A stretch of 64,000 nt of DNA from Allomyces macrogynus ATCC 38327 (taxonomy: Eukaryota; Blastocladiomycota; Blastocladiomycetes; Blastocladiales; Blastocladiaceae), in assembly GCA_000151295.1 (NCBI GenBank), contig GG745366.1, forward strand, positions 270,739 through 334,738. The letters run 5' to 3'. Positions within the stretch are counted from its first letter, which is position 1; each line of letters begins with the position of its first letter. The position numbers were made by a program, and so were the translations under genes. The notes below the pieces were generated by a model. It saw only the letters and a program-made list of their open reading frames with translations. It was not told the DNA's origin and did no database searches. Positions 1 to 64,000 of this stretch are shown piece after piece.

Positions 1-403
1 ACGACGCCGGCACCACCACCATCTCAGCGACGACGCCGCGCGCACGACGGCCACCAGCAGCAGCGACCGCACTTGCACGCACGCGCAGCGCGCCCTTGCG
101 CCCACCGATCTGTCTCGTCGTCGGCGCCGCTCGCCCACCCACCAGTGCGCTGCGATCACCACCTTGGCGCCACCACCGTTGGCGCTTCCGCACCACGACG
201 ACGACGACGCACGTCCGTGCCGTTTCCACTGCCGTGCGCTTGTCGCCGCCGCTGCCGGATCCGCGCCCAAGTCCGTCGCCACTCTGCTGGACCTGCCGGC
301 AGCGCCCCCACACCGCTCAACGCACCAGTGATCCCTGCTGGCTTGGCACACTCCGACCACACCCTGCCCGACTTGGACCAACACCACCGCTACCACCACC
401 ACC

Positions 404-1761
404 ATGTCCCCACCAACCGCCACGCACCCGCACCCGGCCGCGCCGGTATTACCGCACTCGAGGTCCATCCCCGCGCTCGGTGCCGTGGGCCCCGTCCATG
501 CCGTGCGAGCCTTTCTCTGGTACCTACGCCCGCCACGACCCCAATCCTCGCGCCGCCGCCGCTTCCGGTCCCTGATTCCGATCGCTCGCGTCGCGCTAGG
601 AGACACGAGCGGCTGCGCAACTCGCTCGCGGGCGGTGCCGCCGGCGCCGGGGCCTCGTTTCTCACGTGTCCGCTCGACGTCGTCAAGACGCGGCTGCAGC
701 ACTCGCCTAAATACGCGGGCACGTTGCACGGCCTGCGCACAATCTGGACCGAGGAGGGGTACCGCGGCTGGTACCGCGGACTCAACGCGACCATGCTCGG
801 GTACTTGCCGAGCTGGGCGATTTACTTTACGGTCTACGAGGAGACCAAGAGGTTGCTCTACGCATTCTCCGACGGGTACCCGGAGGATATTGACGGACAC
901 CACGACGGGTGGAGCCACGGGAATGCGCCGGCACTGGCGATGGCGGTGGGGGCTGCTCCCGCGACGAGGGCCGACGACGCGCCTCCCTCGCAGGGAAGTT
1001 TGTCCCCAGGCACCGTCAATGTGCTGAGCGCAATGGCAGCGGGCGTCATCTCGACCACCGCGACGAATCCGCTGTGGGTCGTCAAGTCGCGGTTCATGGT
1101 ACCGATTCTCATGCCTCGATCGCTTCGCACCGAATCCGTGCTGGACTAACCCTCGACCCCATCGATAGACACAGTCGGAGCACACGACCTACAATTACCG
1201 ATCTATTTGGCACGCCTTCTACCAGATCTACACGCACGAGGGCGTGCGCGGCTTCTACAAGGGGCTCGGCACGTCGTTGCTCGGCGTCTCGCACGCGGCC
1301 GTGCAGTTCCCACTCTACGAGCGCATCAAGTACATTCTGCACTTCAAGTCCCTGGCGCAGTACCACGAGAACGTGCACCACCGCGAAAAAGTGGCAACAC
1401 ACCATATTCTCGCGGCCAGTGTCCTGTCCAAGATGGTCGCGAGCATGATCACGTACCCGCACGAGGTGCTGACCGTCACGCGCTGCGGAACTCGCCGGTT
1501 CTCTACCCGACGGTCATCTGACCGTTCTTCTTCCCGTCGCCGTAGGTCATTCGCACCAGGCTCCAGGTCCAGACGCACCCGATCCGGTACCACTCGATCC
1601 GACACTGCGTGGGTGTCGTGCTGCACGAGGAGGGCCCGCGCGCGTTCTATCGCGGCCTCGGGACCAACTTGTTCCGCACCTTGCCCAACTCGGCCATCAC
1701 GCTCTTCACCTACGAGCGGCTCGCCAAGTTGCTCGAGGTCTGGTCACAAGTGGATCCGTAA
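404..1761 (+). CDS. Mitochondrial carrier (SLC25), NAD+/pyrimidine-nucleotide carrier-like
   Basis: Four exons (404-519, 600-1098, 1169-1465, 1546-1761) give a 375-aa protein; all introns are GT-AG with CTAAC/CTGAC-like branch sites and the phases match. The start lies in a good context (ccaccATG), and a longer upstream frame is ignored. Three carrier repeats are visible, with signatures PLDVVKTRLQ, NPLWVVKSRFM and YPHEVIRTRLQ, each followed by the usual EG...YRG/YKG element. The second repeat (RGFYKGLGTSLLGVSHAAVQ) and the third signature resemble the Yia6/Ndt NAD+ carriers and the SLC25A32/33/36 group. It should therefore sit in the inner mitochondrial membrane and exchange a nucleotide-type substrate. 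Substrate choice (NAD+, FAD/folate or pyrimidine nucleotides) is inference. It converges on the M16 peptidase gene, about 370 bp away. Confidence 0.9.
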
Positions 1762-2131
1762 CGACGCCTTGGTGACCCCCCTCCCTTCCCCTCTACCCCA
1801 AGCCAACCGTTTTTGTCGCCCTCCCACTTCTGATCCGGCTTGCCCCTTTATTGCGGGCCGGAATGCGCGCGCGCGCCGGTGGAGACGGTATGCCGAGCTC
1901 GCGCGCGTGTCCGCGTTTGTCGTTTTTTGATTGGAATGTGATTTGCAGCCTTCTCCCCTTCTTCTTTGGCCACGTTTGCTACCTGTTCGCTCGTGCGCGA
2001 CAAAAAGTTATGCTTACCATCGGAATACATGTGCATCAGTCGGCGTCTGCGCGGTGCCGCCAACGGGACAAGAACCAAGTCGCGAATCGATGGCTTTTTA
2101 TCAAAGCAAACCCAACTCTGCGATCTCGACT

Positions 2132-5100
2132 TTACTCCTGGTCGCCCGCAACCACCGCCAACTCAATCCCCAACTCCGCAAACCCGCGCTGGACCTCATC
2201 CACCTTGGCCGGCCCCGTGGCCACCACGACCAACGACGTTTCCGGGTCAAACAGCCGCGGCAGGTACTCGCGGCACGCGCGGAGCACCGTGTCCATATCC
2301 ACCTTCTCAATCTCGTTCAGCAGCCACCGGTGGTAATGCCCGACTTCCGCCGGCACTCCATGCAGAACCGCTGCCGTGAACGACGCGGCCGCGGCCGCGC
2401 GCGGCGAATCCTCGCGCGCGACAATCCCGTACGCGACGGCCGCCTTGGCCGAATCCAGCATCGTCTGGTCAATTGCCAGCTCGCCGGTACCCGACAAGAC
2501 GTCAGCCACGATCGCGCGCGCGCGAGAGTACGCCTGGACGACGTTGTTCGCGCGGTAGATCCCGAGCCCGACGGTCGCCGCGTTCGGGTCGGCCGCGAGG
2601 TACGCGCCGTACGCGAGCCCGGGGGCCGCGGATCTGTTTCCAGAAGAAGCCTTCCATCGTCGAGAAAATCTCGAACGCGACCTGCACCGCGGCCAGGTCG
2701 GCGTGCGTCGCGCCCTCGACGCCGAGCGCGCTCGCGAGCAAGTACCCCGACTCAGTCGCGGGAACACGCACGAGTTTGCCGTGACCGTCGGTCGACTTGG
2801 GCGCGCGGCCCAGGGGCGACCGGAACGCGGCGGTCGGCGGGACGCGGCCGGTCGCCGGGCTGGCGGGGCCCGTGACGAGCGCGCGCCACGGGTCGAGGAT
2901 GGCCGGGACGCCGACACGCCGCAGGGCGCCTGTGACGTGCACGCGCACCTTGTTCGTCGCGAGCAGCGCGTCGCGCAGCGCGGCCAAATCCGCGGCGACG
3001 GTCTCATCTTTCGCCTCGAGCCGCGGCACGAGCGCCTGCAGGAACGCGACCTGCTGCGGCAGCGCCAACAATTTCTGGCTCGACTCGTCCGAGTACAGCA
3101 GCGACTTGATCGTCCAGGTGGCCATTTTCATCGCGTCGCGCTTGAGCTGCGGCACATCGGCCAACATGTTTTTGGCGATCGTCGTGAGCCGCGCCAGGTC
3201 GAACACGGCGTCGCGCACGAGTGCGCGAATCCAGTCCACGCCCGTCGCGTACTTGTCGGGCGTGACGCGCAGCGACACGGTGATTTGCGACTCGTACGCG
3301 CCCGCGGCGAAACTCGCTCCGCCCTGCGCGCCGGACCCGGCGCCGGCGCCGAAACTGACCGTGTCGGCGTTGAGGCCAGCAACGACGGCCTCGTACGGGA
3401 CCACGGTCCCGTCGGGTTTCTGCAGCGGGAGCGCGAACAGCGCCTCGAGGTAGAGCGCGAGGTACATGCGCAGCGGTTTCGGGATCGCCGAACTGTCGAG
3501 GACGAGCGCAAGCCCGACAAACTGCGAGTGCGCCGCGTCCAGCTGCACGAACACGGGGAAGTCGCCATGGTCGGCCACGTACGCCGCGACATCGGCCTGC
3601 AAGGGCGAGTCAGCGAAACGCGCGGCGGGCGGCAGTTGCGCCGACTCGACGTGCGGCAACTCAGCGTCGAGCGCAGCGATCGGGAACCCTTCAATGATTT
3701 CCGCGGGGACGGGCGCGTCGTTTGCCTCGATTGCCGCGTCCACTTCGGCCTGCCGCTTGGCGAGGTCCTCGGGGTCCTCGAGCCGCTTGGCAACGCGCTC
3801 GGCGTCGGCCGCAGCGATTTCGTCGGCGCGAGTCGCCGACGGGGTTGCCAGGAGCGTGACGCGCGGGGCATCCACCAAGTGGGTCTTGAGCAGGTCGGCC
3901 CACTCGGCGGGTTCCACGGCGAGGAGCGCGTCGTGGAGCCGGTTCTCATCGACAAAGTCGAGCAAGTCGGCCGCGGTCTCGCGGTCGCCGTAGAGGTGGT
4001 GCGCGATCACGCCGGCCGCAAACATGTAGCTCGGGTCGGACTCGGCCTGGTTGAGCGTGCGCAGCCGGCGCAGGTCAAGCACCGACCGCATGCGCGTGGG
4101 ATCAATCTCGTGGTCGCGCAACACAGCAAGGACTTGGTCCGGTACGGAAGCGAGCTTCTCGGTCGCGACTGACGACAGGATCAGGGTCATGGACGTTTCG
4201 GCAAACGAGTTTTGGTAGTAGGCCACGTCGGTCGCAACGGCGTCATCGCACTCGACAAACGCCTGTTGCAGGACGGCCACCGACGAGTCGGTCAGGTACA
4301 TGAGCAGCGCGTCGAGCTTGGCGAGCGCCAGCGCGTCGCCGATTGCCGGACCGCGCCACGCAATGTAGACGGAGCCCATCGACTCGTCCTCGTCTGGGAA
4401 CAAGAGCGTTTCCGTCACCGAATCCTCGAGCGGCGCAATCGGCTTGCCGACCCACGGACGCGGGATCTCCGGCAGCGGGCCCTTTGCGGCGATCTTGTCC
4501 TCGAATGGCACGAGCGCGTCGAGCACGGCCGCCTGGTCGACCGCACCGGTAATCACGAGACACAGCGTATCCGGGCGGTAGAACCGCGCGTGGTACTTGC
4601 GAATCTGATCAATATCGAGCTCGCGCAACTTGCGCATGAGTCCACCCGTCTCGGAACAGTAACCCGACGGCGGCGGGTAGAGCAGCTGCAGTAGCCGGTG
4701 CGAGGCCAAGTCCTCGGGCGTGTTTTCGCGGCCCTGCATCTCCGAGTAGACCACACCGCCGTCCTCGCCCTTGCCGTTCACGTGGTAGACTTCGGTCGTG
4801 TAGCCGAACTCGGTAAGCGTCGGGTAGAGGACATGGTCGAGGAAAATTGGCAGGATTTGCCGGAACCCGGCCGACCCGGCGGTCGTCACCGTGTAGGCCG
4901 TGTGGTCGGTCGCGGTCCACGCGTTGGTGCCGCGTGCACGCGCGCGGTTGGCGAGCGTGTCGAGCACGCCCTTGTAGGGGTACTCTTCAGACCTGTGTAG
5001 ATGGGCGTACTTTGGTCAGCCACCGAATATGCGAGGTGGACGCGACCAAGACTTGTCGAATCAACCACTGCTCGTACGGACCCGAGGAAGATCAAGTGCT

Positions 5101-5308
5101 CAAGCGTGTGCGGCAGACCCTTATCGATTAGGTCGTCAGCCTCCTCGGTGGGCAGCGCAAAGAAGCCATTGACGAGCGGCGTGTCGACGTGCACAAAGAC
5201 GACCTCGAGCCCGGTGCGCGGGCTGCGGAACTTGGTGACGGGCACGTCGTAGGACGTGACAACGTGCTGCACGAGGTCAAACTGCGCGTGCTCGGCGGGG
5301 GTGGTCAT
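2132..5308 (-). CDS. M16-family zinc metallopeptidase, YOL098C/Sdd3-like; one-base frameshift near 2621
   Basis: Two exons: 5308-5082 and 4992-2132. The 89-nt intron (4993-5081) restores the joint HLIFLGS-EEYPYKGVLD. Exon 1 holds the inverted zinc motif HTLEH, and the downstream EMQGREN supplies the third-ligand glutamate region. The two-lobed M16 architecture fills about 1,028 aa, close to the roughly 1,037 aa of yeast YOL098C, which supports a start at 5308. An upstream in-frame extension to 5578 would add a Pro-rich stretch and a possible membrane segment. Near the 3' end the frame breaks at a G5 run (2621-2625 on the + strand): the upstream frame reads FFWKQIRG and the next frame resumes PGLAYGAYL. 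Removing one base restores one continuous protein. Likely role is oligopeptide or presequence-type degradation in cytosol or mitochondria; substrate unknown. Confidence 0.88.
2621..2625. other. Frame-breaking G5 homopolymer in the M16 peptidase gene
   Basis: Five consecutive G (C on the coding strand). The coding frame is conserved on both sides but offset by one base. The most economical reading is one base too many in the run, as a sequencing or assembly error. A genuine recent null mutation cannot be excluded from sequence alone. Confidence 0.75.
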
Positions 5309-5477
5309 GGTGGTTGCTTGACCCAGGAAGTTGGGGAGGAAGGACGGCCGCATCAAGAGTACGGCCAAGACCAGAACAAGAATGGCGAGCAGTCGACGTG
5401 GCAACACGACCAGGTGGTGGTGCAGGTCCAGGGCAGCCGCGTCACGCGTCGGCGAAGCAGTCGTCGGCGAATATCGC

Positions 5478-5534
5478 GGTGGTGGCGACGGTGGTGGCGA
5501 CGGTGGTGCTGACGGTGGTGCTGACGGTGGTCGC
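5478..5534. repeat. 12-bp minisatellite upstream of the M16 gene
   Basis: Four 12-bp units plus a partial fifth, in two variants: two copies of ggtggtggcgac, then two of ggtggtgctgac. On the minus strand they lie just upstream of the chosen M16 start. Read in frame with the upstream extension they encode Ser/Ala-Pro-Pro repeats; in another frame they encode Thr-Thr-Val/Ala repeats. It is unclear whether they are 5' UTR or an N-terminal low-complexity tail. Confidence 0.85.
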
Positions 5535-5578
5535 CGTCGAGGTGGTTGTTGTAGTGGCCGGCTCATTTTGTGAAGCAA

Positions 5579-6811
5579 ACTGCCGAGCCGGCGCGGTTGA
5601 CATGATCAATCCCATTCGTCGCTATTTGCAATCTGGAAATGATGCTCAATGGTGGAGAGCAATATTAATGTGTCAGCGAGCTGCTGCGACACGTGACCGG
5701 GTCGTCAACGGTCGCGCCACCGCATGTGGCCAACCGCCGCCACCATCGACGCCGTCGCGACGCGTGCCGTGCGCCGGCACGGCGCCCGCCCCGCACAGCG
5801 ACTTGCTGCACTCGCTGCCCGCAACTGGCTCCGAGCCTCTGCTGCCGCGTCCGCAAGCGGGGGCAGCCGCAAAACGTGCACATCTTGCTCGTCCATCCTC
5901 GCGCCAGCAGAGGCCGTGGCGACCAGATCCATGACGGGAACATGCGCGATGGGGGCCGTTGAGGTGATCCGGCACGGCGGATGAAGCGGACGCGCTGCAC
6001 TCATCACAGTCCCAATTCGCGCCACAAGCGGCCGCTCTGGCTGGGTGCACGGTGGCGACAGCACGTCGCGTTCCGTGCAGGATGTGCGCATGCGCGCGCG
6101 GCCGCTCACCGCTGTCCCCCACACCCTTGTCGTCACCGACGCACGTTACGCGGCGTTGGCTTTTTTGCTGAACACGGTCAGACATGGACGCGTGCATGTT
6201 GTCTTTTTGCATTTTTGAGATGGTTTGCAGATGCACGTTTGCGCCTGGTTCATGCCACGCCATGCGGCGCTCTGGGGCCTCACCCTGACCTCATGATCGC
6301 GCACGGACCCAGACCAATCGCGCAACAAGCAACGTCGTCCAAATTTTGCTTTCGCGGCCATCGGTCGGCCTGTGGGTCGCTTCATTTCGCTTTCGCCCCT
6401 CTCGTCGCTCAATCCCTTGCAGCGCGCGGTGGTGTCGCCGCGGTGGGGGCGGCGTGGCGCCTGGCGCGAGCGTGCGCGCTTCCACGTCCACAATCCCCGT
6501 CCAGGACGCGTGCAGCCAGCCAACCACCATCATCCCGCCAACGTCGTCGCCAGACTTGAGACCGCAGGGCACGGTGACGCGGCGTCGTGCGCGTGCATAA
6601 TGTACCGTGCGCCAATGGGCCCCAACCCCTTCGTCGAATTCGAACCAGAGAGAGGACAGGCGAACTGTGTCGTGTGCACGCGGTCGTCATCGATGTTGGC
6701 AGAGAACCAATCATTTACCGCTGCTGCTCATTGTAATATTCCGCCGTGATCTGTTAGTGCCTCCCACCCTCCTCTTTGCCTGCAGCCGGGGTACTCCCAC
6801 CGTGACACGAT
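5579..6811. other. Intergenic region, no supported gene
   Basis: Open frames here lack recognisable domains, splice-consistent extension or a clear start context. The interval separates the 5' end of the M16 gene (leftward) from the promoter of the HAD gene (rightward), so it probably holds divergent regulatory sequence. I see no RNA gene or repeat beyond short low-complexity runs. Confidence 0.5.
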
Positions 6812-6819
6812 TATAAAAG
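6812..6819 (+). promoter_or_regulatory. TATA box of the HAD nucleotidase gene
   Basis: The octamer tataaaag is followed about 25 bp later by a long pyrimidine-rich tract (6837-6888) rich in CT and TTC. It lies about 350 bp upstream of the ATG at 7170, which implies a long leader. This is a textbook TATA in an otherwise GC-rich interval; its link to this gene is inferred from position. Confidence 0.6.
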
Positions 6820-7169
6820 GCCACCGCCGCGCCCGCTCTCACTCCCGTCTTTCCCTCCCTCTCTCCCTCTCTTTTTCCCTTTCTCTTGACTGGCCCTCGA
6901 CTTGCGACTCTGCGCCTGCCGTGTACCCTGTACCCGCGATCCGGCAGCGACTCGTCCCCCTCACCCCCGCGCGCCCGTCGATTGAACCAGCCCATTGCGA
7001 ACCGCACCGCTCGCAACCCATCACTTCTTCCGCCGCCGCCGTCCGCCGTCCACGACGACGACACTGACGCCGACGCGCCTGTGCTCGCTCATCACGAATT
7101 CGCCCCCCCACTTCGGGCCCACCATCGCTCTCCCCTCGCACGCGCCCCGACGACGCGTCTTCTACCACC

Positions 7170-8522
7170 ATGACTGGCACCAAGACCGCCACCAATGCCG
7201 TCGCAACGCCGCACGCCGCGGATCCGGCAGTGCACAAGCCCGGCAGCGCCGACGTGAAGCCCGCGGCGATTGACGCGTCGGTCTCCGGCGCGATTGCCGA
7301 CCATCTGCGTCCCAACGACGCCGACGCGGCGACGACGCAGGACCCCCTCAAGTTCTCCGTCTCGGCGGGCGTCACAGCGGCACCATCAAAGCAGACGCGG
7401 CCGGTCGCGGAATTGGACGGGGTCCCGCTGCCAAAACTGCCGATGCCCGAGAAGCCGCGCGCATACCTGCTGTTTGATATTGATTCGACGCTGTACGCAT
7501 TCCTCGCACCGATGGATAGACCCGGGACGCGTCGCTCACCCTTCCTCTTCCCCATCCGTAGGTACTCGGACCACACGGGCGTCGGCAAGCGCATGCACGA
7601 GCTGATTGTCAAATACATGCACGAGGTTGTGGGCTTGCCCGTCGACGAGGCCGACCGGCTCGGCAAGCAATACTACAAAGAGCTCGGGCTCGCGATTCGC
7701 GGGCTCGTCAAGTATCACCACGTGGATCCGGCCGACTACGACAAGCACGTCGACCAGGCCGTCGAGCACGATAAGCTGATTCACCGCGACGACAAATTGC
7801 GCGCCGCGCTCGCGCGCGCAAAGCCCGACGTCGTCCGTTGGACGTTTACTAATGCCGGGCTCGTGCATGCGGCTCGGTGCTTGCGCCGGCTCGAGGTGGA
7901 GGAGTTTTTCCACGGCATGGTACGATTTTGATCGCGGGTCGCGTTTGGTTGATTGATGGATGGTGAGATGCTCACGCGTATCGCGATTTAGACCTACTGC
8001 GACTACACGATCCCGAACTTTGCGTGTAAGCCCGAGACCCCCTTCTTCGAGCAAGTCCTGGCGGACCTGCACGCGTCGGCGCACGCCGGCACGCCCATCT
8101 ACTTTGCCGACGACTCCCTGCTCAACCTCGGCGCCGCCAAGAAACTCGGGTGGCATACGATCTGGGTCGACGCCAAGCGCGAGGGCCTGTCGGACGAAGA
8201 ACGTGCGGCCCTCCCGCCCGCACCCGAGTTTGTCGACCACGCGATCGGCGCGATCGCCGAAATCGCCGGCGTCCTGCCGGACCTGTTCTATGCTGGATCG
8301 CGCGCCGGATCGACGCGGTCGAGGTCGTCGTCAGTGTCCGGTAAAGTCTCGAAGCGGCGGCCGGGCGTGCTGTCAAAGATTGCCGCGTTCATGGCGAGCT
8401 GCACGACGGGGAGTGCCGGGCGGGCCGTGCGTGATGACGCGCACAAGGCGAAGGCACCGGAGAAGCCGGTCGAGCCGGCGACGGTCGAGCCGGTCAAGAC
8501 GGTCGAGGCCGTGGCTGCGTGA
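7170..8522 (+). CDS. HAD-family phosphatase, pyrimidine 5'-nucleotidase (Sdt1/Phm8)-like
   Basis: Three exons (7170-7492, 7562-7919, 7992-8522) encode 403 aa. The first intron splits the catalytic loop cleanly: LLFDIDSTL joins YSDHTGVGKRM. HAD motif I is FDIDSTLY (nucleophile Asp and acid/base Asp), motif II is the Thr in WTFTNA, and motif IV is YFADDSLLNL followed by GAAKKLGW. This order and the helical cap between motifs I and II match the Sdt1/Phm8 group, which removes phosphate from UMP/CMP or lysophosphatidic acid. The first 100 residues and about 90 C-terminal residues (Ser/Lys/Val-Glu-Pro rich) lie outside the catalytic fold and look disordered. The start follows a CT-rich leader and the context accaccATG. 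Substrate is inference; family call is firm. Confidence 0.87.
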
Positions 8523-8949
8523 GCCGCGCGGGTGCCCGATGCTGATGCAAACACGCCGGCACGCGATGCGTAGGGGCCGTGCGCATATCATGATCTACCG
8601 TCTCCACCCGCGGGGGTCCCTGGTGGACCTCGGATACCTTGGCGGTGTGGTGGGGAGCGGCGGCCCTAAAGACGCGTGTCGCGGGCCGGGTCGTGCTTTG
8701 TTCCGTATCGGCTTGTTTCTTTTTTATCTTCCCAAGACTTTGCACAGATATTGGGTGGCGGGGGCGTGAGCGGGGGATCCCTTGGGGCTAGACGGGGGGC
8801 CTTGTATATTGATTGCTATTTCCGTTCTTTGGGCGCGTTGTGAAATGAATTTCATTGCATGATTGGACAAGAGTCGAGGTCGATTGGGCTTGACGATGGC
8901 GGTCGACACGGGAACCGGTCAAGTAAAAGTAAAACGTCACGTGATGCAT

Positions 8950-9022
8950 GTCCGCGTGGTCTAGTCGGTTATGACGCTTGTCTCACACACAAGAGGTCTC
9001 CAGTTCGAATCTGAACGCGGAC
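8950..9022 (+). tRNA. tRNA-Val (anticodon CAC)
   Basis: The acceptor stem GTCCGCG pairs with CGCGGAC at the 3' end, with discriminator A at 9023. The anticodon stem CTTGT/ACAAG encloses the 7-nt loop CTCACAC, giving anticodon CAC. The T-loop is TTCGAAT, with one C-A mismatch in the T stem. No intron and no encoded CCA, as expected for a nuclear gene. It is followed by roughly 350 bp without a recognisable gene before the CNG channel. Confidence 0.93.
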
Positions 9023-9381
9023 ATTACATGTTTCGGCTTCCACGTAGTTGAGCTTCGCACCTTTTTGAGTCCACATGGGATTCTGTGCTCAGTTTTTGCC
9101 ACGCAAGCGGTCATGGAACCTGATGGGATGGAGCAGTGCAGCATCGCGCTGCATGCGGTCAAAATTGAATGTTTTGTGAGAACTTCTCCATTTCTTGTCA
9201 AAGTCTAATGATGGATTTCACGCCAAGGAGTGTTTGAAATGGGGAGTGTAAGCAAGCCTCTTTGCGCAGGTCCAAGAAAGAACCACAATGCTGAACACAC
9301 CTCCCCAGCTTCGCGTCACTGCTAAAATGAAGTATGTATCAAGAAGTGCGTACACTCCCACCCCACCACCTCACTAAAGTC

Positions 9382-12300
9382 CTAGACCCCGAGCCGATCC
9401 CCGCCACCGGCCCCACCACGAGCCTCTCCACCCCCTGTCCCACCAGTCCCACGCATCATATGCATCAGCGACACGGTCGGCCGCGCAAAGAACCCGGCCG
9501 CGAGCATCATCGCCGACCGCCGTTCCGGTAAATGCAGCGACATTTGCGAATGGTGCCGCGACGGCACACCCTCCTCGTCGCTCCCAGTCCCATCACTCTC
9601 GCCATCCGCGTCCGGATCGGTCGCGGCAATCACCGGCACCGGCACCGGTCCCACCGGTGCCGCGGACGCGGGCGACACGGCCGCGACCACGGGCGCGACG
9701 ACCGCCGCGTGCGCCTGCGGCGGATGCGCCGGCGCTGCCTCCGCGTCGTGCGTCGCGTGCGAGCTGCCCGTCCCCAAACTCGCGCGCGACCGAAGCGACG
9801 CCAAGATCCCGGACCCGCGCGCCGTCGATTTCCGGCGCGAGGACTTCGATGTGGACCGCATGAGCATGACCGATTTCCGGCGCGCCTGGAGGGCTTCTTC
9901 CCGCGCGCGTTCGGCGGCCTCTTGCTTGCGCCGCTCGTCGGCCTCGCGGCGTTCCTGCACGATCCGTTCGAAATGCGCGGCCATGTCCGGGTGGTCCTTG
10001 AGAATCGCGTTGAAGTCGTCCTTGCGCAACACGCACAGCTGCGTGTCGCCGACGGTGCGCGCGGTGGCGGTACGCCGCGCGTCTTGCAGTAGGGCGACTT
10101 CCCCGAAAAAGGACCCGGATTGGAGCGTGACGATGACCTTGGATTCGTCGGCGGTCAGGATTTCGACAGAGCCGGAGCGGATGAAGAAGAGCTCGGTGCT
10201 AGGTGGTAGGTGTACGAGGTGAGCGAGGGGTCGTGACAACGACGACGTGGTGGGCATGGCAATGTACCCAAGGTCGCCCACCTTGCACACGTAAAACTTG
10301 CTGCGCACGTTGATCATGGTCACCCGTTCGGCCAGCGCCATCTTGAACCGCTCGTCCGTGTCCTTGAAGAGCGGCACCTTGTTGATGAGCCCGAAATAGA
10401 GGTGCACGCACACGTCGCGCCGCAGCGTCTTGGGCAGAGAGTTGAAGAGCTCTTCCACGTCGAGACCGGCCTTGTGCACCCACTGGAACGCGAAGACGGA
10501 GCGTCAAATGGAGTGGAGGAAGAGGGCATGGGTGCACGAATGGACGCACTTCGAGCTCTTCCTGGTCGATGATGCGTTTCTGCAGCTCAGCCGGAAAGTG
10601 GTTCTCGACCATGTACCGGCACAGAAAGTCCTTCTTATACTTGCGGTGCTTTTCTATAACGCGTCGAAAGTCAAGTGTTAGCGTGCCGCGCCGCTGATCC
10701 AGGGCCACTTAGAGGCGAGAGCAACGTGCCCGCGCGACTGTAGACCGAGTTGGCGTCAAACAGCTTGACGATCGCGGCCAAGTTTCCAAACACCGACCCG
10801 AACACGATCGCGCTCAGCAGCATCTCGTACGTCTACCCTCCCACGCACACCGTCATTTCCCTGTATCGCCGCCTTGCCGCGCACCCACGACCCAGCCCCT
10901 CGGCGTACCTGGTAGAGCACCTCCTCTGTGACCTCCAATTCACGCATCAAGAAAAAACAGCGAGCGCTGCGAAAAATGGAAATTCCGTGCTTGCCGGTAG
11001 ACGAACGACGTTGGCACCGTATGCGTGTGCTTGTCGACCAGCATGTGTGCAATAAACCGGTCCTCGTCGACCAGGTGCGAGTCGAGCGCCCAGAACACGC
11101 ACGAGTTGAGCCACGCCATAGCGATCGAAAGCAAGAGATTCTTGATAAGTCGTCCGACGGCGTGCGGGATCCGTGGGAAACGAAAGTCGAACATCCATAT
11201 GACCGAGTCGGCGATTTGGATCAGCCGCACCGCGCGGAGCGCAGAGTAGATGGCGAGGAACGCCGGGATATCGCTATGGTGCAGGTAAGAAGCCGAGCGG
11301 GACGAGTGGGCGGGAAGGAAACGGAGCCGTACGCGTGATGGTACGAGTGCCGTAGCTCTGCGTGCGCTAATTCTTCGTGCGTCGCGACCGCCGGGTCGAG
11401 CAAGTGCTCGTGCAGCACGTATTGTGGGTTATGGCACTCGAGCGGCTGTTTCGTGCTGAGCGCGTAAAAGAGGACTGCCCAGTCGAATGGGATGCACGAG
11501 AACAGTTGTGCGACCTTGATCGGCTGGCTCAGGAACAGGTGCCGTTTGGCGACGCGCTCCGTGACCAGCTGGCCAAAGGCATCGTACCGCGGACGCACGA
11601 CGTCGAGCAGGACCGAGATGAGCATGATCACGTCAAGCGCGCAGAAATGATAGAAGTAGGGATAGCCGTAGTCGCAGACAAACGCCATTTCTGTTCGACA
11701 ATGAGAATCGTGCGTGAGCCCGAGGTTGGACATGGTGACGCATCACGGAGAGAAGAATCGACGCACGCAAAGGGACTATGACGACGGGGACCGACGTTAG
11801 CGAGATCGTTCTTGTGCATCACGTCGGGGACCAGGACCCACATACCGCAAATCAAGTAATAGAGGTCGAGCGTGCGCTTCATGTTATCCCACATCCGCCA
11901 CACGCGCGCGTCTGGCAGGACCATGGCGTCGTTGACCATCGCGACCACATTTTGCACCACTGTCTCGTCAAACGGCCGCCACACGCGCTGGTAGACGGCG
12001 CGCGCCATGGCTGCAAAGCACCCGATCCGCGGCTCCAACGAGCTCCCGTCACCACCGTCACCACGTCTTTCCGGATCCATATCGTCGGCCCCACCAGGTG
12101 TACCCGGCCCGATCAGCCGCGCGAGATCGTTGGTCGTCGGCGACCCGGACACTGGCATGGGCGATTCTGGCGGGTTGTTGGGCGCGAGTTGCGACGGTTC
12201 CGCGGGTTGAATCTCGTGCAGCGACGACCGCGATGCCTGGACCGGTGCCGGGGACTGGGATGGCGAAGGTGCCACGGCCGTGGCCGATCCTTGAAGCAGA

Positions 12301-13337
12301 GTGGACGAGACAAGCGTGGCGAGGTGAGTCGCGTCGAGTGCCGAAGCACCGCCGAGAAACGTGCGCTGCGCGCGCGGTGGCGGCGTGCCGGCTACCGACG
12401 TGGCACTGGCCGCATGCTGGTCGGCGAGCGCCGATGTTGATGGCGCAGTCGGAGCGTTTGGTGCGGGCGGTACACCAGCATTGGCTAGGCCCGGTAATGA
12501 CGGGTAAAATTGGTCAGTTCGGGGAATCGCTGCCACGGGCACTGGCGCGGGCGCGGGCGCGGGCGGCGCACTGATCGGTCCCGCGGTCGCGAGGCTGAGG
12601 TCGGGCGTCGACGCCGTGGCCGTGCCACGCGGCGACGACGGTCGTGATAGCGCCGTCGACGGAAGTGGCGGGGACGGGGTCGCGGCCCGTGACCCGCCAG
12701 ACGAGTCGAGCGCAGCGCGCCGCGGGAGTGTCTGTTCCATGTGGATCAAGATCTCTGGCAGGACGGGATCTGGCGCGGGCGCGGGGACCGGTGCCGGTGG
12801 CGGGACAGGAACCATGGCTAGGAGCGTGGCCGATTTGGAGAAGCGGCTTGGTGGGGATCGCTCGCCGGGCAGCGGCGGCGACATTGGTCGCGCCAATTCA
12901 GCGAGCACTTCGCCCGGTGCGCTTCTCGTCGACGATGGCGCGCGGGGGTATGCGGGCGAGCCCGAGGAGGCGGCAGCGAGGAGCGACGGCGCCTTGGTCG
13001 ACGGCAGCGACACGTCCTCGTCGGTCTCTTCGACCTGCTCGAGCCCGAACGCCGAAGACGAGACGAGTCGCAGGGACGACGACGAGTGGCCCCCGTTTCC
13101 AATCGATTTCGGCACAAGTCTTGACGGCTGCGGCGCGTCGCGTGTGGCCATAGAGGCCGCGTCGGCCGCTGCAGCGCCCGAGATCGGGTCGCCATTGAGC
13201 GACAGGTCTCCGCGCGCGTCGACGCCCACGGCGCCGTCGCCGAGGGCGGCGGCATGGTCGCTTGCGGCAGCAGCAGGCAGCGGTGGAGCGGCAGGGCCGG
13301 TGCCGTGCAACGGCGGTGACGGGTTGGGACTGGCCAT
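9382..13337 (-). CDS. Cyclic-nucleotide-gated ion channel (CNG), BeCNG1-like
   Basis: Eight exons are proposed: 13337 to about 11792, 11690-11345, 11273 to about 11010, about 10966-10909, 10832-10739, 10653-10550, 10482-10268 and 10198-9382, roughly 1,147 aa. An N-terminal tail of about 450 residues is Pro/Ala/Ser rich. Then come S1 (DLYYLICGMWVLVP), S2 (YHFCALDVIMLISVLL), a weakly charged S4 (LRAVRLIQIADSV), S5 (IKNLLLSIAMAWLNSCVFWA) and S6 (MLLSAIVFGSVFGNLAAIV). A C-linker (KHRKYKKDFLCRYM) and a cyclic-nucleotide-binding domain follow; its phosphate cassette FGEVALLQDARRTATAR carries the Arg and the Thr linked to cGMP preference. The Ala/Pro-rich tail after the CNBD is probably disordered. 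No canonical selectivity filter is visible between S5 and S6. It is divergent from the RING gene. Exon 1/2 and 3/4 junctions are uncertain. Confidence 0.88.
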
Positions 13338-13944
13338 GGTCGCGTAGAAGCGGCGAGGGCTGCGTCTCCGGCCGAGCGCAAGCGAAGGGCAGGCAGGAGT
13401 CGGGTGTGAAGCTGCGCGGCGAGGACGGGGCCGGGCGCGGAAGATCGAGTGCGTGCGTGCGCTGGCCGTGGGCGGTGCCTGGCGGCGTGCGCGCAATGGG
13501 CCGAGGGCGCGGAGCGTCGGTCGTCGGCGGGGACACTGTTGGCAATCACGGCTCGTTCGAAATTGCGAGGCGTGCGGCGCTTTGCCGCGCGCGGGGCGCT
13601 TTGCAGCAAGTCGCGATGCGCGCCCTTGTTTGTCGCGCGCGATGCAGACGTTGGCCGGCCAAGCGCGCCGGCTGAGATCGCTGCAAACGATGGCGGCCGC
13701 AATACGATTTCTCGCAGGCGACGGCAGCGGCGTGGGAGACAGACACTTTGGCGTGGCTGGCACCATGCCTCCATGTCACCGTTACGGCATCGCCACGTCA
13801 CTGCTGCGCCGTTTTAACTGCAGCATCGCCGAGTCCGCCGAGAACTGCTCTCCTCAGCACCAAGGCGCGCCGCCCGCGACCGCAACTTGTTTCGTTCCTG
13901 ACCCGCACCGCCGACCTCCGACCCGAGCAATCCACCAACCAACC

Positions 13945-14845
13945 ATGGCGAGCTACTTTGGTCCGCACCCGCCCGTGCAACACGCCACGACGCGCCTGGC
14001 ATCGCCCGCTTGCCTTTCCACCCGGAGCTTACGCACCTGACAGACGACCACAACCTCGACGAACGCGCGCACACCGGCGCTCCCCGCCGCGCGGGCGGCA
14101 CGGCGCACGCCGACCTCCTGGCCGGATTTCTCTCGACCGAACGTACCAACTCCGATGCCGCTGCAGCCCCGACCGCCGAACTCCCGACCGAGGGAGCGCT
14201 CGGCGCGGCCGTGGCCATGTTTGACCGGTTGCGGCTCTCGGCCGACTCGCCAACGCACGCGGCATGGCTCGCGACGCTGCTCGAGAATTTGATGGCAAGC
14301 GCCAACGCGTAAGGATGCTCGTCCACCATTTGGTGTTGGTTGTTTGGTATTTGCTGACGCGTCGTCGTCGTCACGAGGTAGTCCGTCAGGTCCGCCGCCC
14401 GCGAGCAAGGCGTTTATTGCCGCGTTACCACGGCCAAAGTCGCTGGCCCCCGGTACGCCATCATTCATGGCACGACCCGCGCGTGTATTATGCTGACGCA
14501 TGCATTCTAGACGCGACGTGCCCGATCTGCACCGAACCACTCGACGAAAAGGACTCGGACGCGCGCTCGCTGCCGTGCGGCCACACGTTCGATCGCGTAC
14601 GGTTTATATCCACCCCCGGCATCACGACCCCTGCCGAGACCTCACCCCTCCACTCCCTCCGTTTTGGACAGGAATGCGTCGTGCCCTGGCTCGAGCTACG
14701 CAACACATGCCCAATGTGCCGGCTCGAACTGCCCACCGACGCGCCACCCAAACCACCCACGCCCGATCCGGCGCAATTTGTGACCACACGGTATCACGTC
14801 GACAGCGACGACGGCGAAGACGACGTCTACGGCATGTACGGATGA
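13945..14845 (+). CDS. RING-type E3 ubiquitin ligase, RNF115/126-like
   Basis: Five exons (13945-13960, 14044-14308, 14382-14452, 14511-14596, 14672-14845) give 203 aa with consistent phases. The join GPPPASKAFIAALP then DATCPICTEPL reproduces the GPPPA...LP linker that precedes the RING in RNF115/126-type ligases. The RING reads CPIC...LPCGHTFDREC...TCPMC. The fifth metal-ligand position, His in RING-H2, is Asp (CGHTFD). Ligases of this type are soluble and mark proteins for proteasomal or endosomal sorting. The first exon is only 16 nt; a different first exon is possible. The CNG gene is divergent, with about 600 bp between the starts. The Asp is discussed separately. Confidence 0.82.
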
Positions 14846-16804
14846 AACAGGGAGGCGCCATGTGCAGCAGTACGAGATAAATGCATGAAATGAAATATCA
14901 TCGCTGTTTGGCTGCGGCACCCTTTGTCAGAGTTGCCACTCGATCGGCACGTCCCCGCCCCCGCGACGCACCGCGACGCGTCCGTTCAAACGCACATGCC
15001 TCTCCACCGGTTTTTGACCGAACACGCGCCGGCACAACCAAACGATCGAGACTGTGTGCGTCCCGCGGCCGCACGGCTGGCACCGTGTGCGCCTACCTCC
15101 TGGTTGATTGGACGCAACGCACATGTTCGCCCCTGGAGGTATGGCCATCAGTCGCTGGGCGGTTGGACCCCCGTCGTGGTGCCTGTTGTTCCGCGCCGCC
15201 CCTCAGCATTGCGTTGCTTGCGGCGGCGGTAGCGGCGCTCCTGGCCAGAGAAACGAGCACATAAATAAATTGCGCGGGCGAGGGATGTGCAGGATGCGCC
15301 CGAGAATATCGACCCCGCCGTCGGCTGTCGACCTTCATGACCTTGCCCCGCTCAACCGGCTGTGGCCGCAGCCATGCGAAGTGAGGGACTAGTGTGAGTT
15401 GGGCAAGCGAGCCGGCTGTTATGTTTCGACATTGGTCATTTGCTTCTCGCGTCCTCCTTATTGCCAAGGGACTGACTGAGGAAACATATCACAGGCAAGA
15501 CAGGCCTCATGGTGAGGACCAAACACCACTTCATGATATCGCGAATCGGCGGGGCGAGCGCTGTGGTGCGCGCCGGGCAGATTGCGGCGCTGGTGCGTGT
15601 GCACACAAGACAGACATCGTGATTGCAAACCTGATCCCTCACCATGGCTCAAACGTCTCTGCCATACATCTCCACCTGATGTTGAACCATCACACTGCCC
15701 ACACCTGACCAACCATGACCCCATCCCTGATGAGCATGCTCAGTCATGCTCCCCACCACGCGCTGCAGGAACGCCGCACGCCGGCCTCTTGTTGGTCAAT
15801 ATTCCCACAATTGACGGCCACAAGAACGCGGTACTTCCAGCCACTGACCCACAGGCTCAGTATGGCCATGGTGCTGTTAAGCCCACAACACCTGCAGCCA
15901 AATCGCTACGCCCTCCACCCCATGGCGTGGTTCTCTGTGTTGGTTGATTGAGAATTAAATAGAGAAAGATATTGCGAACGTTGTCCACCAGTTGATGTTG
16001 GCTGGTGGGTAGGCGGCGTGGACACAATGGTGTGGAGCCAACATCCCAGTGACAGTGTCTAGTGCAGCCCACCCAATCCCAATCCTGATCCCATCAAGGA
16101 GGTCCATTTGGCAGATCATTTTACTTGCACCTCCATCACTGGTCGCGGCCACGGCCATATGCAAGGAGGCGATCCAGACTCGCATGGTTGGGCAGGGATC
16201 GCTGATTCTCGTGTGCCACTCTTGTAACTTGTGCATCTCACATCTTGCATCTTCAGTCTTCCATTTTGCCGGACGTGGAGGAAGACTTAATTCAAGGGCC
16301 GAAAGTGAACGAACCACGGCCATGGGTTCTCGATCCAGCAGGGCAGGCCGCGTTCGCTGCAGCCACACAGTGGATGAATTGCAGAGCGCAAGAAACAGGC
16401 GTCATGACTGCATTTCTGATCCCACATCACAACAACTTGCTGGGCTACCCTCATGGGTTGCCCGCACTGCACAAGAGCGATGAAAACAACACAAAGAGCA
16501 CGCGGTAGTTATTGAGCAATATATCGTAAATGGGGCGCGCCAGCATCGCGCAAGAGCTTTTTGGTGGTCTATGGCACTGGGAAGGAAGGAAGGACATGAC
16601 AGGAATGGGAACAGCAACAGCAAAAAGAGCGACCAACAACAAAAAAAAAAGAGACTTAAGGACAAGGCAAAATCTGCAACGACGAAATCGACAAACAGTC
16701 TCTAGCTCCATGTGCACGGTCGCGGCCGATCTCTAAAAAAAAAAAAATAACACCACAACAAAAAAAAAGGACATGCACGCCCACATTCTCTCTCTCTCCG
16801 CCAC
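14846..16804. other. Gene-poor, lower-GC interval
   Basis: Roughly 2 kb without a supported gene. Base composition is clearly less GC-rich than flanking genes, codon bias disappears, and there are A-runs near 16640-16770. Short frames such as 15582-15947 and 16245-16508 have no recognisable domain. It may be a decayed mobile-element or pseudogene remnant, but no terminal repeats or transposase motifs are visible. Confidence 0.5.
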
Positions 16805-19800
16805 CTACTCCCTTCCAACGGCGCCTGCTGCTGCCGCCCCACTGCCACCCACGCGTGCGGGCGTCGCGAGGTGCTTGACGGGCACCGGCGGGACCGGAAC
16901 CCCCACTAGCGGCGTTACACACGCTCCATTCACCTCCGGTGGCATCGGCATCGGCATCGGCAGGGGCTCGCCCAACTGCCACGCGGACCCGCGGCGCGAC
17001 GGCGCGCTCGACACGTCCGACACGCGCCGCGAGTACTCGGTCGACTCGGACATGAACGACGCGGCCGACGGCGCGCGCGTCGTGCGCATCATGACCGGCG
17101 GGGCCGGGGGCGGGACGATCGGCAGTGGCGGCGGCGATGCCGACAAAACGGCCGCGCACGGCGCGCCGGTCGGTGTCGCGGGTACGGGAATCGACACGCT
17201 CGTTGGGCCGGGGGTCGTCGCGCCGTCCTCCTCATCCTCCTCCTCCTCCTCGACGTCCGTCACGTCCGTCTCCTCCGCGGCGGCGGCGGCCGCCTGAGCC
17301 TCGGCGTCGGCCAAACCGGCCCAGTAATCGCGCGTCACCGCAATCGTTTCGAGGTACCGCGCCATCCTTGGCACGCCGGCACCCATGGTCCGGAACAGCG
17401 GCGCGACCATGTACTCGGCGAACGTGAGTCCCATGCGCGCGGCCTGTGGGCGTGTCCGGTCCGAGAATCCCGACACGGTCCACCCCTTACTGCGCTCGAG
17501 ATCCCCCTGCGCCCACATTTCCGCCTGGATGCAGTCCGACCACCCGCGCGCGAGGTGCAGCGGGCGCACGACGTTCGACACGTCGGCGCACTTGATGATC
17601 ATCTCGAGCGTGCGCGCGCGGTGCTCGGCGTCATTCCAATCGACCGGCTGGATCTCATTGTACTTGGCCATCACATCCACATGCTTCGCGAGATCCGTGG
17701 CCAAAATGCACCGAATGATGAGCTTGCGCACTTCGGCGTGCTCGGCGCGCGTGAGGCTCGCCAGCAGATCAAACTTGCGCAGCAGGACAAACGCCTCGTG
17801 CGCATGGTGGTTTTCGAGCGGGGACTGGTCGTTGTAGAGCAATGCGAGCGCCGACGCCGCCTGGATGTGGTAGCTGTTGGTCTTGCCGTCGTGGTGCAGG
17901 TCGTGGCACACGCACGCGAGCAAAAAGGCCGCTTGCTCGAGCGGCGTGAAGAGCAGAGCCGCGCGGGTCGGCCGTGCCGCGGCCGCTTGTTGCTGGCGTT
18001 GTTGCGCGGCGAGGCGTGACATCGGCGGCATGCGCAGCCGCGGGACACGGCGCGCGGTCGCCTCTGCCGAAATAACGGGCTCGTCGGGTTCGGCCGCGCC
18101 AGCGGGGCGGCGGCGTCGGCGGCAGCGGTGGCAGCGATGACCCCGTGGCAGACACGAGTTTCGGGTACCCGAGGGACGTTGGGGTGGGCGGGACCGGCAA
18201 TGCCCCCGTCGCGACCGTCATGTCCTCGTCGCACTCGACGGCCTGCGCGGCGGCCTCGCCGTCGTCCTTGACGCAGCACGTGCGCAAAAACAGGTACGCG
18301 GCCTGCGTGACATCAAACGCGTGCCGGAAATTATGGTACGGGTTATCGGCGTACCCCTTCTCCACCGCCACGAGGAATTCAAGAAACCGCGCCGGCTCCA
18401 CTTTCAACACCTCCAGCAACCCGAGGTCGGCAAACATGTCGACCAAGAACACGAGCAGTTCATGGTGCGCGTAGGACCACGGGTCGAAGTTCCACGAATT
18501 GAGCAATGGTAAATGCGTCGCGTCCGGCACGACCGGCGGCAACGTCGGCGTCGCCGCATGCATCGGCGCCTGCGCCTCGGCCGCGGCCGCGAGCAGCCAC
18601 TGCTCATCCATGGTCCCAGGAGGCGCCGCGTCGAGCGGCACGTCCGAAGCGGCCGAGGAAACGGTCGAATCGACCGAGTCGCGCCGGTGCCGACGGGCGG
18701 CCGCGCGCGCGGCGGCGTGCGCTGCGCCTGTGGATCCGCGACGCGCACGGCGTGCGCTGAGCACGGGCGAGGCGGACGGTGCGGGCGCTGGTGACCCGGG
18801 CGCGCCGTAGACGGCCGCGTGGTACTCGGGCGTATCGCGGAGCACTTCCACGGCGAGCCAACTCCGCGCCTGCGCGTCCAGATCGGACGACCGGATCGCG
18901 CGCTCGAGAGCTGGCCGGTACAAGTTCGACGCCGTGAGTGTCGTCAAGACCGAAGCGAGCTGCGCCTTGGCGTTGGGCGGCAAGGACGCCGCGTCGTTCC
19001 CGACCAACAAGTTGGTCACGGTCTTGGTGATGAGCGAGAGCGGTGTCTCGACAGCCGCGGCCACCTGGTCCTGCAACGACTCGATGGTGGTCTCCAACGA
19101 CTCGCGACGGGTGCGTTCCTCGTCGAGCAATTGCCAGACGGTCTTTTCCTTGCGTTTACGCCAGACGGCGCGCCAGACGCCGCGGACAGCGTCGGGTTTC
19201 ACGGGCTTGACCATGTAGTCGTCGGCGCCCGCGCGCAAGCACGCGTAGGCGAGTTCCATTTCGTCGGCGGTGGCGAGCACTATTTGGCGGAAGGGAAGTG
19301 AGTCAGGTTAGGCGGGCCAGGTAATACCAGAAAGGCAAACAAACGCACTGATGACGGGCAAGTGCCGCAGACTCGGTTCCGACCGCACGGCCTTGAGCAG
19401 GTCGGTCCCGCTCGTCGACGCCATATCAGCGACGAGCAGCGCGTACTCGCGCTCCCCGCCTGCTGAGGCAAGAGGATGCGGAAGCAACCCGGCATCGTGC
19501 GATGCCCGGCGCGAACCCGGCGTGCGCGCCTGGGCGGGCGACGGCGACCGGGAGACGCGCGAGTCAACTGCAAGTGCGCGGGCCGCGGTCGTCGACCCCG
19601 CACGACGGCGCGGGACGGTTGCAAATGTCGAATTGGCTGCTGCCGCAGCCGCGGCAGCACGCTTGAGCGCAACCAGTGCCGCGGCCGCGTCGGGCACGGT
19701 TTCGGCCGGGTACCCGTTGGCCGCGAGCATCGCGGCGACGCGGCGCGCGTGCGCCGCATCCGCGTCGACGACAAGCACGCGCAGGTCGGTCGGGTTGATG

Positions 19801-20282
19801 GATAACCGACGCGCAAAGACGCGGGACGGGTCGGCAGCGAGGGCCGCCAAGTCGGCCGATGCGAGCGACGTGGATGACGAGGACGAGGTGGTTGACAGCG
19901 ACGCGAGAGCCGCTGAATTGCGCCGTGCCGCGCGCGCAATGGCCGCGGCCGGGGGCGGCGGTGCCAAGCTCGGCGAAAAGGATGCGCGCCGAGGCAGCAT
20001 CGCAGGTGGAGAGGTTGGCGACATCGGATTCGGCGAGGTCGGCGGGCTCGTGCGGCCGCCGGTGAAGGGCAGCGCCGGCAAGCACGAGAGGGCCAGCGCA
20101 GCGAGTGACGACGACCGGCGCGCCGACGGTGACGAGTGGTGCGCGTGGGTCGACAGCGCCGAGGCGGCCGAGTCGGCGGATGTCGAGGAGGTGCTGCGCG
20201 ACGAGGTGCGCGACAGCGGTTGCGGCGGCGGGGCGACGTAGTCGTGGAGCGAGTCGTTGGAGCGTCGGCGGTGCGAGGCCAT
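16805..20282 (-). CDS. Receiver-domain/cyclic-nucleotide phosphodiesterase fusion (RegA-like architecture)
   Basis: Three exons (20282-19349, 19279 to about 18156, about 18079-16805), about 1,110 aa. After about 160 Ser/Ala-rich residues comes a receiver domain: acidic pocket LRVLVVDAD, phospho-acceptor Asp in YALLVADMAS, conserved Thr in VIMLATADEM and Lys in DDYMVKPVKP. A coiled linker (LDEERTRRESLETTIESLQD) leads to a class I phosphodiesterase domain with NPYHNFRHAFDV, the metal site CVCHDLHHDGKTN and IIKCADVSNVVRP. The tail is acidic and Pro-rich. The first intron (19280-19348) is well supported; the second (18080-18155) is the only phase-correct pair of usual length, but its splice sites are weak. 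The REC-PDE order is that of Dictyostelium RegA, where phosphorelay controls cAMP hydrolysis. Whether this enzyme prefers cAMP or cGMP cannot be read here. Confidence 0.88.
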
Positions 20283-21154
20283 CTTGATGCACGGGTACGT
20301 GGTGCAGGTGGTCGGTGACTGGTGGGCCTGGTTGGTTGTGCGGCTGGGTGGGGCCGCCAACAGAGGTCGAATCCGCCGCCTCAAGGCGCAGCTGTCTGTC
20401 GCTTCAGCAGCCGGCGCGCGAGCGATCGCCGCGGTCTATCTAGTCTATGGCGGGCGGGTCGCGCGCGCGACGGGCGGCAGCGAGCAGTGCAGTGAGTCGG
20501 GGCGGTGCAGGCAGGCGGGCGGGTTGGGCGCGGGGATCGCGACGACGACGACGGTGGCCGACCGCTGCGGCCAGATTGACGACGATGGGTTGCATGCCAG
20601 CATGAGCGGAACTAGGTGGTCCACTCCAGGTTTCGGTTTCGGTTCGGTGTCGATTTCGGTGGCGGTTTCGGTTACGCCTTGTTTCGCCCAGTTTCGCCTC
20701 GATCTGCGTGGCCCAGCGCACGTGCGTTCCCCACATCGGCGCAACATGCATGACAGGCCCCTGCATGCCGCCGGCAACGGCAACAGGCTGGGCATTGCCC
20801 CTCTGCTGCGGCCGCCACCTCGGCCGTCGAACTCCGCCACGCCGCCGTTGCCGCCGCCTCCGGCAAGGAGAACAACGTTGCGCGATTCGTGCGATGCAGG
20901 CCGTCATGTCGACCGAGGACTATCTGCACAACAGGCCCGACCGCCGCCACGGCAGGAACCGACCATGGCCGCGCTAAACAAGGCAGCGCAACTGCGCGTG
21001 CGCAGCTGAACGACGACAACGACGACAACGACGACTCCACTTCCCACGCTCGACCGGGCGATCCTTCCTCCCAAACGACTACCAACTCCAGCTCAACCGA
21101 CACGCGCGGATTGCCCCTCCCGTCCCCGCGCTTGACTTTCTCCACCACCGCAAG
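20283..21154. promoter_or_regulatory. Divergent promoter region, PDE (-) / GH26-like (+)
   Basis: About 870 bp separate the two starts. The interval contains a purine/pyrimidine stretch with repeated ggttTCGG-type words around 20630-20690, but no clear TATA box. No coding frame here has domain support. Shared regulation is possible from position only. Confidence 0.4.
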
Positions 21155-22615
21155 ATGGCCCACGACGCCGCCATTGACGGCCCGCGCAAGCCGCGGTCGC
21201 GCGCCTGCAAACTCGCCGTGGCCGCTTTGGCCATTCTCATCGTCGCCGGCATCACCATCGGCGCGCTTTTTGCCGCAGGCGTCTTGAAAACCTCGTCGGC
21301 CACGTCGAGCGCCGCCGACTCGAGTTCCGGCAACGGGTCGAATGGTCCGCGCGGCGACAACAGCAACGGGTCCGGCACGACGGCGTCGCCCTCGGCCACG
21401 CCGACCGATGGCGCCAACAAGACGGCGAGCACCGGCGGCATGCTCGGCAAACTCGTCACGCCCAACGACAAGGGCATGCTGCTCGGCGCGCATATCTGGG
21501 GTGACGGCATTCAGTGGAGCGCAAAGGACCCGAGTAACTGGAACAAGTTGGCGGGTTCGTTTGATTTTACCCGAGCCGTGTTCGCGCGCTCGAAAATCGT
21601 CATGGCTGATCAATCCACTTCCCAGACTTCAACGGCGCCGGGTTCGGCGCGTTCGTCTCGGTCGACAACGCGACGGGCATCAAGGACCCCGAGTCGGTCA
21701 TTGGCTACGCCAAGCAAATCAAGGACGCCAAGGGGTTCATGCTCTTTACGCTCGAGCCCATGGACGGCCTGCACGTCATGACCGACTCGGTCATTGACAA
21801 GGTCGTGGCCGTGCTCGTTCAGATCAACGACATGGGCGTGCCCGTCATGCTGCGATTCGCGCACGAAATGAACGGCGCCTGGTACGCGTGGGGCCAAAAA
21901 CCCGACCTCTACAAGGCGACCTGGATCAAGCTCACCAAGGCCGTGCGCGCCAAGGCCAAGCTGACGTCGACCGTCTGGGCGGCCAATGTCGCCGCGGGGT
22001 ACCCGTGGACCGACGTTTATTCGCCCGCCAAGGGGTCGCCCGATTTCGTCGCCATGGATACGAATAAGGACGGCGCTGTCGATGCCAAGGACGACCCGTT
22101 TGCGCCGTACTACCCGGGCAACGACGTACGTTTCCGAGCTGTAGGGACTGGATTCGCGACCGTGCGACTCACCTTCTCCACCCTCTTTCCAGTGGGTCGA
22201 CTGGATCGGCTTCTCGCTTTTCCACTTTGGCCCCTACCCGTTCGGCAAGAACGTGGTCCCCGACTCGGGCGCCGTTGCCGGCGTTCTCGAGCCGGCGACC
22301 TGGTCGATCACGCAGTTCGCGTCGTCGATGAACAAGCCCTTTGGCGTGTTCGAGGCCGGCGCCGTCTACTACCCGTCGTCGGGCGCAAACGACGCGGTAC
22401 TCGACGCGAGTATCAAGACGACGTGGCTCTCGCAAATCGCGGCGATCAGCAAAGGGTCGGCCAGCCACGCGCGCATTTCGCTGCTTATGTGGTTTGAGAT
22501 CGCCAAGATTGAGAATTCCGGCCAGGCACGCGACTTTGCGCTGTTCAAAAGCAACGAGGTCGCCGATAAGATTAAGCCGATGCTCAAGGCCGGCGCGTTT
22601 GTCAACAACGCCTAG
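21155..22615 (+). CDS. GH26-like glycoside hydrolase with N-terminal membrane anchor
   Basis: Three exons (21155-21554, 21626-22125, 22193-22615) encode 440 aa. Residues about 20-42 form a hydrophobic segment (LAVAALAILIVAGITIGALF) preceded by basic residues, a signal anchor or type II membrane topology. A Ser/Asn/Gly/Thr-rich stalk follows. The catalytic region shows MLRFAHEMNGAWYAWG, matching the GH26 acid/base region, and KPFGVFEAGA, a plausible nucleophile site. GH26 enzymes are mostly beta-mannanases or related endo-glucanases, so a role in cell-wall or environmental mannan/glucan processing is inferred. Inside the domain sits DTNKDGAVDAKD (22057-22092), which has the spacing of a dockerin/EF-hand calcium loop. 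Divergent from the PDE gene. Confidence 0.78.
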
Positions 22616-22908
22616 ATGACCTGTCGCTGTCGGGCGATGGTGTGCTCGCGTTTTTTCGATATCCTCTTTTTGCTGACCTTGTCCCCATCACCTCCTCTGC
22701 GCTTCTTTGTTTTTTTTTTTTTTGCTCTCGGCGTGTCCATGTGCCGCTCTCTTCTTGCTGTTCCACTCTGCTGTAGATGTGAAATTACAGCGTTTCCCTT
22801 CTCGCGCTTCGCTCCGCGGCACTCCGTCGTCGCTGCCGCACGCCCACAGCGTCCCCATTCGTCCCTACACTCCCTACTCTTCATCCCTCTGCGCGCGCGC
22901 GGCCCGAC

Positions 22909-23917
22909 TTAAGCCGTCTGCGTCTCGACCCCCGCCATCCCCGACGGGACCACATTCTCCGGCATCAGTTTCGCGGCCACCTCAGCAAACCGGCGCCCCT
23001 GGATTTCAGCAATCTCGCCTTCCTTGTCGCTCACCTTCCGCGACCCGTCCGGCCCGGCGACTGCCGACGCGCCCCACGGCGACCCGCCGAGCACTTCGCC
23101 CACCTGGTTGATGTGCGGCGACGCGTAACCCAGCGGGACATAGACCATCCCCAAATGGCTAAACCACCCGTCGCGGGTCAGTTCCCGCGGATCGCGGAGC
23201 AAGGGCGGGGGGCGGAGGGTGTACGTACGCAAAGTACGGCACCATCGTCATGATCGTCGTCTCCTGGCCGCCGTGCTGCGAGTTGGTGCAGGTGAAGACC
23301 CCCGCGGGCTTGCTCATCATTCCGCCAGACACCCAAAGACGGCCCGTAGCATCGAGGAATGACTTAATTTGGGCAGGCGCAGTGCCGAACCGCGTCGGGA
23401 CGCCGAAGAGCACGCCGTCGGACGCGGCGAGGTGGTCGACGGTGGCTTCGGGCACGGGGGGGACCGTGGGCGCGTGCATTTTCTGGAGGACTAGAGGGCG
23501 AAAGGAGGAGTGGGGGAGGTGGAAGGCGCGTCGGTCGGTCAGTCAGCGAGTGGGCACGGAGAGGAGCGCGACACGAGAGGCGTGGGCCGTGCGGATTACG
23601 ATGACGAGGCCGACGGCGCGGGCGGATCACGACTTGTGCGGGCGCGGATCGCGACAAGAACGGCGCGCGCGACTCCCGCACACTCGACGGCGCGCGGACC
23701 ACGCCAAGGGGAACGAACCCTCGGCCGGCAACGTCTCTGGGACGCGGTAAATCGTTGCGTTCGCGCGACCCGACGCGTCGACGCCCTTCTTCACGTGCGT
23801 CGCGAGCTCGTAGACGTGGTGGTAGAGCGAGTAGATGATGATGGCAATGTTGGCCTTGCGGTTGCCCGTGGCGGCAGCGGCAGCGGCGTTGGCGGCGGTC
23901 GTGGCGGCGGCGGACAT
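22909..23917 (-). CDS. WrbA/Pst2-type NAD(P)H:quinone oxidoreductase (flavodoxin-like)
   Basis: Three exons (23917-23719, 23490-23229, 23158-22909) give 236 aa. The first intron is 228 nt, long for this genome; the second is 70 nt and joins VPYFA to HLGMVYVPLGY. The N-terminus carries the FMN phosphate-binding start (IAIIIYSLYHHVYELA). Then come DGVLFGVPTRFGTAPAQIKS and GVFTCTNSQHGGQETTI, the family's signature segments, and a C-terminal GEVLGGSPWGASAVAG. Such enzymes use FMN to reduce quinones by two electrons and protect against oxidative stress; in yeast they sit at the plasma membrane periphery. The region between the exons contains no convincing additional exon. Same strand as the M20 peptidase gene upstream of it. 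Confidence 0.9.
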
Positions 23918-24306
23918 GGTGACGGTGCGTGCGTGGTGGTGGTGCGCGGATCGCGTCGATGGTGGTGCGGGGTCGTCGCGGTGGGAAGGAGGAGAAGCGA
24001 GCGCGGTGCGTGCGCGAGAAATGGACGACGTGGAGTGTGGTTAAGGTCGTGGGCCGCGCCGTGCCATGCACGCAGCTTGAGCGCGGCGTTCCCCAGGCCG
24101 GCCGATCCGATCGCGCGCCGCGCGCCGGCCGCCAGCATCACCATGGCCATCACGCTCCACGGCAAACCGCGGCCGATGCACCCAAAAAACGGCTTGTTAT
24201 GATGATACAAACACGATGAAACCACACGACGCCGTGCGCCGCTCGCGCCGTACTCGTTCACCACCTTCCTCTGCGCGTCCGCACAAGACTTTGCCGCCGC
24301 AGCACG

Positions 24307-26259
24307 TTACGCGCCCTTCTCCACCGGTGCCGGCGCGCTCGTCGCCAGTTCCTTCGGCATCTCCCCAACCGCACGCATCAACTCCATCATCCCACTCACG
24401 CCGCGCGCCACATTCTCCGCCTGCAGCCGCTCATTCACGCCGTGGAACCCGGCAATCTGCTCGTGCGTCCACATCAAGAAAAACGACGTGCGGTAAATCC
24501 GGCGCGCGAGGTGCACAAAGTGCCGCGTGTCGGTATTGCCCATAAGCATCGTTGGCGCAACGACCGCGTCGCGGAACGCCGGTTCCTGCGCGGTGCGGTG
24601 CGTGCGGTACATGCCGCGCAGGACGCGAGAGAGGGCGGAAAAGTAGGGGTCGTTCGGGGACATGGTCGAGACGGGCGACGGGTCAGCGGCGCGGTTGCCC
24701 CACGGTTCGATGACGAGTTGCGGCGAGACGTGGGCGGCGATCGCGCGCAGGTCGGCGGTCACCGAATCGGCGGTCTCGCCGGCGGCGATGCGCACGTCCA
24801 TGAAGGCCGAGGCTACGTGGGGGGTGGACAGCGCGTCAGGTGGGAGATCGCCGGTTCGTATGAAGAGCAGTGACATGAAAGCGTACCCGCGTCGGGAATC
24901 ACGTTGATCTTCGGGCTGCCGTCGAGCATCGTGAACGCGACCGTCGTCTGCATCGTCGCCGCGGTTCTAACCCATTGAAAAAAAGTAGAGTCAGCGCACC
25001 GCCAAACCAGAGAGAGAACCATCGCGCGACACGTACTTGGTGTTCGACTGCAACACACGCGCCACCACCTTGCGGAACAGCCACAAGTTGCTCATCACAA
25101 ACCGGTGGACGGGCGGAAAGTAGGGCACCAAGTACCGCGACATCCACCCAACGCCCGCATCCAAATTCGTCCGTCGTTCGCGCGCCTCAATCGCGGCAAT
25201 CGCCTTGCCCAACACCACCACTGGGTCGTCGGGAGACGGCATCGACGCATGCCCGGCCCCATCGGCTTTACGGTGCGCCGTCATTTTCAGCGTGAGCGAC
25301 CCCTTTTCGGCAACCCCGACGAGCGCGATCCGGTACGGGTCGAGCCCGCGAATGATCGTCTGCACGCACATGGTCCCTTCGTCGACGACCATGGCCAGCG
25401 ACTCGACGCCACGGGCTTGCAGACGCGCCGCGATCTGGGCCGATCCGGCGAATCCGCCGATTTCCTCGTCGTGCCCGCTCGCGATGTAAATCGTGCGCGA
25501 CGGCCAGTACCCGGCCATGAGCAGCCGCTCGGCAGCCTCGAGCAAGATGATCAGGTTGCCCTTGTCGTCCATGCTCCCACGGCCCCAGACGAATCCTTCC
25601 TCGTCGATATGGCCGTCAAACGGCGGGTGCTTCCACTTGGACTCGGTGCCGGCGGGCACGGGCACCACGTCCGAGTGCGCCATGAGCAGCGTCGCGCCGT
25701 GCACCGGGTCGCGCCAGTTGTCGGAATCGACGTGCGCGCCGCCGTCCTCGGACCCGCGCCAGGTGATCAGCAGCGAGTAGGTGTTGACGCGCTCGATGTG
25801 CAGCCGCGAATGGATCAACGGGTAGGTCGCGCGCAGGTACTCGAGCAGACCCAGAATCGCCGCGTGCGACTCGGCGATCCGCGCCTCGAGGTGCGGGTCC
25901 AGCTCGCCGTGCACGTGGTGGTGGTGGGGCTCGTGCTCTTCGTGGTCGTGGTCGTCGTGGTGGTGCGCGCACTTGCGCCCGGAACTGTTGTCGTCGTCCC
26001 AGGAAACCGTCTTGAACCGCACCATCGTCGCGAGCCGCTCGCCGATCAGTTGCACATCGTCGGGCCGCGTGTGCACGGCATCGCGCGGATCGAGCGGGAC
26101 CGCTTGCGCCGAGATCGTGCGGTTTGTCTGAACGACGCCTGCGGTCAGAGCCGCGACGGCGGTCGCGGCCGCAGCAAGCGCGACGGAACCCGAGTGGGCG
26201 GCGGCGGTTGCGAGCGCGCGCGCCGCGACAGTGCGCGTCGTGGTGGAGGTGGCCGACAT
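24307..26259 (-). CDS. M20-family peptidase, Cps1/PM20D1-like, with a histidine-rich insert
   Basis: Three exons (26259-25037, 24966-24887, 24812-24307), 602 aa. A hydrophobic Ala-rich segment near residues 20-45 suggests a membrane anchor or signal, as in yeast Cps1, which is delivered to the vacuole. The metal and catalytic motifs are in order: LLMAHSDVVPVP (His-Asp), WGRGSMDDKGN (bridging Asp), ASGHDEEIGG (Glu-Glu) and MVVDEGT, with a C-terminal GNTDTRHF histidine. Introns of 70 and 74 nt restore PKINVIPDA-ASAFMDVRIA. Near residue 95 is an insert with about 11 His among Asp/Glu residues (KCAHHHDDHDHEEHEPHHHH) ahead of the catalytic domain. Expected activity is hydrolysis of short peptides or N-acyl amino acids; exact substrate is inference. 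Confidence 0.9.
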
Positions 26260-28275
26260 GAGGACTGGCGATGCGAGTGCGGGGAGTTGCGTGCAGAGCG
26301 GGCTGGTCGGCCGTATTTATTGCCGCTGGCACGACCGCGACCTCCCCTAGTACTGCGCCGGCGGGGTTCGCGTGCAACCGCGGCAGCGGCCGTGGTCGCG
26401 TGTGGGCGGGGCGATGGATCCTGTTCCTTGGCAGGTGGGCCGTGGTGGCGCGTCTGCGGGCGACGGCGGCGGCGTCGTGCGGCGTCGGTAGGGCGAAGCA
26501 GGGGACCCGTCACCCAGGGCGACCGGTGCAAACGCGCGCGTCGGTTCCTTCTATCGAAGACGAGAGAGGGACCAGGGCAGGGCGTGGGGGAGCGAACGGG
26601 CACGGCAGCGTCAACCTTCAGTGGGTCGTATCGTTCTCAGTCGTCCTCAACGCGTGCAACGTGCCACGCGCCGGCGCTGGGGCCAGTGTCGCGCGGCGCT
26701 GGCGGAGTGCTTGCAGCAACCATTTTCGTTCATGACCGCGCTCTGCCCATCGGCTCGCGGCAGATGCACAACGACCGACCACCGACCACCGGCACCGCGG
26801 CGGCACTGCCGCTGGCCGCCCTCGGCACGACGTCGACCTCCTTCACAAATCGCAATCCACTTGTCGTAAGCGCACGCCACTGCCCGTCGGCCGTGGAAAC
26901 CCCCATGTCGAGCTGTCCTGGCCCCGCGCCGTAGGCGATTCCTGAGCGCACGCGCCACCTCCACCGCCGACAGCCGTTGCTGCCGTCTACTCTGCGCGAA
27001 ATCACGGTCTTCCACTGTTGATTGCGTCGACCTGCCGCGGGTCCCCTCGAGCGACACCGATCACGCTCGGCATCAGCCCCTAAAATCTCGATGCGGTGGA
27101 CTCGCTGCGCACCCTGGCCGCGCGAGCGTGGATGAAGAAACGGGCTGCGCAGAAAAGACGCCGACATGGGTCACGATGAAACAGTCCGTTGGCGTTTTCT
27201 GCCTCCATTCTCGACTTTGAGCATGGCTGGCGCGTTCCGATCTCGGCCGCCAGGCCAAGAAGAAGAGCCCGGCAAGTGTGCCGACCAAGTGCTCATGCCG
27301 GCGGTGCAACTGGAGGACCTCAGGTGCCGCTCGCATATGACGATGGCCGCAGTTCCTCGACGACCGCGGCCAACGCGCGCGACTACGACCGGTTAGACGA
27401 CGCCGAGTTCCAGTTCCACGGCACCAACGACGAGGCCAGGGTGTATGTCGATCAAGACCAAGTTTGCGCGGCGCGCGACGATACCGCCGCGGCCGTCGAC
27501 GACGACGTGACGCCCCGGCCGCACGACGACCTCGGCGGCGAACGCCCCACGACCACCGATACGCGCCCAGACCACGACGGCGAGACACTGGCATTTGCGC
27601 GGGTGCGGGGGTAGCGTAACATGATATTTTGCGGAGCGCTGGGATTTTGGACCGATGTGGAGTGAGGGATGGCGCTGTCGATGGCGCGCGACTATGCGGC
27701 GGCGCCAGTGGGGACGATGGACAACCGCCACGGAGAGATCGCGGCGGGAGGGGCCGCGCGAGCAAGGCACGGCGCGGACGACGGGTCGGCCGGGCAGCGA
27801 TGTGTGGAGAAGTGAACTGCCGTGTTGACCACCACCATCATCAAGCTGCCACTTGCAAAGAGCAACTCGCACGTCGGTCGACCCAATTTTCTTCGCCAAC
27901 TATTGTGTATTTCGGGCGCGCAAAATCAACAGCATGTGCACCTCGACCTAGAACTGCGGCCTTATTTTTCAAGAAACTTCGCGATGCCGCGACAGGAAGT
28001 GGTTTGAGGTCGTTTACCATAAAGGCAATGCAACACCGCTCATGCCCAAGTCCTGCCGCCCTTCACTTCAGGCCACCCTGATCTAACTTGATCCCGCGCT
28101 TCCACCCTCCAGCCAACGCACGCAAAACACGGTGAAGAGCAACGAAAATGGAATATAACCCCCATTCGTGTTGGTATTCGAAGTGCATTATGCCAGCGCA
28201 TCGCATCGCCTCTTCCATCCAGTCAACCACCGTCTGCCCCTCAGGCAAGCGCTCCTCCTACTCCGAGACGAACTT
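26260..28275. other. Intergenic interval, at most one weak hypothetical frame
   Basis: Two kilobases between the M20 start and the 3' end of the guanylate cyclase. A long forward frame over 25105-26934 is mostly the antisense of the M20 gene. Apart from the weak frame at 27189-27614 I see no gene, RNA or repeat. Confidence 0.45.
27189..27614 (+). CDS. Hypothetical acidic protein (weak)
   Basis: 141 codons. The second half is Asp/Thr rich with an ordinary composition (DYDRLDDAEFQFHGTNDEAR) that looks more coding than the surroundings. It could be the last exon of a gene, entered after the cctcag at about 27320. No domain is recognisable, the start is not supported, and the reverse strand is also open. 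Treat as a candidate only. Confidence 0.22.
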   Translation: MAFSASILDFEHGWRVPISAARPRRRARQVCRPSAHAGGATGGPQVPLAYDDGRSSSTTAANARDYDRLDDAEFQFHGTNDEARVYVDQDQVCAARDDTAAAVDDDVTPRPHDDLGGERPTTTDTRPDHDGETLAFARVRG

Positions 28276-31092
28276 CTACTCGTGGTGCTGCTGCTCGTTG
28301 CGCTCCGGCTCAGGCGTGATCGTGCCCATCGTGTTATTGTCATCGATCTCCGACTCGTTGCCCTCCTGCGCGACGCCGCCGTCGACTGGCGGCTGCTCGA
28401 GGACCCACACGAGCATCGTGCCCTTGCCCTTGACCGCGATCGACCCGCGCTCGACAAACACAAAGTCCTGCTCGGCGGCGACCACTTTGTGGAACTCGTC
28501 GGAGACCTGGATGCGACCTTTGTCGTTGGTCGAGCACACTGAACGCAGGGACACGATCAGGTGAGTCATCATCACCAGCGCGCGGGGGAGAAGAGAACAA
28601 AAAAAGCAAAACGTACTTCGCGACGCGACATTCACCACGTCCCCAAACAAGCAGTACCGCGGCGCCTTGGACCCCACCAACCCGGCGAGGCACGGCCCGC
28701 AGTTGAGCCCGATGCGCAGCGGCAGTCCGTCCTTCCAGGTGCCCGGCAGCTTGAGGTCCGACACGTCGATCTCGGCGACGGCGTCGATCGCATCCATTGA
28801 GAACTCGAGGATCGCGCGTGCAAACTCGATACGTTGGTCGACGGGCGTCGAGTCGCGGGTGTCGAGCACGCCGCACGCAACCATGAACGTGTCCTGCACC
28901 GTCTCGACCTTGTAGAGCGTCGGGTAGTCGACAAGAATCGCATCGAAGCACTTGTAGAGCCGGTCGAGCAGCTTGACGAGCTGGTGGCCCGTGCCGGCCG
29001 CGCTCGCGAGTTCCTTGAATCCGCACAGGTCCATGAAGCCGACGCACGCCTGGAGGGAGGGAGAGCGTAAGTACAAGCTCTTCGACACGATCCAAGAAAC
29101 GGAGTGCGCGAAACGTACAAAGTCGAACGACACGGGCTCGGGCATGATGCCCTGCTTGAGCTGGTCGCAAATGAACTTGGGCAGCATGGCCGAGAGCAAG
29201 TCGTTGGACGAGTCCGTGTCGAGCTTCTTCTCGACCTGCCGCTTCTGCGATTCGATGATATCGTTGCGCGACATGGTCGCAAGCAGCTCGTTCATTTCCA
29301 GCTGATGGTCGGCGCGGATCTGTGCGACTTCCTCCTCCTGCTCCTTGATCAGGTCCGAGAACTTGCGCTTTTGCTCCTGTTGGTTGCAAAGAGAGACGAA
29401 CGGTCAGTTCCAAGCTCCGCCGCGACGACAAAGACGAACCCAAAACGTGCCTTCTGCAACATGCGGAACTGATCGCGCTGCTGGTTCTTGAGACTGTCAA
29501 GGTTTTCCTTCTGCTGCCGCTGCAGCGTCCGCACGCGGTCGCGTCCCTTCTCCAGCTGCTCCATCAACTCAAGTTCCTGCGCGTCATCGAGGTTTTTCGA
29601 CTTGGCCACGCGCGACTCGCCCTTCTCGCCCTTTTCGGCCTTCTCCTCGCCCTCGCCGCCGGCATGTTCCTCCGAGTCGGACGCCGCGTCCGAGCTCTCG
29701 GTCCCGGACATGGACGACGAGTCCTCCGAGTCCTCGTCGCCGATGCCCGACGACTTTTGCAGCAGCTCGTCCTGCGCCATGAACACGCGCGTGCGCAGCT
29801 TGGCCGAGTGCCGCTGCTGCCGCTCGAGAAACGACGCTTGCCGGCGCTGCTGCCGCTCAAACGAGCTGCGCGTCGCCTTTTGCCGCTCGCGCAAGTGCGT
29901 CGCCTTGATGCGCGCCTGCGCGTTGTCCATTTCGTCTTGCGCGGCCTGCTGCTGCGAGAGGAACTGCGCCTCGAGCGCGAGTTCCTTTTCCTTTTGCTCG
30001 GTCGCCACGTGCTCGAGCGCCGCCTGGTCCTCGATCTCGCGCGCGAGCGTCTCTGGAGAACGCGGGCGGGAAAGAAGGTCAGTTCGTGGTACCCGGTGCG
30101 GAGATCGACGGCCGTGAGTTCGAGAGCGTACCGGTCATGTGCTTGATCTTGATCAGCTGCAGCTCACGCAGCTGTTCCGTCTCCTTCTGCTGCTTCATGC
30201 GCAGCTGGTGCGCGACGACCTCGTTCTCCTTGAGCTTGCGGCGGCGGTCAATCTCGTCGAGCCCGCGCATCTCGAGCGCCTGAATCAGCTTGATGTTCTT
30301 GGCGACGCGCAGCTGCGACATGCGAAGCTCCTCGCTATGGACCGGCGTCGCGTCAGCATCCCATCAAATCCGTGCCGACGCGGGGAAGGAATGCGTACCG
30401 CTCGCGCTTCTGCCGCGCCTCGACGTTCTTGATGAGCAGCTGGAAGGCCTCGCGCTTCTGGCGCATCTTCTGCCGGAAGGCCACTTCGCGCTCGCGCGCC
30501 TCCTCTTGCTGCACGAGCCGCACCTTGAGCGTGAGCGCACGGTCGGCGAGCTTGGCCAGGCGTACTTTCATGAACTCGGCCGCGAGCAGGTCCGTCGCCT
30601 AGTTTCGAGTTACGCGTCAGGTCGGCGATCACCACGTACCCCGAGTCGGTGATGCCAAACGTACCAGTTCGCGCTGCCGCATCTCGCTGAGCCGGCGTTC
30701 CGTGAGTTGCGCCTAGCCATGCCCCGACCGTGATCAATCTTCGCATCAACCTTATCCCCTTCGCGTCGATGCCGTACCTCATACAAGTTGCGCGCCTCCA
30801 TCAGCGCGGCCTCGCGCAAATTCGCCTCCTCCTGGTCAAAGTGCTGCAACTTGCGCTGCAACGCCGCCTTGTGCTCGATATCGTCGCGCACATTGCGCAG
30901 TGCCGCCGCCATCTTCTGGTCCTGCACGACCTTGAGCGCCGCCTGCGTCGCGCCCGGGTGCGTCAGGTTCGCGGCCGAGCCCGCGGCCGAGCCCGTGATC
31001 GATTTCGACCCCGAGGCCTCGCCGATCGACCGCGCGATCCGGGCGCCCGCGAGGCCGCCGTTCAGCGAGCCGCCGGAACCGGTCGAGGACAT
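28276..31092 (-). CDS. Class III guanylate cyclase with long N-terminal coiled coil
   Basis: Eight exons (31092-30778, 30712-30665, 30598-30399, 30334-30132, 30052-29451, 29376-29119, 29049-28617, 28538-28276) encode 773 aa with every phase consistent. Residues about 50-500 are Glu/Arg/Gln-rich coiled coil with an acidic Ser/Glu island (SEEHAGGEGEEKAEKGEKGE). A dimerisation helix (LLSAMLPKFICDQLKQG) leads into the catalytic domain. Both metal Asp residues are present (FMDLCGF and VQDTFM), as are the transition-state Asn/Arg (NVASR) and the guanine-specifying Glu (YKVET) and Cys (PRYCLFGD). It should form a soluble homodimer making cGMP from GTP. No rhodopsin, heme-NO or membrane domain is seen. 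Intron 5 (29377-29450) appears to be GC-AG. Divergent from the nitronate monooxygenase gene. Confidence 0.92.
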
Positions 31093-32215
31093 GGTGGAAG
31101 TGGTGGGGGTGGCGAGAGAAGGAGGGGCGCGCCGAGAGAGGGCGCGTCGGTGATGGTCAGGAGCGAGCGCGGCGGGCGGGAACGCGTCGGGTTGATCAGG
31201 TTGGTCGATCGGGAGCGAGCGGGCACGTCGACGGTGAGGTACGCGCGTCGGTCGGCCAGTTGGTTGATTGGGTAGACGTCGGTCGAATCCAGTCGGCCGA
31301 CGTTGATCAGTATATCGTTCGGTTCGGTCGGAGCGGTCGCGTCGCGTCGGCCGGTGAGATCAGTGAGTAGAACAGCGTCGAACTAAAGGTTCAGGGTCGC
31401 GACGCGTCGCGCGAGGGGAGCGGTGACGAGTGGATGGGCGGGCGAACGTGCACGTGCGGGCGGAAGGGAAGGGCAAGGACGTTGACGAGGGCGGGCGCGT
31501 CAGTCAATTCCTTGCACGTGCGGGCCGGCGGCGGTCGCGATCACGGGGCAGACGGGGGAGGAGTAGGCGGGGAGGTCGTCCGATCCGGCGCGCGTCCGAT
31601 GCCGAGCGGGCGCGAAGGGGGCGGCGGGGAGTGTGCGGGTACCGAAGGGGGAGTCGGCCGGTCGATGCGGAGCAGTGCCGCGCGCGAGGGAAGAGGAAGG
31701 GAGAGAGAGCAGGGGGCCGGCGGCGAGTGGGTTGCGGCACGGGGGAGCGGGAGCGAGCGCGAGTGCGGCCGGGGAGAAAATGCGGGGGCCGCGGCTGGCG
31801 AGCGGAATGCGGGCAGGGCGGGGCGCGCGCCGGTGGGCACGGCACGGCCGCAGACGCGGCGGACAAGCGCGTCGCGCGCCTTGGCAGCGCTTTGACCGCG
31901 AAAGGAGACGTCTCCCGCGAGACGGACGGGTGCCTCGTGACAGGCGCGTGGCGGCACGCTGTGCTGCCTCGCATCCGGCTCATCCGGTTGCACGCACGTG
32001 CCAGTGACCTCACCACGCGTCGGCTTTCACCTCGCGTGTTCCTCGGCCGGGTCGGGCCTTGGTCGTGCACGCGCTCCTCCACCACCACGACCAAGTCCCT
32101 CCCTCCGCGGCAGATTCGCTCTCGCTCGTCGTCGCCGTCGTCACTTTGCGCCGCCCGCTTGCCGACCAACCCGACCGACTTGCACCGCGTCGCCGACACC
32201 GCTGCTCACTGGCTC
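31093..32215. promoter_or_regulatory. Divergent intergenic region, cyclase (-) / nitronate monooxygenase (+)
   Basis: About 1.2 kb, GC-rich, with many gtcggtcg/ggtcgg words between about 31130 and 31400. Forward frames through 31430-32290 continue into the monooxygenase frame but show no conserved sequence, so they are taken as leader and promoter DNA. Confidence 0.45.
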
Positions 32216-32223
32216 TATATATA
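32216..32223 (+). promoter_or_regulatory. TATA box of the nitronate monooxygenase gene
   Basis: tatatata in ggctctatatatacgacc, about 70 bp upstream of the ATG at 32294. The distance and the clean pyrimidine-rich leader after it fit a fungal core promoter. Confidence 0.65.
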
Positions 32224-32293
32224 CGACCGCGCCGCGCTCACCACGACCTCGTTTCGCACCGCTGCACCACCTACCCGTCAACCACCTCGAACC

Positions 32294-33460
32294 ATGGTCG
32301 CGACCACCTCCTTCACCGCCGCCAAGGGCGCCGTGCACGCGGCCTTGCGCAACATGACGCTTCCCGTCATTTCCGCGCCCATGTTCCTCGTCTCGGGCCC
32401 GCAGCTCGTGACGTCCGTCTGCCGGCAGGGCATGGTCGGGTCGTTCCCGTCGCTCAACGCCCTGACCGACGACATTCTCGAGGAATGGCTGACCGACATC
32501 AACACGACGCTCGAGTCGGCCAAGCAGTCAGGCGAGAACGTTGCGCCCTACGCGGTCAACCTGATTGTGCACCGGACCAACCCGCGGCTGCAAAAGCACG
32601 TTGAGCTCATGGTCAAGTACAAGGTCCCGATTGTGATTACGAGTCTCGGCGCCGTCAAGGACGTGATTGATGCCGTGCATTCCTAGTACGTTGCGCGTTT
32701 GCGCTTGGATTTGCAGCGATACCGGAATACTGACTCGGCGATTCCAATAGCAACGGCCTCGTCTTCCACGATGTGACCAACCTGCGCCACGCGGCCAACG
32801 CCGTCAAGGCCGGCGCCGACGGCCTGATTGCCGTGTGCTCGGGCGCCGGTGGCCACGCCGGTGCCGCCACGCCGTTTGCGCTGATCCCGGCCCTGCGCGC
32901 CGCGTTTGGCAAGGACATGACCATCATTGCTGCGGGCGCGATTGGCGACGGCAAGACGGTCCGTGCCGCGCAGGTGCTCGGCGCCGACTACGCCTACATG
33001 GGCACCAAGTTCATTGCGACGCAGGTACACGCTCTCCACCACGTCCTAGTCCGACTCGAGACCGAAATACTGACGCCCCCGCGCCCACCAGGAATCCATG
33101 GCGCAGCAAGAATACAAGGACATGCTCGTCTCGGCCAAGACGGGACCGTCGCCGACCTTCCTGCCCATCATCTACACGAACAAGGTCTCGGGCGTGAACG
33201 CCAACTTCATCCGCGACTCGCTGGTCGCGGCCGGGCTCGACCCGGACAAGCTGGCGAACGCCGAGCACGTCGAGGAAGACTTCTCGAAGCTCGACGGCGG
33301 GCGCGCGTGGCGCGACGTCTGGTCGGCGGGCCACGGCATCATCAACATTCACGATATCCCGACGATCAAGCAGTTGGCCGACCGGCTCAAGGATGAGTAC
33401 CAGCTCGCGGTCAAGGAAGACTATGCGCGCGTGCCGGCGTGGGTGAACGCGAAGCTGTAG
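32294..33460 (+). CDS. Nitronate monooxygenase (2-nitropropane dioxygenase family)
   Basis: Three exons (32294-32685, 32751-33024, 33092-33460), 344 aa. The first intron splits Tyr in HSYNGLVFHDV; the second joins FIATQ to ESMAQQEY. This is an FMN TIM barrel: the N-terminal strand reads LPVISAPMFLVSGPQLVTSV, then PIVITSLGA, then the signature AVCSGAGGHAGAATPF containing the catalytic-region His, IIAAGAIGDG and GADYAYMGTKFIAT for the phosphate site. The family oxidises alkyl nitronates such as propionate-3-nitronate to carbonyl compounds and nitrite, protecting against nitro-toxins. Length and motif order are normal. A TATA box lies about 70 bp upstream. Divergent from the guanylate cyclase; no functional link is evident. 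Confidence 0.92.
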
Positions 33461-33627
33461 ATTGTGATGATGTGGCGTGGACCACATGTTTTGATTGAAG
33501 ACGGCGCTCTTGACAACAATCATCGGTTTGGATTCCCCGGTCTGTTGGCACAGCGTGCATGCGTTCGGTGACGAAGGAGCAATCCGTCGTCATCAGCTGT
33601 ATTTTAACAAATCGCGCGCGCCGTCAA

Positions 33628-33988
33628 CTACCCGTTGCGGCTTGACGGCGGCGATTTTTCCTTGAGGTTCTGAATGTACTTTTGCAGCATTTCGTTTTCC
33701 GAGCGCGACGACTCGTACTGCGTCTTGACCGTGTCGAGGCGTGCGAGCAGCTCTGGCATGGGCAAAACACGTCAGTTGTCGGCCCGAAAAGGCGGCGATT
33801 GGGCAGCACGCACCCTTGACGTTTTCCTGCAGCATCATGACCTCGCTACGAGCGCAGAAACAGGTCAGTCAAGCGCTGATCGGACACGGAAGCGCGTGGT
33901 CGGCTCCGTACCTGATGAGAGCTTCGCGGTTCACGGCCGGGTCGGGCGCGGCGCCCGGGGCCGGGTCGAGGAACCCGAGGGCGTTCAT
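33628..33988 (-). CDS. Short coiled-coil protein, SCOCO/Slo1-like
   Basis: Three exons (33988-33912, 33845-33814, 33752-33628) give 77 aa; the middle exon is only 32 nt. The assembled C-terminal half reads EVMMLQENVKE LLARLDTVKT then ENEMLQKYIQNL, a continuous heptad coiled coil ending in the conserved N-x-x-LxxYIxNL motif of SCOCO. SCOCO binds Arl1/Arl3-type GTPases at the Golgi and takes part in autophagy regulation. An upstream in-frame extension to 34111 exists, but the start at 33988 gives the usual family length. The two short introns (61 and 66 nt) both have good acceptors. It lies tail to tail with the monooxygenase gene (167 bp) and is divergent from myosin V. Confidence 0.85.
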
Positions 33989-34555
33989 GGCGAATGCGGC
34001 GAGTCGCGCGCGTTCAGTAAAGGCGTAAGCAAGCGTCGGTGAGCCGGCGGCCGCGGCAACTTCGACCACGACAACGGTTTGCCACGACGTAAGAATGTGA
34101 GACGCGGTCATGTGTATGTCACATGCAGTACTTCACCGCACGGCCTGCGCCACCACGCCGACCGACTTTCCTCTTCCACCGCCCACCACCACGCCGACCA
34201 ACCGGCCAGAGCTCCATTCCGCGCCAGCCAACGCTTCCATCATTCGACCAAATATTACTGGCCGCGTAACGGCCCCGCTGCTAGATCCGCGTCGGCGACT
34301 CGCCGCACTTGCACCCGCGCAGACTTATTCGGGCCGCGCCGTTCCCGACCTCCCACGACGCCGCCAGGCGCGTGCGCTGGGCAAGCACCACCAACTGCAC
34401 CAAGCGCCGCCGCGACTCGACCCAATTCCGCTGCCGTCCCCGCCGGTCCGGGGAACCAACACGCACCCACCGCGCCGTTCGCGCGCCTTCCCTCGTTCCG
34501 GCCGTGATCGCGCGCCGATTCCCAACCTGATCGCGTATCCGTACCCGTTACCACC

Positions 34556-37500
34556 ATGTCGACCAAATCGCTCCCGGCGCCGCCGACCTCCTCGTTGGCC
34601 GTTGTGCCGGCCACGGCGGCCGGTGCGTCCTCCGCGGCGTCCGGCACCTCCTCGGTCGACGCCCTTCTCGCTTTGTACACGCCTGGCACCTCCGTGTGGG
34701 TCCCCGACGACGCCGACGGGTGGCGCGCGGCGACCGTGCACGCCGTGATCCGGCAGTCCGATGCAGTCACGGTCAAGGTCGTCGACGACCGGGGCCACGA
34801 CCGGTCGGCAACGTGCCCGCTGGCCAAGTCGCTCGACGACCTGCCGCCCTTGCGCAATCCGCCCATGCTCGAAGGGATCGAGGACCTGACGAACCTGTCG
34901 TACCTGCACGAGCCGGCGGTATTGCACAATATCCGCGTGCGGTACGCGCAGCACCAGATCTATACCTACTCCGGGATCGTCTTGATTGCGATGAACCCGT
35001 TCCAGAAGGTGGCGCTGTATACGAATGATGTGGTGCGCGCGTATTCGGGGAAGCGCAGGGGGGAGCTGGAGCCGCACTTGTTTGCGGTTGCGGAAGATGC
35101 GTTCCGTGGGATGGTCAGGGATAAGAAGAACCAGAGTATTATTGTCTCGGGCGAGTCTGGGGCCGGGAAGACGGTGTCTGCAAAGTATATCATGGTACGT
35201 GCGCTTTCTGAGGGGTGGAGTGGGTGGAGAAGATGCGACTAACAATGAATTTGACAATAGAGGTACTTTGCCACCGCCGACTCGGGCGACGGCACGCACG
35301 CCGACGGTTCCGACGACTTTGACGCTGCCGATCTCGACGACTTCAACGGCGCGACGATGAGCGAGGTCGAGCAGCAGGTGCTCGGTACGCCATTCCTGGG
35401 CCGATCGTCCGTTCCAAACCCTTGATTGACCCCCCCATTTCCCGATCTGCTCAGCGACGAATCCGATCATGGAATCCTTTGGCAACGCCAAGACAACGCG
35501 CAACGACAACTCGTCGCGGTTCGGCAAGTACATTGAGCTGCTGTTCAACGACCACGCCAAGATCATTGGCGCGCGCATTCGCACCTACCTGCTCGAACGC
35601 TCGCGCGTCGTCTTCCAGCCCGAAACCGAGCGCAACTACCACGTCTTCTACCAACTGTGCGCGGGCGCGCCCGCCGCCGAACGCAAGTCGCTCGGCCTGC
35701 ACCCATACTCATATTTCAGTTATCTGAACCAGGGTGGCAACGGCGTCGTCAAGGGCATCGACGACGCTGCCGAATTTGAGGCGACGCAGCGCGCGCTCTC
35801 GACGGTTGGCGTGTCGGTCTCGGAACAGTGGCAAATCTTCCGTCTTCTCGCGGCGATTTTGCACTTGGGCAATGTGCAGATCATTGCGCTGCGCAGCGAC
35901 GAGGCCTACATTCCCGACGACGACCCGGCACTGGTCATGGCGTGCAAGTTGCTGGGCGTGCCCGCGACCGAGTTCAAGAAGTGGCTCGTGAAGCGGCAGA
36001 TCGTGACGCGGTTCGAGCGCATCGTCTCGGGGATGACGGCGACGCTCGCGACAGTCGTGCGCGACTCGGTCGCGAAATTCATGTATGCGGGTCTGTTCGA
36101 GTGGCTAGTCGATAAGACCAACGCGAGTCTGTGCCCCGACGAGGTCGTCGCATCGTTTACGAGTTTTATTGGCGTGCTCGATATTTACGGGTTCGAGCAT
36201 TTCAAGAAGAACTCGTTTGAGCAGGTACGCGGTTGGTGGTGGTCGGGGCGAGTTGCTCGTCGCCTGGCGGTCTGACTGACGCGCGCCCACGGTTAGCTCT
36301 GCATCAACTACGCCAATGAGCGGCTGCAGGCCGAGTTTAACCAGCACGTGTTCACGCTTGAGCAAGAAGAGTACGTGCGCGAAGAAATCTCGTGGTCGTT
36401 TATCGACTTTTACGACAACAAGCCGTGTCTCGAACTGATCGAGGGCAAGCTCGGCATTTTGGCCCTCCTCGATGAAGAGTCGCGACTGCCCGGCGGGTCC
36501 GACAAGGCATTGATCGGCAAGCTCTATTCGCACTTTGAAAAGAAGCACCCGAATTTCGGCAAGCCGCGGTTCTCCAACACGTCCTTTATCGTGCACCATT
36601 TCGCTGACCACGTTGAGTACGAGATTGACGGGTTTCTCGATAAGAACAAGGACACGGTGCCCGACGAGCTCTTGGCGCTGCTGAACGCGTCCACGTTTGA
36701 GCTGCTGCCGGACGTGCTCGCCGCGCACAAGGTCAACAAGCCGGCCACCCCGTCCGGACCGGCCCGGATCGACTCGATGACGGGCGTGCGCCCGAAATCG
36801 CTCGTCCACCGGCAACCCACGCTCGGGTCGGTCTTCAAGCAGTCGCTGACGCAGCTCATGGACACGATCGCGTCGACCGAAGTGTCGTATATCCGGTGCA
36901 TCAAGTCGAACTCGGCCAAGCTGCCGTTCCAGTTTGAGCCGCAACTCGTGCTCGCGCAACTGCGCGCGTGCGGTGTCCTGGAGACCATCCGGATTTCGAC
37001 CGCCGGGTACCCCGGCCGGTGGACCTTCTCGGAATTCGCCGACCGGTACTACATGCTGGTGCCGTCGACCGAATGGCACGGGTTCACGGATATTCGCGCA
37101 CTGTGCACGACGCTGCTGCACCGCACGATCCCGGACGAGGACAAGTACCAGGTCGGGCGCACGAAAATCTTTTTCCGAGCCGGGCAGCTCGCGTTCCTGG
37201 AAAAGCGCCGGTCGGCGCGGCTGCACGCGTGCGCGACCTCGATCCAGCGCGTCGTCCGTGGGCATCTCGCGCGGAAACACTTTTTGGCATTGCGCAAGGC
37301 GGCGATCACGATCCAGCGCGTCGTGCGCGGGTTCCTCGCCCGCACGCAGGCGAAACACTTGCGCGAGCGGCGCGCGGCGACGCGGATCCAGGCGCTCGTC
37401 CGCGGGCACCCTCGCGCGGCGGCGGTACCTGCGGCTCCGGCGGGCCGCGATCGTCGTCCAGGCGGCGTGGCGCGGTAAAATCGCGCGGCGCGTGGCCGCG

Positions 37501-39735
37501 CAGTGGCGCCGGGTGCGCGCGGCGACGCGGATCCAGGCGGCGTGGCGCGCGGGTGTGGCCCGGCGCGTGTTTGCGGCGCACATGCGCAAGATCGTGCTCG
37601 CGCAAGGCTGTATTCGGCGGTACTTGGCCAAGAAACAGCTCAAGCAGCTCAAGGTCGAGGCAAGGTCGATTGCGCACATCAAGGAAATCTCGTACCGGTT
37701 CGAGAACAAGGTGATTGAGCTCACGCAGAGCTTGGCGGCCAAGGAAAAGCAGGCGCGGCAGTTGGGCGAGGCCGCGCGCGCAGCCGACGCGCAGGTGAAA
37801 GTCTGGCGCGACAAGTGGGCCGACGCGCAGGCGCAGATGGCCAAGATGACGGACCGGATCAACGAGTTGGTGGTCGCGGCGAGGGAGGTCGAGTCGTTGA
37901 CCGCGCAGACCAAGGGGCTCACGTCGCAGATCAATGCCGCCAACGAGTTTTTGAAGGCCAAGGACGCGGAACTCGGCGCGGCGAATGACACGATTCAGAA
38001 ACTTAAGGACGAATTGGCCAAGAAGATCGCGCAGGAAAAGGAGCGCGAGCGCGAGCGCGAACTCGCGCCGCCGCCGGGACTCGAGTGGGCGCAGATTCAC
38101 TCGCTCCGGCAGGAGGTTGACGCGCTCAAGCAGCAGCTTGCCGAGGAGCGTGAGTGGCGCCAGGACGTGGCCGAGATGCCGTCCGCGGCCGCGGCGGCAC
38201 GCGACGTGGACGACGAGTACTTCCGGCGCGGCCCTGCGCCGAGCAATACCGCAGTTGCGGGTCCCTGGCGCACGGCGCCTGCTGTCGCGCAGGCCATTTC
38301 GCACCAACGGCGGTTCTCGTCGGTCGACGGGTGGACGCCACAGATGAAGGCCATGATCACGATCGACTTTGACGCGTCACGCAAGGGCCACAATGCCGCG
38401 GCGACACCTGACGCGACCGCGGCCGCCGCGCACGAGCAGCTCGAGTTTCTCCTGCAGGACCCGGCGCTCGAGCGCGAGTTGGTGGATGGGATCGTGCGCA
38501 ACGCGCCAATCCCGCGTGCTGCGAGCCACGACGCGACGCGGCGCCAGGTCGTCTATCCGGCACACGTCGTCGGCGTGTACGTGATCCAGGCGTGGCACCA
38601 CGGGCTCGCGACGGCTGTCTCGGCGCTCGTGCCGAGGCTGTGCGCGGCCATGGAGGACCGCGTCCGGTCGGCGCATTTCGATGACGAGGTCGTTGGGTTC
38701 TGGCTGGCCAATGTGCTCGAGCTCGATGCGATCTTGCGGTCCGCGCAGGGCACCGTCAGCAGCAGCACGCGCCGCGGTGGTGCGAGTGGGCCGGACCGCG
38801 GAATTCTCGCGCAGGCGCGGCGCGACGTGGAGCGCGTGTTTGCGGCTATCTACTTCCCGTGGGTGCGCGCATTGCGCAAGCGGATTGCCAAATACGTGGT
38901 CCCGTCGGTCATCGAGTACCAGGCGCTGCCCGGGTTCATTTCCAAGACGGCGGCCGTTGGCGCGGCCTCGCTCTTCCGCGCCAACGTGGTCGGCGGGTCC
39001 GGCGCGCGGTGGACCGTCGACCAGTTGCTCGACGTAGTCGAAAAGGTCTGGTCGACACTGCAGTACTACTACGTCGACGCGGCGGTCGTCGACCAAACGA
39101 TCGCGCAGCTCATGGCGGTCGTCGGCGTGCAAGGGTTCAACCACCTGATTATGCGCAAGCATTTCGCGACGTGGAAGCGCGGGATGCAGGTGCAGTACAA
39201 TGTCGCGCGCGTGCGCGAGTGGTGCATGCAGCACGGGCAAGCCGCGGCCGCGAAACACCTCGACCGGCTCGCGCAGGCCGCCAAGGTCTTGCAGTTGACC
39301 AAAGCAAGCCCATCCAATGTCGACGTCTACGTTGACGACCTGCTCGACGTCTGCGACCAGCTGACGCCCACCCAAGTCGCCAAGCTCATGGCCATTTACA
39401 CCGTTTCCGAATTCGAGACACCGCTAGCGCCCGACGTGGTACGCGCTGTTGCCGACCGCGCCGTGCGGTCCAAGCGCGCGGGCGAGGGTGGGGAGACGCT
39501 GTTGCTCGCTGTCCCGCCGGATAACGATACGTCGTGGTACGTGCGCCCGGAACCGCGGCGCGTCATGGCGCTCGAAGCGTGGATACCGCCGCCGGATGGG
39601 GCGCACGAGGATGGCGAGGGCGAGGACGAGGACGATGAAGAGGTCGTGGACGCCGACGAGGTCCCGCGCGTCGCGCGCTTGTTGCAGTGCGTGCAAACCA
39701 TGGCGGCAACTGCGTCAGGGAATGGCGGTGTTTGA
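34556..39735 (+). CDS. Class V myosin heavy chain; one-base frameshift near 37405
   Basis: Four exons (34556-35194, 35261-35384, 35455-36224, 36297-39735). After correcting one surplus base the protein is about 1,656 aa. Motor motifs: P-loop GESGAGKT, switch I NDNSSRFGK, switch II DIYGFEHF, and the N-terminal SH3-like start (SVWVPDDADGW). The converter region is followed by about six IQ motifs (IQRVVRGHLARK, IQRVVRGFLART, then four more). A coiled coil (about residues 1010-1180) and a dilute cargo-binding domain (GFNHLIMRKHFATWKRG, SPSNVDVYVDDLLDVCDQL) complete a myosin V, which carries vesicles and organelles along actin. The frame breaks in the third IQ motif at GGG 37404-37406: upstream IQALVRG, next frame TLARRRYLRLRRA. 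Without correction the protein would stop at 37478 after the neck. Confidence 0.95.
37404..37406. other. Frame-breaking GGG in the third IQ motif of myosin V
   Basis: The IQ consensus continues across this point only if one G is removed. Both sides are strongly conserved, so an assembly error is the simplest explanation. If real, it would give a truncated motor-neck protein lacking coiled coil and cargo domain. Confidence 0.8.
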
Positions 39736-40415
39736 TGCACGATTGACATGGGCGTTGGGTTTGTAATTTTTGGCGCTGCAGCGTTAGCTTGCGAGAATAC
39801 TTTGTAGATGATACGAGCGATTTGGCTCAGTTTTGAATTCCCGTTGTTGATCTCTGTTTGCTGCTTGGTCGTTGTCAGCGCAATTCTTCGGAGCGGAGAC
39901 GTATCCAAATAACTTATCTCTGTGGTGGATTGTCACCTAGACAAGTGACCATCGATCAGTGGCGACGACGTTGGGAGCCGCATGGTGCTGACCTGTTCAA
40001 AAAAACGAGGGAGTCGCCCTGATGATAAATCGATTCGCCTTTCCATATTATATTGTTCGATGCGGCACCCCGGCCTTTTGCATCGTAGCCTGACTCAATG
40101 GCAAGACCCAGCATGCCATGTGTTCTCGGCGTCATTACATGGGCACCCCAAGGCGAAAGCATCACCCGAAATGGACCTGAATATCAGCGGAGAGAGAGTC
40201 GTGTCAAGGTCAGCACTGACGCTGGCCATCATCCCAGCTTCTGACAGACATCAGTGCATGTTGCTTCCTGCCCCTCCTTGAGCTTGGGAGGATTGGAGAC
40301 CTTTTGAGAATCTTTCGAGTATGTGTCCGCCTTGTGGTCCAATTGCGGTCGTTAAGCAATCATTGACCGTGGGGAACTGGCGTGGTTCAAATGTTGTGAG
40401 AACGGCTGAGAACCC

Positions 40416-41025
40416 ATGACCGCCCTTGAGGATTTGTTTGACAGTATCAACTTGGCGGATCCCGACCAAGAACCGAACACATTCCTCCCATATCCGCGAA
40501 CCGTTATGGCTTCGGGAGTGCCATTTGGTCCCCTGAAACCGCAACCATTCACCAGTGCAACCGATCTTGGTTGTATCGGCCCCGTTATGAGCCCGGACCT
40601 GGACGTACCGGCTCTCGAGTACTACGAAGATTATGGCGACGAAGACGAATGGGACTGCCCTTTTCTCGAGGAACGAGTTCATTCAAGAAGGCGTCGACAT
40701 GGCTTTGGCCGATTCAGCAGAACAACATACTTCATCGACGCTCAATCAGTATGCGTTGAGCGAGGAGACACTTCCATGGTCCCGATGGATTGCGACGCAC
40801 GCGGCCGCAGCTGGGCAAAACGCAAGACAAGTCAATGGTTCCGCGCTTCCCTCGTTTCCGGTTACACGTTGGCGAAAGCGTTCTGCTGATGATTCGGAGG
40901 AGTCCCAATTACCATTGGCCCCAAAGCGCAGCCGGATTGCAATGCTGAAGCCGACTCAAGAGGAGAAGATCTTGAGCAAGGCATTTGCTCACCATGTGCG
41001 CAATCGGGTCATCGCGGTCGTCTAA
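40416..41025 (+). pseudogene. Hypothetical acidic protein, broken frame; possible bZIP relic
   Basis: Starts MTALEDLFDSINLADPDQEP and runs acidic (YYEDYGDEDEWD) to about 40660. The likely continuation lies in the next frame (FSRNEFIQEGVDMALADSAE) and ends at 41025 with QEEKILSKAFAHHVRNR then stop. The C-terminal stretch, preceded by a KRS...D and PLAPKRSR segment, resembles the basic-region approach of the minus-strand bZIP locus at 41.6-42.6 kb. No intron cleanly joins the frames, and the zipper half is missing. GC content and codon bias differ from neighbouring genes. It could be a decayed paralogue or a short-lived orphan gene; I cannot tell which. Confidence 0.3.
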
Positions 41026-41609
41026 GCTCACGTGCCTGCTCGAGCCGTGTTTATGCTCATGCACGAACGGCCAAGCAAGAGGCTGCGATCCGGTCTCGCT
41101 CTTTAGGCTCAGAACGGTTGCCAAGCATAAGCGGATACCTTTGTACATAAACAATGGAGCCGCGAAAGATAACCGTTCATCGTTGAACTGTCAAACTTTG
41201 ACCAAGTCGAAGGCATAGGCCTTTTGAGATAGGAAACGTAAAAAGTCCAAATCAACCACAAAGTCAGCAGCGTCAGTACAAGTACCTTCGCGCTCTGTTG
41301 CTGGCCCGAGGGCCTGCGGGCCAGTCGCACGACACGGCAACAATTCGTCCTCACAACCCACTGGATCGTGGATGGACACATGGGCATGGTGTGCGCAACT
41401 TCTCCCTCAACTCGCTCATCCTCTCGCAAACATGAAGTGATGCTGAGCTGTATCAGGATGGTCCACGCATTTACTTCATTCGAATCACCTTCAAACGTCT
41501 TCACATTGGCAAATGCAACCGTTGCCAACGACAACGTTACAGGCAGAATCCTCGAGAAGCGATCGAGGAACCTACTCCATGCGAGCAGCGACCGCAAGCA
41601 AACCAATTA

Positions 41610-42625
41610 CTAGTCCCGATTGTTTCGCATGCGTTGCAGCTCCACGAGCACCAACTGCAGCGTCTGACCTTGCTTCACGTGTCGCGCTTGGAGTTGCGCG
41701 ATCTGAGCACTTCGCGTCTCGTTTTCAGTGCGGAGTGTCGCATTCTCGTGACGAATCCGTTCTTCTTCCTCCTTTTTCCAAACGCGCGAGGTGCGGGCAT
41801 GATGCTTGCTTTGTTCACGCTTTTCCTCGGGCGTCTTGGGTGCGGCTGACCGGCACAGCTTGGCAGAAGCGAGTTGAACGCATCGACTTCGGCCGCGCGC
41901 TTGAGCGAGCCCGCAGTTGGTGGAGCGGGAACATGAGCCATGTTCTCGAATAGGGGTAGAGCCGCCTCGGGAGCCCTGGCCATAGACTGCGGCATTATAT
42001 GCATCATGGTCTGCATGAGCGAAACGTGATCAAGACTTGGAGAAAAGGGGGACGGCGCGGGAGCGGCATGAGCGAACTGAGCAGGGCCAGATCCAATGGC
42101 GTTGGCCAGAAAAGGAGTAGCATGAATTTGATGTGACGTGGTGTTGCTGAACATCAGCGCGGACTGGGATTTGCCCAGCAGTTCTATAAGATTTTCTTGG
42201 GAATGAAACGGGTCATCTTGACCGGCAACTGTGACGTGAATATCGACGTGCAGGGACAATCGCGGTAGGCGTCGAATCAGCGTGTATTGCACGATCGCCA
42301 TCGTCACTTGTCTCGGCAGCGGGGACACAGTCGTTGGAAGCTTCGCCTTGATCAAAGTGCACGTTCATGACCATATCTGTTCAAGCTTGTCCAGGCCAGC
42401 ACCACCGAAACTCAGCTCGACGTCCGCAATCTCAAACGGTCGCTGGTTCTTTGAGTTGACTAGCATCTCAGACGTGGCAAAGAGCGGCTGCACGGGCGCA
42501 CTTGGCTCTTGAGCTGCGAGAAAGGGCTCCAGTATTTCACCGCCGCTGAGGAGCACATCGAGTTCCTTCAAGCCCATCAGGTCGTCGGAAAATAGATCGT
42601 CATGGTGCAGAGCACGCGTGGTCAT
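41610..42625 (-). CDS. bZIP-like transcription factor, frame interrupted
   Basis: Begins MTTRALHHDDLFSDDLMGLK and continues acidic/hydrophobic through at least two reading-frame changes. One at about 42300 fits an intron (donor after the codons for LEQI, acceptor acaag). Another near 41840 does not match a normal intron. The C-terminal frame, ending at the stop 41612-41610, reads TPEEKREQSKHHARTSRVWK then KEEERIRHENATLRTENE and QIAQLQARHVKQ: a basic stretch ARTSRVWKK followed by leucine-zipper-like heptads. The Asn expected at the start of the bZIP invariant N-x7-R is absent. A nuclear DNA-binding role is inferred. It may be a real gene with one sequencing error or an early pseudogene. Confidence 0.45.
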
Positions 42626-44312
42626 GATGGCTCAGCTCTCTGGCTCTCGTCGCGCCTACACTATAACAGAACAGCACGGTCAATCCCACAGGCCAACGAA
42701 TTGGAACAGCGTTTGAGTGTGGCTGTATCCGGCATGCCTCCTTGCGCTAATTCCTATGCGTTCGGGGAGTGCGCGCGGATCGCTGTCGAGAAGGCGGACA
42801 CGATCACCAATAAATATGGTGGGACTTGACGGACTGCGGCGCGCCACAGTTTCGAGTGGAGGAGCGCAGGGAGGGAAGATATATTCACAGAGATATCGGG
42901 AGAAGATGGTCAAGTTGATCAACCATGTCATTCGCTCTTCCACAAGCACAGTGAACCACGTCCGGGTATGGTCCATCTCATTCGCCAGTTCTCTCAAAGA
43001 TACTTTGCAGCCGAAAATTCTTTCGCTGAAGTTTTCTCGCTGGAAAGCTCGCGACTCTGGCGTGCTCGTCGCCGCGCACTGCCGCGATTCAGGGCTGATG
43101 CGGCCATCGCCAATAGATTCGGTTCCTCAGAAGTAATTATCACCCAGTTCGTATTACCAGACAAAATCATACCGGTGCAGAGCAATTGGAGGATGGCGGT
43201 GATGACGAAAATGAGAATTTGTTGGAGACGCAGACGCGAAAGGACGATAGCATCTGTCTGGACAAATGCGCTCAAGAATTGCCACCGTCCTCACGGGAGG
43301 TCCTGCCAGGAATCATGTCGCAGACGTCGACCAGCGAAGACAATTTGGGCATAATTCGAAAGTCGTTAAGTCATCATGATTCAAAGGGAAATCAAAAGAT
43401 ATGGACGCCACCTCCCGGCCGACTGTAGTATGCGCCCATTTCCCTTGTCTCGGTTGCCGCCTGGTCGAACACAATATATATCTTTATTGGACCGCGACGT
43501 GTGTCGTGTTTCTCAAGTCGCGCATCCTGGACTTCATTTCTTGGTTGCGACAAAGCACATCCGTTGTTGCTGCAACAGGGGATACGTCATTCGTCGATAG
43601 GACGCGTTCTGGACGCATGCATGCTGAAGACAGAACATGGGTTGAGCATGAATGAATGCTCGGGCTCGCCAGGGAGCCGGCGTGATGAGAGGCAAAGGGC
43701 CCAAGCCAAGCCTTTTGAGCCTTGCATGGGCCGCAAGTCGCAACGGAGCACCCAGAACGCCCGAGCACAGTCCACGACCTCGAAGAGCTTCACTCGAACA
43801 ACCCGTTGCTCCAGCTGTTGCACCCGCGGCACTCGATATCGACAACATCGACAGCGTAGCCGACGCGCTAACTTGTCGCACTCACTGCCCGTCTGCGCAC
43901 GCTGTGCCACGGCCCAGTTTGCCGCGTCGTCTGCGCCCTCGCCCGAAATCATCGCGGGCCCAAGCAGCAAGTCGCAGCACTCTTGGGCCGCCGTCGCCAA
44001 CTGGACCGTACTCTGCAACCGTCCGGCTGCCACCAACTCTCGCCACTGCATTTCGGCCTTGGACGAGTCCTGTCCGTCGTCATCTCGCGGATTCGACGCA
44101 GCAACACTGCGCGCCCAACGAGTGCACGCTACCGTCTCGACCGGCGGCTGGACAGCGGAACTGTCGTTTGGACCCCGTGGGCGCTTTGCTGCCGACGCTG
44201 TTTCCGCACCGTGCCTGTTGCCACCCGTCGACCTGACTTTGTGCGACGAGGCAATTGTTTGGCCACCTGTCTTTTTCCTGTCGCGGCGCCGCGCCACCAT
44301 CTCGTTATCACC
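42626..44312. other. Intergenic, lower-GC then GC-rich leader of the Kch1-like gene
   Basis: No supported gene. A short acidic frame (43186-43428) has no domain. A TATA-like tatatatc occurs at about 43475-43482. From about 43650 composition returns to GC-rich, probably the promoter and leader of the transporter gene starting at 44313. Confidence 0.4.
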
Positions 44313-45773
44313 ATGGGCGGTCTGTGCTCGACGGCGAAATGGAAGCGCGAGGAGGTGCCCGACCACAAGTTTGATTTTGTCGACCTTGACGAGTACAAGC
44401 GGAACGACTGCTGGTCGATGGTTGGTTATTCGGGCGTATTCCTCGTCACGTTTCGCTCGGTGCTCGTCTACTTGGCCGACTTGTCGACGGCCGTGCTCAT
44501 CATGGCGTTTGACCAGTGGTCGACCAAGCCGCCCGACGAAATTGCCAAGTCCGCGAATCTCTCGAAAACGCTCGGCATGTCGCCGTCCACGTACCAGACG
44601 CTCGCCAACAACTTGCGGTGGGTCTACTCGGGCTCGATTATTGTCTCGTTCCTGCTGCTCGCGCTCGACACGAAGAAATCGTTCCGTATCATCAAGTCGC
44701 GCGACATTTCGTTTGCCTTCACCGACACGATTGCCTACCGCTACTACTGTCTGCGGTCGTTTGCGCACTGGTGCTTTTTCCAAGAAGTGCGGTCAAACCA
44801 TCGCACATCCGACCAGATTGCGCAGTTTGTGTTTTTCCGGCTCAAGGGGTGGAAGCGGTTGATTTTTGCCGAGACGCCGCGCCATATCATCACGGCCATG
44901 CTGCTCGCGTACCAGCTCCGGATGCTCGGACTCCCGGACGATACCGATCTGCGCAAATGGGGCAATGCGCACCCGAGTGCGACCAAGCTTCAAAGGGAAC
45001 AGTACCGAACCGACTTCAAATGGGATCTCGTCAAGACGCACGTGCTCGACGTCAACTCGCTCGCGCAGCAGTTTGGTGTCTTCACGATGACGTTCGTCTT
45101 TGTCATGTATGTCTTCAACGTGCTCTCGACCTTGGTCGCGGCCATCGTCTACGTTCCGCTGTTGTGCAAGATTCGCGGCAACCTCAAGGAATACGTGTGC
45201 CACTTGATCGACAAGCGCATTGGCGAGCTGATGCGGCGCAAGGCGCGCAAGCGGATTGAGCAGCAGCAGCAGGAACTCGCGCTCTACGGGACCACCAAGG
45301 AGACTGCCGAGACTGGAGGACCGCGCGCCGAATTGCCCGTGCTCGCCGACGACACGGGTTACGCGCCGTCGCCGTTTGCCTACGGGGCGGCGCCGTCACC
45401 AAGCGTCGCCAAGGCCGCGGCCGCCGCACCGTCGCCCATGACCTACGCGGCCAACATGCAGCACGCCACGCCCTACGCGTCGCTCGGGCCCTCGGCGTAC
45501 GGGACGGCCACACCCACGCAGGGCTACTCGATGAGCGCCGGGTACGGCGGGACGCCGCAGTACGCACAGGCGCCAACGCAAGGATCGCCCTACCAAGGTG
45601 CAACGGCCGGAGCATACGACCGGTACGCGTACCAGCAGCAGCAACCGCAGCCCGTTCAGTATGGCGCTGGTGGTGGCGGGTACGGCGCAGGACGCAGTGC
45701 GTACCAGCCGCGGCAGGCGTCGGCGCAACAGCAGCAACAATCGGCGTACCAGTACTACCAAGACGGGTACTGA
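44313..45773 (+). CDS. Kch1-family low-affinity potassium transporter
   Basis: Single exon, 486 aa. The start MGGLCSTAKWKREEVPDHKF follows a good context (caccATGg); the N-terminal MGGLCS could be lipid modified (Gly2, Cys5). Family hallmarks are RDISFAFTDTIAYRYYCLRS, FCF-type AHWCFFQEV and KGWKRLIFAETPRHIITAM. Hydrophobic segments occur at about residues 45-70, 110-130 and 275-305. In yeast Kch1/Kch2 provide K+ influx that permits high-affinity calcium uptake during mating and stress. The last 150 residues are Ala/Pro/Tyr/Gln rich (YAYQQQQPQPVQYGAGG), a cytoplasmic low-complexity tail longer than usual. No intron is evident. The family appears restricted to fungi, which supports the source assignment. 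Confidence 0.87.
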   Translation: MGGLCSTAKWKREEVPDHKFDFVDLDEYKRNDCWSMVGYSGVFLVTFRSVLVYLADLSTAVLIMAFDQWSTKPPDEIAKSANLSKTLGMSPSTYQTLANNLRWVYSGSIIVSFLLLALDTKKSFRIIKSRDISFAFTDTIAYRYYCLRSFAHWCFFQEVRSNHRTSDQIAQFVFFRLKGWKRLIFAETPRHIITAMLLAYQLRMLGLPDDTDLRKWGNAHPSATKLQREQYRTDFKWDLVKTHVLDVNSLAQQFGVFTMTFVFVMYVFNVLSTLVAAIVYVPLLCKIRGNLKEYVCHLIDKRIGELMRRKARKRIEQQQQELALYGTTKETAETGGPRAELPVLADDTGYAPSPFAYGAAPSPSVAKAAAAAPSPMTYAANMQHATPYASLGPSAYGTATPTQGYSMSAGYGGTPQYAQAPTQGSPYQGATAGAYDRYAYQQQQPQPVQYGAGGGGYGAGRSAYQPRQASAQQQQQSAYQYYQDGY

Positions 45774-48679
45774 CCCGTGCGCGCCGTGCTCTGTCGCCAC
45801 GCTCACCGACCAAGCCCGCGCGACTTGTCGACGCGGCTCGCGGGGACCCGTGCCGCGCTCTTGTGTCGCGTTGGCCGCGCCTCGTTTTTCGTATATATTG
45901 CCGCGTCGCCCCCTCTCCATCTCCATCCTCATTCTGCCTGGGACCACGTACCCAAAAGACTGCTTACCGCCCTAGAACCCCCTCGACTCTGCCGTTTCTC
46001 ATGATTATCATTTCCTTGGTCATTTGCTATTTCACGCTCGTTTTCGCGCTTGAGATTCTCGTTTTGGCTTGACCTATTTTTCGTTTCGTTTCTGGCTTGG
46101 ATAATCGCTTGTTTGGTATCACTCGCGCTCGGTTTGGATGGCAACGTTCATTCTATCACGACCATTTCGCGTGCCGCGCTCATCGTCTGTATACATTCTT
46201 CTTGGGCGGTGCGTTCGTCGATAGGGCAAGATTTGCGCGCGAAACATCAGGTTGGGCATGTGCTTCACCCAAGGGCCGAGATGCGCTTGGGTCGCGCACC
46301 GTGCCTGCCGCCATGGCCGGCCGACAAGCACCTACAACGGCGCTCCCAGCTGAAAACCGCATGGACGCCGAGGCAGGGCCACGCCTCAGGCCGTGTCGCT
46401 GGCGCGAAGCGGGCAGGGCAGGCGGATGCCTAACATTGCATCAGGAGTCGTATCACCATGCCATGTCGCTGGCCTATTTGTGCGATCATGTTGGATCGTG
46501 TTTCGGCCAAGACTGAACGGCCTTCATCTTTTCGTTGAGTCGTGGCCGAGAGGAACTGAAGAAGCGGCAAGCAACACGCTGGAACTCCGAAACAACGTCT
46601 TTGCGGCGAGTCCTGATTTCGTATGTCAGCGCGTCATCGCAGCGCGCTTTTTCCTCGTCTCCAGGCTTGCTTCTTGCCGCTCTCTCCCGGGTTCCTTCAA
46701 GGATAAATGCGAGAAATTCTTGGTCATTTGATTATCATCTATGAATCTTTGATTTATTCATCCACCTGCCGGCAGATGCGCTGCAACCGCGCGTCGCCCA
46801 GAACGAAATGCGTGGTCGACGCCGCTGCCTGCAGCCTGGTGTAAATAGAAGCGGACCCAGTGGCCTGCCCTGCAGGCGGTCTGGTCCCCTGCCAGCAGGC
46901 GATGAGGTCCCTTTCCCGCGAGCAGCTGTCCCACTTTGCGGGCTTCGAGGTATTTCAGCGAATGAACAACAAAGTTCATTTCAGCGAAGAACCTCTCGAT
47001 ACACAATATGATTGGTCTCATTGCCAGCAGCGCCAGCAATCCCAGCAGGGTCGCCGCATTGTAAGGGCCACGTACAACAGCCCATCGTTGAAAACCGGGC
47101 GCGGCAGATACAGCGCGGCTCAGTGTTTGCCCTTGAGCCTTGTTGCCCTTGAGCCTTGTTAATGAAAGGCGAGCACGATCGGAAAATGACGACGTCAGCA
47201 CCTCCGGAATGGCGAATTGTCTGCATCACCTGCCACCAAGGCAATGCGAGAATGCCGACCTCGTCATTTTGACCCATGATCTTGGCGACAATTACATGAT
47301 GCCTGCATTGGGTCACGATCGTCGTTGCAAAGGCCATGGGCCGGGTCAAGGTTTCAGAGCAAAATGACAGGCATGCCGACTTCGAGCCTGAGCTAATGTG
47401 GCGGGAATCCAGATGGGCATTGCGTGCTGAGGACTACTCCGAGCGGGATGAACCCAACGCCATCTTCATCGGCATTCCCCCCCCTCCAGCAAGTCTGCTG
47501 AGAGATGCACGTACATCTCGCCATGCGCCGCTTGCACCAACTGGTTGTTGATCTCGGCAACATCCTAGCAACATCCTGGACTTGTGGGGACAGAACGCAT
47601 CTGCCTGTGGGGTACGTTTCATTTCAGCTTAGTCATTTGGTGGATAGACAAAGTTGCGCAAACCGGCGAGGTTGCGCTGGTCAACTGGATGTAACAACAC
47701 CTCGTCCTTCAATGTCGCTGGATACACGTTCGGGTTGTTGAGCCAAGCGACAGGAGCCAAGTAGCAATGTTTGGATGTGCTGCCAATGCTCCGAACGCTT
47801 CAAACATGCAGCAACCGTGTCCCCAGTCATTCCTCCACAAACGACGGGTAGAATTTGGCAACAATCTCACCAAGGACCAGGATTTTGCTGCCAAAGGGAG
47901 TGACAACTCCCATGATATCGCGCAGAAGATCGTCAACCGCTTCCAGTACAAATCGGTGGGCCATGCATGTCGTTTCTGGAGCAAGAATCAAGGGCAATTT
48001 GAACGTCGCATGAGCAGTTCACCGGCCAGGAAGCGACGTTGCTGCAACAGGACCATCCAAGAACAATGGCTCCATGTTGCTCATGGTGGATCAATCGAAA
48101 TGAAATCAAGTGGCGGGAATCTGAAAGCGAGGATCAGCTGCACAAGCTGAGCGTGGGTGCTGTCATGCAGCTGGGCGTGAGCGTGAGGTGCAACTCGGTG
48201 CAAGGAATTGTACAATTGAGCTCGAATACTCGTGTGCCAGTTTCGGTGCAAATACACTCGCTCAAGGAATGGGTGAGGTGGTGTGCAGGTCGCGGTCGTG
48301 GCAGGAGATGTGCGGAGATGAGGAGTGACAAAGTATCGTACTGGTACGCCCGGTTTCCGCTTGGTGACGTGGAACCTTGAATGGCTGCTTCGCTGACACT
48401 CCACGCATGGGATTATGCCAGCGGTTTGGCCATCGCAGAGGGAGAGGACGCTTCTTGTGCGTCTTCGTTTGTACTAGAGATATAGATGTACAGGAAAATG
48501 GAATTGCGCATTGCCGAACTTACAAGCAAAAAAATAAAATGCACTTCAAAGCAAAGCGCCATTGCTCTCCACCACTTGAACCAGCACCGCGACGTCTGCC
48601 CGCGACGGGTCCGGCCCTATCGCCGCGGTCATCGACCTTGCGTCCTTGTTGGCGCACCTTGCCGGCGGTCGTGGTCAAC
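45774..48679. other. Gene-poor interval
   Basis: Nearly 3 kb without a supported gene. The first 300 bp are the AT-rich 3' flank of the Kch1-like gene. The rest has lower GC, no codon bias and only short frames (for example 46860-47162 and 47767-48150) without domains. The word gtggcgggaatc recurs near 47397 and 48109, hinting at diverged duplicated sequence, but no terminal repeats or polymerase/integrase motifs are recognised. Confidence 0.45.
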
Positions 48680-49935
48680 TTAGCACTGCTGAAGCAGCTC
48701 CTCGAGCTCGCGAATGCGCTTGAGCGCCTGCTTGTACTTCTGCTCGGCCGTCTCGACTTTCTCCGTGAGCGCGCGGCACTCCTCCTCGAGCGCCTGCACA
48801 CGCGCCTCCTTGCGTGCGCGCGACATGCGCGCCGAAATCGTGTTGCGAATGCGCTTCTGCTCGGCCACTGGCAGCTGCGAAATCGCCTCTTCGGTCAGGT
48901 CGGCCTCGATCGCCGTGCGCTTCTTGCCCTTGGCGCCGCGCACCGCGTTGATGGGCGCCGTCGGCGCAATAAAGCCCTTGGGCCAAGCACACTCCTTCTC
49001 GGCGAGCGTCGGACAGTTGACGGCCGTCTTGCGCGAATTGAGCGCAATCGTTGGGTTGTCGGCCTGAGCGCGCAGCGGCGGCAGCAGTGGGCCCACGCGT
49101 CGTCGCCTTCTTGGCGNNNNNNNNNNNNNNNNNNNNNNNNNNNNNNNNNNNNNNNNNNNNNNNNNNNNNNNNNNNNNNNNNNNNNNNNNNNNNNNNNNNN
49201 NNNNNNNNNNNNNNNNAAAAAAAAAAAAAAAAAAAACCAAAAAAAAAAATCAAAAGGCGAACAATCACCACGAGTAATGCGCGCCGCGGGCGATGGAGTC
49301 GCGGGCTAGGCCTCTTCCTCGGCCTCAGCCGCGGCGGCGGTGACAAGCGACTCGACCGCCTCGGGCTCCACCGACTCAGGGACCGGCGCCGGCAGCCCGA
49401 GAATGGCATCTGACGGCGTCTCGAACGGGTTCCCGACGTGCTGCCGCGCGCGGCCGATCATCGGGTGCGCGAGGAACGGCACAATTGCTTCAAACACCTT
49501 GATTGCCGCCGCCGCGTCGAACCCGTGGATCGTACCCGTCGCCATCGCGTCGACCACGGGCGCGGGCGCGGCAGTGGTCGTGATACCGTTGCCCGACTCG
49601 AGCACGGGCGCGTCCTCGTCGGCCACGGTGAGCGGGTTGTACGTGTCGGGCGACACGGTCATGGTCACATGCGCGTTGGCCACGGGCATGCCGAACTCGA
49701 CCGTCGCAAACTCGCCTTGCAAGGTTGCGGCATCCGGGCGCGCCGCCGACACGGTCACAGTCGGGGCCACGTCGCCGCGCGCGTCGGCCGTGGTCGACTT
49801 GGGCTCGTCCCAGTCGACAAACGTGTAGTCCTTGAACATGTCGGCCGAGCCGAGCGCGGCCGCGAACTCGTCGGTGCCACCGAGCTGCGGAACGGGGCAG
49901 AGGAAGGGGTCGGCGCCGGATCTGGTGGGGTTCAT
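48680..49935 (-). CDS. Gcn4-like bZIP transcription factor, interrupted by an assembly gap
   Basis: The 5' part (49935 to about 49309) begins MNPTRSGADPFLCPV and contains an acidic/aromatic activation-like patch (MFKDYTFVDWDEP). The 3' part (about 49110-48680) carries the bZIP: basic region KRIRNTISARMSRARKEAR, with the invariant Asn and Arg, then heptads (ALEEECRALTEKVETAEQKY) ending ELEELLQQC. The RNT.SAR.SRARK basic region is Gcn4-like, binding TGACTCA-type sites in general amino-acid control. Between the halves lie a stop in the upstream frame (49308-49306), a T/A homopolymer tract and 100 N. An unseen intron or exon in the gap probably joins them. That the halves are one gene is inference from strand, order and content. 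Confidence 0.75.
49117..49216. other. Scaffold gap (100 N)
   Basis: Exactly 100 undetermined bases, the usual placeholder for a gap of unknown length. The right flank (49217-49248) is almost pure A, so the break was probably caused by a homopolymer. Sequence of the Gcn4-like gene is missing here. Confidence 0.97.
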
Positions 49936-51137
49936 CTTGGGGGACCGCAGAAAACGGATCGTGAATAGTCGGTAGCTCGGTTGGCGGGGGCGGCAAGTGG
50001 GGTGGCCGCCCTTTAATTGGTTTGTGGGCCAACGGCAAGCCGTTCGAGGGCAAGGCGAGGGCCTGTCGCGCGTTCAGTCGCGCACCCAGCGTTGGATGAC
50101 CCGCTGGTGTGGTCGGTGTGGCTTCGCTGACGTGGAGCGCCGTTCGCGTCCTGCACCACCATCGCGCGCGATGCTCCGCCCGCGCGCCACCCGACGATCC
50201 CACGCGCGACATGGAAAATTGTTGGGCACTGCGACCCGCAGCGGCCGCTGTCCTTTCTTCCATAATCTCGTCTCACCGCTTTCGTCTGTTTTGCGTCCTC
50301 AACGAGGACGAGGACGAGACCAGAGAGCCCTTTCTCGGCGATATGGTGAAGGGCCCAAGTCGTCAGCTTTGGTCGGCGAGATGACGGAACGCGTCCCAGC
50401 AGGTCTCCGCGTTTCTTGGATGTGACACAGCCAGCCCGGTCGTCAGGCCGATGCTCCGTACTGCGACGCGATGCCCAGACTCGAACGGGTGGAGAAGATC
50501 GGCGAGTGCGGCCGTTTCATTCTGGCAAGAGAGAGAGGATCGTTGGATTGGGTGGGTGCGTTATAATCGCAACGGTCGTGGTCAATGCTTCCATGACTTG
50601 GTTGACGAACAGACGCAGTTCCCACGACCACGACACGGCAATTTGCCCAGCACCAAGCTGGGGCAAACGCCGCTCATCGCCGTTGGTGCCTTGATTGCGG
50701 GTCCCCTTGGAAGCAAGAGCAACTTCAGGTCACACAGCCTTCAAAGCAGCCAAAGTGAGTGGAGGGCAAAGTGCTTCCAGTGGAGTGGAGGTGCCTTCGT
50801 GTCTTGACAGCGGCTCAGCGACCTCGGGTCTTCCTTGATGTGGTTCATGTCCTCTTCATCTCTTTTGCTTCATTTTGTCGGCCCCAAGTTCAAACCCTTG
50901 CGACGTCGCGCTATGCAACTTTCAACACAGAAACCCTGGTGGCAACAATCCTCCTTTTGCAAACGACAGAGAAAACGGCTTCGCAGCAATCGCTGTTTGA
51001 AGTGGACCCCTCCCCCACCCGTCCAGCTCGCTGCAACTTGCTGCATTCGATCGCCCACAGCGTTTCATCGACATGGCCGACCGCTCGCGGCCCAGCAGCC
51101 TGCTACGCGCGCCCGCCAGTGACTCCTTTGCGCACCA
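49936..51137. other. Divergent intergenic region
   Basis: Promoter of the bZIP gene (leftward) and leader of the acidic/proline-rich gene (rightward). Frames here have no domain support. A MADRS... frame starting at 51073 may be a first exon of the downstream gene, but no unambiguous splice joins it. Confidence 0.4.
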
Positions 51138-52922
51138 ATGGTCTGGCGCTCCGCTACGACGAGCAACTTCAAGCACGGCACCTGCACTGCCGCCACCGGG
51201 CGCCGCAGATCCGAGGGTCAGTGTGACGACCCCGGTTCGCACGGCGGTGGTCGACCCGCGCCGACCGGCCACGGCACCGCGTGCACCGGCCAATACCAGC
51301 ACGTTGTGGTCGTCGCCGTCCTCGTCTGCGGCAGCGGCAGCACAGCGCGCGTATACAGCGACGGGCCCGCACCGGTTCCAAGCATGGCGTACGTCCCGTC
51401 CTTCACCTGGCCGTTGCTTTCCACTGGCCACCAATTCATGCCCGTCTCCCCAATAGCCGCAACTCCCTCGCGCCCGGCGACCCCGACCCCACCGGCGCCA
51501 CGCAGCGCGCGCGCCGTGATCCTGCGCGACGCGTCCCCCGACGACGGCTCCGACCACGGTGACCTGCAGCGCGCGCTGATCCTGTCCCCGCGGCCAGGCC
51601 AGGCAGAGACCTACTCGGACTTGCCCGTCGAGCTCGACCATGACGAGCGCAGTATGGAGGGCGTGCTCGTCGACTTGCTGTTACCCGACGACGACGCGAT
51701 TTGGGCAGACTCGCAGGCACATTTCCTAGACGCCGGGTCGCCGACGAGCCCGCTGCCCGTGCACCACGCGCGGAAACGGCCGCGGGAGGAGGAGGAGGAG
51801 GAGGAGAAGGAGGACGCAGAGGCGACACCGTTCACGCCGGGGGCGTGGTTTGATGACGAGCCGGTTGGTGGAGAGGAGGCGGGGGAGGTCGGTGACGATG
51901 AGGAGGACGAGCCGCTGCTCACGCCGCCGAAGGCCAGGACTCGCGCGGCGATGGTCGATTTGTCGCAGACGTCGATGCGCCGTGCGCAATCGTCGAGCGC
52001 TGCAGCCCCCACGCGGCCTGCGCGGCCGGCACCGGCACGACCGGTATCCACGGACGATGCTCGACGTGCTCTCGCGTCGCCGCGGGCTGTGCAAAGCCAA
52101 TCGCCGCGACCGCCCGTCACCGCCCATCACCCACCGCCGCGCCTGCCCGTTGTCACGCAACATCAATCGTCGCGCCCGCCCGCCGCCGCTTCACACCAGC
52201 AGTCACTCGCCCGTCTCGGCCTGTCCTCGGCGTCGACTCTCGAGCGGCCATTCTCGCAGAATCGCCACACCGCCGCCGCTCCGGCCGCTCCTCTGGCCCC
52301 CACGCAACCGTCGCCACGCGACCAGCGATTCGCGACCCCGCCACCGCCGCCGCCACCCAAATCGCCGCCGCGGCGCGTGCGCGAGGTGATTGTGATCGAG
52401 AGTTGCAGCCAGGAGACGGTGGACGAGGAACTGGCGGCACCGGCGTCAGCGCTCGCTGTCGTGACGGTGGAGAAGGAGGTCGTGGTCTTGGCAACTGCGG
52501 AGTTTGTGGAGGAGGTTCACGACGAGGACGCGGTTCGCAAACGGGATGCCGGTGGAGAGGATGCCGGTGGCGACGCGGACGAGGTCATGGAAGAGTCGGC
52601 CGTCGACGAGACCATGGAGGAGGCCGAACCGAGCGGAGAGGTTCAGGACGAGACGGTTGCGGCTGCCGCGGCCCTGGCGGTCGCTGCGGCCAGGGTGGCC
52701 GCCGAGGCCGAAGAGGAGGAGGAGTTGGTCGCGTCGTTCGATCAGGCCGACGACGAGGTCGATGCGACGCCCGCCGACGAGCTCGACGAAGTGGACGAGT
52801 TGGCGAGCCCGGCCTTGGTCGATGCCGAAATGCCGGACGCGGATCATCAACTCGTCGGTGACAATCACGCGCACCTTGGTGGACTCGACGCTGAAATGGC
52901 CCTGCCACTCCCGGTTCTCGAA

Positions 52923-52953
<31 letters not shown>

Positions 52954-54269
52954 TGGTCATGGACGAGCGAGCGCCCGAACTGAGCGAGTCGGCGTCCGCG
53001 TACGTCCCTTCGTCGCCGCCCACGCGGCACTCGTCCCCGCCAGCGCCCGAGGAAGGCCCCGCCGCGCCGCCAGGGCCCGTCGTGCTCGACAACAACGAGG
53101 AGGAGGATATGCGACCTCCGAGCCCGCCGTCACCCGAGTTTGGCCCCGCGCCGCCACCGCCGCGGCAGCGGAAGCAGCAGCCCGCCGACGAGCCGACACG
53201 GCTCTCGAGCTCGCCGGAGGTCCTCGGCGCCGTACCGTCTCGCGCGCACGATCGAACCTCGCTGGCGCCCGCACCGCCTGCGCGCGAACCTCTGTCGTTC
53301 GCGCACCAACCGCCATCCGTCCTCGACTACGACCAGCCCGCAACCCCACCGCCGCCACCCCCACCCGCCTTCGACCACGACCAGCCCGCGCTCCCACCGC
53401 CGCCCGCCGTCCCGGCGGTCGACGACACGGTCTGGATGTACCAGCTCGCTCTACTCACCTCCGCGCCAGCCCCCATCGTCGCCGAAATCTACTCGGCGTG
53501 CAACTTTTACCGCGACCGCACCGCTGCGGTCCTTGATGGGACCGCGACGAGGGACCAGCTGCTCGCGTGGGTGTGGACGCGCGAGGACGACGCCGACTTG
53601 CAGACTCGCAGGAACGTCGCGGACCTGGAACAGCTCGCGGAGGAGAAGGGCGGCGTCGACCAGCTCCGGCGCCGGTTGGCGGTGCTGCGGATGCAGCGCG
53701 AGCGCGGATGGATGCTGGTGATACCCAGGGATGGGTCGGTGGAGATGGACGCGGCGGGGTACGAGCGGCGGGATGGCTTGTGGGAGCGGATTGAAGATGC
53801 GCGGCGCGTCGTCCGAGCGCGACGGCGCGGAGAGAGTGATGGTGATGGCCGGCAGCGGTTACGCCGCAGGATCGTGAACGGCGGTGTGGTCGCCAGCATG
53901 AACGAAGCAAGTGCAGGCTCAGCTCATGTGCCACCACCGCCCCCGCCCGTCGCAAGCGCGAGTGCCAACGGCGCGCGTGCAATGCCGGCTAGCGTACCAC
54001 CCCCACCCCCACCGGCCGCGGCCGCAAAGAACGGACACCGTGCATGGCCATCCTTTGTGCCGCCTCTACCACCACCATCGGTGTCAGCGGCAGCGACTGC
54101 AACGAACGGCGTGGGAGCACGGCTGTCGTTGGCGCATCCACCCCCACCGCTACCGCCGGCGGCAGCAGGGGTGCGGCGTCGTGTCCCGGCGTCCTTCGCG
54201 GCCGTTGCGGCCGCGTCGACGATGCCGCGTCCGGCCAAGCGGGCCAAAACGCTGGAGTGGGTCGAGTGA
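51138..54269 (+). CDS. Acidic, proline-rich nuclear protein with Rap1 C-terminal-like domain
   Basis: Open to the stop at 54267-54269. The N-terminus is uncertain: ATG candidates are 51073 (other frame), 51138 and 51384. The stretch AYVPSFTWPLLSTGHQ resembles the end of a BRCT fold, and intron 51224-51302 would phase-correctly join QIRGS to HVVVVAVL. The middle is disordered, with a SUMO-interaction-like VIVIES followed by acid, long Glu/Asp runs (LEIDDDDDDDDDVVMDE) and proline tracts. Near the C-terminus, about 53430-53710, the segment YQLALLTSAPAPIVAEIYSA then WVWTREDDADL and VDQLRRRLAVLRMQ resembles the Rap1 C-terminal (RCT) helical domain with its VWT.EDD motif. Rap1 binds telomeres or TRF-like partners. 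A Myb domain is not seen. Identification is tentative; it ends in a KRAK basic patch. Confidence 0.5.
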
Positions 54270-55078
54270 GTGAAAGATCATTCCATCATTTTCCTATTTT
54301 TGAGTGTAATCCAAATGTGCATTTTTTTGTCGGCTTGAAGTCGAGAACTTGTCTGGACCGATCGCGGCTCGCCCTTGTCGGCTCCCGCCTCGCGCCCGGA
54401 TGCATGCAAGGTGAGCCAAGGTGGCACACGTTGACGCAACGCGGCGCGTCATCGTGACGTGGCCCAGGCTGCGCCCCAGGGTTCGCGCCTGGCCCGCCGA
54501 TTCCGAGCCAAGTTGCCACTTTGCGCAGCGAGCAACTGGCTCGACTTGGCTCGGTCCCTGCCGCCGCCACGCTTCAAGTCGTGACGCACGTTGCAGGGGC
54601 GCACGCGATAGAGAGGTTGTTCTTCTGCAGCGCGCGCTTGGGGTTCTGCTGCGGCGTGTGCTAAGGCCTCGCAGCGCAATCGATCTTGAAGCGCCAGGCC
54701 GATCTCAGCGGCCGCGGCCCTGCCTGACGGGCGCCGCGCCGCACGTAGCGCGGGAGCGGGGAACGGGAGCGCGGGCCGCGCGCGAGCGACCCGAGGCGGG
54801 TTGGGGGCCGGCTGCACAACCGCGCTGGACCAAGAGGCAAGCCATGGCGCCGGCGCGACCCGCTCGTGCAGTGTGTGTGCGAGAAGAGGCGCGCGACAAG
54901 GGCAAACGAGGGAGGAAGGGATCGGTTGGAAGGCCGAAGTCGCCGGCCATCGATCACGGCGGCGGTCACACCGGGTGCGTGCGCACGGAGACCTCCGCTG
55001 CCACTGGATGGCTCCTGGTTGCTTTCCGACATTGTCGCGCGCGCCGCGCCAACCAAACCCAAATCGCGCGCGACCTGG

Positions 55079-55085
55079 ATAAATA
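55079..55085 (+). promoter_or_regulatory. TATA-like element of the C2H2 factor gene
   Basis: ataaata within ctggataaatacctg, about 95 bp upstream of the ATG at 55181, in an otherwise GC-rich promoter. Confidence 0.5.
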
Positions 55086-55180
55086 CCTGCCGGGCCCCCC
55101 GTTGGTTGTCGCCCGCCGTATCCCTCGCTCTGTGCGCCGACCCTTCCACCGCTGCTTTCTCGAATCTCATCTCTTCCACC

Positions 55181-56431
55181 ATGGACAACGGTCACTACCC
55201 GCACTACCCGACCGCCGCCTACTCGCCGCGCTCGGCACCCGCGCCCTACTACGCGCCCTACCCGTACCCGTCGTACCCGGCCCCAGCGGCGCCGCCCGCG
55301 TGCCTCGAGCCGACGCCGCGCGCCTACGCGGCCGAGGCTGCCGACGCCTACCTGCACCACCACCATCACCACCATGCGCACCTGGCGTCCCCGCCAACCT
55401 ATCCGGCCATGTACATTGCGCGCTCCCCGCAGTGGGCCCCAAGTCCCGCGCTGTCCGACGTTCCCAAGGCGCCCGTGCCGTGCAGCTGCGGCTGCGCTAC
55501 CACCACCGGGATCCCTGCCCCACCAGTCGCGGCGTACCTGCCGACGCCCGGCACGCCCGTCATGCACGACATGGCCGCCGCCGTGCCGCGCGCTCCCGCG
55601 GCGGAACTCATTGACCCGCCCGTCTTCGACGACGACGACGAGTTCGACGAGACGGAACTGTCGTCGCTTGCCGCGACCGTCTCTCCGCTTCTATTGCCGC
55701 AGCCGGCCGCGCACGCGCCGTCGCCCGTACCTGCCGCGGTGCGGTATGCGCCGCCGCGCCCGCGGCTGCAGCTGTTGCGCGATTTGGTCGACGCGACGTC
55801 GTCTTCCGGCGGGAGTAGTGGCGACGCGAGCGATGATGAGTTTGTCGAGGGTGACGACGTCGAGGTCGCGAGCGCGAGTGCGTGGTCGCCGAAGACCCCT
55901 GCGGTCGCGTCGTGCGCTCCGGCACCTCAACTCGTTTCTGTCCCGCCACCGCCATCGTCCGCGCTCCTCGACACTGCCTCGACCGCCGCGTCCGTACCCG
56001 TCGACCCCACACCGGTGTCGCGCAAGCGCAAGCGCTCCACCACGGCCCCGAGTTCCCCCACTTCCTCCCCCAAATCCTTCCCCTGTCTCGCGCCCGGGTG
56101 CACAAAAGTGTTCACGACCTCGGGCCACCTGCACCGGCACGAGAAGTGCGTGCACGCCAACGAGCGGCCCTTCGCGTGCCCGTTGCCTGGCTGCCGCGCG
56201 CGGTTCTCGCGCAACGATAACCGGTGGCAGCACTACAAGACGCACTTTGCGCCGCGGCGCGCGTTCCGGTACGCGTCGGTCCGGACCACGGCGGCGCTGG
56301 CAGCTGCGCACGCGGCTGCTGCAAAGGCGGCGGCCGATGCGGGGGAGGCAGTGCCGGAGGACGTAGAGCGGGCGGTGAAGCGCGCGCGGGTCGCGGCCCA
56401 GCAGGAGCAAATGGAGGGCGCGGAGGCGTGA
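55181..56431 (+). CDS. C2H2 zinc-finger transcription factor, Msn2-like fingers
   Basis: Single exon, 416 aa, starting MDNGHYPHYPTAAYSPRSAP after the context tccaccATGg. The first 100 residues are Pro/Tyr/Ala rich with a run of seven His. An acidic patch (DDDDEFDETELSS) and a second one (DASDDEFVEGDDVE) are candidate activation regions. A basic segment (SRKRKRS) precedes two fingers: CLAPGC...HLHRHEKCVH and CPLPGC...NRWQHYKTH, joined by the linker ANERPFA. The linker and the second finger (RFSRNDNRWQHYKTH) resemble Msn2/Msn4 and related stress regulators, although the C-x4-C spacing differs from the C-x2-C of Msn2. Likely a nuclear activator. The C-terminus is Ala-rich helix ending in KRARVAAQQEQ. 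Confidence 0.82.
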   Translation: MDNGHYPHYPTAAYSPRSAPAPYYAPYPYPSYPAPAAPPACLEPTPRAYAAEAADAYLHHHHHHHAHLASPPTYPAMYIARSPQWAPSPALSDVPKAPVPCSCGCATTTGIPAPPVAAYLPTPGTPVMHDMAAAVPRAPAAELIDPPVFDDDDEFDETELSSLAATVSPLLLPQPAAHAPSPVPAAVRYAPPRPRLQLLRDLVDATSSSGGSSGDASDDEFVEGDDVEVASASAWSPKTPAVASCAPAPQLVSVPPPPSSALLDTASTAASVPVDPTPVSRKRKRSTTAPSSPTSSPKSFPCLAPGCTKVFTTSGHLHRHEKCVHANERPFACPLPGCRARFSRNDNRWQHYKTHFAPRRAFRYASVRTTAALAAAHAAAAKAAADAGEAVPEDVERAVKRARVAAQQEQMEGAEA

Positions 56432-57072
56432 GTGAGGACAAGGAGATGGGCGAAAAAGTTTTTGGTTTGGGTTTGCGACGGGGGCTCTTTCCGTTCCCGT
56501 CGGTTTGGGTCGCGGTTAAGTTCAATTGGACGGACGGAGGCCCGCGGCTCATTGTGTTGGCCCGTCGCGCGCGAATTTGGTTGTTTCTTTTCCGTCGAGG
56601 TTGTGTAAGTTCATGGCGTCTTCATTTCATTTTCATCATAAACACCCCACCGTTTTGCATTGTGTGGTCCTGTGGCACAGCTCGTTTTCATTTCATTCCA
56701 GGAGCGTGTGCTCCGGCCAAGGGAAGAGGAGCGGAGAAGGCCGATCGGCCGGCCGGGTGCGAGACGCGTGGGACGCGTGGGAGCCGCGCACGGTCGCGGT
56801 GGTGTGACAGTCACGTTGTCCGCGGGACAGTCGCGCGTCGGCCGCGTTCTCAGCGCCGCTCCCTCCGCTCGCTGCCCCGCCGTCCGCCCCGCTTCGACGA
56901 CCTCCTGCACGGCGTCCCTACGCGCCGCGTCGCGCTCACGCCGCCCCCTTCCACCACCGCGACACCGGCTGCGACTCCCCGCATTCGACCGTGCCAATTC
57001 CGCTCCAACCCGGCTTGCTCCACGGCCTTGTCCACTCGTCCTTGATCCAACCCCACCACCGTCCCACACGCC

Positions 57073-60032
57073 ATGCTTTCGCACGGCGGCGGCGGCGCCG
57101 CGCCCGCGCGCGTGCCCTTTTCCGCGCGCAAGTCCAAGAAGCAGACCGACGCCAAGGGGTTCACGCTCATGACTCTGCCCTACCTCGTCGAGCTCGCCAA
57201 GGAGCAAAAGGGCTATGTGACGCCTGCGCTCAACGATCATTTGTACCTGCACTTCAAGGGTTCGTTGTTGTTGCTCGAAAGAGGTGGATCGGGTCAATGA
57301 ATGCTGACGGACATGTAAAAATGCTAGGATTCGCGCAGATCTCCGAGGACATTGCGCAGTACTCGGGGCTCAAAACGCTCTGGCTCGAGGGCAATGCGCT
57401 GTCGGAGCTGCGGTACCTCGGTACGCATTGTCAACGATCCAGATCATTTCTCGAAATCACCATCACTAATCGCCCCCGCCTCCCCCATTAACCAGACGCG
57501 CTCACCGAGCTCAAGTGCCTCTACATCCAAGAAAATGTCTTCGAGCACCTCGACGGCATTTCGCGGCTCGTCAACCTGACCATCCTCAACGTCTCCAACA
57601 ACCTGCTTACCGCCTTGCCCGCGGAACTCGCCGATCTGCCGCACCTCGCGTCGCTGCACGCGTCCAACAACAAGCTCATCGCCGTCGACTCCGTCGCCGT
57701 CCTCGCGCGCTGCGCGCAACTCTCGGTCGTCGACCTGCACCACAACCAGCTCGCCGACACGCGCGTCGTGACCGACGTCCTCTACGCGATGCCGTCGCTC
57801 GCGGTCCTCACTCTGCACCACAACCCGGTCACGCAAGCCGTCGCGCACTACCGCCGCAACTTCATCATTCACGTGCTGACGCTGACGTACCTCGACGACC
57901 GGCCCGTGTCCGACAACGAGCGCGGCGCCACCGTCGCCTGGGCGCGCGGCGGGGTGGACGCGGAACGCGCCGAGCGCGACCGGCAGCGGCAGGAGGAGCG
58001 AGACGAGATGAAGCGCAATTTCGATGCACTGGCCGCGCTGCAGCGCGAGCACCGCGAGCGCCGCCGGTTGGCGGGCGAGGACGTGGATAAGGAGCCGACG
58101 TTTGCGGATCCGGCGATTCAGCGGTTCCATGACGACATGGTCGCGAAAGTCTTGGACGAGGATGCCGGGGTGAAGATTGAGGAGATCAACGACGAGGACG
58201 TGCCGGCGCTCGAGGAGGCGGGATACGGCGCGGTCCCGCAGGACGAAGAGGAGGAGGAGGTCGCGGTCCCGATCCGCGCGTCGCGCGCGATCGACGTGGC
58301 CGGGACCCGGCTCGACGCACCGGCGGCGACCGACGACGACGTGATCGACCTGACCAAGTCGATCACCGTCGACTTTGACACCAAGAAACCCGCGGCGCTC
58401 GCACGCGAGACGGTCGAGCAAGTCGAGCCGTTGCTCACCGGCCGCGCGGCGCTCTTGCGCGACATGGCCAAGCCCAAGGAGGCTGATCCCGAGCCGACGA
58501 CGACGATCAAGCGCGTCCTGATCGAGGAGATCGCCGCCGAGGACGTCGAGGACGTCGTGCCGATGCGCAACGTGCCGCTGCCGCAAGACGACGAGCGGGA
58601 TGAGGAGTTTGTGGAGCGCGACCCGTTCATGCTGCGTGCGTTCCGCAGCAAGCCCGCGGCCACGATGACAGGAACTGAGTCGCCCGCGACGCTCGCCACG
58701 TCGTCGAGCCCGTTCCCGGATCAAGTGCCGAGTACACCCGCAGCCAACGAGGAGCATACCGACACGGAATCGGCCGCGGCGCCGCCGGCGCTCGCCGCCG
58801 GGTACGAGCCGCTCCCGCTCGACTCGCCCAGCGCGGAACAGCCGGAACCCGTCGTCTGGGCGGCAGCGACGAGTCCCGCCGACCCGGCCGCCGCGTCTGC
58901 GGCGCTCCTCCTGGAACCGCTCGCCGTCGACGATGCGCTCGACGACGTGGACCTGGCGGAGCACGCGACCGAGGCCGAGACCGAGCGGCTCCTCACGGCC
59001 ACGAGTGCGGTCACGACGCCTTTGCACGAGCGCGACGTGGACGAGTTTTTTGTGCAGATGAGCCGCGACGCGACCGCGGCCATGGACGCGCGGTCCCCGA
59101 CGATCGATTCAGAGAAGACGCTCTCCCCCGGCCCGTTCACCCTGAGCCGCGAGGATACGCTCTCCCCGCCGCCGCTCGACCGCGAAGATACGATGTCTCC
59201 GGTCCCGCTGATCCCGCCGCCGCCCGCGTCCACTCCCGTCCCGCAGCTGCAGCTGCATACGCCCACGGGGTCCCGGCCGACGACGCCCTCATCATCGTCG
59301 GGGGCCTCGGCGGCGCACGCACGGAACAAGCGCGGATTGCGGCTGATCCCGGGAATCGCCGCAGGCCCGCAGCACGCTGCTTCCAGCAGTACCGACGTGC
59401 CTGACCGGTGCGCGACCCCGATCTGGGCGCTCGCGCCCGTCCCGCTCGCGCCGCACCCGACGCCCGTCAAGGAATCCCCCCGCATGGCCTTCCACGACGA
59501 CGACGCCGGATCCGTCCCGCGCGCGCCGCACGCGACCCCCGTCGCGGAACTTCAACTCCGGTTCGGTCTTGGCAGCGAAGTCCCGCACGCGCCGCCATCG
59601 ACGCCGATTGTGGAAGCGGACGTCGGCCTCGACTCGCGTCCCGGGTCGGCCGCGTCGTTCCGCGCGGGCGCGAGCGTGCCGCGCGCGCCGTACTCGACGC
59701 CGGTTGCGGAAGAAATGCCGTTTGCCGAGTTGGGCGCGGCGGATGCGGCGGTACGCCGCGTGTTTAATGCCCGCGCGATGGACGAGGGCAAGGGGCGCGG
59801 GCGGATGGCTGTGTTTGCCGCGGTGGATAGCGATGATGAGAATGAGCAAGGCAAGGTGCCGACATTGGTCGTGCGCCCAATCGCGGCGGTCGCGACGCGG
59901 CCGATCGAGTTGGGTATCGGGGTGCCCTTGCCGCGGTCGCGCACGGCAAGTCGCGACGAGGGGGTGGAGAGTGTCGAGGTCGTCGATGTGGAGGGCGCGC
60001 GTGCGGAGCGGCAGGCGACGGCCTGGCAGTGA
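57073..60032 (+). CDS. DNAAF1: Dynein axonemal assembly factor 1 (LRRC50/ODA7)
   Basis: Three exons (57073-57259, 57328-57420, 57496-60032), 938 aa. The N-terminus shows LNDHLYLHFK-GFAQIS, then leucine-rich repeats (LKTLWLEGNAL, LKCLYIQENV, LTILNVSNNLL, LSVVDLHHNQL, LAVLTLHHNPV). The LRR cap YRRNFIIHVLTLTYLDDRPV and ATVAWARGGVDAERAERDRQ are diagnostic of DNAAF1. This cytoplasmic factor is required to preassemble outer and inner dynein arms of motile flagella, so the organism must make flagellated cells. A basic coiled coil follows, then a long acidic, disordered region. The C-terminal half contains degenerate repeats: EDTLSPGP/EDTMSPVP-type units at about 59100-59215, and P-(R/H)AP-x-(S/A)TP(V/I) units at about 59440-59720. 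The tail is longer than in animal homologues. Confidence 0.93.
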
Positions 60033-60702
60033 GGAGGGGCCGAGAGGAGGGCGAGACGTAATGTGGCCGCGCTGGACGCGGTTGCTGCGCGTCGTTCGAC
60101 CCGATTTCGATTTTCGACTGATCCGACAACTGGTGGAGACTCGTGTTCTCGCTCGTTGACGCGCGCGAGCGCGCGATCTGGTTTGGTTTCTCGAGTGTGT
60201 TCTCGTTCGTTCGTTTGTGTCCATCGCAACCCATCCCTGGCTTCGATCCACAGATTCATTCCCATTTCCACTCTCACGATTCACTGCACCCATTGACATT
60301 TGTTGGCGCCGATACCGACGAGGAAAGGGGCCGCGACCTCACACGCATTGACCCGTTTGGTTTCTTTCTGATCTTGACGAGCGTTGATATGACGATTGAT
60401 TCCCGTGCACGAAACCACCTCCGTTGCCGTCGATTTGAAAAGAGCTGTCATTCTGTTCCCGTTTTTCGTGGCCGTTGGTTTGTGGTGCGCGCCATTCGAG
60501 AGAGAAAGCCCCGTTTGCGCCGCCTGCGGGGTTGTTCATGACTTGCCAACACGCCGAGACGCGTCGGGCGCTGTCGCGCACCTCTACAAAATGGACCACA
60601 CCACAATCGATCGACCTGTACCGCTCTTATCCTCTCTCTCTCTCTACCCACCCAGCGACCAACACACTCCAACCACGCGCCAAGTTCCCCATCAGCAGCA
60701 CC

Positions 60703-61032
60703 ATGTCCTACCAGCGCGACGAGTTCTCCAACATCCCCGGCAGCGGCGACCAGACGGCGACCAACTGGGGTTCCAACGACGAGTTTGCGTCGGCGCATGT
60801 CACGGGCGGCCCGGGCCACGCCGAGTCGTCGACGGCTTACTTCCCGCCGACCGAGACGAGTGGTGAGGGCCATGCCGAGTCGTCGACCGCCTACTTCCCT
60901 CCCACGGAGACGAGCGGGCCGGGTCACGCGGAATCGTCGACGGCTTACTTCCCGCCGACGGAAACGAGCGGGCCGGGCCATGCGGAATCGTCGACGGCGT
61001 ACTTCCCGCCGACGGCGACGGGCGGGTTCTAA
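60703..61032 (+). CDS. Small protein of four 18-residue repeats
   Basis: Single exon, 109 aa, start in context gcaccATGtcc after a CT-rich leader (about 60630-60650). A 35-residue head (MSYQRDEFSNIPGSGDQTAT...) is followed by four near-identical units of GPGHAESSTAYFPPTETS; the last ends PPTATGGF. No signal peptide, membrane segment or known domain. Composition (Ser/Thr/Pro/Gly, regular Tyr-Phe) suggests a disordered or structural peptide. The intact frame across all repeats and mostly synonymous differences between units argue for a real, selected protein. Function unknown. Confidence 0.7.
   Translation: MSYQRDEFSNIPGSGDQTATNWGSNDEFASAHVTGGPGHAESSTAYFPPTETSGEGHAESSTAYFPPTETSGPGHAESSTAYFPPTETSGPGHAESSTAYFPPTATGGF
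60808..61023 (+). repeat. 54-bp coding tandem repeat, four copies
   Basis: Copies start at 60808, 60862, 60916 and 60970. Differences are mostly third-position changes, plus Pro to Glu in copy 2 and the ending of copy 4. The period is a multiple of three, so copy-number change would keep the frame. Confidence 0.93.
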
Positions 61033-61624
61033 GGGTCGACGCGTTCCACGCGCGCGGGCGCGGCAAGGACGCGAGCAAGGCGTTTTGCGAATGGTCAAGT
61101 CGCGGTAGCCAGTTTTCGTTGCCAAGCCGCACCACGAGCGAGCGGGAGCCGATCGCTAGACGGTCGCGGTGACGTTTGTACCATATAACAAGGATGATCC
61201 TTTTTTACGGCCGTTTTGTGGCCGGCTGTGCCGTCGTTGGAGCGTCTTTGGCGTAGAGGGAGCGCACGCAGAGTCGCCGTTGGTCGACTCGACTCGTGTG
61301 GAGTGGCGCCGTGGACCCAGCCAGAGTGCCAAAAACAGGAGACAGGTGGTTGCCAGGTGCTTGTTCATGTGGCGCTGCTGCTCAGCCCTCATGCCGAAAC
61401 AGAGAGGGAGACGCAGCCCACGTGCGTCGTCTTCGTTCAGGGGACGACTTTTGTTTCCTTAAAAATGTCGTCTCTCTCTTCGTCGCCTTGCCCAACGACG
61501 GTGCAAGATTTTCTCCCGCTCGCGCGCCAACTCGCCCTGTTCTAGACTCGCTGCATTTGTTTTCGTCAAGAAACGCTCGCAGGTAGCACGGCCTTGCACC
61601 ATACTCGCCCACTTCGCGCACTCC

Positions 61625-63421
61625 ATGCCGCGGCCGTACTCGCCCAGCCCGGCACCGACCAGCCCATCACGTCGCTACGGCGCCGCCGCACCTTGGTCGA
61701 CCCGGCTCTTCCGCCAGCTCGGCTGGCGTAGCGGCCGCGACGACCGCGTTCCACGGCGCCACCGCGCAACTGTGCCCGTGCGCTTCACCGCCGTCGACCC
61801 GTCGTCCCCGCCCCGCAAGCCTGGTAGTGCCGACGACAGCACGATCCGACTGCTCGACGTGCCCGCACGCGTGGTCACGGGCGCCGTCGCGAGCCCGGAC
61901 CGGCGCGCATCGCCCGCAACGTCCTCCGGCGCCGCGGCGTCCGAGGACCCGTTTCTCGACGTCGAGGCCCGTGGGGCGGCAGGCGAGTACGATGACGACA
62001 ACTACGAAAGCGAGACCGACATTTCCGACATTGAGCGCGGCCGGCGCCCGCGGCGCACTTCGTCGTCGACATCGCGGTGGGGTGCGCGGTTCCGGTCATG
62101 GTCACGGAGCGCGAGCCGCACGCGATCGGCCTCGTGGAGCCCGCACCGCCGGCACCGGCCAGGGTGCTGCTGCTGTTCAGCGCGCACGTGCAAGTGGTGG
62201 ACGCGGCGCATCCTTGCGGTGGTAGTTCTTGCCGTGGTCACGTTCGGGATATACGCCCTGACCAACGCGGCGCTCTACCCGCGATTCCAAGTACTCCTCG
62301 GCGCGCTGTTTGTCGGATGGCCCGCACCGACCTCCGAGGCGCTGACCCAGTGCACGCTCGGCGACCCACGGTGCTTTGACCGAACCCGGTGCGGCACGAC
62401 TGCCGCCGACTTCCGGATTTTCGTCTACCCGCCGGACCCTGCGACGGACTCGGCGTTCCAGGGCTCGAAGTGTCAGAACCAGCAGCACGCCGCTTACCTC
62501 GCCGCGCTCCGCGCGTCGCCCTACGCGACGCCCAACGCGACCGAAGCCTGTCTGCTCTTCCCGAACTTTGATACCTCGGCGCCCGCGGGCACCTCGTCCT
62601 ACACATCCGGGTGGGCCGTGACCCGCGAACTGCGGCGGTTGCCGCACTGGTATTCCTCAACAGGAAACCTCTGGCCGGGCGCGCACCACGTGGTCATGGA
62701 ATTCAACGACCGCGACGAACTCGAGTACTACGCCGACGCGGCACTGACCTGGAAGTCGAGCGCGACCGACCGCGTCGTGCGGCCGGGGATGGACGTGGTC
62801 TTGCCGTGCGCCGAGTGCGGTGGGGACGGTCGCGCGATTACGCCGGCTGAGCGCCGGGTCCCGCCGGCGAACCGCACAACGCTGGCGTATTTCCGTGGGT
62901 CGGTCGCGTCGCATCCCATTCGCGAGCGGGTTGTCGCGCTGCACGACGGGCGCGAGATTATCGCGATTGATTCGAACCATCCGACTGACGCCGACGCGCC
63001 GGGGTACCGTGCAGGTTTGGCGAACGCCGTCTTTGGCCTGTGCCCGCGCGGGACCGGCGTACACGTGCGCCGGCTCCTGGAAGTGCTCGACGCGGGTGCG
63101 ATCCCGGTGTATTATGGCGACCACGCGGTGCTGCCGCTTGCCGATGTGCTGCCGTGGGATCAGATGGCGGTAGTGGTGCCAGAGGGCCAGGTCGACGTGA
63201 CACGCGCGATCTTGGACGGGATATCGACCGCGGAACGCGCGCGGATGCACAGGGTGGGCACGGCTGTGTTTGAGCGCGTGCTCGCGGACCCGAAGGGGCA
63301 CATGGAGCTCGCGCTCGCGGTAGCCATGTGGCACGTGTATGGCGAGCGCACGGGCGTGATTAGGGAAATTGATGCGTTGGTGCGTCGCACGGAGGTGGAG
63401 ACGGCCGCGCCAGGGAGGTAG
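61625..63421 (+). CDS. Exostosin-family (GT47) glycosyltransferase, type II membrane protein
   Basis: Single exon, 598 aa. About 190 cytoplasmic residues are Ser/Arg rich with an acidic cluster (EYDDDNYESETDISDIERG). One membrane segment follows (LAVVVLAVVTFGIYALTNAA), then a lumenal catalytic region. The exostosin pattern is visible: CFDRTRCG, FRIFVYPP, PNATEACLLFPNFDTS, PGAHHVVMEFNDRDELEYY, MDVVLPCAECGG, RTTLAYFRGS and FGLCPRGTGVHVRRLLEVLD followed by AGAIPVYYGD. GT47 enzymes sit in the Golgi and transfer sugars such as glucuronic acid, GlcNAc or galactose from nucleotide sugars to glycans. The acceptor here is unknown. The cytoplasmic tail is much longer than in typical GT47 proteins, and its acidic cluster could be a sorting signal. 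The 3' end overlaps the open frame of the minus-strand gene. Confidence 0.85.
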   Translation: MPRPYSPSPAPTSPSRRYGAAAPWSTRLFRQLGWRSGRDDRVPRRHRATVPVRFTAVDPSSPPRKPGSADDSTIRLLDVPARVVTGAVASPDRRASPATSSGAAASEDPFLDVEARGAAGEYDDDNYESETDISDIERGRRPRRTSSSTSRWGARFRSWSRSASRTRSASWSPHRRHRPGCCCCSARTCKWWTRRILAVVVLAVVTFGIYALTNAALYPRFQVLLGALFVGWPAPTSEALTQCTLGDPRCFDRTRCGTTAADFRIFVYPPDPATDSAFQGSKCQNQQHAAYLAALRASPYATPNATEACLLFPNFDTSAPAGTSSYTSGWAVTRELRRLPHWYSSTGNLWPGAHHVVMEFNDRDELEYYADAALTWKSSATDRVVRPGMDVVLPCAECGGDGRAITPAERRVPPANRTTLAYFRGSVASHPIRERVVALHDGREIIAIDSNHPTDADAPGYRAGLANAVFGLCPRGTGVHVRRLLEVLDAGAIPVYYGDHAVLPLADVLPWDQMAVVVPEGQVDVTRAILDGISTAERARMHRVGTAVFERVLADPKGHMELALAVAMWHVYGERTGVIREIDALVRRTEVETAAPGR

Positions 63422-63991
63422 ACTCGACACGTAATGCGTAGTGGCGAGTGCTGGAAGCGCTTTCCTTTGCATTGGAAATCTGGTAGTAATGAATATACCT
63501 GACTTTATTTGCAATCTCATCCTGGGGCGGGGAAGCGCCAAGATGGGCCAGGTCGCTCGCGAATACGGCCTCGACGGCCGCGATTTTCTCGTCCAGCACG
63601 CCCTTGACCTCACGCGCATTCAAAATCACGTCGTCCACCACGTCGAGCGCAGTGCTCGCCCCGGTCAGTTCGCGAACGAGCCAGCGCTGCAACTGCGCCG
63701 CGTCATCAATGTCGGTGACAACGAGCAGATCCGCGAAAGCGATACAGTCCTTGGACTCGAGAGCCTGAGCGACAAAACGCGTGCGCTGCAAAATGCGGAG
63801 CGTGTGGATCATTTCGCGTAGCGGGGCCACTTGCTTGATGAGACGCGACGCGTGAAGGGCGTCGAGCGCCGCGAAACTCTCGCGTTCTGCGGATCGGTCG
63901 TTGGCGTCGTGATGATGCGCGAGAGTGCAGAGAAATTCGTGGTGGGTGCGAACGGCGGGCAGCAATGCGATGATGGATTGCAGTCGAGGAT
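63360..63991 (-). CDS. Unrecognised helical protein, 3' part (runs off the window)
   Basis: Partial gene entering from the right edge: an acceptor (ttaactag) at 63992 precedes the exon. The exon encodes RLQSIIALLPAVRTHHEFLC, then a charged helical region (APLREMIHTLRILQRTRFVA, CIAFADLLVVTDIDDAAQLQ, DVVDDVILNAREVKGVLDEK). The open frame runs to a stop at 63362-63360, overlapping the end of the exostosin gene by 62 bp. The last 50 codons look non-coding and contain AATAAA, so the true end may be earlier or spliced. The all-helical, Leu-rich composition suggests a subunit of a tethering or scaffold complex, but I do not recognise the family. Confidence 0.5.
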
Positions 63992-64000
63992 CTAGTTAAG

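Follow-up and report, generated by a model that had tools for sequence, protein, structure and literature searches.

Three genes related to cyclic-nucleotide signalling lie on the minus strand between positions 9382 and 31092 of the window, the 64,000-base stretch of contig C37 of Allomyces macrogynus ATCC 38327 analysed here. All three domains are placed in this interval by Pfam: cNMP_binding (63.5 bits), PDEase_I (209.6 bits) and Guanylate_cyc (132.3 bits). The three genes, and those lying between them with a Pfam match, are:

9382–13337, minus strand: CNG/HCN-superfamily-like gene (Pfam cNMP_binding match, profile and fold comparison)
14225–14845, plus strand: RING-type zinc finger gene, intervening (Pfam)
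16806–20282, minus strand: receiver-fused class I cyclic nucleotide phosphodiesterase (PDE) gene (Pfam PDEase_I match, homologues)
21610–22615, plus strand: GH26-like gene, intervening, start uncertain (Pfam)
24994–26316, minus strand: M20 peptidase gene, intervening, may extend to about 24307 (Pfam)
28276–31092, minus strand: coiled-coil guanylate cyclase gene, without rhodopsin (Pfam Guanylate_cyc match, homologues)

A sequence-only reading of this DNA had described a producer, a destroyer and an effector of cyclic nucleotides on one strand of this interval, and the placement of the trio stands. It had also counted five other genes and one tRNA between them. Three intervening genes (RING, GH26, M20) have a Pfam match, gaps between locus tags in relatives (AMAG_14643 to 14645; GGF31_005331 to 005335) suggest four, and the sole tRNA of the window, a tRNA-Val at 8949–9024 found by ARAGORN and Rfam, lies outside the interval. 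As a whole, the observation keeps its proximity and loses its gene count, its tRNA and the identity of its channel.

Just beyond the left edge of the window the same contig carries two further cyclic-nucleotide genes, one of which is a pseudocyclase; with these included, five cyclic-nucleotide loci fall within about 49 kb of the contig.

The channel-like protein and its pore

The channel-like gene is laid out as follows, its exon 1/2 junction being uncertain (AMAG_14643 differs there by a few residues).

13337–11846, 11690–11333, 11273–10909, 10832–10730, 10653–10550, 10482–10268 and 10198–9382, minus strand: proposed exons
9991–10200, minus strand: cNMP_binding domain, GSFFGEVALL..ARRTATA (Pfam)
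10909–10966, minus strand: pore-loop stretch without GYG or GYGD, carrying a T6 tract (alignment, frame scan)

The gene had been read as a CNG channel with a cGMP-type binding cassette, of which the cNMP domain and the CNG/HCN kinship survive. A profile built from Allomyces sequences alone matches SthK over S6, the C-linker and the cNMP domain (7.8e-39). It replaces a first profile, run against the PDB, whose alignment had held two Ion_trans proteins; on repetition the S6/C-linker/cNMP match persisted and the S5 stretch scored −0.9 bits, below threshold. The predicted fold of the protein also resembles SthK (3.5e-22), the model being weak (mean pLDDT 44, TM-score to the target about 0.4) and made from an alignment that held two Ion_trans proteins. 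From profile and model, the assignment to a CNG/HCN-type fold appears firm for S6, the C-linker and the cNMP domain, and weaker for S1–S5.

The channel proper fares less well. Pfam gives no Ion_trans match on the window contig, and none in three relatives down to an E value of 0.1. In a six-frame scan of 9382–13337 the sole GYG is antisense, with none in the sense frames of the gene. The GYGD filter is likewise absent from each of the 12 Allomyces homologues whose sequence extends into the pore (a thirteenth, AMAG_14643, stops before it and was left out of the count); by motif scan it is present in Ion_trans plus cNMP loci on other contigs, C64 and C38. The pore was read at four loci of the genome and in five A. 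macrogynus proteins, and the filterless family probably has more members than these. The Arg-Thr pair in the cNMP domain is not diagnostic of cGMP gating, since it is also found in SthK. The 20 matches of a search that scored the 7,993 candidates with the highest word overlap include no B. emersonii relative of the family.

The cGMP components linked to phototaxis in Blastocladiella are a rhodopsin-cyclase, BeGC1, and a GYGD channel, BeCNG1 (PMC4046227). BeCNG1 resembles the window family in its cNMP-binding domain, its CNG/HCN superfamily membership and its origin in a zoosporic fungus, but has the GYGD filter that is absent from the Allomyces family. The presence of BeCNG1 homologues in A. 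macrogynus is reported by two other papers (PMC8371127, PMC9616733). A further comparison is HCNL1, a proton channel of zebrafish sperm (PMC11700363), which shares an HCN-superfamily architecture and a cNMP-binding domain with the window protein and has, as proposed for the latter, a pore domain that does not conduct; in HCNL1 protons pass through the voltage sensor, whereas the S4 of the window protein, judged by eye, has few basic residues.

On these features the channel-like protein would probably sense cyclic nucleotides through its cNMP domain without conducting K+ in the way BeCNG1 does, and may serve as a sensor or as a subunit that does not conduct. We regard the filterless family as the most interesting part of the neighbourhood. 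A CNG/HCN-fold family maintained by selection without a filter would widen what the channel family is thought to need.

The phosphodiesterase and the cyclase

The PDE gene comprises the following features.

20282–19349, 19279–18156 (end unsure) and 17992–16806 (start unsure), minus strand: proposed exons
19144–19784, minus strand: receiver domain, approximate, with a ~60-residue insertion (alignment, A. arbusculus Pfam match, model)
17345–18338, minus strand: PDEase_I catalytic domain, checked metal-ligand positions intact (Pfam, alignment)
17429–17431, minus strand: Gly codon at the invariant purine-binding Gln position, Gln453 of PDE9A (alignment)

The fusion of receiver and PDE proposed earlier is borne out: PDEase_I is found in the window, and both domains occur on the A. 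arbusculus orthologue P0121 (PDEase_I, 228.3 bits; Response_reg, 40.8 bits against a cut-off of 30.2, covering only profile positions 51–106 of 111). The structure model of the receiver has an alternating strand-helix pattern. The phosphorelay input that had been attributed to the enzyme is weakened by an incomplete receiver, in which the phospho-Asp and the Lys are kept and the second acidic residue and the Thr/Ser switch are both Ala. Two of the six other fungal matches covering the position have the second acidic residue. With these substitutions the receiver would probably signal weakly or without full phosphorylation. A ‘receiver-like’ match at another locus (L039, on C64) proved to be a linker and not a receiver.

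At the invariant Gln position the fungal matches have Gly (7 of 10) or Ala (3 of 10), and three others that were aligned have Gln. Ten of the 18 other PDE loci of the genome were examined; the motif was found in six, all with Gln. RegA of Dictyostelium joins a receiver to a class I phosphodiesterase catalytic domain, and the window PDE, compared with RegA as generally described, has the same arrangement. It differs from that type, so described, in the Gly or Ala of the fungal matches at the invariant Gln and in its degenerate receiver. Searches of a literature library returned no paper joining Allomyces, phosphodiesterase and response regulator, nor any joining Blastocladiomycota, response regulator and phosphodiesterase.

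Both by sequence and by fold, the closest solved relative is the cGMP-specific human PDE9A, and cGMP is therefore mildly favoured as the substrate. PDE9A has the same metal-ligand motifs but carries Gln453 where the window PDE has Gly; according to PMC3069055, this glutamine is critical for substrate binding but probably does not determine whether cGMP or cAMP is preferred. With its two-metal site intact, the window enzyme can probably still cleave a cyclic nucleotide, the purine being bound without the usual Gln. Phosphodiesterases lacking a glutamine regarded as invariant would widen the presumed requirements of that family.

Eight exons are proposed for the cyclase, a protein of 773 residues.

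28395–29052, minus strand: Guanylate_cyc catalytic domain, with FMDLCGF, KVETVQD and PRYCLFGDVVNVASR (Pfam, motif scan)

Every catalytic residue that was checked is kept: the E of KVETVQD, the C of PRYCLFGD, both metal Asp and the Asn/Arg pair. The earlier description of a guanylate cyclase with intact E/C residues is confirmed, as is the absence of a rhodopsin: there is no Bac_rhodopsin match on the window contig, and the two in the genome, on C63 and on C44, both adjoin a cyclase match. The residue scan covered 12 of the 17 cyclase loci (C57b gave no domain), and the motif regex missed some loci because of introns. The rhodopsin-guanylyl cyclases BeGC1/CyclOp share the class III guanylate cyclase domain and its E/C residues, but have rhodopsin where the window protein has a long coiled coil. 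In a tree with C62 as outgroup, from which C57b and C11 were left out and in which 7 of 17 inner branches are drawn open, the window cyclase groups with Blastocladiella coiled-coil cyclases at 99/99 support. A recent tandem duplication of the two C37 cyclases was rejected, the two falling in different groups of the tree.

This protein is a coiled-coil class III guanylate cyclase and, judged from its intact residues, probably makes cGMP as a dimer. Among maker, breaker and sensor, only the cyclase looks textbook. A guanylate cyclase that lacks rhodopsin and has a degenerate paralogue linked to it would likewise widen the presumed requirements of its family.

Linkage and proximity

Linkage is seen only within Allomyces. 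In A. arbusculus the three orthologues appear on one 242,482-base contig, a single contig being deduced from that size, and the Allomyces proteins of the linked genes are 90–97% identical. Beyond Allomyces, linkage was judged in one genus, as B. emersonii, the contigs of B. britannica being too short. The sequence-only reading had named missing synteny in relatives as evidence against it; in B. emersonii the PDE homologue (without receiver, its orthology by best match only) is on a 2,021,495-base contig and the two cyclase homologues are on contigs of 2,841,633 and 1,742,282 bases.

We consider it fairly probable that diverged cyclic-nucleotide genes form a genus-specific neighbourhood at this locus rather than a conserved cGMP cluster. 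The three proteins may share a cGMP pool, like any users of a diffusible messenger, and their proximity is little evidence for one circuit. Several observations run against the genus-specific reading: the five loci in about 49 kb, the A. arbusculus linkage, the excess of PDE–cNMP pairs given below, the PDE9A kinship, the weak channel model, the best-match-only orthology of the B. emersonii PDE, and the A. macrogynus BeCNG1 homologues reported in the two papers cited above.

The same A. arbusculus contig and PDE9A kinship, together with a density of five loci in about 49 kb that exceeds uniform placement and the close full-length cyclase homologues from zoosporic fungi and a EukProt Opistho-2 entry, would fit a non-photoreceptor cGMP module, in which cGMP is synthesised by the cyclase, broken down by the receiver-PDE under phosphorelay control and sensed in the zoospore by the channel-like protein, and the closeness of the genes is selected. 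We regard this as unlikely. For diffusible messengers in eukaryotes the location of the genes is seldom important, and the parallel circuit proposed by the sequence-only reading is weakened because its effector lacks GYGD, its PDE lacks the Gln and has an incomplete receiver, and linkage is missing in B. emersonii; the intact non-rhodopsin cyclase is the part that stands. Rather unlikely as a whole, too, is the combined reading in which a filterless CNG/HCN-fold family, kept in Allomyces by purifying selection, senses cyclic nucleotides without a K+ pore and has one member in a local non-photoreceptor cGMP module of altered parts, with the cyclase, its degenerate paralogue at C37:252–255 kb (a possible one-site heterodimer) and the Gln-less receiver-PDE.

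Pure chance would have brought three unrelated genes together in a genome with at least 17 cyclase, at least 19 PDE and at least 38 cNMP-binding loci (lower bounds, merged by us), and is quite improbable in our judgement. Under uniform placement, and post hoc, the probability of at least one cyclase–PDE–cNMP triple within 22 kb is 0.007, which speaks against chance, and that of any 3 of the 74 loci within 22 kb is 0.029, which leaves room for it; both values ignore dependence between duplicate copies. Of the 17 cyclase loci only one lies within 30 kb of a PDE, as chance would allow, but the wider group of five loci within about 49 kb has a probability of 0.00015 (0.0035 for at least four), again chosen after the fact. 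PDE–cNMP pairs within 30 kb number 5 against 0.8 expected (P 0.0013), two of the five (C68, C74) being apparent duplicates of a single pair and another depending on a weak match.

Contig C46 carries a second copy of the region (18 blastn pieces, 75–95% identity), collinear with the window up to 11,697 and again from 31,323; C46:154231–184692 reads N. No copy of window 11,650–31,400 resembling the C46 flanks in length and identity was found, the best pieces being about 500 bases at 69%. In the pore stretch the window copy of the channel-like gene has T6 where the C46 copy has T5, a one-base frameshift that puts the cNMP domain out of frame, and AMAG_14643 ends at the same point. This frameshift and the short AMAG_14643 protein would suit a decaying pseudogene, the ‘effector’ being dead here, but that is very improbable, given a dN/dS of 0.036 between the C37 and C46 copies (438 codons), A. 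javanicus and A. arbusculus proteins that run through the tract, and a one-base difference of the C46 copy's own, in a C run, which would fit assembly errors in both copies. The window frameshift is perhaps such an error.

Arrangement of the three genes and their neighbourhood

A channel-like gene with a cNMP-binding domain, a receiver-fused class I phosphodiesterase (PDE) and a coiled-coil guanylate cyclase lie close together on the minus strand of the window, as the sequence-only reading had proposed, and each carries the corresponding Pfam match.

8949-9024: tRNA-Val, the sole tRNA found in the window
9991-10200, minus strand: cNMP_binding domain (Pfam)
within 17345-18338, minus strand: PDEase_I domain (Pfam)
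28618-29052 plus a C-terminal piece, minus strand: Guanylate_cyc domain (Pfam)

The closeness of the three is real and modestly unusual, has so far been seen in no genus but Allomyces, and falls short of establishing a cGMP circuit. More surprising are a selected family of CNG/HCN fold that lacks the GYG filter, and fungal phosphodiesterases without the invariant glutamine. Five genes and one tRNA had been placed between the three; family matches account for three genes (RING, GH26 and M20), and the tRNA falls outside the interval 9382-31092.

The genome analysed (54 Mb, 75 contigs), in which the window occupies C37:270739-334738, contains at least 17 cyclase, 19 PDE and 38 cNMP-binding loci after merging. 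All proximity P values are post hoc and rest on a model of uniform placement in which duplicate copies count as independent; on these terms, P is 0.007 for at least one cyclase/PDE/cNMP triple within 22 kb and 0.029 for any three of the 74 merged loci within 22 kb. To the left of the window, on its own contig (C37), are a coiled-coil pseudocyclase (C37:252402-254872, plus strand) and a protein with a weak cNMP-binding domain (C37:262548-264408, minus strand; 28.8 bits against a cut-off of 27.5), and counting both gives five cyclic-nucleotide loci in ∼49 kb (P = 0.00015; at least four, 0.0035). The stretch around the gene for this last protein is inverted in C46, the contig with the second copy of the region. 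PDE-cNMP pairs within 30 kb number 5 against 0.8 expected (P = 0.0013), not all of them independent. Twice such loci lie ∼28 kb apart (C68:1396199 and 1424163; C74:1009163 and 1037070), apparently as copies of one pair, and the C68 channel-like gene is filterless.

The proposed comparison of gene order in relatives gives a divided answer. For each of the three A. arbusculus orthologues the contig is 242,482 bases long, and from this shared figure all three probably sit on the same one. The PDE homologue of B. emersonii (the best match, without a receiver) is on a 2,021,495-base contig and the two cyclase homologues are on different ones, of 2,841,633 and 1,742,282 bases; no B. emersonii relative of the channel-like family is among the 20 matches listed from a capped set of candidates. 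The B. britannica homologue contigs (34,147, 39,933 and 11,105 bases) are too short to decide linkage, and the second copy reads N at C46:154231-184692, the stretch that would show any PDE and cyclase there.

The channel-like family

The channel-like gene, spliced by hand, has seven exons, and AMAG_14643 matches its product with 98% identity over 55%. It had been read as a CNG channel with a cGMP-type binding cassette, of which the general kinship survives. An Allomyces-only profile of the family matches SthK (a solved channel), HCN and CNG channels, chiefly in S6, the C-linker and the cNMP domain. The predicted fold matches these channels too, in a weak model (mean pLDDT 44) whose underlying alignment contained two Ion_trans proteins. 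In three relatives Pfam recovers no domain other than the cNMP one, even with the threshold relaxed to E 0.1, and there is no Ion_trans match on C37. The GYG filter is missing from all 12 Allomyces sequences that reach the pore (three species), the pore being read directly at C46, C68 and C40 also. In contrast, the B. emersonii channel BeCNG1 has GYGD, according to an excerpt of PMC4046227. Excerpts of PMC8371127 and PMC9616733 report BeCNG1 homologues in A. macrogynus. Six loci in the genome join Ion_trans and cNMP matches by position, and in the three examined GYGD is present at C64 and C38, with none seen at C45. The Arg-Thr pair taken as cGMP-type occurs in SthK too and so is not diagnostic. 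Public records name the A. javanicus and A. arbusculus orthologues 'Kinesin-like protein kif27', a mismatch with their domains.

Between the C37 and C46 copies, 438 codons show 108.5 synonymous and 17.5 nonsynonymous differences, and the resulting dN/dS of 0.036 indicates purifying selection on the protein. At a tract that is T5 in C46 the window copy reads T6, which shifts the frame upstream of S6 and the cNMP domain. AMAG_14643 stops at this point, the orthologues from A. javanicus and A. arbusculus read through it, and the C46 copy has an extra C of its own; assembly error would be the likeliest cause of the T6 frameshift.

Phosphodiesterase and cyclase

Hand splicing of the PDE, with an assumed second intron, gives ∼1,081 residues; its identity to A. 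macrogynus AMAG_14645 is 98%, with 83% of the query aligned. The receiver fusion is borne out by the A. arbusculus orthologue, which has PDEase_I and partial Response_reg matches and a predicted structure with the alternating strand-helix pattern of receivers, with an insertion. In the window receiver the phospho-Asp and Lys are kept, whereas the second acidic residue (acidic in two of six fungal matches covering the position) and the Thr/Ser switch are both Ala.

PDE9A is the closest solved relative by sequence and by fold, and 13/13 aligned sequences conserve the three metal-ligand positions that were checked. At the position of Gln453 (PDE9A numbering), ten fungal proteins, taken together as sequence matches, have Gly (7/10, two of them Allomyces) or Ala (3/10, all Basidiobolus). 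Gln is found in a Gloeochaete-labelled protein and two others in the same alignment, and in 6/6 of the other A. macrogynus PDE loci where the motif was found (10 of 18 examined). This glutamine is termed critical for substrate binding in an excerpt of PMC3069055.

The cyclase, also spliced by hand, comprises 773 residues in 8 exons (introns of 64-79 bases) and is 97% identical to A. arbusculus GGF31_005335. As had been claimed, it has intact E/C residues and no rhodopsin; a long coiled coil is present, and Bac_rhodopsin matches in the genome occur only on C63 and C44, each adjoining a cyclase match. With the metal Asp, E/C and Asn/Arg residues all present, the enzyme probably has guanylate cyclase activity. 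In the tree it clusters with H9P43_001993 of B. emersonii and a protein from B. britannica (support 99/99); further relatives among the matches listed are from Gaertneriomyces, Geranomyces and the EukProt entry Opistho-2.

The pseudocyclase at C37:252-255 kb keeps the metal Asp and E, with Cys replaced by Ala, Asn by Gly and Arg by Leu, a pattern shared by its C46 copy. It is a possible heterodimer partner of the window cyclase, and several cyclases of the genome look like one-sided partners. The Cys/Asn/Arg positions are altered in cyclase-like loci on C70, C75 and C68 too.
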